Assembly (NCBI GenBank): GCA_963921195.1
Contig: OY992537.1
Span: 49,915,943 to 49,979,942 of the forward strand
DNA length: 64,000 nucleotides
DNA from: Pegoplata infirma
Lineage: Eukaryota > Arthropoda > Insecta > Diptera > Anthomyiidae
Direction: 5' to 3'
Made by a program: the position numbers and the translations under genes. The notes under the pieces are model-generated. The model ran no database searches. It was given only the letters and a program-made list of their open reading frames with translations, and was not told where the DNA came from. This document shows, piece by piece, positions 1 through 64,000 of this stretch (its first letter is position 1; every line of letters starts with the position of its first letter).

Positions 1-359
1 AAAAAAAGGTTTGCCATAGAACTCCAGTGAGCCAAATTTAAAAAAATATATATTGATTTCAATATTAAAGGAAGAGGCGGACAACCGGAACTCGTTTATA
101 CATTGATATTGACATACCAACATATCCATAAACTGATTACGGTAGTACCGCTAAGTTATGTGAGTGTTTCTAAAAAACTGTGTAATGTCAATAAATATTT
201 TAACTCATTATATTTTAACTTTTTTATAAAAACCGGTTAACCGACACAAAAAAACCGGTTTCCCAAATATTCGAAATTTAAAACTATTCGAAACCGGTCG
301 AATTTCTAAAAATGAAAAAACCGGTTAACCGGTTTTCGGTTTCGGTTTTAAATACTCTA
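1..359. mobile_element. Probable right end of a hAT-like element
   Basis: The segment is full of CCGGTT / AACCGG motifs (about 230-350) of the kind seen as subterminal repeats, and stops at TTTTAAATACTCTA (346-359). Read inward from that end it starts TAGAGTATTTAAAACC, resembling the TAGAG-type ends of hAT-like elements elsewhere in this window. The left end would lie before base 1, so the target duplication (expected to match ATAACACT at 360-367) cannot be checked. No coding sequence is visible. Confidence 0.35.
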
Positions 360-362
360 ATA

Positions 363-1102
363 ACACTGTGCTCAAATTTGACACTTTTTTTTAACAAGCT
401 GGGCACCCTACTGGTAAAGTTAATTTGGGTACGCTGAATTCAATGTTGCTAGCCGTTTTTCGGAGTCAGCGTTCGTATTCGCGATATTCGCGATTTAAAA
501 TTTTGATGCTTTAGTACAATAAAAACGATATTTTTAAACTTTTGCGATAACTTTTAAATTTAAAACCATTCAAATCTGTTAAACTAACACAACAAACCAT
601 AATACCGTGAATTTTTTCGCGAAAAAACTTTTTTGTTCGCGAAAAATCTTTAATTTTGTGTAAAAATTATTTTTAAGTAAAAAAAAAATATTTTTTTCAT
701 ATTATTTACTCAATTGCTGAATTTTTATCATCTAAACTCTATTGAATATGTATACAAAAAAAAAAATTATTCGCTGAAATTTTTTTTCGCGAATTTTTTT
801 TCGCGAAATTTATTTTCCAATTTTTTTTATTTTGCTATAAATTTATGAAAATGAGTAGAATACGATACATTACAGACATTTAAAAAAAAAAATCGCAGAT
901 TTTTTTTCTCGCGGAATTTTTTTTATTTTTTTTTTTGCGTAAAAAACCTTTTTTTTGCGAAAAAAACAATGGATTTTGTAAATTTATATTTTGTAGTACC
1001 TAGGCTTTACAATTTTAAATCGCGAATACGAGTGCTAACTTCGAAAAACGGTTAGCACCAGCAGGGTGCCCATCTTGTTAATTTTTGCGACTAGCACAGT
1101 GT
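363..1102. mobile_element. Foldback element, 740 bp
   Basis: The ends are ACACTGTGCT (363-372) and its complement AGCACAGTGT (1093-1102). Inverted similarity continues inward for about 130 bp: GGGCACCCTACTGG against CAGCAGGGTGCCC, and CGTATTCGCGATT against AATCGCGAATACG. The centre is runs of TTCGCGAA and poly-A/T. A motif of the form GGGTACGCTGAATTCAATG is shared with the foldback at 6942-8263, so the two belong to one family. Non-coding; superfamily not assigned. Confidence 0.75.
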
Positions 1103-1119
1103 AATTTATCATGTACAAA

Positions 1120-4075
1120 AATTTCAGAATTTGAGACATTTTTACTTAGGAAAAAGTCTGTAGGCAAGTTCTTAGAATCTGAGAATTTATTTTTGTATAG
1201 AAAAATTCTCATATTTAAAAAAAAAATCTATAGAAAAATTCTTAGATTCTGAAAATGTTTTTCTATGAAGAAAATTAACAGATTCTGAGACACGTGACCT
1301 TAAATTAAGATTTTTTTTCTGCAAAAAATTGTCCTTTTCTATGGAAAACATTAAAGATTCTTCGACATTTTTTCTAAAAAAAATACTTAGATTCTGCGAA
1401 ATTTTTTGTGTAAAAAAATTCTCAGATTCTGAGACATACTTTCTTTAAAAAATTTTTAATATTCTGAGAGAGATTCTGAGACATTTTTTTTAAAGAAAAA
1501 TTCACAAATTCTGAGACATTTTTTTGTAGAAAAACTCTCAGATTCTGAGACAATTTTTCTGTAGGAAAATTTAAAGATTCTGAGACATTTTATTCTTTTG
1601 AAAAATTCTCAGATTCTGCGACATTTTTTATATAGAAAAATTATCAGATTTTGAGACTTTTTTCTATAGAAAAATTATCAGATTTTGAGACTTTTTTCTA
1701 TAAAAAAATTATCAGATTTTGAAACTTTTTTTCTACAGAAAAATTCTAAGATTCTGAGGCATTTTTTCTATAGAAAAATTCTCAGATTCTGAGACATTTT
1801 TTCTACAGAAAAATTCTCAGATTCAGGGACATTTTTTCTATAGAAAAATTCTCGGATTCTGGGACATTTTTTCTATAGAAAAATTCTCAGATTCTGAGAC
1901 ATTTTTTCTATAAAAAATTCTGAGATTCTATGAGATTTTTTCTATATTCTCAGATTCTGACACATTTTTTCTATAGAAAAATTATAAGATTCTGAGAGTT
2001 TTTTTCTATAAAAAAATTCTCAGATTCTGAGACATTTTTTCTATAGAAAAATTTTCAGATTCTGAGAAATTTTTTCTATAGAAAAATTCTCAGATTCTGA
2101 GACATTTTTTCTATAGAAAAATTCTCAGATTCTGAGAAATTTTTTCTATACAAAAATTCTCAAATTCTGAGACATTTTTTCTATAGAAAAATTCTCAGAT
2201 TCTGACACATTTTTTCTATAGAAAAATTCTAAGAAATTTTTTCTATAGAAAAATTCTCAAATTCTGAGACATTTTGTCTATAGAAAAATTCTCAGATTCT
2301 GAGACATTTTTTCTATAGAAAAATTCTCAGATTCTGACACATTTTTTCTATAAAAAATTCTCAGGTTCTGAGGAATTTTTTTTTTATAGAAAACTTCGCA
2401 GATTCTGAGACATTTTTTCTATACAAAAATTCTCAGATTCTGAGACATTTTTTCTACAGAAAAATTCTCAGATTCTAAGACATTTTTCTACAGAAAAATT
2501 CCCAGATTGTGAGACATTTTTTCTATAGAAAATTCTCTGATTCTGAGACATTTTTTCTATAGGAAAATTCTCAGATTCTGAGAGATTTTCTCTATAGAAA
2601 AATTCTCAGATTCACAGACATTTTTTCTATAGAAAAATTCTCCGATTCTGAGGCATTTTTTCTTTATAAAAATTCTCAAATTCTGAGACATTTTTTCTAT
2701 AGATTCCAGATTTTGAGACATTTTTTCTATAGATTCCAGATACTGAGACATTTTTTCTATAGAAAAATTCTCAGATTCTGAGACATTTTTTCTGTAGAAA
2801 AATTTTCAAATTCTAAGACATTTTGTCTATAGAAAAGTTCTCAGATTCTGAGACATTTTTTCTATAGAAAAATTTTCAAATTCTGAGACATTTTTTTTAT
2901 AGAAAAATTCTCAGATTCTGAGACATTTTTTCTACAGAAAAATTCTCAGATTCTGAAACATTTTTTCTATAGAAAAATTCTCAGATTCTGATACATTTTT
3001 TTCTATAGAAAAATCTCCGATTCTGAGACATTTTTTGTATAGAAAAATTCTTATATTCTGACACGTTTTTTCTACAGAAAATTTCTCAGATTCTGAGACA
3101 TTTTTCATGTAGAAAAATTCTCAGATTCTGAGACATTTTTTCTATAGAAAAATTCTCAGATTCTGAGACATTTTTTCTATAGAAAAATTCTCAGATTCTG
3201 AGACATTTTTTCTATAGAAAAATTCTCAGATTCTGAGACATTTTTTCTATAGAAAAATTCTCAGATTCTTAGACATTTTTTCTTTAGAAAAATTCTAAGA
3301 TTCTGATAATTTCTTCCAGATTCTGAGAATTTTTTTTTCGATTGAATACTTCTCAGATTCTGAGACATTTTATCTATAGAAAAATTCTCAGATTCTAAGA
3401 CATTTTTTCTATAGAAAAATTTTTAGTTTCTGAGACATTTTTTTTATAGAAAAATTCTCAGATTCTGAGACATTTTTTCTATAGAAAAATTCTCAGATTC
3501 TGAGTAATTTTTTCTATAGAAAAGTTCTCAGACTCTGTGAAAAATTTGGAAAAATTTTATGATTCTGAGACAATTTTTCTTTAGAAAAATTCTAAGATTC
3601 TGATAATTTCTTCTATTAAAAAATTCTCAGCTTCCGAGACATATTTTCTCAGATTTTGAGACATTTTTTCTATGGAAAAATTCTCAGATTCTGAGACATT
3701 TTTTCTATACAAAAATTCTCAGATTCTGAGACATTCTTTCTATAGAAAAAATCTCAGATTCTGAGACGTTTTTTCTATTGAAAAATTCTCGGATTCTGAG
3801 ACATTTTACAGAAAAATTATCAGATTCTGAGACATTTTTTCTATAGAAAAATTCTCAGAATCTGAGACAATTTTTCTAAAGAAAAATTCTCTGATCCTGA
3901 GACATTTTTTCTATAGAAAAATTCTCAGATTTTGAGACATTTTTTTAATAAAAAAATTCTCAGTTTCTGAGACATCTTTTCTATCGAAAAACTCTCTGCT
4001 TCTAAAACATTTTTTCTCCTAAAAAATTCTCAAATTTTAAGAAATTTTTTTCTACAGAAAATTTTTGAAGAATTT
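1120..4075. repeat. 35-bp AT-rich satellite array, about 80 units
   Basis: Tandem units of 35 bp read roughly GAAAAATTCTCAG, ATTCTGAGACATTTTTT, CTATA. Each unit holds two palindromes: CTCAGATTCTGAG and TTTTTCTATAGAAAAA. Units are degenerate at both edges and nearly identical at about 3105-3290, a gradient typical of unequal exchange acting most strongly in the middle. One frame happens to stay open across several units on the minus strand (2557-2751), giving a repetitive SQNLESIEK-type peptide. This is a by-product of the repeat, not a gene. Confidence 0.95.
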
Positions 4076-4102
4076 AAAAATGTTTATTATTTTTTATTGT
4101 TA

Positions 4103-4384
4103 CCCTAGTAAAAATGATTTTGTATATATTCATGTATAAATTAATAGAAATATATCTAATTTTATAATATTATATAAACTATTACTCAGATAAGACCAAA
4201 ATTCGTATCAAATTTTATAAAATTTTATCTGTAGTTATATCAAATTTTATATTATTTGATACGAATTTTGGTCTTATCTGATTGATTTTTTATATAATTA
4301 AATATAATAAGATCTAAATATGTATAAAATGATATATTTGTATCGATTTATACATGACTATATACGAAATCATTTTTACTAGGG
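4103..4384. mobile_element. Mariner-type MITE, 282 bp
   Basis: Terminal inverted repeats CCCTAGTAAAAATGATTT and AAATCATTTTTACTAGGG are perfect over 18 bp and flanked by TA on both sides (4101-4102, 4385-4386), as expected for Tc1/mariner insertion. A second internal inverted repeat pairs TCAGATAAGACCAAAATTCG (about 4185) with its complement (about 4262-4281). No coding capacity, so it is non-autonomous. Confidence 0.85.
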
Positions 4385-4386
4385 TA

Positions 4387-4885
4387 TAAAAAATTTTCAC
4401 TTTCGGTCGTTTTTGTTTTTTCCACAACCATTCATTCATTCTTATACCTCATGGTTAGTTAAAATATGAATTTGAAAAATTCAAAGGATTAATATGAACT
4501 CATTTGCAAATCGTTTGCACTCACACACTAACACTCACTCACATGCATAAAGATAAAAAAAATGCATATATGTACAACAAGAATCAGAGTTTTAAACAAC
4601 AACTCGTTGTAAAAATTCCATTCCAAAACAATATGAACACAAATTCTACATACCAAAACGATAAATGAATGAAGGCAAGTAATAAAAGTAGCTGTAGTGG
4701 TGGTGGTGGTGGCAATAGTATACTACTACTAAAGTATAAAACACACACGCATTTGTAAGTATTTAAGTGTGAGTGTATAGAGTGTAGTTTAACATGACGA
4801 ACTGTCAGTGGCCAAGAAAACAAAAAAACACTCACACAATTCATACTTTCAAAAAATAAAATGATCTTTCCTCTCATCATACACA
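4387..4885. other. AT-rich spacer with simple repeats
   Basis: No gene seen. It holds CTCAC-rich stretches (about 4520-4545 and 4740-4840) and a short (GGT)n run near 4697-4715. A 100-codon open frame on the minus strand (4584-4886) is driven by the (GGT)n and AT-rich runs, translating to proline and leucine homopolymers. I do not call it a gene. Confidence 0.5.
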
Positions 4886-4887
4886 TA

Positions 4888-5549
4888 CAATGCCCGCCAA
4901 AAATCTACGTACGACTACATAGTAGATGTAATTCGTTAACAACAAAGTTAAAAATAATAGACCTCTTTAGTATCGAACAAGTATTTTTCTAAACAGTGCT
5001 ACTTGGGTAATTTATCAGGCTTTTACTTAAGCTTAATGGCGTCCAGATTAAATAAATTTTAAATGTACTATGAGGGTTGAAATGGAAATTGAAATTATTG
5101 AAAGACCTTTTTGTATAAAGTTTTTTAAAAATATTTTTAGTCGATTTTTTTAAAGCCAAGTTATTTAAAATTTAAAAAATGGTCCAACAGTTTGTATTAA
5201 GTTTTATCAACAAGTTTTTCCAACGACTTAAAGAAAAATTTATTTTTTTAAAAAACAGTTGAGAAATCTAAATTTTTTTGACCTCCAATTCTTTTGACCA
5301 CCAATTTTTTGTAAACATAGAAAATATTTAACTATTTTTATATCTCATTCAATTTCCATTTCGACCCTCGTAGCACATTTAATATTAACTAAATCTGGAC
5401 GCCATTGAACTTAAATTAAAGCTTGATACATTTCCAACACAGCACTTTGTACAAAAATACTTATTTAATAATAATTATATCTATTTTTTTAATTTTGTCG
5501 ACTAATTACATCTACTATAAAGTCGTATGCAGACTTTTGACGGCCACTG
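4888..5549. mobile_element. Tc1-like foldback element, 662 bp
   Basis: Left end CAATGCCCGCCAAAAATCT matches the complement of the right end, CAGTGGCCGTCAAAAGTCT, with TA flanking both sides (4886-4887, 5550-5551). The arms are inverted copies over about 250 bp, e.g. AATGGCGTCCAGATT against AATCTGGACGCCATT, and GAGGGTTGAAATGGAAATTG against its complement with two changes. CAGTG ends plus a TA duplication fit Tc1/mariner. A longer relative lies at 50288-51707. Non-coding. Confidence 0.8.
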
Positions 5550-5551
5550 TA

Positions 5552-6500
5552 TGAAGAGTTAAAGGATTAACTCCCACTATCATACATACACACATATGCG
5601 AAACATCTGTATTATTGTTAGTTAAAATATGTTGGTATTGTTTCATTTTTTTGCAATGCAGCGACGTTTTCTTTTTTTCGTTTGTTTTTACTTCTTCTCT
5701 CAATTCATTTTGTAGCTTTATTGCCAGTTTTATATTTTTCATGGTTGTAGATGTTTAAAATGTGTAATTGTGTATGTGTTGCACTTCCTGTTTCATAGTG
5801 AACAACAATGTTGATGATGACGTTGATTTTTCGTTGATACTCTATATGAATGACTGAATTGTATTTACTCTGCCTGTATGGCGAACACAAATTGTTGTAG
5901 GAATATGTCTGCTTTATTTGGTTCAACTATGAAGAAATATTTCATTTTCAATTTAACAAAAAATTCTTTATTTTTTGGTCAAAACATGTTTTACATGGAA
6001 TTTCATCAGAGTTTCATTTTGTTTTTGTTTTCTTTTTTTTTGTATTATTTCATCACTCGTACAACGGAGAGATACCAAAAATTATGTTGTTCAGTGTATG
6101 ATGATAGTGAGGAATTGTTAAAGGGACCAACTCAAATAAAAATGAATTTTCAAAAAATTTGAATACTAAATATATGGAAAATCGTATCCGATTAGTAGAA
6201 TTTTTTGTCTGAAAAACTTATACCGTTCGGACAATTACAGTACTCCACAAAAATCTAAATCAATTTTTGTACAGAATTCTACAATACATTTTCTAAAGAA
6301 CTTTGGCCCCCTAAATGCAAAATGAAATCTGACATATTCGGAAACACGTGTCGACTAACATAAGTCTTGCAAAAATGTCCAACATAAATAAATTTAAAAC
6401 AGAAAAATTATTTTCATAAAAATTATTCTATGAGAATGTCATAGTTTTAATTAGTAAAGGAAATAATGACCTCGAGCTTGAATAAACCTTTTAAAAATAT
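5552..6500. other. AT-rich stretch without supported gene
   Basis: No coding signal is convincing. Open frames at 5515-5742 (-), 5705-5926 (-) and 5878-6162 (+) overlap in opposite directions, are dominated by AT-rich codons and show no recognised motif. The part at about 6355-6440 (AAGTCTTGCA... AATAAATTTAAAACAGAAAA) recurs at about 47130-47190, so at least this portion is dispersed repeat. Confidence 0.5.
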
Positions 6501-6502
6501 GT

Positions 6503-6730
6503 ACACAGAGAGAACAGTTTAGTTGTGCCAGCCGAATTTAGAGCCAACTGCATAGTTTAATAACAACAACTGAAATTTTCGGTTGCCATAACCAAAATTT
6601 GTTTTGAAAATTTAACTTCTGTTGGTCCAAATAAATTTCGGTAATCGCAACCGAAAATTTCAGTTGTTGTAATTAAACCATGCAGTTGGCTCTTAATTCG
6701 GCTGGCACAATTAAACTGTTTTTTCTGTGT
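6503..6730. mobile_element. Palindromic MITE, 228 bp (copy 1)
   Basis: Almost the whole element is an inverted repeat: GTGCCAGCCGAATTTAGAGC and CAACTGAAATTTTCGGTTG on the left face GGCTCTTAATTCGGCTGGCA and CAACCGAAAATTTCAGTTG on the right. Outer ends are ACACAGAGAGAA and TTTTTTCTGTGT, followed by ATGT on each side as a possible 4-bp duplication. A second copy, with a truncated left end, is at 32017-32226. Non-coding. Confidence 0.85.
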
Positions 6731-6734
6731 ATGT

Positions 6735-8350
6735 ATATTTTTTTAAGTTTTCAAAAATCAAAAACTTTGATCGATGGGCGGATTAATTTAATTCGGTTGT
6801 CATCAAATTTGTACTACACAAAAAAAAATAATCTTGTACAAATACCAAAAAACTTTCGTAAACAAATTTTTTGCTACCTCCTATTTCACGAGAGTTCCTA
6901 GAAAAAATTATAAATAAAAAATCTTCTAAAATTACAAACAACACAGCGTGACAAAATCTTGGATGTTAAAAGTAACCTGACATTTGACCATAAATTTTAT
7001 ATATTTCGGGCATGCTGAATGCAATGGTGCAAACCATTTTTAAATCTAAGGTACAGTTTTTTCACGAAATGTCTTCAAAGATTTTCACGTCCGCGTGAAC
7101 TTTTTGAAATAAAAAAGTTTTTGTATGCAAAAAAGTCGCTCTTTTGCAATTGAAATTGAAGGACTATAACTGTAGCTAAATTTTAAGTACCATATCCGCT
7201 ATCAAATGTTTTAAATTCAAGTGACATTTCGCGTTTTATCCCGTTTTTCCAATTTTTTAGCATTTTCGCGATTTTAAATGCTTAAGTAAATACCGACCAA
7301 AACAACCGCTTCAGATAAGTTTAGATGCACCAAATGGGATATATTTCTATGAAAATACGTTTCAACTATCAAGCGCATCACTCCAAAAATGAGCGATTAG
7401 TCAAAATCTCTCTATGACTGCATCACTTTCCAAGATGACCACAAGGTCCAGCTTTTGACATACTATGTTAAATCCTCAAAAAAGTAATTGTGTCAAATTT
7501 CAAACAAAAATGTTTTCAACTTCAAAAGTTATTGTAGAAAAACTTTTATTTCACCTTACTAAATTAAATTATTAAGTTTTAATTACAAAAACAAAAGGAA
7601 AACATTTTACTAAATACTACTAATTTAAATAAAACACTTGTTTAATATAATTTAGTAGGGCGAAATAAATGTTTTTTTATTAAAACTTTTTAAGATGAAA
7701 ACATTTTTGTTTGAAATTTGGCACAAATACTTTTTTGAGGTTTTTACACAATATATCAAAATCTGGACCTTGTGGTCCTGTTGGAAAGTGATGCTGTCAT
7801 AGAGAAATTTTGACAAATCGCGCAATTTTAGTGCTATGCGATTGATAAATGAAAAATATTTTAATGGGAATATATTTCCTTTGGTGCAAATATACTAAGC
7901 TGAAACGGTTGTTTAGGTCGGAATTTATTTAGGCATTTAAAATCGCGAAAATGCTAAAAAATGAGAAAAAATGGGATAAAACGCGAAACACTGTTAAAGT
8001 TTTAAACTTTTAGTAGCGGAATTTGTAGTTAAAATGTAGTTACAGATATAATCCTTTAATTTCAACTATAAAAGACCGACTTTTTCGCACACAAAATATT
8101 TTTTATTCAAAAAACTTCACGGGGACGTGAAACACTTTGACGACGTTTTGCGAAAAAACTGTACCTTAGATTTCAAAATGGCTTGGACCATTGGAATCAG
8201 CATGCCCGAATTATGTAAAATTGATGGTCAAAACCCAGGTTACTTTTTCACCGTCACACAGTGCAATTTACAAGCTTTTTACCAATAGAATTGTAAATTT
8301 TTTGACGCGATAAAAATTACAAGGACTTCTCGCAACCGAAATCCATTTTT
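6735..8350. repeat. Dispersed repeat split by a foldback insertion
   Basis: The left piece (6735-6941) contains TTGATCGATGGGCGGATTAA and GCTACCTCCTATTTCACGAG. The right piece (8264-8345) continues with AATTTACAAGC, TTTTTACCAATAGAATTG and TTTTTGACGCGATAAAAATT. The same phrases occur, uninterrupted or split by other insertions, in the elements at 45914-46370 and 49131-51872. The foldback at 6942-8263 therefore landed inside an older copy of that family. Confidence 0.55.
6942..8263. mobile_element. Long foldback element, 1.3 kb
   Basis: Two arms of about 640 bp are inverted copies meeting near 7600. Ends are CACAGCGTGAC (6942) and GTCACACAGTG (8253-8263). Inside, TTCGGGCATGCTGAATGCAA faces GGAATCAGCATGCCCGAATT, and TTACTAAATTAAATTAT faces ATAATTTAGTAGGGCG around the centre. 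It shares its subterminal GGGCATGCTGAATGCAATG motif with the element at 363-1102. No open frame of note, so it is a non-autonomous foldback whose transcript would fold into a long hairpin. Confidence 0.85.
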
Positions 8351-8570
8351 TTAGTAAAATATTTTAAAATTTGTGTTTTGAATATCTTTTTTCCATCGAT
8401 TGGTCTTAGTTGGTCCCATCACATAAAATATGACTAACTGTCCCCATCAGATTATAATGTTGTTGTTTTCACTATTTTTCTTGTTTCGTTTGATTATGGT
8501 ATTTATTTATACATTTCATGTTCAATATCTCTACAACAGTAGATATGCTACAGAATCCTAGAATACACAG

Positions 8571-10650
8571 TAGGGTGCTCCAAAAAAATGAAGTTGTTAA
8601 ATATTGGCCGTAACTCCCCCTAGAAATATGCATTTGGGTGTAAAAATATGTTTTGCAAAATTATAGGGTAGTCGGATGTGGGTAAGGCGTGCCGCATCGG
8701 TCCTGAAGTTTGAAAAACGGATTACGAGGGGAAAATATGACTTTTTTTTCATTTTCTCAATTTTTTTGATATTTGAAGTAAAGTTTGAATCCAAATGGTC
8801 ACTGAATTTTGATAAAGAGTTAATTGTCTATCAAATAAGGTATTAAAAATTAAAATCGATAAAAATTAGGCAAGTTTTTACAACTTCCTCCGGCAACTAA
8901 CGTGTGGCAGACCACTTGATCAAGGAATTCGAGCCCCATTTTTGAAATTTATTGAAATTATCTACTGTAATAAAATTTTTTTATTCTTCAAGCTTCAATT
9001 TCCTAAGATGATGAGTATTTATCATATTGTTCTTTCCTAACTTGTTTTAATTTTATGCTAAAAAGGTCTGAATTTTTAAGCACGGTTTTCAAATCTCCAA
9101 TTTTAAATTTTTATTTTTTTTGTTAAAGAAATTTTAAAAAATCTACTATTGGAGTTTAAGGATTTGTTAAGCACATATAAAGGAATAAAGACCCCAAAAA
9201 CTGTAGGCTTTGCTGTTTTCATTTGGCTATTACAGTTATGTAATTTCGGCGGATTTCGGGAAAGTAGTGATTTTTGGCCCTTTTTTAGCTTTTATGTATT
9301 TTTTTTTTGTTTTTTTTGCAAACTTCATATGTTTTGGACCGAATTATATCAACACGAGATAGAATACTTCAATTCGCAAATTTAGGGCAAAAATGGGAAA
9401 TTAAAAATTGCCCCAACTAAAAGTCAAAGGTCAAATTTTAGAAGATTTTGAATTTTTAAACATTAACAGATTTTCTGAGTGGAAATATATGAAACTACTT
9501 GATGTCATTTTAAAAGGTCTTAACATATGTATTTTTATTTAAATTCAGAATATTAACCCTTTAGTGATGGTGGGGTCTATTCGACCCTTTGAACAAAATA
9601 CACTTACATTATCTCCATTAAATTAAGAAAATTATAGGCCCCAACAGCACTTAGGGGTTAAATTTCTAAATTTTAATTATTTGACATTTAGTTTAGACCA
9701 ATTAAAATAACATAAAGTAGATTCAGCAAAATCCGCCCAGCAAATCTGTTATTGTTTAAAAATTCAAAATTTTCTAAAATTTGACCTTTGACCCTTAACA
9801 GGGGCAATTTTTTATATCTCAATTTCGCCCTAATTTTGCGAATTGAAGTATTCGATCTCGTGATGATATAATTCGGTCCAAAACATATCAAGTTTGTAAA
9901 AAAAAACCAAAAAAAATAAATAAAAGCTAAAAAAGGGCCAAAAATCACAACTTTCCCGAAATCCGCCGAAATTACATCACTGTAATAGCCAAATGAAAAC
10001 AGCAAACCCTACAATTTTTGGGGTTTTTATTCTTTTATATGTGCTTAACAAATCCTTAAACTCCAATAGCCGATTTTTTAAAATTTCTTTAACAAAAAAA
10101 ATAAAAATTTAAAATTGGAGATTTGAAAATAGTGTTGAAAAATTCAGACCACTTTAGCATTTATTTAAAACAAGTCAACAAAACGCAATATGAAAAATAT
10201 GTATCTCCTTAGTACATTGGGACTTGAAGAATAAAAAAATGTTTTTACAGTAGATAATTTCAATAAATTTCAAAAATGGGGCTCGAATTACTTGATTAAG
10301 TGGTCTGACACACGTTAGTTGCCTGGAGAAGTTGTAATAACTTGGCTGATTTTTAACCGATTTTAATTTTTAATACCTTATTAGATAGGCAATTAGCTCT
10401 AAATCACAATTCAGTAATCATTTGAATTCAAACTTAACTCAAAATACCAAAAAAAATTGAGAAAATCACAAAAAAGTCATATTTTCCCCTTGTAAGTAAT
10501 CCGTTTTTCAAACTTCAGGGCCGATGCGGCACACCTTACCCACATCCGATTACCCTATAATTTTGCAAAACATATTTTTACACCCAAATGCATATTTCTA
10601 GGGGGAGTTACGGCCAATATTTAACAACTTAATTTTTTTGGAGCACCCTA
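8571..10650. mobile_element. hAT-like foldback, 2.08 kb, 8-bp target duplication
   Basis: Ends are TAGGGTGCTCCAAAAAAA and TTTTTTTGGAGCACCCTA. The flanking octamer ATACACAG is repeated exactly at 8563-8570 and 10651-10658, pointing to a hAT-type transposase. Arms of about 970 bp are inverted copies (e.g. CGGATGTGGGTAAGGCGTGC against its near-complement at about 10525), separated by a centre of about 120 bp near 9545-9665. Short open frames at 9149-9385 (+) and 9688-10005 (-) are mirror images of the arm sequence and not genes. The arm sequence recurs in the centre of 57031-59058. Confidence 0.85.
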
Positions 10651-10659
10651 ATACACAGT

Positions 10660-11340
10660 TATGCCAGTGTACAAAATTTGTATGTATGGAATTTTTGTCC
10701 ATATTTCTGTATCCTTCACTCTGTACATTTATGGTTATAACATGAGGTAATGAAGCAGAATTACCACAAATAACAGATGTGGCAAAAAATAATACCATTG
10801 AATTTTTTAAGGAGATAGACGATTTTACATTTAGAAAAAAATAGTTGTATGAGAAAGAGAATTAACAAAAATGTAAAAAAAAATTAAAAAAAATATAATT
10901 TTTTACACTAAAATCAAAGAGGAATGTTTAACTGAATTATTTGCCAATAATAGCTAACTTTCGTGAAAATGTGAGGTAGAGGGTTTTGAGTATAAGCCCA
11001 CGATATGTGAGTTATGTTTAAATTTTTAAACATATTCTTTTTTGGTTATTACAGCTACATACTGTATTTTGAATGTGTATCAAATAAATCTGATAATATT
11101 AAACATTTAAAAAATCCACCTGCAGTGCTATTTTTTTGACCACCACTGTTAATACATGTTCATATTCAGAGTTATCACAGCAACATTGTATGAAACACCA
11201 GAGTGATAAAAAGTAGAAAAACGAGGTGAGGGCAATACTGAACAAAAAAAATAATCATGAATGCAATACTACTACTACTAACACACGAAATGTCAAACAT
11301 ATTTTGTTATTGTATTGTAGAATGGATGCAGCAATAGGGT
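10660..11340. other. AT-rich stretch without supported gene
   Basis: I see no gene, RNA or clear element boundary. A minus-strand frame at 10598-10798 straddles the right edge of the preceding foldback and its duplicated octamer, so it cannot be an intact gene. Homopolymer A/T runs and short TACTACTAC-type repeats (about 11265) are present. Confidence 0.45.
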
Positions 11341-11344
11341 GGCA

Positions 11345-11878
11345 TTTTTTTTCTTCAACTTTTGATTTTGAAATCGGTCCAGTAGTTCTAAAGTTATGAG
11401 CAAAAGACTGAATTTCGGCAAGGGTTTTTCGTGAATTTACGAGATAAAAAACACGCTAACTTTCGAAAGGCAATTCTAAGGACGCCGAAGCTTGACATAT
11501 ATATTTGTCATTCCCCTGGCCTGGTTTGTTTTGAATTTCAGGCAGATCGGTCAAAAGTTATTAGCAAAACCGTGAATTTCAGATTAGCTTCACCTTAAAC
11601 ATGTTTTAAAAATATTGGACAGTCACAAAAATATTTTACAACGTATTTTTGCCACTCAAAAATATTTTTACACTAAAAAAAAAAATACAATCGAAAGGAT
11701 TTTACACTCAAAAAAATTTTACACTCAAAAAAAAAATTTTGTAAAAATTACAAAATAAAATATTTCAAATCAAAAATGTTATTTTTTCACGTTAGAAAAT
11801 TTACTTTCACTTAAAAGGGAATTGTGGAGGTTATTCATAGATTCGGCCAAGTCGAATTTAACTTTTCTACTTGTTTTT
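11345..11878 (-). repeat. Fly dispersed repeat, minus-strand partial copy
   Basis: Read on the minus strand, the segment begins with the module AACAAGTAGAAAAGTTAAAT, TCGACTTGGCCGAATC, ATGAATAACCTCCACAATTC (11878 down to about 11818). It continues with repeated TACACTCAAAAAAA phrases, then CATAACTTTAGAACTACTGG and CTTTCGAAAGTTAGCGTG. This order matches the fuller plus-strand copy at 22897-24012. The GGAGGGTATAAAAA end is missing. Non-coding. Confidence 0.7.
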
Positions 11879-11879
11879 C

Positions 11880-12224
11880 TTTTAAATTTCTTGAACGTAG
11901 GAAAAAAACGTAATTTTTGGAATTTTGTTTACGAATTTTTAATGCCGATATCTCGAAAACCGCTTGATCGATTCGTACTATTCACGCCAAAATTTGTTTG
12001 TATTTTCCGAGGATATTAATACCCTCAAAAATGTACAAAAAATTAAAAAAAAAAAAAAATTCGCGGAAAAAAAATTTTGGTGAACAAAATTCGGAGAATA
12101 TTTATATATTTTTTTTAATATTTTTGTATTTGTTTTAATACCCTTCTGTTTCCATTTCTTTTCACATATTTCAACCAGTAGCCAAGTTTAAGTGATATCT
12201 GTGTAATAATTTGGACATCATTGC
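11880..12224. repeat. Fragments of the composite dispersed repeat
   Basis: The segment contains GCCGATATCTCGAAAACCGC (about 11941) and TTTCACATATTTCAACCAGT (about 12160), both recurrent phrases of the composite repeat seen near 24740, 26890, 35680, 44930 and 63340. Open frames at 11822-12019 (+) and 12115-12300 (-) lie in repeat sequence and have no family resemblance. Confidence 0.5.
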
Positions 12225-12524
12225 CACAGACTAATACAGACTCGACATAAGTGACAGGTGTCAAAAAAGTAGTTCTTAACCATATGGTTAGTTTTTTCAA
12301 ATTATTCTACGAATTAGTTTAGAAAGAGAAAGCTAATATAACGCGCCATTAGAAAAATGGATGCCAGATCGGTTTTTGTTGTTTCACTCACTCCTAAGTC
12401 GTAGAAAGTGTTGCCATGTTAGCGTAAAACGGACTAAAAACCGCTGTGTTTTCTCCTAAAATCGCTTAGTTTTTCCCCATTTTTTCTTATAAAACTCTAC
12501 TGTCGAGTCTGTATATAGTCTGTG
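12225..12524. mobile_element. Short inverted-repeat element, 300 bp
   Basis: Left end CACAGACTAATACAGACTCG and right end, read inward, CACAGACTATATACAGACTC share 20 of about 23 positions over CACAGACTAATACAGACTCGACA-type ends. Flanks TCATTGC (left) and TCATTCC (right) may be a decayed target duplication. The interior has no coding sequence. Confidence 0.6.
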
Positions 12525-13350
12525 TCATTCCCCCTTCAACAGACAGACTAATGCCAGACTATGATGTGGATTAAGTTTAAAGTTAGCTTAACGATGTCTG
12601 AAACTCGAATTTTTTTTAACGAAATGTGATTGTTTTTTGATTATTTCATTACAGACCAACATTTTAAGCAAAACTAAGCTGTTCCGCCAAAATTTGGGAT
12701 ACAAACTTGGTAATGACAGCCCAATTTTTTTTTCAGATTTACTAAACCAAGTTGAACTAAGATCTCAAAAACTTAGCCTAAAGGGCCAAGGGAAAGAAAT
12801 GTTGAGATTTCTTAAACGTAAGAAAAAACCGCCATTTTTGAAAATTTCAGATAGAGATATGTTGATATATGATCGATTCTAAGAAACTTTATAAATATCC
12901 GGCCGTTTGTATATAACACGATGCAGTCCAAAATAAAAAATCTAGACTCCTGAAATTTGTCACGATATGTCTTATGTTCGTCAGCAGGTTATGTTCGTAA
13001 ATTGGCCAAATTGGCCAAGAGGGAAAAGGTATCCCCTTGAAGAACTAAAGCAACCTCTAAAAAACGCCATTTTTTACATGATTTTTCGTATTTTTGTTAA
13101 TCAAATGAAACATTTTTATAGTAGAAGATGTTCAAAGTACTGCGCTTAGACCGAGGGGAATCGATTATGGCATTTTTGTGCCCGCCCCCTTTTGTGGGCG
13201 TTATTTTTTTTTAAGTCCAAAACTTTGATTGCCGTGCGCCTCTGGTTAATTCGCTGCGATTGCCCTCAAATTTGTAACACATAAGTTTAGGCCTAGGTGA
13301 TTACAAATTTTACCGGACGTTCGCAATCGCAAAAAAAAAATGACAGTCTA
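12525..13350. repeat. Composite dispersed repeat with GCCCGCCCCCTTTTG module
   Basis: The segment 12897-13205 (ACGATGCAGTCC..., CTGCGCTTAGACCGAGGGGA, GCCCGCCCCCTTTTGTGGGC) is related to 47515-47830 and 63600-63770. The following part (13205-13350: CTCAAATTTGTAACACATAA, GTTTAGGCCTAGGTG, TTACCGGACGTTCG) is related to 28790-28930 and 45500-45640. Open frames at 12637-12882 and 12967-13149 run through these repeats. I regard all as non-coding repeat. Confidence 0.6.
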
Positions 13351-14522
13351 ATGCAGCAAGCAGTCGTCAGTCAGTACCTTTGCAGTACAATTTTGATAGA
13401 AATGTTATTGCAAATATTTCCATGAAGATAAAATATTTTGGTAACTGTGTGTATGTGTTGGTTTCTGAGTTTTTTTTTTCAACTGTAGATTCCATAATTT
13501 TGTTTCAGTTACAATTTTAGTTTATGAAAATGGGTTTTCCAAAAATATTTCACTTCTGTTATGAAAATATTTCATATGATGATATTGGTTTTATGTTTAT
13601 GGTCAGTTTAAAATATGACAAGTTAAACGGCATAAATAATATGGAATATCTATGAGGCATTCCACACCAAATGTCCAGCGAAAAAAAAACACGTGTACCG
13701 TAAACTTCTGAATAGGTTGTATGGATAGCCCTATATAGAACTTAGAAAATTGCGTTTTTGGTTTTTAAATTTTTCAAAAACTAGGCTTAGGAGGCGTGGT
13801 CAAATATTGGAAAAATGGTCAAATTTGTGGCGAGTTGCCTTGATTAAATATTTATCCCATTTAAACGGAATGCACCACAATCTTAAAAATTTACATTCTT
13901 ATATAGTTTTGTATGGGCTATCGATTAATTTTTTTATTTTGGAAAATTTTCAGAACCCGTTCTGAAATTTTCCATTTTTTAAAAAAGTCAATTTATCAAA
14001 AATCCGGCCACTTTTTTTTTTTTTTTTCTTTTTTTTTAATGTTTTGATGTTTGTCCATCCACACAAAAAAATTCAGAATAACATTTTTCGTTTTTTTCGA
14101 GAAAATCGCATTTGAATTTTAAATTTCATAACAATTTTGTAATTTGCTTGTATTGCAATTAATAATACTCATTCGCAACGATAATACAAGAAAATACAAG
14201 CAAATTACAAAATTGTTATGAAATTTAAAATTCAAATGCGATTTTCTCGAAAAAAACGAAAAATGTTTTTCTGAATTTTTTTGTGTGGATGGACAAACAT
14301 CTAAACTTTATAAAAAAATTTTAAAAAAAGAAAAAAAAGTGGCCGGATTTTTGATAAATTGACTTTTTTAAAAAATGGAAAATTTCAGAACGGGTTCTGA
14401 AAATTTTCCAAAGAAAAAAATTTTAATCGATAGCCCATACAAAACTATATAAGAATGTTAATTTTAGAGATTGTGGTACATTCCGTTTTAATGTGATAAA
14501 TATTTAATCAAGGCAACTCGCC

Positions 14523-15940
14523 AGAAGAACTTTCGGAAGAAGGTGGGGTCTAAAACCGTATATTATCCACTGGATGTATAGTGCGATAATTAGACCAATA
14601 CTTACCTATGGAGCCCTTGTGTGGTGGAAAGCAGCGGATAAGAAATCATATCTCTGCAACCTACAGAAGGTACAGCGACTGGCGTGCGTGGGTATCACTG
14701 GTGCTATTAGATCAGCACCCCAGGCCGGTCTGGAAGTGATACTAAACATTCAGCCCGTAGATATCTACATCAAGAGCACAGCAGCAAAATCGGCTCTTAG
14801 GTTAAGAGAGTCACTAATGCTTAAGCAACGCTCTTGGGGACACTCGACCATATTAAGTACGGTGGGCGGGTCGGAATTGGAACAGAAAACCGACTATATC
14901 TCGCCGCAGACGAACTTTAATAGGAACTTCGAAGTCAAAATACCAACTAGGGAAGACTGGGCGGCAAACTCTGTTATAACGGGGAATGCGATCTCAATTT
15001 TCACGGACGGATCGAAGATGGAGATGGGTACGGGTTCGGGGGTATACTCTGAATGCCTCGAAATCAGGGCCTCAGTGAGGCTCCCGGACAAGTGTAGTGT
15101 TTTCCAGGCCGAGGTTTTTGCAATTGACAAAGCCGCGCAGTTGATTATGACAAAGGACCTAAGTCCTTGCGCCATCAACATATTTGTGGACAGTCTTGCA
15201 GCTCTGAAGGCCTTAGGGTCACACACTGTAAAATCGAGAATTGTTAGTAATTGTATACAATCCCTTCATCGAATCGGTCAGCACACAGTCAAGCTAATCT
15301 GGGTCCCTGGACATAGTGGGTCGATGGTAACGAATTGGCTGATGAGTGTGCAAGGGGTGGCTCCGAGTCGGTGGGGGAACGTGTCGAACCGGATATCTCG
15401 GTTCCTATAGTGGAGTTGATGAACAAAATTGATAGGATATCGGAGAATATGATGAGGGATAGGTGGATATCGCTGACCACGTGCAGGATATCGCGGACCA
15501 TGTGGCCACTGCCAAATCCTAAGAAGACAGAAAGTCTTCTTACCTTTGGCAAACGGACGGTTAGCCTATTAGTAGGAGTACTGACGGGACACTGTATGAA
15601 TGGCCAAATGGCTGTTCGTATGGGAATTTCTGACAGGGACTTTTGCAGAAGTTGTGGAGAGGTGGAGGAGGAGGAGTCAGTGAGGCACTTGTTGTGTGAA
15701 TGTCCGGGTCTGATGAAACGTCGTCTTAAGTATTTGGGGCAACGATTTTTTGATGACTTAGATTGCCTAAACAGTGTCCCATTGACGTCTCTAGCAGAAT
15801 ACCTAAGGGAATCGGGGTGGTTTGAGAGGTAGAATTTTGTATATCAGGGGAGTAGGGAGACAACTTTAGGGGAATCACAATGGGCCTTATGGCCTCCGAG
15901 TGAATTCGCCAAATCGGCGGACGCCCATCCAACCTAACCT
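14523..15940 (+). mobile_element. 5'-truncated non-LTR retrotransposon (RNase H class)
   Basis: This 1.4-kb body is flanked by an exact 8-bp target duplication AACTCGCC (14515-14522 and 15941-15948), starts abruptly inside coding sequence and ends in CCAACCTAACCT-type sequence. That is the pattern of target-primed reverse transcription with 5' truncation. It is richer in G+C than its surroundings and keeps long open frames, suggesting a fairly recent insertion. RNase H after the reverse transcriptase region places it among RNase H-bearing groups (I, LOA or R1-like). I cannot fix the clade without alignment. Confidence 0.9.
14530..15832 (+). pseudogene. Reverse transcriptase C-terminus, RNase H and zinc-knuckle remnant
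   Basis: The first frame (open to 15410) starts with the region that follows the reverse transcriptase domain in non-LTR elements (SAIIRPILTYGALVWW near its start). Numbering from the ATG at 14574, RNase H follows: FTDGSK with D145, FQAEVFAID with E180, IFVDSLAALKAL with D206, then WVPGHSG. A single-base frame change near 15320 moves the reading frame. The rest of RNase H (the NELADE stretch with the last acidic residue) and a C-terminal Cys/His region (FCRSCGE ... HLLCECP) lie in the second frame, which is open from about 15335 to 15832. The polymerase catalytic part is missing because of the truncation, so it is dead. Minus-strand frames at 14894-15226, 15289-15552 and 15726-15932 are shadows. 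Confidence 0.9.
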
Positions 15941-16127
15941 AACTCGCCACAAATTTGACCATTTTTCCAACATTTGACCACGCCTTCTAAGCCCAGTTTT
16001 TGAAAATTTGAAAAACCAAAAATGCAATTTTCTTAGTTCCATATAGGGCTATCCAAACAACCTATTCAGAAATTTACGGGACACATGGTTTTCTGTAACG
16101 GGACATTTGGCGTGGAATGCCTCCTAT

Positions 16128-16749
16128 TTGTATGCATAAAATTACTGGCAGAATGAGAGGGTTATTAGTGTTAAATAACTTAATTTATGAATATTAATTT
16201 GAAATGATAAAATTTGAATTTATTACTTAATATCAAATATTACTAATGAAATAGTTTTGAGTTTGTGAAATGTATTTTTGAAGAGAAACCATGATTTCGT
16301 AAATTTTAGAATCATTATGTTTGAAGTTGAGGCTAACACTAAAAAAAAAATGGGGAAATAAACTAAATTCAAGGAAAATAGTATATAATTTTATGTCAAT
16401 CGGGGTATAGACCCCGATGGGCTCAGGTCCTAAATGGTCGTCATAGTTTTTGATCCAACATTTTTGTCCGTTCTGCTCTTCGTAAGTTTTTGGGAATGCC
16501 AACTTTTTTAGATTCAAAGTTAGGACCCATTAGGGACCACACATGTGAAGAGGACCGGCGATACCATGATGGGCAGCCAACGAACCAAAACTGGTTTTTA
16601 ACATTTTTTTTAACATTTTTTTTTAACATTTATCCTGAAGTTATAAAAAATTTACTAAAACAGTGAAAAAACCTTGTTCTTTTAATTTATTCGTTTAAAA
16701 ATTATTTGGTACAAATTTGTTGTTATGGAGTATGTCAACTTTCAATTGC
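16128..16749. repeat. Repeat related to 60370-60790
   Basis: The part at 16395-16600 carries AGACCCCGATGGGCTCAGG, GGTCGTCATAGTTTTTGATC, GTTAGGACCCATTAGGGACC and ACACATGTGAAGAGGACCGG. These reappear in the same order at 60370-60790, where about 250 bp more lies between them, so this copy is internally deleted. Minus-strand frames 16233-16517 and 16441-16629 lie in this repeat and show no domain. Confidence 0.65.
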
Positions 16750-17542
16750 TTTTGTTTTCATTCCATTCCGATTTTGGTTGTTGCACTGTGTTATTCGTAT
16801 CGTATAAAATTTCACCTGCGAAAAAAAAAATAAAATCGTTTCGTTTAAAAATATTGTTTATAATTATTGAAATCACTCTTCAACCAAATTAAATTAAATG
16901 ATGTATTCATTTGAGTATAAACAATTATTTCATATTTTTTTTGTAATTGCACCACATTAATTAACTTTTTATTTATATTATTTTAAGTTCATTTAAACTT
17001 GTCATGTAGTATTAAATAGAAAAATAAATAAATGAAATATGTTTTATTATAAAAAAATATAAAAAAGTTGCCACAACAACAGGAAAAAACTCTCCACAAT
17101 TAATATGGTACTTATTCCCAGCAAAAACTTGGTAATGGGTACCCCTGCTCCTGCTCCGATTACGTGGTAATAGCTTTGAATACTACTAATTACCATTAGC
17201 ATTACATTGCGCCAAAAAAGGCAAAATGGGGTTACCTCCAATGACATCACCGTATTAATGTAATTAACATTGAAATTGGGAGGTAACTAGTTACTCATGT
17301 TTTTGCTAACCCCTTTAGTTAATTACTTGGTAAGCGAAGTTTTTGCTGGGTTATGCATAAAAAAATTATATTAAAAAACAAACAAAAAAGTTAAATTCGG
17401 CCATGCCGAATGTATTGATACCCTCCACAATTTGAAAAAGATTATTGCAAAAAACATTATTTAAAGGGAAATTATGTTTGAAAAAAAAAAATTTTGGTTA
17501 AAAAAATCCACAATGTTTTTCTTTTTTTGTCAAAAAAAAAAT
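16750..17542 (+). repeat. Duplicated segment, copy A
   Basis: TTTGTTTTCATTCCATTCCG onward (16750-17043) is repeated at 22577-22891 with scattered changes. The following part (17044-17117 plus 17351-17445: AGTTGCCACAACAACAGG, then TTCGGCCATGCCGAATGTAT) matches 24003-24150. Copy A contains the MITE at 17118-17350, absent from copy B. Copy B contains the dispersed repeat 22897-24012, absent here. Each copy therefore shows the empty site for the other's insertion. Confidence 0.8.
17118..17350. mobile_element. MITE with CCCAGCAAAAACTT ends, 233 bp
   Basis: Ends are CCCAGCAAAAACTTGGTAA and AGTTTTTGCTGGG. The paralogous unoccupied site at 24065-24085 (GGTACTTATAATGCATAAA) shows the insertion precisely and suggests a duplication of about 4 bp (TTAT). 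The interior TAATTACTTGGTAAG-type sequence has no coding potential. The minus-strand frame at 17047-17250 crosses the insertion edge and is spurious. Confidence 0.8.
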
Positions 17543-17574
17543 ATCCCAACAAAACTTTGGTAATGGGTGATGAT

Positions 17575-18493
17575 TAGGGCAAGTACTTTCATGAAAATGC
17601 ATATTTTTATTCAGCATTGTAAACTTAACATAAATTAAATATCTATTCGAATCAATGAATTTGCAATAAAATGGTATTGATTTGTAGTTGCATATTTTTG
17701 CATATTTTGGTATAAATGCATATTTTTGCATATTTTCATATAAAATGGAGTTTTTTTTTAATTTCATAAAATTTTTTTCAAAATGTCCTCAGAAAAATTC
17801 AGAACATATCGCCCATTTCTTATAGCAAAATGTATTTATTTATAAAAATCATATTCTGATGCATTTTTTAAAGAAAATGGATTTTGGAAGTATAATTTTT
17901 AGATTCTGTGAAATGTTTCCTATTTAAAATGTTCCTATTCTGAGGCATTTTACTAATTGGTAAGAAAAATTTGTTTTCGAATTTAAGATTTTTTTACAGG
18001 GAAATTGCGTTGTTATCTTGATTAGAGTTAGAGTAGGTTCTTTTGCTTTTGAGTTAATTTATAGACTTGAAAATTTTAAAATTCCGAAAAAAGTGACAAA
18101 AAATATTTTAAAAATTATTAATTTTTTTTTAGAATAAAGAACAAAAAGTATTGAAAAATAACTCGTTCTAAAAAAATATTGTATTTTAATATTCTTTTTC
18201 TTTTATAAAATTTTTTCTTCAGAAATATTTAGTGACTCAAAGAAAAAACTTCTCAAGCAAAAACTATTTTACTAATTAAAAATTGTTTTCACTCAATACA
18301 ACATTTCTAAGAACTGTTGAAGGCCTTAAAGTATTTAAAAAAGCCTAATTTAAGTTGACAAGCTATTTTTTTTAGTAAAAACAACAATTTTTAGATGCAT
18401 ATTTTTGAAGTTTTTAGTGCATATTTTTGATTTTTAGACGCATATTATAGGCACATATTTTTGTTTTTTAGATGCATGAAAGTACTTGCCCTA
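17575..18493. mobile_element. hAT-like MITE, 919 bp, 8-bp target duplication
   Basis: Perfect 19-bp terminal inverted repeats TAGGGCAAGTACTTTCATG sit inside an exact 8-bp duplication GTGATGAT (17567-17574, 18494-18501). Subterminal repeats TGCATATTTTTG are clustered at both ends (17597-17735, 18393-18475), as is usual where hAT transposases bind. No transposase frame is left; the minus-strand frame at 17498-17767 crosses the left edge. Confidence 0.9.
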
Positions 18494-18903
18494 GTGATGA
18501 TTATATAACACATTACCAGTTAATGTATATAACTTATTTGTAGCATTATTTTATGATGTCTTACCAAACATTTGTTCCACAACGTATTATTTTCAAGTGA
18601 AAAATAATGCATTACTAATAATTTGCTACGTAATGCATGATTATTGGAAAAAATGTATTTCATATTTATTATTTCTAAACATTAAATCATGGATGACTTA
18701 TATTTGGTTACATTATGTATTATCTGAAAGTTTGAAATAATGCATTATTTATAATTGGATGCATAATGCATTACAATAACATAAAAAATAATTATTTTAT
18801 AAAAAATGCATAAGTTTAAACTAGAGATGGGCTCACGACTGGAAATTTCTAACGACACTTTTTCACTACTTGTAACACCTTATATATTATCTTCTGGTAT
18901 GCT

Positions 18904-20567
18904 TAACCTGACCAACTGTTTTTGGCTGAAAAGCGGGTTTTGGCCTAAAAAGCGGGACTTTTTTATATTCTTCAATTAGCGATGAAGAACATATATATTA
19001 CTTTTTCATCCCGTTTGTAACTTATCGGAAATAGGTCCTAGGACCCCATAAAATATGTAAATCAACGATTTTCAATCGAATTTATGTCGACATCGCGATG
19101 TCTGTCCATCTCTCTGAATGTATGTCTGTTGAATGTCGCTTGATTTCGAAAGAAAACTCTGAAGCATATCGAGCTTTTTATTTCAAACGTACCACGAAAA
19201 AAATGTTGTTCGATCAAAGTCATCCTAACGGAGCTTATTGCCTGGATCTAAAAAATCGAGCTACAAAAGTTTTAGCTTTTCGGAAAAATGAGCGACATGG
19301 TAAAATTGAGCAATTCGCTTTATATTTAATTTTTTCTACAGTAACTCAACAACTCTTAAATTTTCGAAATACATTTATTTTATAGAGTTTTGTTTGGGCT
19401 AACGATTGGCATTATTTATTTTTGGACAAAACTCAGAAATGTTTCTGAATTTTTCAAATTTAACCTTAAAATCGATGTAGCAAAAAACACATCATTGTTA
19501 TTTTTTCGTAAATTTAAATAAAAGTTCATTAAATTATCTAAAAATGTAAAATTCTCAGATAGCAGTTAGTTTTTTTGTTTTCGAGAAACATTATTTTGAA
19601 CTTCAAAGTAAAATTTTGTAAAATTGAGCAATTTTTGCATGACATCGCTTTATTTTTAATTTTTTTACTGTAACTCAAAAATTCCGAAGTTTCCGAAACA
19701 AATAAAATCAATAGAGTTTTGTACGGGCTGTCAGTTGGCATTATTTGGTTTTGGAAAAAAATCAGAACTGATTTTGAATTTTTCAAATATTGGACAAATA
19801 TATATTTTTTTTTTTCAAAACACGCTAATTTTAATTTTATTTTTTAATATATTTAGATGAAAGTTCATTTGTTTTTCAAAAACAAATAATTCCAATCGGT
19901 ACCCCGTAGAAAACTATTTAAAAAATATGTTGTGGAAACTTCAGAATTGTTGAGTTTCAGTAGAAAAAATGAAATATAAAGCGATGTTATGAAAAATTGC
20001 TCAATTTTATCATATTTCACGATACTTTGAAGTTTATAGTTATTTTTCTCCAAAACAAAAATTAATTGCTCTCTGAAAACTTTACATTTTCTAGAGAATT
20101 TAATAAATTTCCATTTAAAATTAAAAAAATGCCGTGTTTTTTGCTACATAAATTTGGAAAATTCAGACATAGTTCCGAATTTTTTACGGAAACAAATATT
20201 CCAAAATTCCAGAATTATTAAGGTAATTTTATCAAATTTGGCCACGCCTAAAAACTTTTTTTTTTTCTGAATTTTAAATTCTTTTTTTTTATTTAAGAAG
20301 TAGTTTCATTTAATTTTTTTTTTAACTCGATAAGAAATTTTAAATGTTACCATATTCGTATGTTCAAAAATATAAAAACAACAACAGAACAATCAAAATA
20401 TTATTTGAAAAATTATACATTGTACTTTACTATTCTAAAAGTCGAAAAGCGGGATAAAGCGGGATGAAGCGGGACTTTTGTTTAAAAAGCGGGATGAAAA
20501 ATCAAGGCGGGATCAGACTTCAAAAAGCGGGATAATCCCGCCAAAAGCGGGATGGTTGGTCAGGTTA
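18904..20567. mobile_element. hAT-like foldback, 1.66 kb, 8-bp target duplication
   Basis: Ends TAACCTGACCAAC and GTTGGTCAGGTTA are flanked by the exact octamer GGTATGCT (18896-18903, 20568-20575). AAAAGCGGGA-type subterminal repeats lie at both ends (18929-18960, 20447-20555). The interior 19385-20220 is itself an inverted repeat with its centre near 19800. A minus-strand end fragment of the fly dispersed repeat (AGGTCCTAGGACCCCATAAA, about 19033) sits in the left half. Frames at 19098-19385, 19538-19786 and 19865-20053 are within these repeats. Confidence 0.85.
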
Positions 20568-20656
20568 GGTATGCTATATTATTTCATTTCTTGTAACCTA
20601 TAAAATATCAAATATTTAACACCTTACTCGTATTCTTCGTTATAAATTTATGACTT

Positions 20657-22434
20657 ACTAGCTGTTTTGCACCCGGCGTTGCCCGGGTTGAAAAAAATAT
20701 TATATAATGAATGAGTTTTTTATTATTCAGTTTATCTACTGCTTCATGACTTTTGACTGGTGAATATAAACCTATTCCTGAGGTTTGGTAGATTTTTTTC
20801 GACTTCGCTGAGCGTATCATATATTACAAATTGATGTGGCATTTTACTTTAATTTGTCTCATCGCATTTTATATGGCATATAGTTACGAAACAGGAAAAA
20901 ATATTTTTTAATTTAATACAAAAGGTTGCGGCATTTTAAGCCCCTTTGCCCGATCGCCGCGGTAAGTACCAACTGTGGTGAAAATCTGCTTAAAATTGGT
21001 TTCACCGTTAACGCGTGAGTACGGATCAGGCAAAAATAAATTTTAATGTATAACAAAGGGGCGTGTCAATTCACGCCTTTGTCTGGTGGTGTCTATAGTT
21101 TCCGCCTCAATAATTACTTACTGTGGTGAAAATTATAACAACATCGGGTTCGTTGTTTAAGCGTGATTGCGGTACGGCAGAAAAAACTTTCAGTACATTG
21201 CAAAAGGCGTGGCAGTTGATACAGACTAATGTTCTCGCCTCTGTTAGTACTATCTATGGAAAAAGTTTTGTTACAATCGGTTTAGTCGTTTAATCGTTAT
21301 TAAGGAATAGGCAGAAACACTTTCAGTATAGTATAAAGGCTCGTGTCAATTTACGTCTCCTTTGTCCAAACGCGCTCTATTTTAATCTTTAGTTCCCGCC
21401 TCGGTAAGTACTTACTATCTGTGGTAAAAATTTCATTCTAATCGGTTTAGCAGTTATGCTAGATTACGGAACAGACAGAAATAGCGTTCAATAAAATAAA
21501 TTTTATTAAAATCAGTATAGTCGTTTAAGCATGATAACGGAACATGCAGAAAAAACTTTCAGTATAGTACAAAGGGGCGTGGCATTTTCCGCCTCGGTTA
21601 GTACTAACTTTGGCAAAAATTTCATTAAAATCGGTTCTGCCATTTATGCGTGATTACAGAACAGGAAGAAATAACTTTCAATGTAATAGAAAGGGGCGTG
21701 GCATCTTACGCCTCTTTTTCGATCGCCCTCTATTGTGGCTCATAGTTTTTGCTTCGATTAATACTATCTGCAATGAAAATTTTATTAAAATCAGTTCAGC
21801 CGTTTAAGCATAATTGCGGAAAAGGCACAGCTGTGGTGAAAAATTCATAAAAATCAAGTTAGCTGTTGAAGCGTAATTGCGGAAAAGGCAGAAATAGCTT
21901 TCAGTGTAACAAAAAGGGGCGTTGCATTTTACGCCCCTTTTTTCGATCGCTCTCTATTGTGGCTCATAGTTTTCGCCTCGGTTAGTAGTATCTGTGGTAA
22001 AAATTTCAGTGAAATCGGTTAAATCACTTTTCAGTGATTGCGGAACAGGCAGACATAGTTTCTGATTAGTACAAAGTGGCGTGACATTTTACGCCCATTT
22101 TTCCGATCGCGGATTTTTCTGACCTATAGTTCCCGCCTCGGATTGCACTATCTGTGGTGAAAATTTAATGAAAATCGGTTCAGCATTTTTTCCGTTATTG
22201 CAGGACAGGCAGATATAGCTTTAGCATGGTACAAAGGGGCGTGGTATTTTACGCCCCCTTTTTCCGATCGCGGTCGCTTATGGCCTATAGTTCCCGCCTC
22301 GGTTAGTACTATCCGTGGTGAAAATTTCATGAAAATCGGTTAAGCCGTTCTGTACTTATTGCGGAACAGACAGACAGACAGAAAGACAGACAGACAAACC
22401 AACAATCAGATTTATAATATTAATAATAGGGATT
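20657..22434 (+). repeat. Tandem array of about 150-170 bp units, ACTAGCTG type
   Basis: It opens with ACTAGCTGTTTTGCACCCGG and then repeats the phrase CGCCTCGGTTAGTACTATC, TGTGGTGAAAATTTCAT, AAATCGGTT, GTGATTGCGGAACAGGCAG, ACAAAGGGGCGTGGCATTTT about nine times. It ends in CAGACAGACAGAC and TTATAATATTAATAATAGGG. Spacing varies between about 130 and 225 bp. The start and tail resemble dispersed repeats with ACTAGCTG starts reported widely in insects. The arrays at 31680-33870 and 37861-39806 are analogous. No gene. Confidence 0.8.
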
Positions 22435-22576
22435 TTATACCTTACTGGTATTCTTTGTGATAATGTGGATGCATTACTTTGAGTCTCATCGCTTGTTAAA
22501 ATCATCAATGCTGCAATGTATAAAATAAGAGATCCTATACCTTATTTTATACCTTATTTGGTAATCTAAGTTTTGC

Positions 22577-22891
22577 TGGGTTTTGTTTTCATTCCATTCC
22601 GATTTTGATTGTTGCACTGTGTTATTCGTATCGTATAAAATTTTCACCTGCGAAAAAAATTAAAATTGTTTTGTTTTTTGTTCAAAAAATATTTTTTATT
22701 TTTTATAATTATTGAAATCACCTTTTAAACAAATTTAATTAAATGATGTATTCATTTGAGTATAAATAATTATTTCATATTTTTTTTTTTTTTTTGTAAA
22801 TGAACCACATTAATTAACTTTGTATTTATATTATTATAAGTTCATTTAAACTTGTCATGTAGTATTAAATAGAAAAATAAATAAATGAAAT
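22577..22891 (+). repeat. Duplicated segment, copy B
   Basis: This is the second copy of 16750-17043 (TTTGTTTTCATTCCATTCCG ... GAAATATGTTT). The match resumes after the inserted dispersed repeat, at 24003-24150. Differences are mostly in A/T run lengths. Confidence 0.8.
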
Positions 22892-22896
22892 ATGTT

Positions 22897-24012
22897 TCAA
22901 TTAAAAACAAGTAGAAAAATTAAGTTCGACTTGGTCGAATCTATGAATACCCTCCACAATGTCATATGATAGTAATTTTCAAAAAAAAAAATTCAAAAAA
23001 TTGGATCACAAATTTTTTATTAGAAATATATTATTTTGACTAAAACTTTTTTTTAATCAATCAAATTTTTTTGAGTGTAAAATTTTTTTGACTGTCATCA
23101 TTTTTTTTGAGTGTGACATTTCATTAAAAAAAAATTATGTATACATTTTTTTTTTGAGTGTAACATTTTTTTTAGTGTAAATATTTTTTTTAGTGTACAA
23201 TTTCTTTGAGTAACAAAATTACTTTGTAAAATATTTTTGTTGTTTTATACCTATATGCAATACAAAAAAAAATATTTTACATATTTCCCACTTTTTTTTT
23301 ACTTCATTTGATTTTTTTTTTTCAAAAATTCTTACTGTACACAGTTACATACAGTTACAAAAACAATAACAAACCAATAACAAATATTTACTCGTCTAAC
23401 AACTAAACTGCACCCCACGACAAGAAAACAAACAACAACAAGTTTTAAAAAACTGGTATTTCACAATGCTTTTAAAACTTGTTTAACGAGTTTTCAACAG
23501 TTTAAGGTGAAACAAATCTGAAATTCAGTGCTTTGCTTATAACTTTTGAACCACTGAACCGATTTTGCTGAAATTCAAAACCAAACAGCCTTGGGGAACG
23601 ACAAATATATATGCTAAGCTTCAGCCCCCTCAGAATTGTCTTTCGAAAGATATAGTGGTTTTAATCTTGTAAATTCGAAAAATACCCTTGCCGAAATTTA
23701 CTCTTTTGCTCATAACTTTTGAACCACTTGACCGATTTCGCTGGATTGCAATACCAACCTGACCCGGTAAATGGAGAACATATATGTCAAACTTCAGGAG
23801 TCTCCGTAAAGTGTTTCAAAAGTTAGCGTGTTTTCAACGGACAGACAGACAGACAGACGGACGGACGGACGGACGGACATCGCTAGATCGACTTAAAATC
23901 GAGCAAGGATCATGAATATATATACTTTATGGGGTCCTAGACCAATATTTCGATGTGTTACAAACGGAATGACAAACTTATATATACCCTCTATCACTAG
24001 AGTGGAGGGTAT
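22897..24012 (+). repeat. Fly dispersed repeat, fullest copy
   Basis: Order of modules: AACAAGTAGAAAAATTAAG and a short hairpin TTCGACTTGGTCGAA; ATACCCTCCAC; TTTTTTGAGTGTAA-type runs; CATAACTTTTGAACCACTG blocks; CAGACAGACAGACGGACG; ATATATACTTTATGGGGTCC; ACCCTCTATCACTAGAG; TGGAGGGTATAAAAA. Near its ends ATACCCTCCAC and GTGGAGGGTAT are inverted repeats. Copy A at 17044 gives the unoccupied site. Other copies or pieces: 11345-11878, 24100-26516, 28640-28790, 34715-35035, 35370-36165, 47425-47530, 63285-63600. Resembles fly repeats of the INE-1 kind, but I cannot assign a superfamily. Confidence 0.75.
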
Positions 24013-24784
24013 AAAAAATATAAAAAAGTTGCCACAACAACAGGAAAAAATTCTCCACAATTAATGTGGTACTTATAATGCATAAAAAAAAATATATTAT
24101 AAAACAAGTAAAAAAGTTAAATTCGGCCTTGCCGAATGTATTGATACCCTCCACACTCAAAAAAATAAAACTGTAAAGTTAACAAACTTTTTTTTGTTAA
24201 CTCGAGTTTACTGGCTTTTTAGCAAATTTTTAGTTAAAATCAGCGTTTTAACTACTTTTTTTAGTTAAGTTCGATTTACGAAAATACTAGTTTTGTACAA
24301 ATTTGGAATTAATTTTTTTTGTTGACTTTAAAACTGAGTTTACGAATTTTTACTAATTAATTTGCTGATTTTTTGTAACATTTTTGTCAAGTCGAAAATT
24401 TTAAACATTTCTTGTGTAGCCTCCTATGCAAATCTCATTAGTCCTACTTAGGCTGAACTTAACGCTGTGAAAAATATTTTTTTTTTTTATTTAAAAAAAA
24501 AGGTTAGCTGAATTCACCTAATAAAAAATGTTACGAAATTTTCAGCTGAATTTTTAGTTGAAATTACTGTTTTTTTGCTACATTCATTCTACGAAAAGTT
24601 AACTAAATATTTTTTGTTAAATTAACTAGAAATTTAGTAGGTTCAAAATCAGGTGGTCAAATGGTAAAAAAAATCCACAATTTTGTTCTTTTTTGTCAAA
24701 AAATATGTTCGTACTTGTTTAAACATTATTCGGTGTTCAAATATATTCACATATGTCAACCAGTAGCCGAATTAAAGCATTTTG

Positions 24785-24842
24785 TATATGGTTTTGAATT
24801 GAGAAAAGTGTGAAAGAAAAATTTTAATTTTTTAATTTTTGT
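24785..24842 (-). mobile_element. Antisense fragment of the hammerhead repeat family
   Basis: On the minus strand it reads AAATTTTTCTTTCACACTTT, TCTCAATTCAAAACCATAT, the sequence immediately downstream of the ribozyme at 28092-28150. Comparison with the parallel copies near 35715 and 63375 (GAATTAAAGCATTTTGAATT) shows it is an insertion of about 58 bp. Confidence 0.6.
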
Positions 24843-25088
24843 ATTTTTAGGTTATGTTGAATGTACCAAAATTTTTGAGGTGTCCTTAAATTTTCGTTCA
24901 TAACTTTTGAACCGCTGAACCGATATTGCTCAAATACAATACCAAACTGCTCGGAGGAACTTCCAATAAATATGTTAAATTTCAGTCATCTCTGTGTAAT
25001 ACTTTTGCCGTGATTACCATTTCACAGACAGACAGACGGACATCGCTAGAATGTCTTAAAATCGATCACTGATCAATTATATGTATAT

Positions 25089-26412
25089 TAGAGGTGTCCT
25101 TAAAAACGAAAATCACAATTTTATACCTGGTAGGGTCCTATATTGTTCTTTAGTATCTAAAAATGAGTGAGCCAAAATTTGGGGACAATCGGCTAAAAAT
25201 AACTCGTGCCGAAAATGGATTGAAGTTTTGGGACATTCTTATATGAACGAAAAATGCTTTTTTTCCAGCTTTTGGAAAAATATTGGTATTTGATATTTTT
25301 TGTTAAATTTTTTGTGAAATAATGTGAAAATGGTATTAAATTACCTTTCCAAAACGACTAAAAAAATTAAAATCGAATGAAAAATAAGCATTTTACGCAT
25401 ACATGCCCCAGACCATTGTAAGGTTTTTAAAGCCAGAATTTCAAAATTTTCAAAATTTTAGGCAAAAAAATAATAAAAATTTAATTTTACTTTATGATCA
25501 AATTGAAAACATGTTTAAGATTAAAAATAGCAGATATGGTAGCCAAGCTTTTTTTTTATTTGGCGCGGGTAGTGATAAAATTTCCGCGGATTCCAAATAA
25601 AATGCGTTGTTCTTCAATAATTAAGCAAATTTTTGAAAATTTGTGCTCTATTGTACGGGTCGAAGTGTAAAACGTAAATTCTGTAACTTTTGAGAAATCG
25701 GATATATGCAGATATTTTGCACTATAGAAATGTATAACGTCTCAAATTTGTCATTTCACCTCGACGAAAAGGGGTTAAAGATGCCCGATTTCTCAAAAAA
25801 TTTACAGAATTTATGTATTTCACTTCGTATAATACAATACAGAAAATTGTTTCCCATATTTGCTAAATTATTTTAGAAAAACACATTTGCTTTGGAATCC
25901 GCGGAAATTATATCACTACTCACGCCAAATGAAAAAAAAGTAAGACTACCATATCTGTTAGTTTTTATCTATAACATGTATTTAATATAATTATAAAGTA
26001 AAATTTATTTTTTTTTATTTTTTTGCCTAAAAATTTTGAAAATTATCAAATTTTGGCTTTAAAAACCATGCAATGGTCTGGGGCATGTATGCGTAAAATG
26101 CTTATTTTTTATCCGATTTGAATTTCTTTAAGCTTTTTGGAAAGGTAATTTATTACCATTTTCATATTATTTAACAAAAAAATTAACAAAAAATAACATA
26201 TACCAATATTTTTCAAAAAACTAGAAAAAACGTGTTTTTTCATCAGATAAGAGTGTCCCAAAACTTCAATCCATTTTCGGCACGAGTTATTTTAATCCGA
26301 TTGTCTCCAAATTTTGGCTCACTCATTTTTAGATACTAAACTACAATTTAGGACCCTACCACGTATTAAAAAGTGATTTTGAAAAATTACCTTAGTCGTT
26401 AGGACACCTTTA
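25089..26412. mobile_element. hAT-like foldback, 1.32 kb, 8-bp target duplication
   Basis: Ends TAGAGGTGTCCT and AGGACACCTTTA are flanked by the exact octamer ATGTATAT (25081-25088, 26413-26420). The arms are inverted copies, e.g. CCAGACCATTGTAAGG at about 25409 against CCATGCAATGGTCTGG at about 26070, and GGATTGAAGTTTTGGGACA against its complement. A plus-strand frame 25403-25600 lies in the left arm and is not a gene. Confidence 0.85.
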
Positions 26413-26516
26413 ATGTATATACACTTTATGGGATCCCAGACCGATATTTGGATGAGTTACAAACGGATTGACAAATTTATATAAACCCTCTATTACTAAG
26501 TGGAGGGTATAAAAAT

Positions 26517-27260
26517 TAGTAAAAATGTTTAATTCGACTTGCCCGAAATTTCTAAAAATGGCGGGGTTTTCCTTCTTTTTAGAAATTAAAAAAAAAAATC
26601 TCAAAGTTTGTGTCGGCTCGCTATTTAATAGAGCTTGAGATAAACTTTTATTTAAACTTAATTTGAGCCAAATCAGAACATTTTAACCCATGGCACCCTT
26701 TGGTAAAAATTTTCAGTTTTTGGTAAACATTTTCTGAAAAACCAAAATTTTGATCTAGAGGCGCCACCGCGGTAGCGCGGTGCACCGTTTAAAACTATTA
26801 TATTTGCCTTAAACTCATTTTAAATTAAAATTTGTCTATGAAAGGATTTAGAAATTTTGGTAAATATTTTTTTAGAGTTCAAATGGCGATATCTCGAAGT
26901 CCGGCATGCCAAAATTACTAAAAATGGACCGCAAGATAATTATTTTTTTTTTAATTTTTCAAAAATCCAAAATATTGTTTAAAATTTTTCAATAATGCAA
27001 AACTTTGATCGAAGGGCGCCGCGAGTTAAAATGTTCGGATTTGGCTCAAATAATATTAAATAAAAGACTGTCTCGAGCTTTATAAAAAGGTCAAGGGAAA
27101 GAAATTTTGAGATTCTTTAAAAAAACATTTTTTTGAACTCAAACACCGATGTCTCGAAAACCGTTCGACCAATTTTTTTTAATCACGATACAGGTCGCAA
27201 TTTTTAATCAATTGACTTGAAATTTAAAACTTAAGCATCTTTTGGCCCAAGAACGAAACC
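26517..27260. repeat. Composite dispersed repeat, GCGATATCTCGAAAACC type
   Basis: Repeated phrases AAAAATGGCGGGGTTTTCC, TTTTGATCTAGAGGCGCC, GGCGATATCTCGAAGTCCGG and AATTTGAGCCAAATCAGAAC occur here and, in similar order, at 12770-12900 and 44570-45480. No gene. Confidence 0.55.
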
Positions 27261-27312
27261 CACTTTTCTCAATTCAAAAACCATATATAACAAATCGAAA
27301 AATTATAATACA

Positions 27313-27559
27313 CACACAGAAAACAAATTTGCTAATTTCCAACTGAAATTCAATTGTTGCAACAAAAAATCGGTGGATTCATTTGAATTAATGTTAAAAC
27401 AACTAAATATCGGTAGTTACAACAAAATGTTGTTATTACAACTGTCATTTAATTGAAACAACTATAAAATTCGTTAGACATATCAAAATGTAGTTGCAGC
27501 AACCGAATTTTGAGTTAATACAACTGAAAAATTCAGTTGGAAATTTATTTTTCTCTGTG
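27313..27559. mobile_element. MITE with CACACAGAAAA ends, 247 bp
   Basis: Left CACACAGAAAAC and TTTCCAACTGAA face TTCAGTTGGAAA and TTTTTCTCTGTG. The unoccupied version of this site is in the second direct repeat at about 28167 (AATACATAATTATAATTAG), which proves insertion and suggests a 2-bp CA duplication. The TTGTTGCAAC / GTTGTTATTACAAC interior is non-coding. Confidence 0.8.
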
Positions 27560-27868
27560 CATAATTATAATTAGAGCCTGAGCTCGATAATTTAAAAATA
27601 ACGACTATAAGTCGCCCTAAGTGGCAATATCAGTATCTTTGGAAAACTGGCAACACCTAACATTTGTGTCTAAAATATAGACCATGTCTGGCAACGTTTG
27701 CAAAAATAAGTACTTAGATCAGAATGAAGGAGAGGAAGAAGAATAATGATTACTAAAAATAAGTTTATTTACATAAAATAGCAATAACAACACTTCTGTT
27801 AGAAAAAAACTACAGCAACAACACCACTCGAATTGAAAAAATCAGATTTAGTTGATACTTCCTTAACA

Positions 27869-28019
27869 GCCTTCGTGGCGTATCGGTCTAGAGTGATTGT
27901 ACGTTACAAGCAGTTAATAGCAAAGTATTACAGATGATGATGGGTTCAATCCTCGGCGGCTGCGATCTGTAAATAATTTTCACATAAAGAGTTCTATTGA
28001 CTATTAACTAAATAAATTT
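27869..28019 (+). mobile_element. tRNA-derived SINE-like insertion
   Basis: A-box-like TGGCGTATCGG (27876-27886) and B-box-like GGTTCAATCC (27943-27952) are spaced as in a tRNA gene. The start GCCTTCG pairs well with CGGCGGC at 27954-27960. The anticodon arm does not fold, so it is not a working tRNA. The tail to 28019 is AT-rich. Its size accounts for most of the excess of this ribozyme unit over that at locus 3. Confidence 0.55.
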
Positions 28020-28091
28020 GGCATTAAAAGTTTTTCTGAAGATTATTATAACTGGATAATATGAAACTAGTAAGAAACAAACCAGGATGTC
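28020..28091 (+). ncRNA. Type I hammerhead ribozyme, locus 1
   Basis: Core: CTGAAGA (28036-28042), GAA (28063-28065), predicted cleavage after A28072. Stem I inner pairs GTTTTT (28030-28035) with AGAAAC (28073-28078), one G-U. Stem I outer pairs GGCATT (28020-28025) with GATGTC (28086-28091), two G-U. The internal loop between them is AAAA / AAACCAG. Stem II TATTAT / ATAATA is closed by loop AACTGG, with a U-U at its base. Stem III is the self-complementary ACTAGT (28066-28071), too short for a stable hairpin alone, so dimer action is likely. Hammerheads of this kind are known in Penelope-like elements and retrozymes. Confidence 0.75.
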
Positions 28092-28205
28092 TTAAATTTT
28101 TAGAAAAATTAAATTTTTCTTTCACACTTTTCTCAATTCAAAAACCATATATAACAAATCGAAAAATTATAATACATAATTATAATTAGAGCCTGAGCTC
28201 GACTG

Positions 28206-28640
28206 TCTTTACAGAAACAATAATTTAGAAACCCATTGAAATTGAAAAAAAATCGGTCCCCCCTTCGGATTAGGCTTAAATGACTCTAATAAGCGTATTA
28301 TAAAAGACATCGTTTTGAAATTTAACAGGTACTCAACTTTTGTATGCACAAATCTTCATTCCAAATTTAAAGGAATCTGGTAAGTCCTTCTCGTAGTCAA
28401 CTCCCCATACAAACCATTCCGATATCCACATAATTCCCTTAAAATGCATAAAAATAAAAATATTTAATAAAAATTTTATTTGTTTGTGTTAAACGTGTAC
28501 TTTGGTAACCTAAACAAATCTCAATATAATTGGACAATTTTTGGACTTATTGTTAGTCCTCCATATAAAAATTTCGACCGATGTTTCGTTAAACCGGTCA
28601 ATTAGTAAAAAACAAACCAATTCCACTAAAATTTGATCTG
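28206..28640. other. AT-rich stretch without supported gene
   Basis: It begins with the remainder of the second ribozyme-repeat unit (CTGTCTTTACAGAAACAATA), then unassigned AT-rich sequence containing TCGGTCCCCCCTTCGG and AAACCGGTCAATTAG. No open frame of note, no RNA recognised. Confidence 0.4.
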
Positions 28641-28945
28641 TGTGTGTTTTCTACACTAATAGAGATCTAACAAAAGATAGATCCAATCGGCCCATGTTTG
28701 GACTTGGGACGCATTTTCCGGAAAACACTGGTGTAGGGTATCATATGGTCGGCCTTGACCGACTATAACTTTCTTACTTGTTTTTTTTTTTTTTTTTAAT
28801 TTCATACGATTGACCTCCAATTCAATTTGTACCACATACGTTTTAGGTCTAGGAGTATTAAAATTTGCCGGACGTTTAAATAAAAAGACAAACTTTTTTG
28901 CCATACAAAAAAAACTGTCAGTCTAATCCGACATATTCATAAAAA
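28640..28945 (-). repeat. Dispersed repeat start module and linked block
   Basis: On the minus strand, AACAAGTAAGAAAGTTATAG, TCGGTCAAGGCCGACC, ATGATACCCTACACCAG (28790 down to about 28727) is a variant of the fly dispersed-repeat start, with the typical hairpin TCGGTC ... GACCGA. Next to it, 28800-28930 repeats the block with TTTTAGGTCTAGGAG and TGCCGGACGTTTAAA also seen near 13270 and 45560. The minus-strand frame 28656-28904 runs through both. Confidence 0.6.
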
Positions 28946-29030
28946 GTGTCAGCTCATTCAGTTTATTATCTATCGTTCTTTAAAGCGAGAGACAAATGGA
29001 AATTGTCAGGTCGTGCAAAAATCATAAATA

Positions 29031-29523
29031 CAGTCGAACCCGGTTATAACGAACTCCGAGGGACCAGTGAAAATCGTTCGTTATACGCGAAGTTCGCTAT
29101 AAGCGGGTATAATTTTTATCAACCTATTGTTATTTCCAAAAAAATAGATCCAATTTGGTGTTATTTCATGTTTTTTCGTAAATAAACTATTTATTGAGAA
29201 GAAATCATTAAAAATATAAATAAATTTTATAAAAATTATAATATAAACCAAAAAATTCCTACCTTTTGTTAGTTTGATAAACATGATTGCCATACATTAA
29301 AAAAAGTTTATGGGAGTTCGTTATAAAAAAGTAAATATACATGAAATTGTGTTCGTGGGACCATAATAAGCAGTTCGTTTTAACCGAGGATTCGTTATAA
29401 CCGAGTTCGTTATAAAAGAAGTATTTTGTGTGAAAATTTATGCTAAAACGTCGGGACTTTAGAATTAGTTCGTTATAACCGAGAATTCGTTATAACCGAG
29501 TTCGTTATAACCGAGTTTGACTG
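29031..29523. mobile_element. Pogo/Tigger-type MITE, 493 bp
   Basis: Ends CAGTCGAACCCGGTTATAAC and, from the right, CAGTCAAACTCGGTTATAAC, flanked by TA on both sides. Right-end subterminal copies of TTCGTTATAACCGAG are repeated at least four times (29391-29510), and the left side has the complementary GGTTATAACGAACT. CAGTC ends with a TA duplication and GTTATAAC repeats fit pogo-like Tc1/mariner elements. No transposase remains; frames at 28946-29185 and 29081-29293 cross the boundary or lie inside. Confidence 0.85.
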
Positions 29524-29592
29524 TACTAATTTTTTTTCTCTATCGGTCCCAGATCGATATTTCGAACTTTTGATAGAGGGTTAACAAATAAC

Positions 29593-31033
29593 ACACTTAA
29601 AAGAAAAACTCTGTCAAAAAGTCTGTAAAACAACTTTCAGTTTGATTTAGCAATCTTTCAGCAGATTTTTCTGCTAAAATGGATTTTTTTACTAAAATCT
29701 CTGTTATTCAGCTTTATAAAATAACAGAAGTTTTACTGCGTTTTTACTGATTCTGTTGGCTGAATTTCAAAATATGTTTGAACATATTTTTAACAGATTA
29801 TTTTGTAATTTTACAGAAATAGTTTGCTGTCATTTTTTTTCAAGAAAACTTTCAAACTTTCATCAAAATTTTCTAAAAAATGTCTTAGCAGATTTCTCTG
29901 CTGTTTTGACAGATTTCTCTACGGATTTCACCTAGATAATCATGACAGATTTTCAGCAAACCGTGTCTGCTAAAATCAGCAGATTTCTCAGATTGTCTTT
30001 AGCAAATCGATTTAAGTTCTTAATTATCCGCCGTAGTTTTATAATTTCAACTGTATTTTTTTTTTTAATTGTTTATTAATTCATCATTATTATTATTGAA
30101 ACACATTATTGTATTTAAAAGTAATTAATTAATAATTTTATTGTGAAAAAAAATTATAATGATGCCAAAAAGAAGAAGAGAAGGAAACAAAAAACATGTT
30201 GCAATGTTTTAATATTGTTTAAAATATGCAATAAACCAAATAAATGCTCTTATTTCAATGAATGTGTGCAATACAATACAAAATAATAATGAAAATATTA
30301 TAAATGTATGTTTACACGTTCATAAACTATGATCAAAAAGTATGCACAAATTTTTAATAAAAAAATTCTCTGCTAAAATTAAAAATCAGTCTGGTGCACT
30401 CAAAAGAAAACCTCTGTAAAAAAATCTGCAAAATGACTTTCAATTAAAAAAAAAAATCGCAGATTTTTCTGTTGAAATGAATATTTTAACGGAATTCTCT
30501 GCCATTGAATTTTTGAAAATAATAGAAATTTTGCAGAGCTTTTATTGATTCCGTATCTAGAAATTAAGTAGACGACTATAAATAGCTTTCGCTTTAATGC
30601 GTCACTAAATATGTGAGCTGTAGGAATTTATATTGCAAAAGATCAGAAACAAACGCATTATTTACAAAGGATAGTTTTTTTTCTGCTGAAATCAACAGAT
30701 TCTCTGACATTCAATTTTTGAAAACAATAGAAAATTTGCAGAACATTTATTGATTCCATATCTAATAATTAAAGTGGACGAATATAAATAGCTCCCGTTT
30801 AAATGAGCTTTAAGATTTTATGTTGCAAAAGAACAGAAACAAAGACATTATTTACAAAAGAAAATTTTTTCTTCTGAAATCAACAGATTTTTCGGCTGAT
30901 TCGACCCAGTTTATCACTACAGAAATTTAGCCAACCGCATCTGCTAAAATCAGAAGATTTCTCATATGGCTCAAAATGGGTGTATTTTCAGCAGATTTTT
31001 CTGCTGATTGGACAGAGCTCTTATTTTAAGTGT
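29593..31033. mobile_element. Inverted-repeat element with ACACTTAAAA ends
   Basis: Left end ACACTTAAAAGAAAAACTCT faces right end AGCTCTTATTTTAAGTGT. The interior repeats AGCAGATTTTTCTGCT-type palindromes and CTGTTATT / AAATAACAG blocks. A related second start, GCACTCAAAAGAAAACCTCT, lies at 30394, so this may be two overlapping or tandem members (the 30541-30600 and 30750-30800 blocks are also repeats of each other). Non-coding. Confidence 0.65.
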
Positions 31034-31480
31034 AGCCAAAAACACATCATCTGAAAAATTTTTAAAAAATAAAATTTCTTTCATAAATTTCTTATACTTT
31101 CACTACATAGTTTTACAAATATACAGTCATTCGCTATTAAACATATGGATTTGCGTGCAAATATGATGAATGTTGTATATTCGAATGTTTTTTTTTTTTT
31201 GTTTTTGTGCTGTTGTTGTTTGTAAATTCAATTGTTTTACAATTATTTACCACGAAAATAATTATTTTTCTTGTATTTTCGAAATGCAAAAAAAAAGTAA
31301 AATAAAATATATATTGAAATACAAAATTTTTGTTCATGTTTATAATTGTGTTGAACCGAGAAATATCCACAATAATACAACAACATTTACAACAAACCAA
31401 AAAAAAAAACTCAACTATATTTAATTTTAAATAGCACACAGAGTTAATTAAAATAATATTTAAGCCTTATATAAGTGAAC
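31034..31480. other. AT-rich stretch without supported gene
   Basis: Two open frames cover the same bases on opposite strands (31137-31439 minus, 31170-31424 plus). Both are dominated by F, K, N, I and short C/V runs from TTT and TTG repeats, with no domain, so I reject both. Nothing else recognised. Confidence 0.45.
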
Positions 31481-31679
31481 AAGTCGAATATCCTGTCCCT
31501 GCCAGGCGGAACACCAAATCACTTTTCTCAATAGTTCTAATATTTTACCAAACTTTAAAAAAAATTATGTTTGTGCTTAAAAATTTAATATTGCTAGATT
31601 GAGTTACATCAATATATTTCCCAAACTGGAAAAAAATTAATGAGTATAAAAGGTTTTATTGATAAAATTTTAGAACTAA

Positions 31680-33870
31680 ATTTAGAACGCCCATTTCGTC
31701 TCTCCGTTCATAAACCGGATATCAAAAATCCATCGTGTGGATCTGTCCCATGGTCACTCCTATATACATGGCAATTTTTATCTTTCTTTTTATCATGAAG
31801 TGTTTTAAAATTAGTTAAAATGTTAAAAAACACAAAAATTTTTCTACTTAAATTTTTCCTTATAATTCTTCGTACACAGTTTAAATATTAAATCTGACTT
31901 CATAAGGATATGATCCATTGTCAATACTTTATGCTTTACAATTTTCAGCTTCCTTAGTCATTAGGGGTTTCAGAAATAGTTTAAATATTTAAAAACTAAA
32001 TTTCGCCGTCTTCCGCCAGTTTAGTTGTGCCAGCCGAATTTAGAGCCAACTACATAGTTTAATAACAACAACCGAAATTTTCGGTTGCCATAACCAAAAT
32101 TTGTTTTGAAAATTCTGTTGGTCCAAATAAATTTCGGTAATCGCAACCGAAAATTTCAGTTGTTGCAATAAAACCATGCAGTTGGCTCTTAATTCGGCTG
32201 GCACAATTAAACTGTTTTTTCTGTGTATTCCAAAATTTTTAAATCTGACTACTTTATGATAAGCTCCATCGTTAGTACTATACTCGTATCCACGCCCCTT
32301 TTCCCTCTCAATTCTCCGTCCACAGTCCAAAAATTTTAAGTCTGACTACTTAAGGATATGCTCCAGTGTCAGGACAATATGCTTGCAATTTTCGGCTGCG
32401 TAGGTCATTAGGGCTTTAAAGTTAGTCAAATAAAAAAAATAAAACACAATATTGCCTTGCCCCTTTTTCCTCTCAACTCTCCATCTACATTCCAAAAATG
32501 TTAAATCGGACTACTTTAGAATATACTTCATAGTAAGGACTACATGTTAGGGATTTTCAGCTTCCGTATTTATTGGGGCTGAGCTTAAAAATACTCTTAA
32601 ATGTTAAAAAAAAAAATTTTTTTGCCAAGTCCCTTTTTTCTCGTAATTCGCCGCCCACAGGCAAAAAATCCGACTTCGTAAGAATCTGTCCCTGGTGTTT
32701 TATTATATACATGCCAATTTTAAGCTTTTAAGTCCATCAATGAGATTCAAAAGGCGGTGGATACACAAAAAATAAGAGAAACACAAAAAATAAAATATAT
32801 ATTCAGAAAATAGATGGAAATAAATTTACCACGCCCTTTGCCTTTCTTATTCTCCACCCATCCACGAGCCTGGATATCAAAAATCCAGGCTCGTGTTGAT
32901 CTTCCACATGAAACCTTCTATATACATGCCAATTCTGTGCATTTTCCGCTTCCTTTGGGGCTTCAAAAGAAGTTAAAATGTTAAAAATCTCAATTTTGTC
33001 ACTCCCCATTTTCCTTTCAATTCTCCGCCCACAGTCCAAAAATTTAAAATTTGACTACTTCAGGATATGCTTCATCGATAGGACTATACGCTAGAATATT
33101 TTCAGCTTCCTAAGTCATTAGAGGACTTTAAAATAGGCAAAAATGCCAATTTTCATCTTCATATATCATTTGGGGTCTTCAAATTAAATATTAAAAAACA
33201 CAATTTTGCCACGCCCCATTTTTCTCTTAATTCTCCTTCCACAGCTTAAAAAATTTAAATCCAATTACTTCAGGATATGCTTCATTGTTAGAACTAAATG
33301 CTATGCAATTTTCCGCTTCCTAAGTCATTTGGGGTTTCAAAAGAAGAAAAAAATTTTAAAAAATCCCAATTTTGCCACGCCACTTTTCCCTCAATTCTCC
33401 GCCTACATTACGAAAATTTTGAATCCGACTACTTGGGGATATGCGCCATCGTTAGGACTTTATTCTAGGAAATTTTCAGCTTCCTAAGTCATTTAGGGGC
33501 TTCAAAAGAAGTAAAAATGTTAAAAAAATCTAAATTTTGCCACTCCACTTTTCCCCTCAATTCTCCGCCCACATTGCGAAAATTTTAAATCCGACTACTT
33601 GGGGATATGCGGCATCGTTAGGACTATATTCTAGGAAATTTTCAGATTCCTAAGTCATTTGGGGGCTTTAAATTAAGCAAAAACGTCAAAAAATTGCATT
33701 TTGCCACGCCCACTTTCCCGCTTATTTCTCCGCCCACAGGCAAAAAATCGAAAATCCGGCTACGTTAGGATCTGCCCCAGGTGTTTTACTATAAGCATGC
33801 CAATTTTCAGCTTTGTAGCTCATCAGGGGGCTTCAAAAAGCTCTGGATAGACAAAAAAAGAGGAACACAC
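31680..33870 (+). repeat. Tandem array of about 160-185 bp units
   Basis: Repeated phrase: TTTTGCCACGCCCCTTTTCC, TCAATTCTCCGCCCACAG, AAAATTTTAAATCCGACTAC, TTGGGGATATGCGCCATCG, AATTTTCAGCTTCCTAAGTC. Copies occur about every 160-185 bp; CCGCCCACA-like landmarks are near 32323, 32484, 32650, 33013, 33234, 33400, 33567 and 33730. A second-order repeat adds GGATACACAAAAAATAAGAG at about 32759 and a variant at 33846. One MITE (32017-32226) is inserted. Frames at 32040-32330, 32803-33039 and 33206-33487 are array by-products. Confidence 0.85.
32017..32226. mobile_element. Palindromic MITE (copy 2)
   Basis: Near-identical to 6503-6730 from CAGTTTAGTTGTGCCAGCC to ACTGTTTTTTCTGTGT, but lacking the outermost ACACAGAGAGAA on the left and with a small deletion after TTGTTTTGAAAATT. 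High identity between the two copies suggests recent activity. Confidence 0.85.
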
Positions 33871-34714
33871 AAATAGGGAAATTATATATACATATAGAAT
33901 ATAGATAGATGCAACTATTAAAACCAAGAGGAACAATCGACTGTTTATGGAGGGCCGTTTTTCTATATTTAAATTCGAACTTTTCACAGAAAATAAAATC
34001 GTCAAATTTAAATCAACAAACATCGATTGTAAATCACCCAAACATGATATCAACCAAACATTTGGAAAAAACGGCCGCCAGTTAGTCCATAATACAAAAT
34101 TTCGATTTTGTTTTCAACAAACTTAGTCAAGTAATTTTATTTCAAAATTATTTTATCATGTCAACAAAAAGTTTTTGTGTTTGTTGAATTTCTTTGTTGA
34201 AAAAAAAAATAAGATTTTTTACGTTTGTCAGATCAACAAATTGTGTTTGTGTTTGTTGAATTTCTTTGTTGAAAAAAAAAATAATATTTTGTACGTTTGT
34301 CAATGCAAATAATAATTTTAGAGAACTATTACAAACTCGTTTATCAATTTTTTTACATATTTTTTTCAACAATCAATATTTACAAACGTTAGTTGATACC
34401 ACAAATTTACGTATAGGAGCACGTTCAGTGAAAAAGTTAATTGTATTCACAAATATGGGGGTCAATATAACAATTCGTTTTTTTCTGTGTTCAAGTTTAA
34501 ATTGTTATTTTTTGAGTTTAAATTGGAATATTCAATATTTTTTATATTTTCTTTATCATCTTTGAATTTTAATCAGATTTTTCGAATTTATTTTTGTGTG
34601 ATTGTCAATTGGTCAAAACGTTTTTTCACATAATTCCAATTAACCTTCTTCGAATTTCATTTGATTTTTTGTGGAATTTTCTTTTCTGAATTTGAAATCA
34701 TTTTTTTTTCGAAC
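33871..34714. other. AT-rich stretch with a 72-bp tandem pair
   Basis: A phrase TGTTTGTTGAATTTCTTTGT, TGAAAAAAAAAATAA, TTACGTTTGTCA occurs twice with 72-bp spacing (starts at about 34179 and 34251). GGAGGGCCGTTTTTC (33942) and AAAAACGGCCGCC (34067) make a loose inverted pair. Frames at 33823-34053 (-), 34148-34372 (-) and 34266-34565 (+) overlap each other or the tandem pair. No gene supported. Confidence 0.5.
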
Positions 34715-35035
34715 TTAATTGGTATTTTTGTCATTCCTTTTGTAACTCATCGAAATATTGGTCTGGGACCCCATCAAGTATATATTTATATTATTGATCA
34801 ATGATCGATTTTAAAATATTCTAGCGGTGTCCGTCTGTCTTACTGTTAAATAGCGATCACGGCAGATATGACTAAAACTTAACATACTTACTTGTTGTCG
34901 CCCCAAGAAGTTTGGTTTTACATTTGAGCGATATCGGTTTAGCGGTTTAAAAGTTATGAACGAAAATATAAGAACATCTCGAAAATGTTGATGCATTCGA
35001 CATAACCTAAAAATATAAAATGCTTTGATTCGACT
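34715..35035 (-). repeat. Fly dispersed repeat, minus-strand copy of the end part
   Basis: GTCATTCCTTTTGTAACTCA, TCGAAATATTGGTCTGGGAC, CCCATCAAGTATATATT and GTGTCCGTCTGTC are the complements, in reverse order, of the end modules seen at 23870-23990. CGATATCGGTTTAGCGGTT and GAATGCATC-type blocks follow. Frame 34811-34996 (-) lies inside. Confidence 0.7.
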
Positions 35036-35043
35036 GCTGTTGT

Positions 35044-35321
35044 CATATCGCTAATTTACTTGTACAGTGTCTTAACTCAAAATATGTCGTTTTTGAGTAA
35101 ACAGTACAAAATTATTTATTATATCCTGCTTTATATTGTGTCAAAAATTCGGATTAATATCTTTTAAACTCACCGTTTGAGAAGAGAACACACCATTATA
35201 ACATTTTCTATGTACGGGCCTTTTGCAATGTAAAGCAAGTTTCAATAGTAAACTTTAAACAGGTTTTCTGTAAAAGCAAACATTTTGAGTTATGACACTA
35301 TACAAGTAAATGAGCGATATG
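35044..35321. mobile_element. Inverted-repeat element, about 278 bp
   Basis: CATATCGCTAATTTACTTGT, ACAGTGTCTTAACTCAAAA on the left faces TTTTGAGTTATGACACTATA, CAAGTAAATGAGCGATATG on the right, about 43 bp with few mismatches. The interior has a weaker second inverted pair. Non-coding MITE, superfamily unclear. Confidence 0.7.
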
Positions 35322-35369
35322 TGAACAGAATTGGATACCGAATGGTGTTTTAACAAGTACAAACATATT

Positions 35370-36165
35370 AAAAAAAAAACAAGTAAAAAACTTAAATTCG
35401 GCCTTGCCGAATGTAGTTTTACAATTTCTAAAAGATTATTGCAAAAACTTTATTTAAAAGGAAATTAAAAAAAAAAAAAAAATATTTCGAAAAAAAAAAT
35501 TTCCGCGAAAAAAAAATTTGGTAAAAAAAAATCCGCGATTTTTTTCTTTTTTTGTCAAAAAATATGTTCATACTTGTTTAAATACAAAAAAATTTGGTAA
35601 AAAAAAATCCGCGATTTTTTCTTTTTTTGTCAAAAAATATGTTCATACTTGTTTAAATACAAGATGGTGTTCAATTATGTTCACATAAGTCAACCAGCAG
35701 CCGAATTAAAGCATTTTGAATTTTTAGGTTATGTTGAATGTACTAAAATTTTTGAGGTGTCCTTACATTTTCGTTCATAACTTTTGAACCGCTGAACCGA
35801 TATCGCTCAAATGCAATACCAATAATATTTTGGCCGTGATCACCATTTCCACTGATAGACAGATGGACATCGCTAGAATGTCTTAAAATCGATCGGGGAT
35901 CATGAATATATATACTTTATGGGATCCCAGACCGATATACAGAGTTACAAACGGAATGACAAGCTTTAATATACCCTCTATCAGCGACGTATTCAGAGGG
36001 GGGGTCCAACAACAACAACAATTTTTTTTTTATATATATATTTAAAAACACAAATCTCACGAAAAGAACAACAAAATTTTTTTTGTTGTTGTTGTTGGGC
36101 CCTGAAAAAACAATCCTGCGTACGTGTATGCCCTCTATCACTAGAGACGAGGGTATAAAAAAATG
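35370..36165 (+). repeat. Fly dispersed repeat, copy with a 149-bp hAT-like insert
   Basis: It starts AACAAGTAAAAAACTTAAAT, TCGGCCTTGCCGAATG and ends ACTAGAGACGAGGGTATAAA. It contains a 103-bp direct duplication (AATTTGGTAAAAAAAAATCC, at about 35515 and 35588) and the GACAGATGGACATCGCTAG module. The insert 35982-36130 lies in the ACCCTCTAT module. The minus-strand frame 35917-36141 crosses the insert and is spurious. Confidence 0.75.
35982..36130. mobile_element. Miniature hAT-like element, 149 bp, 8-bp target duplication
   Basis: Ends CAGCGACGTATTCAGAGG and, from the right, CATACACGTACGCAGGATTG. The exact octamer CCCTCTAT flanks both sides (35974-35981, 36131-36138). The interior is nearly all inverted (CAACAACAACAA ... 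TTGTTGTTGTTG). The left end matches that of the larger element 37652-41553 (CAGCGACGTATCCAGG), so both were probably moved by the same transposase. Confidence 0.85.
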
Positions 36166-36541
36166 TAACCAAATTTTTTCCCCTTGCGGATTTATTTTTT
36201 AATTTTTTTTATAAAATTTTCAAATTTAAAAGATTAACAACGAAGTATGGTCATTAGGACACTCAAACAAAAATTACAGTTGACTTAACTTTTAAATACT
36301 TATTCAAAAATACTAATTTAATCTAAATTTCTTTTCATTTCAGGTATGTTGGACATTATTTATATATTTGAAAATTAAAACTTAAGATAAGTATGAATAT
36401 GATTTTAAGCCTTAACTGTCAAAAAACAGAATTTTTAAATATGTCAAAAGTTTTATAAGTACAACGGAGGTCAAATTGAGATTTTTGTTTAAATGACGGA
36501 AATTAAAAAAAAATAAACTCGGATTTGCTGAATCTTTTATA
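36166..36541. other. AT-rich stretch, end of a dispersed repeat
   Basis: No gene seen. The last part, AATAAACTCGGATTTGCTGA and ATCTTTTATACCCTACAAC, is a degraded start module of the fly dispersed repeat. The hAT-like nest beginning at 36550 landed in it. Confidence 0.45.
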
Positions 36542-36810
36542 CCCTACAACAGCGGTTACCAACCTATGGTACGCGTACCACTAGGGGGTACGCGAAACTG
36601 TCCACGGGGGTACGCAAAATTTTAGTAATTTGGACATTCGTTTTAGATTAACCTTTCAATGCTGGTTCCGCATCTGGCTTCCAAAGTATTCCATAACGTC
36701 TGGTTTTTAAAAAAGTTGAGGTCAAAGTGCACAAAAAATGTATTTTTGTGCAATTTAGGGAGCATTATTTTGCGATATTTTGAGATCTGACCACTTGTTT
36801 TCGATTAACC

Positions 36811-37150
36811 CAATGGTTCCCAACCTTTTTTACACTACGCCCCACTTTTAAGTTAATAAAATTGCCTTGTCCCCCCTACACTGAAGAAAAATTTGTTAAT
36901 TTTTCTAATTTTTGTTTCTAATGAAAAATTGCTACTGGTTTAGCAAAGTTTTTGTAAAATAAGCATTTAAACTAAGTTTTAGTAAAAATGATAAGCAATT
37001 AACAAAATTTGTATACTTAATTTTGCTAAAAAAAAATAGTTTTTGAAGTTAATTTGACTAAAAAAAAATCTTGAAAATTTGCTAGTTGCCCCCCCTGGAA
37101 CCTTCAAATTGCCTCCCAGTGGGGCGAGAATCGAAAGTTGGGAACCATTG
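36811..37150. mobile_element. hAT-like MITE, 340 bp, inside element 1
   Basis: Ends CAATGGTTCCCAACCTTTTT and AAGTTGGGAACCATTG. Flanking octamers GATTAACC and GGTTAACC match in 7 of 8 positions. Subterminal CGCCCCACTTTTAAG faces GCCTCCCAGTGGGGCG. An inner AATTTTTCTAATTTT / AAAATTTGC region (about 36885-37085) is unexplained filler. Frame 37086-37280 crosses the right edge. Confidence 0.8.
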
Positions 37151-37860
37151 GGTTAACCTTTTGATCCTAATTCCAAATATGGTTCCCAAATTTTTATATG
37201 ATGTCAGGTTTTTGAGAAAATGTATGTCAGAGTTCTCAAAAAACGTGTTTTTGGACATTTTTGAGACGGGTTGTGATTAGTGTTTGGGGTCCGGGAATTC
37301 CCGGATCGGATTTCTCGGGAATTCCCGGGAAAAGACTAACGGGAATTCCCGGGATTTTTTTTAATTTTTCCCGGGAAATCCGGGAATTTTAGTTTTATAT
37401 TTTTTTTTATATTTTAATTTTTAATATTTTTTTACATACATGTACAATTACATTTGCTATTTTTTGTAGTTTTCCTATTTGGAAGAACAGTGCAAATATA
37501 TATTCATAGGAAAACTGACCAAGTGTAAAAAGTATGACAATATCATGAAAAAACTTAAAAAGTCGAAAAATATACGTCGGTTAATGATAATTTTGCTAAG
37601 ACTGTCAAAAAAATATAAAAATTTTGAACCTAGAATTTACATTTCCAGAACCAGCGACGTATCCAGGAATTTGAAAACGGGGGGGCACAATTCCCAAAAT
37701 TTGTTTCGTCATCCACTATTTATATTTCTTTTTAACTACAACTCATACTACAAGTATGGGTTTAAACTAGAGTTTGCAAAAAATCGAGATATTTCATAAT
37801 CGCGATTACGATTAAAAAATGCAGTTAATCGCGATTATCGATTAATCGAATTTTTTAAAT

Positions 37861-39806
37861 AACTAGCTGGCCCGGTCCGCGTTGCTGGCCCAAGTATAAG
37901 ATCAGTGTTATATTTCGTCTCGCTTCAAATATATAGCCTTGCAAAAAATTTAATAATTTTCTTGGCTTAGAAAAATTTATGGGCGTGGTTTTAAAGACCC
38001 AATTAAGCAGATAATAATCTTCAAATTATATTTGAGGAACTAAAAAAAAAACATATCTTCGACTTTGCGAACTGTACAAATTTAAAGCTTCTTTAGTATC
38101 ATTACGAACTACACAAAAATAAATTACGCATATTTTCGTTTTTTTCGTGAGCTATTGTCTTGAGTTCAAACAAACCATTATAGTTTTCCCGAATTTCCCA
38201 TTTTTCCGGGACACTTCTCATTTATATTTTCTTAAAAACCTAATTAGAAATATAATTAACATAAAATAATCGGTCCGGTCATTAGTAGTCGACATATTTA
38301 GACAAAAGTAGGTGTTAAAATTTTTGTGGAAGGTAAACTTGTACATACGTTAACAATTCCAAAGGATTTAAAATCATTTGTACCAAGTTTAAGCGGAATT
38401 CGTTAAGAAATATTTTTTTAATTGATCAAATTAGAGAAAAATAAATTTAAGATATATCGATGTGCGAGGACAATTTTTCTTTCCGAACAATTATAGGGAC
38501 TATTACAAACATTTAAAACAAAAAAAAATAGCCAAATCGGAATAGGCGTTCTCAAGTGTGGAACATTTTAAGGATATCGAAAAATATTGGCTTTGAAGTG
38601 TTGGAGGACAATAATTATTTACCGGAGGACAATAAATATTAAAACCTTAGTTGTATAATCACGAACGTCAAAAAATACTACTAATAGCCGAATCGGCCCT
38701 GCCGTTCTTCTATTTTAGATATATCGAAAAAAAGTGGATGTGAAAAATTGTTATTTTCTAACCTAAGTTGGACTATGACGAACATTTAAAAAAATGTTAA
38801 GTCAGCTGTTCTCCGATTTTAGATATATCGAAAAAAGGAAGCCTAAAAGTGGGCGTGATTAATTTTTTTTTCGAAAAAACCTAAGACGAACATTTTTAAG
38901 AAAATAATACGAACATTTAAAAAATAATAATTTCGAAATCGGTCAGTTCTCAAGTGATGCGATTACCAGCGAACTACATTTGATTTTTATTTATATTTTA
39001 TTATTCTATATACAATTTTTTTATAGAGAAAATTTTATTTATATCGAAAAACTTTTCTTGCCGTAAAAACCTTATTTGAATTTAACCAACTCGGTCCATC
39101 CATTCAAAAGTGGGCGTAGAAATGGAAAATTGTTCTTTCTGATAAACCTTAGTTGGACTATGATGAACATTAAAAACAAAATAAGACAAATTGATCCAGT
39201 TCCATGATTTAAAATTTATATATCGGGAAAAGTGAGCGTAAAAGTAGGATTGGACAATTTTTCTTTCCTTAAAAATCTTTTTCGGACTATAACCAAATCG
39301 GTCTAGCCCTTATAGTTTTTTCGGTACATAGAAAAAAGTGGGCGTGGGAAATTTCACTATCCCTAAAAATCTTAGGTGAATTATGACGAACATTTTCAAC
39401 AAAAATTAGCCAAAGTGAGCGTTTCTTTTTTCGTAAAATTCAAAGTATGATGAAAATTCATTAAAAAAAATTTAGTCAAATCGATCCAGCCATTCTCAGA
39501 TTTTAGATAAATTGAAAAAGTGGGCGTAAAAGTGGGCGTGGAATATTTTTCTTTCAGTACAAACTTAAATAAGATTACTACGAACCTTTAAATAAAAAAT
39601 TACCTAAATCGGTGCAGCCGTTTTCCGATTTTAGGTAAATTGAGAAAAGTGGGCGTAAAAGTGGGCGTGGTCAATTTTTCTTTACGTAAAACCCTAAGTT
39701 GGACTATGACGAACATTTCAATAAAAAAATTGTCCAAATCGGTCCAGCCGTTCTCAACTGATGCTGTTACCAACGAACGACAATTGATTTTTATTTATAT
39801 AGATTT
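37861..39806 (+). repeat. Tandem array inside hAT-like element 4 (level 5)
   Basis: It starts ACTAGCTGGCCCGGTCCGCG, TTGCTGG and repeats AAAGTGGGCGTAAAAGTGGG, CTTAGTTGGACTATGACGAA, CATTT, CCAAATCGGTCCAGCCGTTC, TCAGATTTTAGATATATCG with spacing of roughly 120-190 bp. It ends CAATTGATTTTTATTTATAT, AGATTT. It shares the ACTAGCTG start and CGGTCCAGCCGTT-type phrase with 20657-22434. Frame 39640-39846 is a by-product. Confidence 0.8.
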
Positions 39807-39842
39807 AAGTAGCAGTTGCTTTAATATTTTTTTTTTTTTAAA

Positions 39843-40057
39843 TTAACATTTCAGAACGCACGAAAATACAAAAATAAATTCCCAGCAAAAATAAATCGAG
39901 GTTTTGGTATTCTTCAGTATCTTTATCTGTGCTACCAAAGAGTGCTCTAAACTGTGAAATTGCTCACAAAAATCACACCTGAATTCAGGTGGTTTGGATA
40001 CGTTTTTTACTCGTGATTCCTTTTCAAAAGCTGCTTCCAGTTCAGCATAAATTTGTC
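39843..40057 (-). pseudogene. Possible decayed transposase scrap with Cys/His motif
   Basis: On the minus strand an open stretch of about 70 codons contains EFRCDFCEQFHSLEHSLVAQ, a C-x2-C ... H-x3-H arrangement preceded by a charged helix-like ELEAAFEKES. It has no start codon, is preceded by a stop and ends near 39843. Its base composition is less AT-rich than the surroundings. It lies in element 4, so a remnant of a hAT-type or zinc-finger protein is plausible, but I do not recognise the family. Confidence 0.3.
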
Positions 40058-41201
40058 AAGGACTTCAGTCGGCAAACAACAATGAAGGCTTGACAAAATT
40101 TTCGATAAAATTTCAGGTCCGAATTTTTTGACCAGATTCGGCAAAAGCCTTTTAAATATATTTTAAAAGATTAACTGGGCTATTCATAATGAGTAAATTA
40201 AATCTAATGTAGGTTTATTTGACTGATATTGCATGAATATTTGTCAAATAAACCTACTTTAAGTACACTTTAAGTATTATGAATAAAGGCCTAAATATAT
40301 TTAACCAAAGATCAGAATTTTAATTTAACTTTAAACTTTTATGACTCTTACGAGAAAAAGGAAAGTAAATTGGAACAAGATAAATGAATCATGGGCCAGG
40401 CCAATCCAGCAACATTTTCCGTTCCAAATAATCGGTTTCAGAACACATCATATTATCCTGCAATCGATTCTACTTAACATTCCAGAATCAATGATTTTTG
40501 TTTGAAATTGTGCCGAAAGCAACCATTTTTAAAGCAAATAGTTTTTTCGAAAAATAATTTTACATCGAAAATATTGTAGTAATTACCGTAGAATATATTT
40601 AAGAATCTATTGCAAAAGGAATCAGTTCCAAAAAAAATTGAAACTGATTTAAATTTGTTTTAAAAACGGAGTATTTTATAGAAAATGATTAATGGTAATC
40701 GCATGATTTTTTTGTCGATTACGATTACGATTAATTGGTGCGATTAATCGCGATTACGATTTTAATCGTTTTGCAAACTCTAATTTAAACATTGTTTAAT
40801 AATTTTAGTTTTGAATGCCGAGTGGCGGTTTTGAATTTCAATATTGCGGATCCAATAATATTTTTTTAAAAATATTACAGATTTACTTAAAATTCTTCAT
40901 GCACGGGTTCTTGGATTTATTTTCTAAAAATATTTGTCGCCATGTTGGATCCGCCATTTTGAATTTTAAAATTCCAACTTCAGATGCTTCTTAAACGACC
41001 ACAAAAACCTGTGTTTAAAGAGCTTACGAAGAAACCCTCATTTTAAAGAAACAATTGTAAGGTTGAGGTGTCTAAAAAATGGTGAATTTTTTTGATTTTT
41101 CAGACATTTCTTTCTGAGAAACTATAACTATATTATGAGTTTTTTTATCATACTTTACTGATTTTTCGGTATAAATTACTTTTTAGAAACGAAATTATTT
41201 C

Positions 41202-41394
41202 AAACTCTACACACAAAAAAAAAATATTAAAATTGTGTACGTTTTGGGGATAATACAACCTATAAAGTGGTTTTGGATAATTTTCCTAAGTTTTTTAGAG
41301 CAAAAACTTTGGTAAGTTATCCAAAAACACTTTATAGGTTGTAATTAAACCGAAAACTGACACAATTTTTTTAATTTTTTTGTGTGTAGAGTTT
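41202..41394. mobile_element. Short MITE, 193 bp
   Basis: AAACTCTACACACAAAAAAA faces TTTTTTTGTGTGTAGAGTTT. Inside, ACAACCTATAAAGTGGTTTT and AGTTATCCAAAAACACTTTA, TAGGTTGTA pair as a second inverted repeat. Non-coding. Confidence 0.75.
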
Positions 41395-42884
41395 TTATAA
41401 AAAAAAATAAAATCTTTTCTTTTAAAATCAAAATATTTAGAAACTTGTGAATTTTTTTTGTATAATGCTTATTTGTGTATAAAATTTTCAAAATTTTCAA
41501 ATCGAAAAGGGGGGGCACGTGCCCCCTGTGCCCACCCCCTGTATACGTCCATGTCCAGAACAAATATTAAAAGTGCTGCCAACTATATTAGTTTTTGCTC
41601 GAATAACGCAGTTTTAAAGTTTTTTGCGATTTTTAGCTATTTTTTGTGATTTTTTGTGGGGGAAAATGTTGCAATATTTTTTATGTTTTGTTTTATTGTA
41701 TTTCAGGATTTTCAACTTTTATTTTTTTATGTTTTAATTACTTGTTTATTTGTAATAAAACTGTTTTTAATAAAAAGTTGGTAAAATTTTAATGTTTTTT
41801 ATGATTTATATTAATAATGAAAATTTCCCGGGATTCCCGGGAAATAAATTGTTTTTTTCCCGTTTCCCGGGAAATTGAAAAGTCCGGGAATTCCCAAACA
41901 CTAGTTGTGATAGAGTGGAAATTTTGGTACCATTTTGTTAAGCTTAAAATGCCCTTTCATTGTATATAAGAGGGTTTTTCATTCGAAAAGTCACGGAATT
42001 GTTGATCTGCCCTTGTATTAAAAAAAAAACATTTAAACAAATTAAAAAAAACATTATATTTCCGCCCTCTGTGATGTGTTTTTGAAACTTTTTTAATGAG
42101 TTCAAAAATCGTCTGTTTTTTAAAATTTTGGTGTATAAACGACTGGTGAAATCAGATTTGAAATATTTTCAGCTGTTTTTGCTCTGCAGAAAAATCAGCT
42201 CAAAATGCGCGTTTTCAGATGCATTGAGCCATCAATTTTTCCAAAACACCACCATTGTTTTGATCTCCCCTAAATCCGCCAAAAAATTATAATACCCGCA
42301 GATCAAAAATTTCAAATGTTTTTTCTAACGAAAACAAAAAAATTGTTAGGGGGTACGCGGCAGACAAAATTTAAAATTAGGGGTACGCGAGTCAAAAAGG
42401 TTGGTAACCGCTGCCCTACAACATGTTAAAAACAAAACAAAATTTACAGGGTTTTTTTTTGGGTGGGGGTGTGGGGTCATCTTCGGCAGTGGCTGTTGGG
42501 GACACCAGCCTGCTCGCGAAATATGTTTAATAATTTATTTATTTAGCTTTTTGCACGAAAGTTATACAATTTTATCATTGTTTAAACTTGTTTTATATCC
42601 ACGCCTTCAAAAGGGGCGGACCGAAAAAACGACATTTTCTAATCCCCCATACTGTAGGACGTAGAGATGTGCGCGTTAAGGCTTTTGGCTTACGCTCTCG
42701 ACATGAACCTTCCAATCACACACACTCACTTACGAGCCTTTTTTTTAATCACACTAACTCACAATCTCGTGAATAAATTGAAGACAACTCACGTCTACTC
42801 ACACAAATTTTACGTACACTCACGTTGACTCTCAAAACTTTTTATTTATAAAAAAATTAAATTTTTGAAAATTCTATTCGGATA

Positions 42885-43708
42885 TAGGGTTGCCAGACGT
42901 CCCGCATTTGGCGGGATTGTCCCGCTTTGTGTCGACGTTTCCCGCGTCCCGCGCGGGATTCCAAATTCCCGCTTTTTTTAGCGTCTGAAATTTATTTGTC
43001 AAATAGACCATAGAAACTGCCATTGCAATAAAGATTTGTTGAAGCCAGTTGTGCTTTTTATGGACAGGTTTGTGCTGCTTTTGCAAAAAAAAACCTATTT
43101 GAGAAAAAATAAGAATGAATTGGGTTTTTACGCAATGGTTTAGATTTTGGGCAATCCGTATAGTGTTTGCTGAATTTAACTCAGTTCCGATGAAGTTTTT
43201 GTAAAGTAAAAGCCATAATTAATCAAATTTTTCGACATTCACAAATATTTTTTAAACTAAACAACAATAATATGAAAGCATTGGAATACTTATCCATGGC
43301 ATGTCTATTATTGCGTCCCGAATTCGGTTTTTTGAGAATTTTAAAAAGTGCTTGTTTCCAAAACGATGCGCAATTGGAAACCCTTTATGGAAAAAATAAC
43401 CAAACATTTTTTGACTAAAGCCCAGTTATCAACCAACTTCCAAAGAAATCTTAGAGCATTTCGATACAAAAAAAAAATTCGATAAAAAAAAAAACTGATG
43501 CCAAAAGTTGAGCAATAAAGAGTAAATTCCGGAAAAAAATATTACCAACACTTCCATTGGTCCAGCAATGCGTCTTAAAAATTGTGTTTTTTTAGGTAAA
43601 GGGTTTTGAATATAGGCCCTCGATAAAAATCTATCTTTTTTGTCCCGCCATTTTATCAATTTTTTTGCGTTTGTCCCGCTTTTTGGAAATAAATTTCTGG
43701 CAACCCTA
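42885..43708. mobile_element. hAT-like element, 824 bp, 8-bp target duplication
   Basis: Ends TAGGGTTGCCAGA and TCTGGCAACCCTA, exact octamer TTCGGATA on both sides (42877-42884, 43709-43716). Subterminal TCCCGC / GCGGGA repeats (42900-42975, 43643-43682). Interior (43000-43640) has no intact frame; minus-strand frames 42874-43086 and 43429-43659 are short and the first crosses the left edge. Confidence 0.9.
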
Positions 43709-43914
43709 TTCGGATAACATTAGCCCGTGCCGCACGGCGATCAATGTTTTTAATTTTTTAAAATTAAAAAAAAAAAAATTTAAAAAAATAAGTCATGCGA
43801 TATACATCATATAATCTTTATACGCTGCAGACGAATATCAAAAAATATTACTTTTTTTGGATGGTGAATACGAATATTTTTGAAATCAGTCAAACGGTTT
43901 TTATCACACAGAAA

Positions 43915-44517
43915 AAAATATGGAGGAAACAAATTTGAGTAATCACTTGTTTAATTTTTTAAAAAAAATTTGAGTAATTTTTTAATTGACGCAATTAAAA
44001 ATTTACTCAAAAATTTAAAATAAAATTTGAGTAAATAATTTAATACAAATTTAATATTTTTTTTTATTTATTTTTTTTTCTCTTGGTGTTTTGAATTCTC
44101 ATTTAGTTTATTGATTTTTGTATATGTATATGAAAGTTTGAAATCATCTTTATAAAATTTTACTTTGTCTTGAAGACATAAGTATATTTGGTAAAGTTTG
44201 TAAAAGCAATTTTTTTGAAAAAAAAATTAGAAACTTTTTAAACTTTTTAAAAAAATAATTTGATACATTTTGAGTAAATTTTTACTTGACACAATTAAAA
44301 AGTTACTTAAAAATATTAAAAAAATTTAAGTAAAGATTTAATTGTGTGAATTAATAATTTACTCAAATTTTTTATTAAGCATTTAATAATTTTTTATTAA
44401 AAGTTTACTCAATACTATTAAATCGTTTACTGGTGGAAAATTGAGTAATTTTTTACTCAATAGTATTAAAAATTTACTCAAATTTTTTTTTTATTTTTTT
44501 CTGTGCAGAGACCATAT
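43915..44517. mobile_element. MITE with CACACAGAAAAAAA ends, about 600 bp
   Basis: CACACAGAAAAAAATA faces TATTTTTTTCTGTGCA. The interior repeats GAGTAATTTTTTA and TAAAAATTTACTCAAA in both orientations. The ends are of the type seen at 27313-27559 and 6503-6730, so a common transposase may move all of them. Non-coding. Confidence 0.7.
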
Positions 44518-44569
44518 GATAAAAATCAAAAAATAAAAGTTATTACAGATTTTAGCACGGAACATCTCT

Positions 44570-45640
44570 AGAAATCCTTTCATATATAAAATACTTAGTT
44601 TGGACAACATTCGTTTAATGATTTTTTTAAAACAAAAAGACACATATAACTGTTATATTTGGTCTCTGGTTTTTATATATTTGAAATTTGTAAGCATGTA
44701 CGGTTTTTTCGCCCTTCGATCAAAGTGTTGGTTATTAAGAAACTTTTACCAAAAAGTCTTAATTTTGATCGAAGACCCCCATAAGTTAAAATGGTCTGAT
44801 TAGGCTCAAATTAAGTTTTAAGGGAATTTTGTATCAGTATCTATGAAACTGTCAATGAAAAAAAATTGAGAATTTAGGAAAACCCGCCATTTGTGGACGT
44901 TTTTCTTTTACAATTTTCAAATGGCGATATCTCGAAAACCTCTCTACCGATATCAGAGGTTTTTGTGGAAATTTCATAAAAATCTAAAACTTTGATCGCA
45001 TGGCGCCACGGGATTGGGCTCAAAATAAGTTGAAGAAAAATTATCTCAAGCCATGTGAAAGAGTCAAGGGAAAGAAAGTTTGAGTTCTTTTTCAGTATCT
45101 ATGAAATTGTCAATGAAAAAAAATTTAGAATTTAGGAAAACCCGCCATTTGTGGACGTTTTTCTTTTACAATTTTCAAATGGCGATATCTCGAAAACCTC
45201 TCTACCGATATCAGAGATTTTTGTGGAAATTTCATAAAAATCTAAAACTTTGATCGCATGGCGCCACGGGATTGGGCTCAAAATAAGTTGAAGAAAAATC
45301 TCAAGCCATGTGAAAGAGTCAAGGGAAAGAAAGTTTGAGTTCTTTTTAAAAAAAAGTTCTTGAACGTAGAAAAAAACCGTATTTTTTTAAATTTTCGATA
45401 TCTTAAAACACATTATTCGTGTTCAGCGCATCAAAATTAATAAATATAATGCATCTTTAGAGATATATATTTTTTTTATTTTTATTTTTTTAATTTTCAA
45501 AAATCAAATCTTTGATTGGCGGACGCAAGGATTAATTTAATCCGATTTGCCTTAAATTTGTTCCACAAAAGTTTTAGGCATAGTAAAATAAAAATTTTAC
45601 CGAACATTTAAATTCGGAAGAAAAACTTTTTTGTCTTGTA
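44570..45640. repeat. Composite dispersed repeat with a 258-bp tandem duplication
   Basis: Two nearly identical units (44834-45091 and 45092-45345, period 258 bp) carry ATCTATGAAACTGTCAATG, GGAAAACCCGCCATTTGTGG, GGCGATATCTCGAAAACCTC and TTTGATCGCATGGCGCCACG. High identity implies a recent local duplication. Flanking parts match 26517-27260 and 12770-12900. The following 45500-45640 matches 13205-13350 and 28790-28930. Frame 44600-44803 lies in repeat. Confidence 0.75.
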
Positions 45641-45913
45641 AAAATATGCCGCGTAATAGTGCTGACGTAATGCATCACCACTCGCGGAAAACCAAATAAA
45701 CAAAAAATGAGTAAAGTTGAAAACTTAATTAAACTGTTAATTAAATATTTAACTAATATTAAATTTTAAAACAATTAAAAATTTAATTGAAATAAAATAT
45801 TCGATATGTTATATGGCGTTAAAGGTTGAAGGTTAGATGGCGTTGAAGTTCGATCAAAAATTGATTGTTCAAAAAATTGTGTTGGCCAGTGGAAAAGCGG
45901 ATATTGCAGCTTG

Positions 45914-46370
45914 TACACTCAAAAAAACCCTTTAAAAATTACACGATAAGATTGTAACTTTTTTTTGCTACCTCCTATTTGAGAATTCCTTGTTATTTTA
46001 CAAACTTTTTACCAATAATTCTGTAATTTTACTAGCTTCTTACCAAAAAAATTGTAAATTTCAATTTTTTTGACGCGATAAATTTGCGATCTTTTTTGTA
46101 ATTTTACAATATTTTTACCAATAAAATTGTAAATTTACTTACAACTTTTTTAGCAAAATAAAACTTCAAGAAATTCTCTTAAATTTACTAGATTTTTTTG
46201 TAAAAAATCTTGGAAATTTGTAAAATTACAAGAAGAACTGTAAAATTCAAAAAAATTTAAATTTCGATCGAAAGTTATTTGTAAAAAACAAGGAAAATTG
46301 TCAAATATTGGTAAGATGGGATTACGATACTTTTTCTTGTAATTTGACATTGTTGTTTTTTGTTAGTGTA
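45914..46370. mobile_element. Inverted-repeat element, TACACTCAAAAAAA type, uninterrupted copy
   Basis: It starts TACACTCAAAAAAACCC and ends GTTTTTTGTTAGTGTA. Interior phrases TTTGCTACCTCCTATTTGAG, TTTTACCAATAATTCTG, TTTTTGACGCGATAAATTTG and TGGTAAGATGGGATTACGAT serve as a reference for the interrupted copies at 6735-8350 and 49131-51872. GTAAATTTAC-type palindromes recur inside. Minus-strand frame 46150-46350 is spurious. Confidence 0.7.
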
Positions 46371-47270
46371 TAAGCTTACAGATCTTATAAATTTTAGATC
46401 AAATCTAAACGCCATATTTTATCTAAAAGCTTTATATAGTTCATATCATGTTTTATATTGTTAGTTTTTTGTATTATTTATTATTTCGGTGTAAATAAAA
46501 ACCTCTTGTGTATTTTGGCTTTGAGCCAAACATTTTTAAATATTACTTGTTATAGTTGTTGTTTTGTTTCTAGTAGGATTTTTTTTTTAAATATTAGTTT
46601 AAAATTTTTGCAATTCTAAGGTAATTTTTCATTATACGAAAATTATTTTATTTGTTCTTCTCGTTTTTAACCCAAAAAGTTTTTGTTTTCTTTTGTTTAT
46701 GGGGGTGCTATTGTTATAATCTTCACTTTAGGATGAGGGTATATTTAAGTTTATCATCAGGTTTGTAACACATCGTAATAAAGATATACGTAAGATGAAT
46801 AAAACAATTTTTTGTTTGCAAATAGCTCATATATTTAAGCATTTGCAACAACAACTAGCATATAGTATTATTCATTTGTTAATCATATGTAAATCTGTTT
46901 TTAATATTTTTTTTGTTGATTATTTGACGATCGTGATCTTACTAACAATAAGATGGTGAAATTTTCTTCTTCTAATTCTCAATGAGAGTAGAGTCGAATA
47001 TGTATTAATATTTTTGTTTCAACACTAGCAATTTGACATTTAAATTCCTTTGGATACTTGTAGTATAAAGTTTTTATATATTCTAAATAGTCTTGACAAT
47101 AAAATCTGACAAATTCTTAAACATGGTTCGACTAAGTCTTGCACAAAAGACCAGAATAATTAAATTTAAAACAGAAAAATAATTTTCTTGAAAATAATTC
47201 TGCAAGAATAAAATAGCATCATAAAATATACTCGTGATGGCTAAAGTTTATGAAATAATTCAGCCATTCA
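46371..47270. other. AT-rich stretch without supported gene
   Basis: No open frame or RNA gene recognised. A degraded dispersed-repeat end (GATGAGGGTATATTTAAG, TTTATCATCAGGTTTGTAAC) lies at about 46731-46770 and the block 47125-47230 resembles 6355-6440. The rest is unassigned. Confidence 0.45.
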
Positions 47271-47424
47271 GTAAATACTAGAGTTGTCAACTGATTAAGA
47301 ATAATTCGATTAATCGACCAAACAAAACCAAACTCTTGTTCGATTAATTTAAAAAGGACGATTTTCGAATAACAAATAAATCGATTAATTTATGCCAATT
47401 AATAGAACAATTTTTTTTATTATG

Positions 47425-47950
47425 CCCTCCAACTACAGTATCGAAATATCGGTCCATAAAGTATATATATTATTGATCAGTGATCGATTCTAAGGCATTC
47501 TGGGTGTCTGTTTGTTCGTCTGTGGAGGGCACGATACAGTCGAAAATAAAAGAGGTATACTCCTGAAGTTTAGCACGATTATGTCTTATGGTCATAGGAT
47601 GGTTGAGTTCGTTGGCATAATCGGACGACAGTAAAAATGTTCCCCTTAAAGAACTAAAACAACACCAGAAAAACTCAATTTTTTACATGTCTTCTGACAT
47701 ATTTATTAAACAAGTGAAATATTTTTACGCCATATAAAGTTCATTGATCTGCATTTCGATCAAGATGATTAGAAAATGATATTTTTTCGGCCCGCCCGCT
47801 TTTAAGGGCGTGGCTATAGAAAAAAATACAAAATAATGATAAAAGTGTGATTTTAGGCGTAAAGAAATAAATTTGTAAACATTTATGAAGTGGGTAAAGG
47901 TGTCCTCCAACGTCCCCCGCCGACTCCCTCACCCAAAAGTAATCTAAGTT
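47425..47950 (-). repeat. Dispersed-repeat fragment and GCCCGCCCGCTTTT block
   Basis: CGAAATATCGGTCCATAAAG and TATATATTATTGATCAGTG (47449-47490) are the complement of the dispersed-repeat end. From 47515 the sequence AGTTTAGCACGATTATGTCT ... CGGCCCGCCCGCTTTTAAGG parallels 12897-13205 and 63600-63770. Frames 47725-47910 and 47741-47956 lie in it. Confidence 0.6.
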
Positions 47951-48181
47951 ATTCAATATTTTTATATATTTTTTAAATAAAAATGAGAAAAAAAAATAAA
48001 AATTACATTTTTAATTTTTTTAAATGTTGTTTTTTTATTTTTAGTATATACAATTTTTGCTTTAGAAGAGTTATTTTTGTTGGAAAACAGATTTCGGACC
48101 TTCATAATAGTATTTCTCAAATAACTTGTGAAATATATCAAATATTATGTCTGGTTTGATGTTTGATTGACCAACGATGAT

Positions 48182-48246
48182 TCTCTAAAGTCTGCTGAAG
48201 ATTCCTTAGTGGGGATGAAACTGATCAGTACAGACATACTATGAGA
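48182..48246 (+). ncRNA. Type I hammerhead ribozyme, locus 2 copy A
   Basis: Core CTGAAGA (48195-48201), GAA (48217-48219), predicted cleavage after A48230. Stem I inner GTCTG (48190-48194) pairs perfectly with CAGAC (48231-48235). Stem I outer TCTC (48182-48185) pairs with GAGA (48243-48246) across an internal loop TAAA / ATACTAT. Stem II is TCC / GGA plus a U-G pair, with a U-U at the base, 48202-48216. Stem III is the palindrome ACTGATCAGT (48220-48229), longer than at the other loci and able to form a short hairpin. Most convincing of the four by base pairing. Confidence 0.8.
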
Positions 48247-48677
48247 TGAGTAACTTTTTTAAAGCAATAAATTAAAAATACTCTATTATGACAATATCAT
48301 ATATAGAAATATTTTTGGGCCTCGAACTAGAATAAAACTCTAATCGAATATATATACATATATAAAGGCCGAATAAATACATTTTATTTTTATGTACCTT
48401 TTGGTCCTAAAAATAAAAAAACAACATTTAACACAAAGTTTAGTACGACTTATCCTACCAACACTATTGTTTGGTTAGGTACTGTTGTTATTGTAAAATA
48501 ACAGCAACACATATATTAATAATTACCGATGGTGATTTAGTATATACAATTTTTGCTTTAGAAGAGTTATTTTTGTTGGAAAACAGATTTCGGACCTTCA
48601 TAACAGTATTTCTCAAATAACTTGTGAAATATATCAAATATTATGTCTGGTTTGATGTTTGATTGACCAACGATGAT

Positions 48678-48742
48678 TCTCTAAAGTCTGCTGAAGATTC
48701 CTTAGTGGGGATGAAACTGATCAGTACAGACATACTATGAGA
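48678..48742 (+). ncRNA. Type I hammerhead ribozyme, locus 2 copy B
   Basis: Same sequence as copy A shifted by 496 bp: CTGAAGA at 48691-48697, GAA at 48713-48715, predicted cleavage after A48726. Two ribozymes in direct repeat would cut a read-through transcript into a unit-length 496-nt RNA, which is how retrozyme monomers are thought to form. Confidence 0.8.
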
Positions 48743-49459
48743 TGAGTAACTTTTTTAAAGCAATAAATTAAAAATACTCTATTATGACAATATCATATAT
48801 AGAAATATTTTTGGGCCTCGAACTAGAATAAAACTCTAATCGAATATATATTTAATTTTTTTATGTATTTTTTGTTAATAAAATATTACCTAATTTATTT
48901 TTAAGGTTTTTGTATGAATTGTTTATTTTTTTGTTAACAAGAATATTTTTAAATAACCACCTTTTTATTCGTTATTCTCTTCGATTAATCGAATATTTTT
49001 TTAGATTTATTCTTTTGATCGAACAAACAAAAACAATTATTTGAATTATTCGAACAAAATTGAAAGGCGAATAATTGACAACTCTAGTAAATACTGGACC
49101 GATGCCATGAAGTTTGAAATGGTTAAAACCACACTCAAAAAAAACCTTGTAAAATTACAAGAAAAACTTGTAAAAAATTTTTTGTTTGCTACCCCCTATT
49201 TGACAAAAATTCCTAGCACTTTTATAAGCTTTTTACCAATAATTTTGTAATTTTACAAGGTTTTTACCAATAAAATTGTAAATTTACAAATTTTTTGACA
49301 CGATAAAATTTACAAGGAGGTTTCGTAATTTTACTAGATTTTTTGCTACCTCCTATTTTACGAGAATTCCTAGTAATTTTACAAGATTTTTACCAATATA
49401 ATTGTAAATTTACAGTTTTTTTTGACGCAATTAAAATTACAAGGAATTCTCGTGAATTT

Positions 49460-50257
49460 GGTACTGCGCAATAACTCCCAAGTGACATAACTCCCCAAAA
49501 AAAAATGAAACAACTCCCAAAAATTTTACATACGATTTGGGACTTATTTCATTATGAAATTAGTCCCAGTGTAGTGGGACTTATTGCACAAATTTTGTTG
49601 GGATTTATTTCATTATGAAATAACTTCCAAATGAAAAAAACCCCAACAAATATTAGATTGGGAGTTATTTCATTTCTTGTTAAGCATTGGGAGTTATTTC
49701 ATCAATGGTGGGAGTTATTTCATTTTAATTGAAAACAATATACACCTCTGTGCAATTGTTTTTTTTTTTGCTTAAATTTTTTTCTGCCTAGCCGGCCTTC
49801 GGCCGGGCTTACAAAATCCATGCATTAAACCCACCCTCTCCGCAAAGTAAAGTTTTCTAGGGTAGCAGGCCTTTACGCTCCAATTTGATCTGCCTCAAAA
49901 AGGCCTGATAACTGAAATACTTAGCTTTGGTTTGCAGAGAGGGTGGGTTTAATGCATGGAGTATGTAATCCCTAAGCACGGCCGAAGGCCGGCTACGCAG
50001 AAAACATTTATTACAAAAAAACAATGGGAACTTATTTCATTTTCTTTGGCACTTATTTCATTGGGAGTTCTTTCATTTTTTTTGGGAGTTATTATTTTGA
50101 TTTTAAATAACTCCCAAATATTGGGACATATTTCATTTTTTCTTTGGGAGTTATTTCATTTTTTAAAGTGTGGAGTTAATTCATTTTTCTTGGAACTTAT
50201 TTCATTAGGAATTATTTCATTGGGACTTATTTCATTTGGGAGTTATTGCGCAGTACC
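49460..50257. mobile_element. Element made of GGGAGTTATTTCATT repeats
   Basis: Ends GGTACTGCGCAATAACTCCC and GGGAGTTATTGCGCAGTACC are perfect complements. Between them GGGAGTTATTTCATT or GGGACTTATTTCATT is repeated many times (rightwards after 50020 and 49525-49735), with the complementary AACTCCCAA near the left. Flanks GTGAATTT / GCGAATTC may be a decayed 8-bp duplication. It carries the GC-rich hairpin 49788-50002. The plus-strand frame 49956-50282 only reads the repeat (LISLG / FHFF peptides). Confidence 0.75.
49788..50002. repeat. GC-rich hairpin element, 215 bp
   Basis: TTCTGCCTAGCCGGCCTTCG faces CGAAGGCCGGCTACGCAGAA at the two ends, and ATGCATTAAACCCACCCTCT faces AGAGGGTGGGTTTAATGCAT inside. 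One half-arm of the same sequence (GGAGAGGGTGGGTCTAAGGC ... AAGCCGGCTACGCAGAAGAA) occurs at 53806-53896. The strong GC hairpin stands out in this AT-rich window. Non-coding. Confidence 0.75.
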
Positions 50258-50715
50258 GCGAATTCGCTATTTTTATTTGTAAACTTACGGTGGCTCGCAG
50301 CTTATTTCGTGTGAAAGATATTAGTTAGCAATCCATTCAAGACAAAGTTAACCAAAATAGACCTAATTATTATCAAATAAGTATTTTTGTAAAAAGTCCT
50401 GTGTATGTAATTAATCAAGCTTTAATTCAAGCTTAATGGCATTCAGATTGTGTAGATATTAAATGTGCTACGAGGGTCGAAATGGAAATTGAAATTATTG
50501 AAGGACCTTTTTTAGAAAATTTCTTAAAAATATTTTTAGGTCGATTTTATCCAAGCTTAACATTAAAAATTTAAAAATATTCATTTATTAAATAATTTTC
50601 CCAAAGACTTAAACAAAACTCAAAATTTTTAGAACACAGTAAAAGAAATTTGAATTTCTTGACCTGCAATTCTTTTGATCACCAATTTTTGGTAAACAAA
50701 GAAAATAATTTTTAG

Positions 50716-51202
50716 AAATTCAATTTTTCTTCTGCATTTTTTCAACTTGAACCCTTATAACAAATATAATTAGAGCCCGTGCTCGATCTGTACTTACAGA
50801 AAAAATCAAATAAAATTACTGACAAAATATGTCGCCATTAGGCACGTCTCCGAAACAGAAAAAGCAAATTCCTTCATTTGTGTCTGCAATTCCAGATCAT
50901 GTTGGTAACCCTTGCAAAATAATGTAAGAGACAAAAAAGTTGAAAGAAAGTATGAAGTGAGGTTGAGATTGCTAGAAATAGAATTGTAGTGTTGGAAACT
51001 GTCAAAATTTATTCTGTAGAAACTATAAATATTCACATATATAAAAAACAGTTTTCATTAACAAGACAAACCGACATTTAAAATCCTACTGAAGATGACA
51101 CTAACTGGGGTGTTTGAAACCGGTATAGGAAATACCAGAAATGTCTATAATTTTAAAAAATTCAATTTTTCTTCTGCATTTTTTCAACTTGAACCCTTAT
51201 AA
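50716..51202 (+). mobile_element. Non-coding hammerhead-ribozyme repeat (retrozyme-like), locus 3
   Basis: A 44-bp direct repeat AATTCAATTTTTCTTCTGCA, TTTTTTCAACTTGAACCCTT, ATAA starts at 50717 and again at 51159, so the period is 442 bp. The ribozyme (51073-51145) lies just before the second repeat. Shared blocks with locus 1: AGAGCCCGTGCTCGATCTG, CATTTGTGTCTGCAATTCC, CATGTTGGTAACCCTTGCAA. There is no coding capacity. The insert interrupts an arm of a Tc1-like foldback, so it is a mobile unit. Confidence 0.75.
51073..51145 (+). ncRNA. Type I hammerhead ribozyme, locus 3
   Basis: Core CTGAAGA (51089-51095), GAA (51116-51118), predicted cleavage after A51125. Stem I inner TCCTA (51084-51088) pairs perfectly with TAGGA (51126-51130). 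Stem I outer GACATTT (51073-51079) pairs perfectly with AAATGTC (51139-51145). The internal loop is AAAA / AATACCAG, nearly the same as at locus 1. Stem II is GACAC / GTGTT (one G-U), loop TAACTGG, U-U at the base. Stem III is the palindrome ACCGGT (51119-51124), so efficient cutting may need two RNAs or a dimer. Confidence 0.8.
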
Positions 51203-51872
51203 AAATATTAAATTGTTTAATAATTTTAGTACACCTAAGTGTATAGTAATGAGATATGAAAATAATTGAACATTTCCTTTGTTTACAAAAAATTGGTGGT
51301 CAAAAGAATTGGATGTTAAAAAATTTGGATTTCTTTGACTGCATTTTAAAAATTTTGATTTTTGCTTGGATCATTGGAAAAATTATTTGATAAATGAATA
51401 TATTTTATTGGACTATTCTTTAAATGTTTAATTTTTGATCTTGAGAAAACTCGACCTAAAAGTATTTTTAAGAAATTTTCTAAAAAACGTCTTTCAATAA
51501 TTTCAATTTCCATTTCGACCCTCGTAGCACGTTTAGTATTTACTCAATCTGGACGCCATTAAGCTTAAATAAAAGCTCGATAAGTTACCTACACAGCACT
51601 TTTAACAAAATTACTCGTTTGATAATAATTAGGTGTATTATTGTTATCTTTGTCTTAAATGGATTGCTAACTGATGTCTAACACACGAAATTAGCTGCGA
51701 GTCACTGTATCCTGGAAATTTGTAAAATTACAAAAAATTGTAAAATTACAAAAAAAAAAAAATGTAAATTTCGATCCAAATTTGTTTGTTAAAAACAAGG
51801 AAAACTGTCAAATAATGGTAAAATGGGATTACGAGATTTTCCCCAGTAATTTGACAAAGTCTTTTTTGTGTA

Positions 51873-52505
51873 TATTTAAAAATAAGCATCTGTGGACCAA
51901 AATCTTTATTTTTAAAATATTTTTCCCGTATGTTCGGGTATGAATTTTGGTCGAAAAACGTAATTTTTTCAAACTGGCCGCTGGTTGCCGACTGAAGATG
52001 CCCTTGGAAAATTTGTTCATAAATTTTCCCACAATCAGCTATTCCGCGGCCATCGTTCGGCCGGTATTACGACACGAAATTCGAAAGTTTAGATTTAAAG
52101 GGACGTTCTGGTCAGCAGCCACTGTGTATAATATGGAGGGTATCAAAAGATTCGAAATAGCATTTCCACTTGCCTTTGTGTGAATTTTTATTTAATTATG
52201 TTTTTTTTTTTTTGTTTTTTTTTTGCACAAACTGTTAGTTTTATTTCTAGAACAAATTTTCCTAATCACAACAAAACTCATAACAAAACAAAAAAATCTT
52301 ATAAAATTACTTAAATAAATATATTTTTTTTGTTTGAAACAACAAAAATATCAAAACTATTTATTATGGCAGAGATTTCGTTTGTATTGCAAAAATTTTA
52401 AATTTATTTTTAAATAAATATACATAACTCATACGTCATGTCGTCAGTATAAAACACTGTTGAACAGTTTTGGGATCATGTCTCCACCAAAGCATTTAGC
52501 AGTGG
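51873..52505. other. Mixed unassigned sequence and dispersed-repeat scrap
   Basis: The segment 52030-52190 includes GTTCTGGTCAGCAGCC and TATGGAGGGTATC and looks like degraded dispersed repeat. A plus-strand frame of 78 codons (51947-52183) is less AT-biased than the surroundings (contains KLAAGCRLKMPLENLF), but has no recognised domain and runs into repeat. I leave it uncalled. The rest is AT-rich. Confidence 0.4.
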
Positions 52506-52530
52506 TACACTAGGAAAATTATGTCATTAA

Positions 52531-53604
52531 CTGTTTGTAGTTTATTTAAAAAAGTAATCAGTAAAGTCGTTTTAAAAGAAAAATCACTTATTTTATTAAG
52601 TATTTTTTATTTTCTACTTTTTTTTTACAATTAAAAAAAAATAAATTACTGTATTAAAAATGAATTTTTCGTTACATTAAATTTTTGCAGTAAAAAATTT
52701 CTTTTATAGTTTTAATGTTTTTCAATACCAAATAAGTGAATATTCATTAGTTTTTTAAAAATTGACTGTAATTTTATTTTATTTTAAATGAAAAATCAGT
52801 GGAATGGTCTTTAAATAAAATTTCATTTCTTTTAAATGAATATTCACTGGAATTTACTAACTTAATTCTTTGAGTGTACGTATCTCCATATAAACTACAA
52901 CAAAATTTTTACATTTGACAATAACAACTAAAGGAATCCGATTATTTGATGGGCCTTTAAAAAACCTATCGACCTCTATAAAATGTTCGTATGGTTACTT
53001 TTGAAGGAATTTTTTTAGAGCTACACTCAAAATATTTTGTAGGCAAAAACAAATGAAAAACACATTTAAAACCAGTGAATAAACAATTGAAAACCATCCC
53101 AGTAATTATTCATTTGTTTCAACAAACATCAACATTTATTTTTTAATGTTGTCAAAATTTTCTAAAATAAATAACATTAAACATTAAAAAATTACGTTTT
53201 TTCATTCTTTTTTACCAACAAATTCGAAAAAAATAACCTACAAAAACATTAAAAATTAATGATAGTTCTCTTATTTTTACCAACAAATTCCAAAAAAAAA
53301 AATAACCTACGAAAGCATTAAAAATTAATGATTTAGTAGGTTATTTTTTACAATTTTCTATTGAAATATTTTTTTTTTTTAAAATGTTTAATAAAATTTT
53401 TAGGGGATCGATCAGTAGTTTTTACTTACGGAACAATAATAAATGACTTTAAAAATTAAATATTAATAAAAGTCTTTATTTTTTAGTGTGTTATTTTTGA
53501 AACAAAGGACAGAAGTAGTCATTAATAAAAACTGAACATCAAACAAATGTTTTTTTCTTTTAAAAACGACTAAACGTAAAATTTATAAAATAAACTACAA
53601 ACAG
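52531..53604. mobile_element. Inverted-repeat element flanked by TTAA, 1.07 kb
   Basis: CTGTTTGTAGTTTAT (52531) faces ATAAACTACAAACAG (to 53604). TTAA stands on both sides (52527-52530, 53605-53608), the target of piggyBac-type elements. Subterminal AGTCGTTTTAAAAGAAAAA faces TTTCTTTTAAAAACGACT. AATGATTTAGTAGG / AACCTACAAAAACATTAAAA repeats lie inside. The right arm of the outer element also has CTG after TTAA, so the boundary could be shifted. Confidence 0.6.
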
Positions 53605-53805
53605 TTAAGGCTCAAAAAATTTTATGAAAAATCGCCCAAATGCAAAATCGCCCAAAAAATATGAAAAATTACCCAAAAAGAAAAATACGAATCTTCGCCC
53701 AAAATTAACGAAAAAAAGCCCAAAAAGAAATGAAAAATGGCCCAAAATAAAATAAAAAAATATTTTTTCTAACACATTTTTTCCAAAACACATACTACAC
53801 AGAAA

Positions 53806-53896
53806 AGCTTTCTTTTGCGGAGAGGGTGGGTCTAAGGCAGGAATTTGTAACCCTAAGCCCGGCCAAAAGCCGGCTACGCAGAAGAACTTTAAGTAA
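53806..53896 (+). repeat. Half-arm of the GC-rich hairpin repeat
   Basis: GCGGAGAGGGTGGGTCTAAG and AAGCCCGGCCAAAAGCCGGC, TACGCAGAA match the right half of 49788-50002. The left half is absent. Confidence 0.7.
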
Positions 53897-53962
53897 AAGA
53901 CAAAAACTTTTAAGATAAGACCATAGGTTACATGGTTTTTTTTTATTTTTATAGATATAGAT

Positions 53963-54160
53963 CGGGGGGCCCCGTAGGCTAGTTGGTAGCGTGCTAGCCT
54001 TTGAACATCGGGGTCGTGGGTTCGATTCCCACCAGAACCCTTGGTATTTTCGCTACAACGAGACGACGGTCATTGTTACCAGTTCTCGGTTAGGTTGAAG
54101 TTATTAAAAATGAGTTGTAAATAAAAAGAAAGAATAAATAAAAATAATTGATCATCATCA
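53963..54160 (+). mobile_element. tRNA-derived SINE, copy 1
   Basis: The head has an A box TAGGCTAGTTGG (53975-53986) and a perfect B box GGTTCGATTCC (54019-54029) within a perfect T arm GTGGG / CCCAC. The acceptor and anticodon stems do not pair well, so it is not a functional tRNA gene. The body ACGAGACGACGGTCATTG, CTCGGTTAGGTTGAAG and an A-rich tail (ATAAAAAGAAAGAATAAATA) follow. A second, head-truncated copy lies at 54478-54590. Confidence 0.7.
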
Positions 54161-54297
54161 TAGTTCTAAAAATAGATTTAAAAAAAAAAAAAAATAGATA
54201 TAGATCGTTGTTTTGAGAATACAGCCCGTCAAATGCATAAGTAATTGATGTAAAAGTTTTAAGTATAGTAGTTTTAAGTGTATTGGAATTAGCTGGG

Positions 54298-54391
54298 ATG
54301 AAAGCGCCGCAGGGGAAAATTTTTTTTTTGTTTATCGCGCGATTTTTTGTTAAAATTTGCTGGTAAAATTTTTCGTCTGCGGCGCTTTCAT
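54298..54391. repeat. GC-stemmed hairpin, 94 bp
   Basis: ATGAAAGCGCCGCAG (54298-54312) and CTGCGGCGCTTTCAT (54377-54391) are perfect complements around an AT-rich loop with TTATCGCGCGAT. It lies between the two SINE copies. Could be a small inverted-repeat element. The minus-strand frame 54090-54533 spans SINE plus hairpin and is not a gene. Confidence 0.55.
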
Positions 54392-54477
54392 CGAAATTCC
54401 ATGCTGTTTTAAAATTCATTACTCTTGATTTTCTACTGCGCTGCGATAGATTAATATATAGCGTAGTAATCTGCATG

Positions 54478-54590
54478 TAAGAGCGGGGGTTTTGGGTTCG
54501 ATTCCCACCAGAGCCTTTGTATGTTAGCAACAAAGGATCGGTTTTGCTTCAGCTTATTCTTGGTTAGTTGAATATATAATTTATAAAAAA
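54478..54590 (+). mobile_element. tRNA-derived SINE, copy 2 (5'-truncated)
   Basis: B box GGTTCGATTCC (54495-54505) followed by CACCAGAGCC and CTTGGTTAGTTGAATATA, matching copy 1 with many changes. The A box half is missing or unrecognisable. Tail is A-rich. Confidence 0.55.
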
Positions 54591-56161
54591 AAAACACGAT
54601 ATTCGTTTACTGTTTATAAAAAATAGTAACATACTGATTTATTGTGACATACACTCAAAAAAAAAAGTTTGTAAAATGACATAAAATCCCCGTGAATTTA
54701 CGAAGCAGGTTTTGTAAAATATGTACTAGCAAGAATCCCCGTAATGTTACGGGGATAATTTGTAAATTGATTTAACAAAAGAAAATGTAAATTTACAATT
54801 TTTTTTTGTAAAATATTAACTTCGAGGTGAACATTTTTTTTTTGTAAATTTACAAAAAATTTGGTAAATTTACAAAACAAAATTGTAAACTTACAGAAAA
54901 AGGTTATTATTTTACAAAGAAAAAATAGAAAATGAAAAAAATAAATTGTAGATTAACAAATTATTTGGTTAAACTACTGTTTTTACCACAAAAAAAATAT
55001 TAAAATACACATATATTTACAATAAAAATTGTAAATTTGCAAAAAAAAAATTAAATTTACAAAACAAATTGTAAACTTACAAAAAAAAGCTGTAAATTTA
55101 CAAAATAAAGTAGAAAATCAAACTACAAAATTGTAAATTTACAAATTGTTTGGTTAAACTACTGTTTTTTATGGCAAAAAACTTGTATATTTACAATAAA
55201 AAGTGGTAAATTTACAACTTTTATTGTAAATATACCATTTTTTCTTATTTTTTGCCGTAAAAACAGTAGTTTAACTAAATAATTTGTAAATTTACAATAT
55301 TGTTTTCGTATTTTCTACTTAATTTATGTAAAATTACAACTTTTTTCTGTAAGTATACAATTTTGTTTTTTTTTAATTTTCATATTTGATTTGTAAATTT
55401 ACAAAAAAATGTTGTTTATTTACTTATTTGTTTTGTAAATTTAAAGTTTTCTTTCCATTGGTGCGTCTTATTTTTCCTTCTTCGGCAGCTGGAGTAGCAC
55501 TTCAACAACCTGAAATGATTTTTTTTTTCACTTGAACACTTTTAACAAACTTCACTTTTTTATTTTTTTTCGACATTTCGTTTTTCTTAAGTAAAACATA
55601 TGAGAATTGCGAAGGAGGCTACACAAGAAATTTCTCATATTTTCAGGAAAAATTAGTCAAAAAATATAATTTTTTTTTTAATTTTTAATTATTTTCACAA
55701 GTATTTTTCAAAAATCGAAAAAAAAAATGGATATTGTAGATTGGATAATAACGTACCTGTTAAAATAAGAAAAACTTAATTTTTCTTAATTGAAAGCTTT
55801 TTATTGACATTTTAAGTGCCAAATTTAACAAAAAAAATTACCAAAAAAATATTGTAAAATTACCAAAAAAATGGTAAAAAATACAAAAAAAAAACTGCAA
55901 CAATTATATAGTAGAAACGCATAAAAATTGTGGTATTTTACTTAACTTTTAATTTTTTTCTAAAGTTTACAATTAGTTGAAAAATTTTTGTGCCCGGAAC
56001 TTAAAAAATTTCCAAAAAAATTTTTCATGAAATTTTTTATTTATAAAAAATGATTTTTAACTAAATTTTTTACTCCAAAACGCAAAAAAAATCTGAACTT
56101 AGAAAATTTTTGCGTGTCCTATTGTTGAATAATTAAATTTTTTTGTAAAACAACATTAATT

Positions 56162-59100
56162 CTACACTCATAAAAATTTGTTAGTATTCCTTACAAAAAA
56201 GTCTGTTACCATTACTAATAAAGTTTTCAATTTGTGCCCGATAACTTTTTCAGTTACCATTACAAACTTTGGTTTTCAAAAATTTGTAATCTCAAAAAAC
56301 ACTAAAAAAATTAGTATTACTAAATTTTTTTGTAAAAAAATTGTAAATTGTGTATTTTAAATTTTTGGTATTTTTTACTATATGTAAACTGCGTATTGCG
56401 CTTGTTGTCGCCATTACTATTTCAATGCAAGTCAGATTTTGTTTGAATTTTTTACCTGAAATATGTTAGAGAAAATATTGAATACATTTTTTTTTTTGTA
56501 CAAAATATAAATTACATACCACATAAAATAAATACTTTGAAAATTGTGTTGAATAAATTGGTGTTCTAGAATAAAAAATACATTATATTGATATTATTAA
56601 AATGGAACACATAAATATACAGTTGTTACCTGCTTTCATCATTTTCTATTTTGTTTTATTGTCCTAAAAAAAGAGTTAATTTTAAACAAAAAATACTTTA
56701 CCATTTGGTTGAGTTGTAATATTTTGTTGTTTTTACATTTTTTTATTTCTTCCGCTCCGCGACGTTGTCACTTCAAATGCTATTTTCCAACTGAATAATA
56801 GAAAGAAAGGCATGAAGAAAAGTACACAAAATTACCAATACTATTCTGAGTATTAAGAAATCAACCCTTTGTGTACACTGCACACAAGAAAAAAAAATCG
56901 CAGATAGCGTAAAACAAAAAAGGGCCTCAAGTGGAGAAGAAAGAAAAAAGAATTGAAAAAGGTCGGTGTTTTTTTTTTTTGAATTTTGCATATCTTCTCT
57001 TTACTGCATTTTGTTCCCTTTTTTATATATGGGGCATTCCAAGCCAAATCACTCACTTTTAGACCCGACCCCTTACGATTTATTTTATTTTTGGATATGT
57101 TTTAGTACTTATTAAATGCAACTTGGACACCAATTTTCAGCCTTTTATATCAAGATGGTGTTGAGTAATCAATTTTTCAAAATGGCGATTTTCTCAAAAA
57201 AATTAAAAAATTGAAATTTTTAATTAATTTTGACCATTGAAAAATATAGATATTTTAAAAAAAGTTGGACAACGTTTTGTTGGTATCTAAATGAAGTTTT
57301 AGAAAAAAAATATGAAAAAATTATTCGAAGTAATTATCACTTATTTTTTGACGTTTAAAAATTAAAATGGACTTTTTGAAAAAGTCCGAAACCTTCGATT
57401 TTTTTGTAAAAAACTATAAAAATTCTACTCTAAATTACGCAACTTTTAAGCCATAATTCGAGATGTGATCACAATTCTTTCTATTTTTTTTTAAATTTTA
57501 AAAATTGCACCTTTTATTTTTTGGCTCTGATTTATTTTATTGGTGCTCCAAAAAAAATAAATTGGTAGATATTGACCCTTACTTACCCTAGATATATTCA
57601 TTTCGAGGTAAAAATACGTCTCACAAAAATTTAGAACGATCGGAAATGGGTAAGGCGTTTAGCATGGTCCTTGAAGTTTAAAAAACGGATTACAAGGAAA
57701 AATATGAATTTTTTTCTGTTTTCGCAATATTTTTGGTATTTTAAGTTAAGTTTTATTTCAAGCAATCACAGAATTGTGATGTAGAGTAAAATGCCTTTCT
57801 AATAAGGTACTAAAAACTTAAATCGGTTGAAAATCAGCCAAGTTATTACAACTTCCCCAGGCATCTAGCGTGTGTCATACCGCTTGATTAAAGAATACGA
57901 GTCCCTTTTTTTAAATTTATTGAAATTTTCTACTGTAATAACATTTTTTCATTATTCATGTTTTAGTGTAATATTTTTTTGGTTTTTCCAAATTTTAAAA
58001 CAAAAAAAAAAAATTTTTTTTAAATAGAGATTTCAAATGGGTGTTTAAAATGCAGGCATTTTTAGCATTAATTTAAAACATGTTAGCAAAACACAATATG
58101 AAAAATACTTGCAATCTTATTACATTTGAACTTGAAGAATAAAAAAATGTTATTACAGAAGAAAATTTCAATGAATTTAAAAAATCGGATTGTATTGCTT
58201 AATCAAGTTGTCTGCCACACGTTAGATGCCTGGGGAAGTTGTAATAACTTGGCTGATTTTCAACCGATTTAAGTTTTTAGTACCTTATTAGAAAGGCATT
58301 TTACTCTACATCACAATTCTGTGATTGCTTGAAATAAAACTTAACTTAAAATACCAAAAATATTGCGAAAACAGAAAAAAATTCATATTTTTTCTTGTAA
58401 TCCGTTTTTTAAACTTCAAGGACCATGCTAAACGCCTTACCCATTTCCGATCGTTCTAAATTTTTGTGAGACGTATTCTTACCTCGAAATGAATATATCT
58501 AGGGTAAGTTAGGGTGAATATCTACCAATTTATTTTTTTGGAGCCCCATATAAAATAAATCAGAGCCAAAAAATAAAAGGTGCAATTTTAAAATTTAAAA
58601 AAAAAATAGAAAGAATTGTGATCACATCTCGAGTTATGGCTTAAAAGTTGCGTAATTTAGAGTAGAATTTTTATAGTTTTTTACAAAAAAATCGAAGGTT
58701 TCGGACTTTTTCAAAAAGTCGATTTTAATTTTTAAACGTCAAAAAATAAGTGATAATTACTTCGAATAATTTTTTCATATTTTTTTTCTAAAACTACATT
58801 TAAATACCAACAAAACGTTGTCCAACTTTTTTAAAATATCTATATTTTTTAATGGTCAAAATTAATTAAAAATTTCAATTACTTAATTTTTTTGAGAAAA
58901 TCACCATTTTGAAAAATTGATTAATCAACACCATCTTGAAATAAAAGGCTGAAAATTGGTGTCCAAGTTGCATTTAATAAGTACTAAAACATATCCAAAA
59001 ATAAAATAAATCGAAAGGGGTCGGGTCTAAAAGTGAGTGATTTGGCTTGGAATGCCCCATATGTTTTTATTTGAAAGAAAACAAAGAAGTTACAATGAAG

Positions 59101-59492
59101 CAGACAAATAAGTGTAATTCAATATTGAAAATAATAAACATATTCATACTCATCAAAGCGCAGTTTTACCATTAAATAAAAAAAATAACTAACTATATAT
59201 TTTTTTTAAATGCTCTTTTTAATTTCCAAATATTTTAATAACATTTTCTTTTTGTATTTCATTAGTGCATTACTTTTCTAGAAAAGAAAACCGAAAAGTT
59301 AATACGAATTTTTTAAAAAATCAACTGAAAAAATTATTAAAAAATCAGTAAAAAATTAATAGTTTGTAACGCGAGTTTACTAAAACGAATTACAAAAAAA
59401 TATTTTTTTAGTACAATTTAGTAAAAAAGTTGTAAAGTTGGGATACAAACAATTTTACAAACTTTTTTACTGACGTATTTTTTTGAGTGTAG
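56162..59492. mobile_element. Inverted-repeat element, level 3 of nest
   Basis: CTACACTCATAAAAATTTGT, TAGT (56162) faces TTTTACTGACGTATTTTTTT, GAGTGTAG (to 59492). TAGTATTACTAAATTTT / AAAATTTAGTA-type repeats lie on both sides. It holds the foldback 57031-59058. Short minus-strand frames 56773-56991 and 56853-57056 overlap each other and have no domain. Confidence 0.65.
57031..59058. mobile_element. 2-kb near-perfect foldback, level 4 of nest
   Basis: GGGGCATTCCAAGCCAAATC faces GATTTGGCTTGGAATGCCCC, with ATAT on both sides (57027-57030, 59059-59062). Pairing continues through the whole element: TAGACCCGACCCCTT with AAGGGGTCGGGTCTA, and GTAAGGCGTTTAGCATGG with its complement. The central 1 kb (about 57541-58549, starting TGGTGCTCCAAAAAAAA) is related to the arms of the foldback 8571-10650, so this palindrome combines two families or was re-filled from one. 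A transcript would form a very long hairpin. Confidence 0.85.
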
Positions 59493-60204
59493 TAATAAAA
59501 TAAGTGTAAAATTACATTGGAATTTTGTACTTTTTCAAACTGAAAACCTTGTAAACGATCTTAAAAAAAAAATCTTGTAATAAAACATTTTTTTGGTAGA
59601 AAGACTAAATAACATCAAGTAAAACGTTGTTGTACAATTACAGTTTTCTTGTGTAAAAAAACTAAACACCTTGTAATATTTTTTTAATTTGTAAAATAAT
59701 TTACTTTTTTGTAAATTGACCTAAAAAATTTGTAAAATAAATTTACCAACATATAATAGTAAAATAACAAAGCAAACTGTAGTTTTTGTTTTATTAAATA
59801 TACAACAATTTTTGTAAAAAGACACAAATATTAGTAAAATAGAATTACAAGACCTTTTACTTGTAATTTTACAAACTTTTTTTTTTGAGTGTACATATTT
59901 CAGTTTTGACATTTTAAGATTTTGACAAAAAATATAACCAAAATAAAATTGGGCAATTTTTCATATATAATTTTTGGGTAATTTTTCGTAATGAAAAATT
60001 ACCCAATTTTTAATTTCGAAATTTTGCCTAAAAACTACGAAAATTTGTCCAAAATGTTGGGTAACTTTTCATATGAAATATGACCCAAATTTGTATGAAA
60101 AATTTTTGGGAGAATTTTCGTTTTCTTTTTTGGGCCATTTTTCTTTGGGCGATTTTGCCTACAGCCAACAGTTAATGACATAATTTTTTAAGTGTACACA
60201 TTAG

Positions 60205-61099
60205 TACACTCAAAAAAAAAACTGTAATGTTAGCAAAAAAAGCTTGTAAACCTACAAGAAAATTTGCTGATTTTGAACCCACAATTTTTTTGCTAAAGTT
60301 AGCAAAAATGTTTTGCCAATAATTAGTTAACAAAAATTTTTTTTCTTGAACTTAGTTCATACACATCTGAGGACCCCATTGGGTTCGGACCCGATAGGTC
60401 CAGACCCCGATGGGCCTAGACCTAGTTGGGTTCCTTAAAAATCGTCATAGGTTTTGATCCAAAATTTGTGTCCGTTTCGCTCTACCTTGCTTAGTTTTTG
60501 AGATACGTGATTATACTTAGGGGACCACTGGGGTCTTGAGAATTAAAAAACTCGATAACTTCAAAAATATTACTCGGAGAGCTTTTGACTATTTTGCGGT
60601 CTTGTTCTACGTGTTGAGAGCTACAAAAATGCTTTTGGACTTTTTGTTGTGTCGGCAATATTTACCGAGATATGAGCATTTTAAAATTTTCGGGAATGCT
60701 AACTTTTTTGGATCCAAAGTTAGGGCCCATTAGGGTCCACACATGTGAAGAGGGCCGGCGATACTATGGAGAGCTCGAGAACCAAAAATGGCCTCCATTT
60801 TGCTCTATCTGGCTTAGTTTCCGAGATAGCACCATTTTAAGTTTTCTGAAAATAAAAAAAAATTTACCATTTATTTTGCTAATATTAGCAAAAAAGCTTG
60901 TAAAAATTTGGTCAACTCAATTTTAAATCTAGCAAAAAAAATTAGTTCAAATTTTGTTTAAAATTGCTAATGCGCTAAATGAAGTTTACAAGATATTTTT
61001 GCTAACATGCTAATCTCAACTAAAAATTTGCTAAAAGTTAGCTAACTAGCATTAGCAAAAAAAAATTAGTAAATCTACTAATGTATTATTTTGAGTGTA
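60205..61099. mobile_element. Inverted-repeat element, TACACTCAAAAAAA type, 895 bp
   Basis: TACACTCAAAAAAAAAACTG faces ATTATTTTGAGTGTA. Subterminal TTAGCAAAAAA and TTTTTTGCTAA motifs at both ends (60230-60340, 60870-61075). The middle (60370-60790) is the GGACCCATTAGGG-type repeat shared with 16395-16600: AGACCCCGATGGGCCTAGAC, GTTAGGGCCCATTAGGGTCC, ACACATGTGAAGAGGGCCGG. Frames 60536-60733 and 60672-60926 lie in this middle and are in a less AT-rich context, but I see no domain. Confidence 0.7.
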
Positions 61100-61438
61100 G
61101 TAGCCCTGAAAAATGGCTGTTGCCTAGTGTAATTCATATTCATATTCATATAATCCATATAATTTTATTTTTTTTAATTATTTATATTTGAATATTATAT
61201 CACAAACATATGTTTTTCCTTTCCTGCTAACAAATACTTGTCAGAGAAGACATCATGTCTATGAGTCTTTTTCGTTTGTATTTATTTTTTCTTATTGTTG
61301 TGATCTTTTTTAATTATTTATTTGTTATGAAATTTATTTGTAGCTAAAAAGTAAAATAAATCAAATGAAAAACACTTGTAGAAGTTTATAAAATTGTTGG
61401 AAAATAATAATTTATTTTAAAATTAATATTCTTTTATA
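61100..61438. other. AT-rich stretch without supported gene
   Basis: No open frame, RNA gene or element end recognised between the two flanking transposons. ATTCATATTCATATAATCC is a short simple repeat near 61133. Confidence 0.45.
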
Positions 61439-61877
61439 TACAGTGACGAGCAAAAGTGTAACAGGGTTCACATTGCTTAAATAATCTGCTCTATATTTTA
61501 AACTACACAAGATAAAGTATTGAAGTTTTTTGATAATTTTATTAGTTAATTGATCAGAATTTATAAACATTATCGAAATATGCTGTAAAATTTTTTATAA
61601 AAAAAATATAGTAAAAATTCCATAAAAAGGCAAGTGTTACATTATTGCACTCATGATTTTTCTACATAAATCCTTAGGACAACTTTTATATTTCGCGCAT
61701 ATAGACCCGGATTTTGCAATTTTTTTATAAAACTTAATAAATAACATAAAAATAATTCATTTGTTGAAAAGAAATTTTGGCTAAACATTTTTTTTTAACT
61801 CAAAAGTCCGTCCTTTTAACGATTTTAGGAGAGCCACACGTATTACTCAAGCTTAGAATATACAGACATTATTTTTT

Positions 61878-61913
61878 TGGAATGGCGTTTATATCCGGCG
61901 ATAGTAGAGCCCA
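61878..61913 (-). pseudogene. Tc1-type transposase relic in the left arm
   Basis: Read on the minus strand from 61913 this gives WALLSPDINAIP, similar to the WPARSPDLNPIE block that precedes the last catalytic acidic residue in Tc1-family transposases. Only the block is readable; flanking frames are broken. Confidence 0.55.
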
Positions 61914-62578
61914 TTTATAATCAAATTCATAAGTGGTTTGTTTATTTTGCAATTAATACAATTTTTTTATTGGGTACTCAATTTGGGTTTTTGGCGGAAT
62001 TTCAAATATTTTTTCAGATATTCAACATTTTTCGGATGAATACGAGCCAATTCTGGCAGATGAAGTTTTTTCTATATTCGGTCTTAAATATATCGTCAAT
62101 TAAAATCATCAGTAGATTGACAATATTGTTATAAAGAATGTAGTTATTATTAAATCCCTATTTAAAATTACTGTTTGGGGTACCTAAATTGAATTAGTGA
62201 ATTTCGTCCAATGATAAGAGCAGCAAAAGACTTTTATTTATTAAACATTATTTATTTTTGTTCTTTCTGAAAAAATTAACTCCAAAGATTGCGTTCTGAT
62301 TCGATAATTTGACACTATGGCACTACCCCGAGGATAATGTCCAAAACCACGAAATGTGATAGTGGTTTTATATGGCATAAACCCATTCTTAACAAAATTT
62401 ATGATCAACTGGTGATATAACTTGTTGATTTATTTACGGCTGAATTAAGAAAACACTTCTTGAGGCAAAATTGGCCTTTATTCAGCCGAAAAATGTCGAA
62501 TTTCGGCAAAAATATTTGAAATTTTTCCAGAAACCCAACCCCAGTACACAATAACTTTTTTTTTACTAATTGCAAAAG

Positions 62579-62653
62579 CAACAATCCATTTACGAATTTT
62601 TTTATAAATGGTCTCTATTATCGCCTGATATAAACACCATTCAAAAAAAATAA
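62579..62653 (+). pseudogene. Tc1-type transposase relic in the right arm
   Basis: The plus strand gives QSIYEFFYKWSLLSPDINTI followed by QKK and a stop at 62651-62653. SPDINTIQ corresponds to SPDLNPIE of Tc1-family transposases, with the final acidic residue replaced by Q. It is the mirror partner of the relic at 61878-61913. Confidence 0.55.
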
Positions 62654-63082
62654 TTTCTGCAAATTCTTAGCTTGATAAATATGCGTGGTTCCCCAAAAAA
62701 CGTAAAAAGGACGGACTTTTGAGTTAAAAATAATGTTTACCCAAAATTTCTTTTCAACAAATGAATTATTTTTATGTTATTTATTAAGTTTTATAAAAAA
62801 ATTGCAAAATCCGGGTCTATATGCGCGAAATATAAAAGTTGTCCTAAAGATTTATGTAGAAAAATCATGAGTGCAATAATGTTACACTTGCCTTTTTATG
62901 GAATTTTTACTATATTTTTTTTATAAAAAATTTTACAGCATATTTCGATAATGTTTATAAATTCTGATCAATTAACTAATAAAATTATCAAAAAACTTCA
63001 ATACTTTATCTTGTGTAGTTTAAAATATAGAGCAGATTATCTAAGCAATGTGAACCCTGTTACACTTTTGCTCGTCACTGTA

Positions 63083-64000
63083 TATACGTGTGGATACACT
63101 GAAAGAATTATTGTTCAATATTAATTGTAACTCGAGAATGTATCCCGGGATTTTGTGTTTTTTTTTTATTCCCCGGAAATTTCTGAGGCAATTAAAAAAA
63201 ATTAAACATATGGTATCCCAAAAACAATGTAAAAAAGATTATTGCAAAAATTACTTTTGAAAAAAAAATCGCGATTTTTTTCTTTTTTTGTAAAAAAAAA
63301 TATGTTTGTTCTTGTTAAAATATCATTCGGGTATAATTTCGTTCACATATGTCAACCAGCAACCGAATTTAAGTATTTTATATTTTGAGGTTATGCTGAA
63401 TGCACCAAAATTTTCGTGGTGCCCTTACATTTTCGCTCATAACTTTTGAACCGATATCGCTCAAATGCAATACCAAACTTCTCGGGGCAACAACAAGTAA
63501 ATATGTTAAATTTCAATTATATTTGTGAAATGTTTTGGCCGTAATCGCCATTTTAACAGAAAAACAGGCGGACAGACAGATGGACTTTATATTAGTGATC
63601 AGTCTGTCATGCCCATCAACGACATGATAACCCGTTTTTTCGTATTTTTTTTTAAACAAATGAGACATTTTTATGTCAGAAGAAGTTACTGCGCTTAGAT
63701 CCAGGGGATTGGAAAATGACATTTTTTCGGCCCGCCCCCTTTTGTGGACGTCTTTCCAGAATTTATTAAAAAAATTATAAAATTGTATTTTTTAAATTCT
63801 GATTAATTTTTATTAAAAAATAGAACAATTTTTATCGACCTTTAAAATATTATATTTTGAGTAGGCTTATTCTACACTGAAAGAATTTTGTTCATTACGG
63901 CTATGAAAACGCCCGAGTAAAAATTTTCTGATATAATCATAATATTCTTCCGTATAAATTTATATAAAATCATATCTATCACTTTGATACACTTTATATG
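63083..64000 (+). repeat. Fly dispersed repeat fragment and linked GCCCGCCCCC block
   Basis: 63285-63600 repeats TTCACATATGTCAACCAGCA, GGTTATGCTGAATGCACCAA, CATAACTTTTGAACCGATAT, GGCGGACAGACAGATGGAC in the usual order. 63600-63770 carries CTGCGCTTAGATCCAGGGGA and CGGCCCGCCCCCTTTTGTGG, as at 12897-13205. The phrase ACACTGAAAGAATT, TTGTTCA occurs at about 63097 and again at 63875, perhaps the ends of two members of an element cut by the window edge. The minus-strand frame 63513-63722 is repeat. Confidence 0.6.

Follow-up and report, generated by a model that had tools for sequence, protein, structure and literature searches.

Why does one hammerhead-like ribozyme fold recur at three loci within a single stretch of the Pegoplata infirma genome, and what might have carried it there? 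The window, by which we mean the entire 64,000-nucleotide stretch analyzed, contains four type-I hammerhead-like motifs (Table 1). By direct reading, the motif of the 28-kb locus (family A28) is GGCATT-AAAA-GTTTTT-CTGAAGA-T-TATTAT-AACTGG-ATAATA-T-GAA-ACTAGT-A-AGAAAC-AAACCAG-GATGTC, that of the 51-kb locus (family B51) is GACATTT-AAAA-TCCTA-CTGAAGA-T-GACACT-AACTGG-GGTGTT-T-GAA-ACCGGT-A-TAGGA-AATACCAG-AAATGTC, and that of the 48-kb locus (family C48), which occurs as two copies 496 bp apart, is TCTC-TAAA-GTCTG-CTGAAGA-TTCCTTAGTGGGGAT-GAA-ACTGATCAGT-A-CAGAC-ATACTAT-GAGA. An earlier note on this DNA had described one core with compensating stem pairings at three loci, treating 27261-51202 as a single feature. 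All the quoted pairings were verified on the sequence and the three loci stand, but the motifs number four, since the 48-kb locus has two, and the supposed single feature resolves into three separate elements. The self-complementarity of stem III was also correctly recognized; as it is a palindrome without a loop, this stem can be completed only between two units or strands.

Table 1. Repeat elements, ribozyme motifs and associated features in the window (u, position in the family's repeat unit)
Feature	Position	Strand	Description	Basis
A28-family element	27261..28231	+	~1.16 units of 638-bp repeat (u53-u638, then u1-u159)	BLAST of L015 array monomer
Later MITE-like insertion, nested in A28 copy	27313..27559	.		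gap in unit match
tRNA-like stretch of A28	27876..27952	+	A-box-like TGGCGTATCGG 27876-27886, B-box-like GGTTCAATCC 27943-27952	
A28 hammerhead-like ribozyme	28020..28091	+	predicted cleavage after A28072	sequence, descriptor, covariance model that this motif helped build, E 1.5e-17
Left target site duplication	48010..48022	.	TTTAATTTTTTTA, 13 bp	
C48-family element	48023..48850	+	~1.64 units of ~500-bp repeat	limits from target duplications
C48 hammerhead-like ribozyme, copy 1	48183..48249	+	predicted cleavage after A48230	sequence, descriptor
C48 hammerhead-like ribozyme, copy 2	48679..48745	+	predicted cleavage after A48726	sequence, descriptor
Right target site duplication	48851..48863	.	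TTTAATTTTTTTA, 13 bp	
B51-family element	50705..51208	+	~1.14 units of 442-bp repeat (u22-u442, then u1-u84)	BLAST of L009 array monomer
B51 hammerhead-like ribozyme	51073..51145	+	predicted cleavage after A51125	sequence, descriptor, covariance model that this motif helped build, E 2.4e-21

All four window motifs possess the hammerhead core, namely CUGANGA, GAAA and UH at the cleavage site, surrounded by three helices of which helix I is open, and helices I and II, taken together, retain their pairing through compensating changes. A related copy at locus L028 has the core variant CTGATGA, core variation being readable only within the limit that CTGAAGA was obligatory in most of the genome searches. 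A descriptor combining the core with an inner stem I of at least 5 bp, a stem II of 3 bp and a palindromic stem III matches the window four times (core starts 28036, 48195, 48691 and 51089) versus once in 1,500 simulated order-2 Markov windows, which, as the descriptor was composed after the loci were known, is evidence of rarity and not of blind discovery. Across the genome a loose core pattern has 3,882+4,094 matches, some sites matching twice, versus 86+90 for the reversed pattern, an excess of ~7,800. The pair 10.1-11.1 next to the core is U.U at all four window sites in place of a Watson-Crick pair, which at this position, the base of helix II, is usual in hammerheads but not essential; a non-T base at 10.1 is found in 332 genome matches (control 163) versus 7,976 for the full pattern. 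Rfam hammerhead models gave no match at the gathering threshold across the window, and none at E up to 10 in 26000-53000, in 48150-48290 or in five related loci. With 10.1-11.1 unpaired and the motif missed by these models, cleavage is not assured. For a possible loop-loop tertiary contact of helices I and II by Watson-Crick kissing, loop II and the stem-I bulge offer 4 complementary nt: CUGG/CCAG in A28 and B51 (p 0.008 and 0.03, respectively) and UAGU/ACUA in C48 (p 0.12), with a weaker match of 2-3 nt in four of six relatives; in B-type copies there are loop changes without a matching change in the bulge.

The proposal that pairing has been preserved despite sequence change, and thus that selection acts on an RNA fold, is supported for the structure as a whole by both column shuffles and a tree-aware null. 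The alignment used, A4, comprises 69 matches of A28- and B51-type in 59 distinct rows, with L113, L126, the C48-type motifs and the ACCATGGT-type motifs omitted. In this alignment, which was fitted to the structure and thereby favors it in pairing tests, 88.8% of 938 cells are paired, versus 76.5±0.7% under column shuffles (0/500), and 100 cells are altered on both sides, versus 26.8 (0/500). Structures slid along the alignment score at most 0.127, versus 0.413 for the real one, and the number of pairs with two-sided change is unexceptional (12 versus 9.9 expected, 46/500 shuffles). Under the tree-aware null the paired cells are expected at 56.6±6.2% (0/400) and same-branch pair-to-pair double changes number 11 versus 3.6 (0/400), or 9 versus 2.2 (1/400) after removal of the A28 family, which on its own gives no covariation signal in this test (128/400). 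The R-scape check suggested with the original claim, approximately rerun over all column pairs with 60 null replicates, found none of the pairs significant by itself at E<=0.05; among the structural pairs 29-42 scored best, ranking second with E=2.4. Hence the support holds for the whole structure and not pair by pair. A covariance model built from A/B-type sequences alone, with none from C48, also matches the C48 ribozymes of the window (both copies, E 0.083), L001, L007, L010 and L028 with E 0.016-0.083, and the C48 relatives L053 (E 0.32) and L060 (E 0.8). At E up to 1 it misses L049, L059 and L061, and also five ACCATGGT-type loci (L020, L021, L045, L064 and L067). The original "at least two subfamilies" was an understatement, as the motifs fall into three families, joined by additional relatives of B and C48 type and by a fourth motif family.

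As in retrozymes, these type-I hammerhead-like motifs lie in AT-rich, tandem-capable units without long coding regions (638 bp in A28, 442 bp in B51 and ~500 bp in C48), and the ORF list has no reading frame of at least 110 aa in the three window elements. Copies are found as single units, as partial tandems or in arrays, such as that at L011, with nine motifs and eight whole units by BLAST. A28 and C48 have almost nothing in common outside the ribozyme. The MITE-like insertion in the window A28 copy is marked by a 17-nt inverted repeat (27334-27350 / 27529-27545). The tRNA-like stretch of A28 carries A-box-like and B-box-like motifs and has a low ARAGORN score under relaxed settings; the B-box pattern is found in one of 15 rows, the window itself, and the A-box-like string was the search key for those rows. 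Any link to a tRNA-like promoter is a matter of resemblance only. The window B51 copy sits inside a long-inverted-repeat element with arms at 50286-50706 and 51272-51709, and the window C48 copy has a short inverted arm at its left (48020-48046) matching u174-204 on the minus strand. This arm (~20 nt) was defined by hand before the duplication test.

The mobile-element side of the repeats had gone unnoticed in the earlier note. When pieces of at least 30 nt and at least 85% identity are mapped (which removes L059), 3' ends cluster at two sites, ~50-75 nt apart and 70-210 nt 3' of the predicted cut. In A28 site 1 lies at u71-87 (15/28 rows) and site 2 at u155-163 (8/28), where the 3' end u159 of the window element also falls; in C48 the corresponding ranges are u118-135 (16/32 rows) and u193-210 (12/32), and in B51 u77-90 (12/17 flank-bearing rows) and u130-133 (4/17, two of these four rows being stand-alone 62-63-nt pieces). 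By contrast, 5' ends are scattered, part of the apparent starts at u1 being an artefact of a query opened at u1. Of the 85 5' ends mapped, one is within 2 nt of the predicted cut, which is no excess, and the insertions are thus without sign of cleavage; cut RNA as the direct template, with 5' ends at the ribozyme cut, was rejected on this count. Also rejected were the flanking repeats of A28 and B51 as long target duplications, because they represent the overlap of circularly permuted units.

The C48 copies examined, a family that accounts for ~40 of roughly 100 motif places among the matches listed (a count by eye), are often built of two arms in head-to-head orientation. Target duplications of 12-16 bp flank 13 of 16 head-to-head loci, 14 of the 16 being C48, and L062 and L082 have no duplication of at least 8 bp. 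Among the first 14 loci 11 carry such duplications, the maximum for mismatched flanks being 12 and none of 5,000 permutations reaching the mean; the two added loci have duplications of 15 and 12 bp. The 13 duplications are 93% AT, versus 71% for the window. Over 54 elements, flanking repeats of at least 8 bp are found in 50%, versus 26% in the null, with the long ones mainly at head-to-head loci, and a clear target duplication is absent from most single tracts; where present, the duplications exceed 4 bp, as in retrozymes. The tail, i.e. the stretch between site 1 and site 2, is on exactly one arm at 14 of 16 loci, on neither at two and on both at none (p=0.004; for C48 alone 13/14, p=0.003), with L081 and L082, in which one arm stops short of site 1 (u85 and u102), scored as tail-less. 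Inverted arms, a one-arm tail and two 3' sites, the layout typical of Penelope-like elements (PLEs), are combined in C48 and in one A28 case (L013). Outside C48 there is one inverted case each in A28 and B51, the latter with no tail, no duplication and arms that resemble other loci at least as much as each other, and the layout is well sampled in C48 only.

At 10 of 12 C48 loci (the exceptions being L003 and L141) the inverted arms resemble each other more than they resemble other loci, and the same holds for tandem units at 13 of 14. Mean C48 divergence is 1.0% for inverted, 0.6% for tandem and 3.4% for between-locus pairs, although pairs are not independent and L010, with near-identical arms of three units on each side, supplies 15 of the 42 inverted pairs. 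Overlaps of 1-7 nt at 10 of 14 arm joints, four of them of 1 nt, are such as chance can give. The loci were taken from the top of the search listings, mostly on contig C1, together with the window; one set was chosen for neighboring motifs in the core search, opposed in 5/6, and several head-to-head loci were picked for opposed adjacent motifs, so that their frequency here is no measure of their share among all copies. L002, L008, L022-L024, L029, L031, L032 and L057 were removed as repeat retrievals. L007, which duplicates part of L012, was kept in the 3'-end rows and left out of the divergence, 5'-end and per-locus arm counts; the 137-141 bp loci L100-L139 have no part in the 3'-end counts, and L060 stands outside the head-to-head count because its ends are too diverged.

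These observations suggest that the three loci are probably copies of new families of non-LTR retrozymes, with a PLE reverse transcriptase as their mover. To the full account, in which three small non-autonomous families of animal-retrozyme type would combine a dimer-acting hammerhead-like ribozyme with PLE mobilization, we assign a probability of about two in three. Each unit carries one type-I hammerhead-like ribozyme, which should work as a dimer of neighboring units. We infer the PLE/GIY-YIG link from the insertion signature alone, since head-to-head arms, target duplications and a one-arm tail together correspond to that of PLEs in the relevant portions of PMC3846280 and PMC11167929. We propose that a PLE-type protein with GIY-YIG and reverse transcriptase domains cuts the two target strands at points 12-16 bp from each other and uses each nick to start internal reverse transcription of the element RNA, from one nick at site 1 and from the other at site 2, before the resulting cDNAs are joined. 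The template would have to keep the cut junction intact, as an uncut multimer or a re-ligated circle, while ribozyme cleavage would supply monomers or circles and the copy ends would be set otherwise. Whether animal retrozymes in general are moved by PLE reverse transcriptases that prime both strands, with two start sites per retrozyme RNA, we regard as evenly poised. If so, the C48 copies would preserve a natural archive of internal target priming on both strands, and the near-identical multi-unit arms of the L010 type would suggest that both reverse transcriptases travelled repeatedly around a circular RNA.

The same mover would be involved, and the interpretations would to that extent overlap, if the loci were internal-deletion relics of autonomous PLEs (solo or tandem pseudo-LTRs), the unit being the PLE's own pLTR minus the coding part. 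PLE pLTRs, as portrayed in portions of PMC3846280 and PMC11167929, have hammerheads, tandem arrangement and the head-to-head layout with a tail, and the A28 and C48 units (638 and ~500 bp) exceed the retrozyme RNAs of 170-400 nt and repeats of 150-450 bp given in part of PMC7229834. However, with A28 and C48 nearly unrelated outside the ribozyme, several different PLEs would be required; moreover, the listed reading frames of at least 110 aa include none in the three window elements, where an autonomous PLE would have one with reverse transcriptase and GIY-YIG domains, and the stems are longer than those of the minimal PLE variants in the pertinent section of PMC7761336, making such an origin possible but doubtful. 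Likewise compatible with PLE mobilization, and in our view rather unlikely, is that the RNA of the motif remains structured but has lost cleavage, being retained for reverse transcriptase binding or some other role. This would agree with the U.U at 10.1-11.1, the lack of an Rfam hammerhead match, the insertion ends unrelated to the cut site and the fact that an active PLE worked in vitro without need for its ribozyme (PMC11167929). Nevertheless, the core CTGAAGA...GAAA...(U)A is common to otherwise dissimilar families, though these were found through that core, and helix II of an axolotl hammerhead that does cut likewise has a U.U mismatch at its base, according to a section of PMC7229834.

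A different mover is invoked in LINE-mediated mobilization as for SINEs, with the inverted arms generated by twin priming, a scenario that the presence of a LINE-like RNase H frame and the tRNA-like boxes of A28 favor but which we consider improbable. Short duplications of 12-16 bp and 5' truncation are LINE-like as well, and the copies fit LINEs in these respects. Twin priming, however, inverts part of a copy and leaves only one edge of it with a 3' end, whereas in the present copies each outer edge is a 3' end and the two mostly lie at distinct internal sites. Furthermore, the one-arm tail is a published feature of PLEs, as set out in part of PMC3846280. Least credible is an origin as plain satellite DNA, with unequal crossing-over and extrachromosomal circles as the means of spread and the ribozyme as a passenger: the tandem arrays are indeed homogeneous within a locus, but this process does not predict clustered 3' ends, target duplications, inverted arms or kept pairing.

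PLE-moved retrozymes, our preferred interpretation, bear on a wider problem, as the mobilizing enzyme of animal retrozymes is left open in the pertinent sections of PMC7229834, where PLEs are proposed and insects named only in passing, and of PMC7761336, where the repeats are described as lacking a motif that would reveal the mover. Such a motif would be provided by clustered ends together with duplications and a tail on one arm, which render the question testable; the insertion scars point to what may copy hammerhead repeats around animal genomes. The families also represent a class of hammerhead-like motifs that present Rfam models miss.

Among known systems, the SINE-like SMalpha element of Schistosoma, as partly described in PMC8490949, similarly has a type-I hammerhead in a repeated unit, which at 335 bp is shorter than those seen here. 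The animal non-LTR retrozymes of Cervera and de la Pena 2020, to the extent covered by the relevant part of PMC7229834, share with the present families a single type-I hammerhead in each unit, a copy number in the thousands, AT-rich repeats capable of tandem arrangement and no visible LTR features, and those of newt and axolotl also a weak stem III implying dimers. They differ in size (RNAs of 170-400 nt and repeats of 150-450 bp, versus units of 442-638 bp), and the features measured here (duplications, 3' ends clustered at two sites, arms joined head to head and a tail on one arm) have no counterpart in that part of PMC7229834. A purified PLE cuts and extends both strands, favors AT-rich DNA and starts internally, at two sites whose intervening sequence is the tail (PMC11167929), and the PLE copies in the corresponding portion of PMC3846280 have a head-to-head inverted pLTR, optionally a tail on one inverted pLTR, and short target duplications. 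Unlike PLEs, the units here show no PLE-like coding, and their duplications (12-16 bp) and tails (50-75 nt) are longer than the 8-10 bp and 30-40 bp given for PLEs in those portions of PMC3846280 and PMC11167929. Both nevertheless have a hammerhead 5' of the start of reverse transcription, two start sites bounding the tail, a head-to-head inverted copy, AT-rich targets, short duplications and partial tandems.

The stem pairings quoted in an earlier note on this DNA are all present when the sequence is read directly, and stem III is, as claimed there, self-complementary (ACTAGT, ACTGATCAGT or ACCGGT). As these palindromes have no loop, it would take two units to complete stem III. The parts follow one another as in a type-I hammerhead, namely open stem I, CTGAAGA, stem II, GAA, stem III, A17 and stem I, with U.U as the 10.1-11.1 pair in the motifs of the window. 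A descriptor requiring the core, 5 bp or more in inner stem I, 3 bp in stem II and self-complementarity in stem III, which was composed after the loci were known, returned four places and no more in the window (71% AT) and a single match in 1,500 order-2 Markov windows. The stretches tried gave no Rfam hammerhead match at gathering threshold or at E up to 10. PMC7229834 describes an axolotl hammerhead whose helix II has a U.U mismatch at its base and which cuts better in dimeric form.

Across the genome (1.384 Gb) a loose core pattern matched 3,882+4,094 times versus 86+90 for the reversed pattern, with some sites matched twice in these counts. A LINE-like reading frame with RNase H, together with base composition, would point to an animal genome. 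Among the three repeat families carrying the motif, A28 and B51 have common patches at 75-78%, and C48 has in common with them only snippets of 15-21 nt, with E up to 1. Their window copies are circularly permuted, spanning 1.16 (A28), 1.14 (B51) and 1.64 (C48) units, and an array fetched from elsewhere in the genome (L011) holds nine motifs and, by BLAST, eight whole units. B-type relatives occur at 64 places (control 0), and there are C48-type relatives whose stem II contains CCC/GGG. A further hammerhead-like family has ACCATGGT as stem III, a cleavage base that is mostly C (C17) and mostly C.A at 10.1-11.1; at one of its loci, L064, inner stem I is CTCCA/TGGAG versus GCCTA/TAGGG in the others.

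A covariance model built from seven A/B-type sequences aligned 69 matches from 59 sources, giving an alignment of A28- and B51-type motif copies (A4) with 59 distinct rows; its being fitted to the structure favors the results that follow. The claim that sequence changes while pairing is kept held up here: 88.8% of 938 cells are paired, as against 56.6±6.2% under a tree-aware null (0/400). Cells with two-sided change number 100 versus 26.8 expected from shuffles (0/500), and double changes on the same branch 11 versus 3.6 under the tree-aware null (0/400). The B-type sequences alone retain this excess (9 versus 2.2; 1/400), and A28 alone shows none under that null. The structure score is 0.413 versus 0.194 when shuffled and at most 0.127 for slid structures. 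The number of pairs showing two-sided change in A4 is not exceptional (12 versus 9.9 in shuffles; 46/500), and an R-scape-like G-test, which approximates the check proposed in the earlier note, returned zero single pairs at E<=0.05. In B-type copies, base pairs of stem II have flipped as a whole, for example between AACACTT/AAGTGTT and AACAGTT/AACTGTT. The A/B-only model, with no C48 input, reports the ribozymes of five C48 sources, with E values of 0.016-0.083, and scores two C48 relatives at E 0.32 and 0.8; three further relatives of C48 escape it, as do the five ACCATGGT-type loci supplied.

Numbering each unit from the base that follows the predicted cut (u1), we see the 3' ends of each family fall in two clusters, here called sites 1 and 2, the stretch between which is the tail. 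They lie at u71-87 in 15/28 and u155-163 in 8/28 rows of A28 (one row being a piece split by a nested insertion), at u77-90 in 12/17 and u130-133 in 4/17 flanked rows of B51 (two of the latter four being stand-alone 62-63-nt pieces), and at u118-135 in 16/32 and u193-210 in 12/32 rows of C48 (L007 and L012 being one locus counted twice). The 5' ends are scattered, and only 1/85 lies within 2 nt of the predicted cut. Where a tract exceeds the distance to its own 3' site, it spans the cut junction and hence was not templated by a linear, cut monomer. Many A28 5' ends (u397-u552) lie in or near a stretch with A-box- and B-box-like strings; none were noticed in B51.

Repeat units, related loci and features of the window
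Feature	Window position	Locus	Details
A28 monomer, cleavage to cleavage		L015	638 bp
B51 monomer, cleavage to cleavage		L009	442 bp
C48 monomer, cleavage to cleavage		L010/L012	500/497 bp
ACCATGGT stem III family		L020, L021, L045, L064-L069, L076, L077	
Descriptor matches	28036, 48195, 48691, 51089		core starts
A28 fragment	24782-24832		51 bp, minus strand, ends at site 1 (u82)
A-box- and B-box-like strings	27876-27952		in A28
Long-inverted-repeat element	50286-51709		hosts inserted B51 copy
Its inverted arm pairs	50286-50576/51419-51709; 50573-50706/51272-51405		83-85% complementary
Minisatellite	1471-4061		35-bp unit, ~53 copies in 1471-3306, consensus AGATTCTGAGACATTTTTTCTATAGAAAAATTCTC
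LINE-like reading frames	14508-15832		one with RNase H domain
Tandem duplication	44834-45347		258 bp, 97% alike

Many of the C48 copies examined have a head-to-head junction between two arms, which places a 3' end at each outer edge. Several such loci were chosen for that layout and their count gives no share among all copies; two of the four C48 places retrieved afterwards irrespective of layout are head-to-head. Target duplications of 12-16 bp flank 11/14 head-to-head loci; mismatched flank pairs (n=182) reach at most 12, and 0/5,000 permutations attain the observed mean. Two additional head-to-head loci have duplications of 15 and 12 bp. Taken together, the duplications are 93% AT. The tail is present on exactly one arm in 14/16 cases, on neither in 2 and on both in 0 (p=0.004). 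In the window's own C48 copy the inverted arm is short, the duplication measures 13 bp and only the left arm has a tail. A clear duplication is absent from most single tracts among the 54 elements tested. C48 inverted arms are more alike mutually than versus other loci at 10/12 loci (exceptions L003 and L141), as are tandem units at 13/14; averaged over pairs, which are not independent, the figure is 1.0% for inverted arms, 0.6% for tandem units and 3.4% for comparisons between loci. The same closeness is seen for inverted arms and tandem units at 1/1 and 3/4 loci in A28, and at 0/1 and 4/5 in B51. These two families provide one head-to-head case each, that of B51 being without tail and duplication.

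The use of Penelope-like elements (PLEs) by animal retrozymes is no more than a proposal in PMC7229834 and PMC7761336, and our literature search, which covered few subscription papers, found no account of this insertion signature for retrozymes. A typical Penelope copy, according to PMC3846280, has an adjacent inverted pseudo-LTR, an optional tail on one inverted pseudo-LTR and a short target duplication; the authors considered self-priming on an antisense template as an origin of the inverted copies. In PMC11167929 a PLE protein acts on AT-rich DNA, where it cuts both strands, extends them and starts internally; its tail is the stretch bounded by its two start sites, and ribozyme cutting was not needed. 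The C48 family closely matches what these two papers describe, and A28 and B51 do so in their clustered 3' ends.
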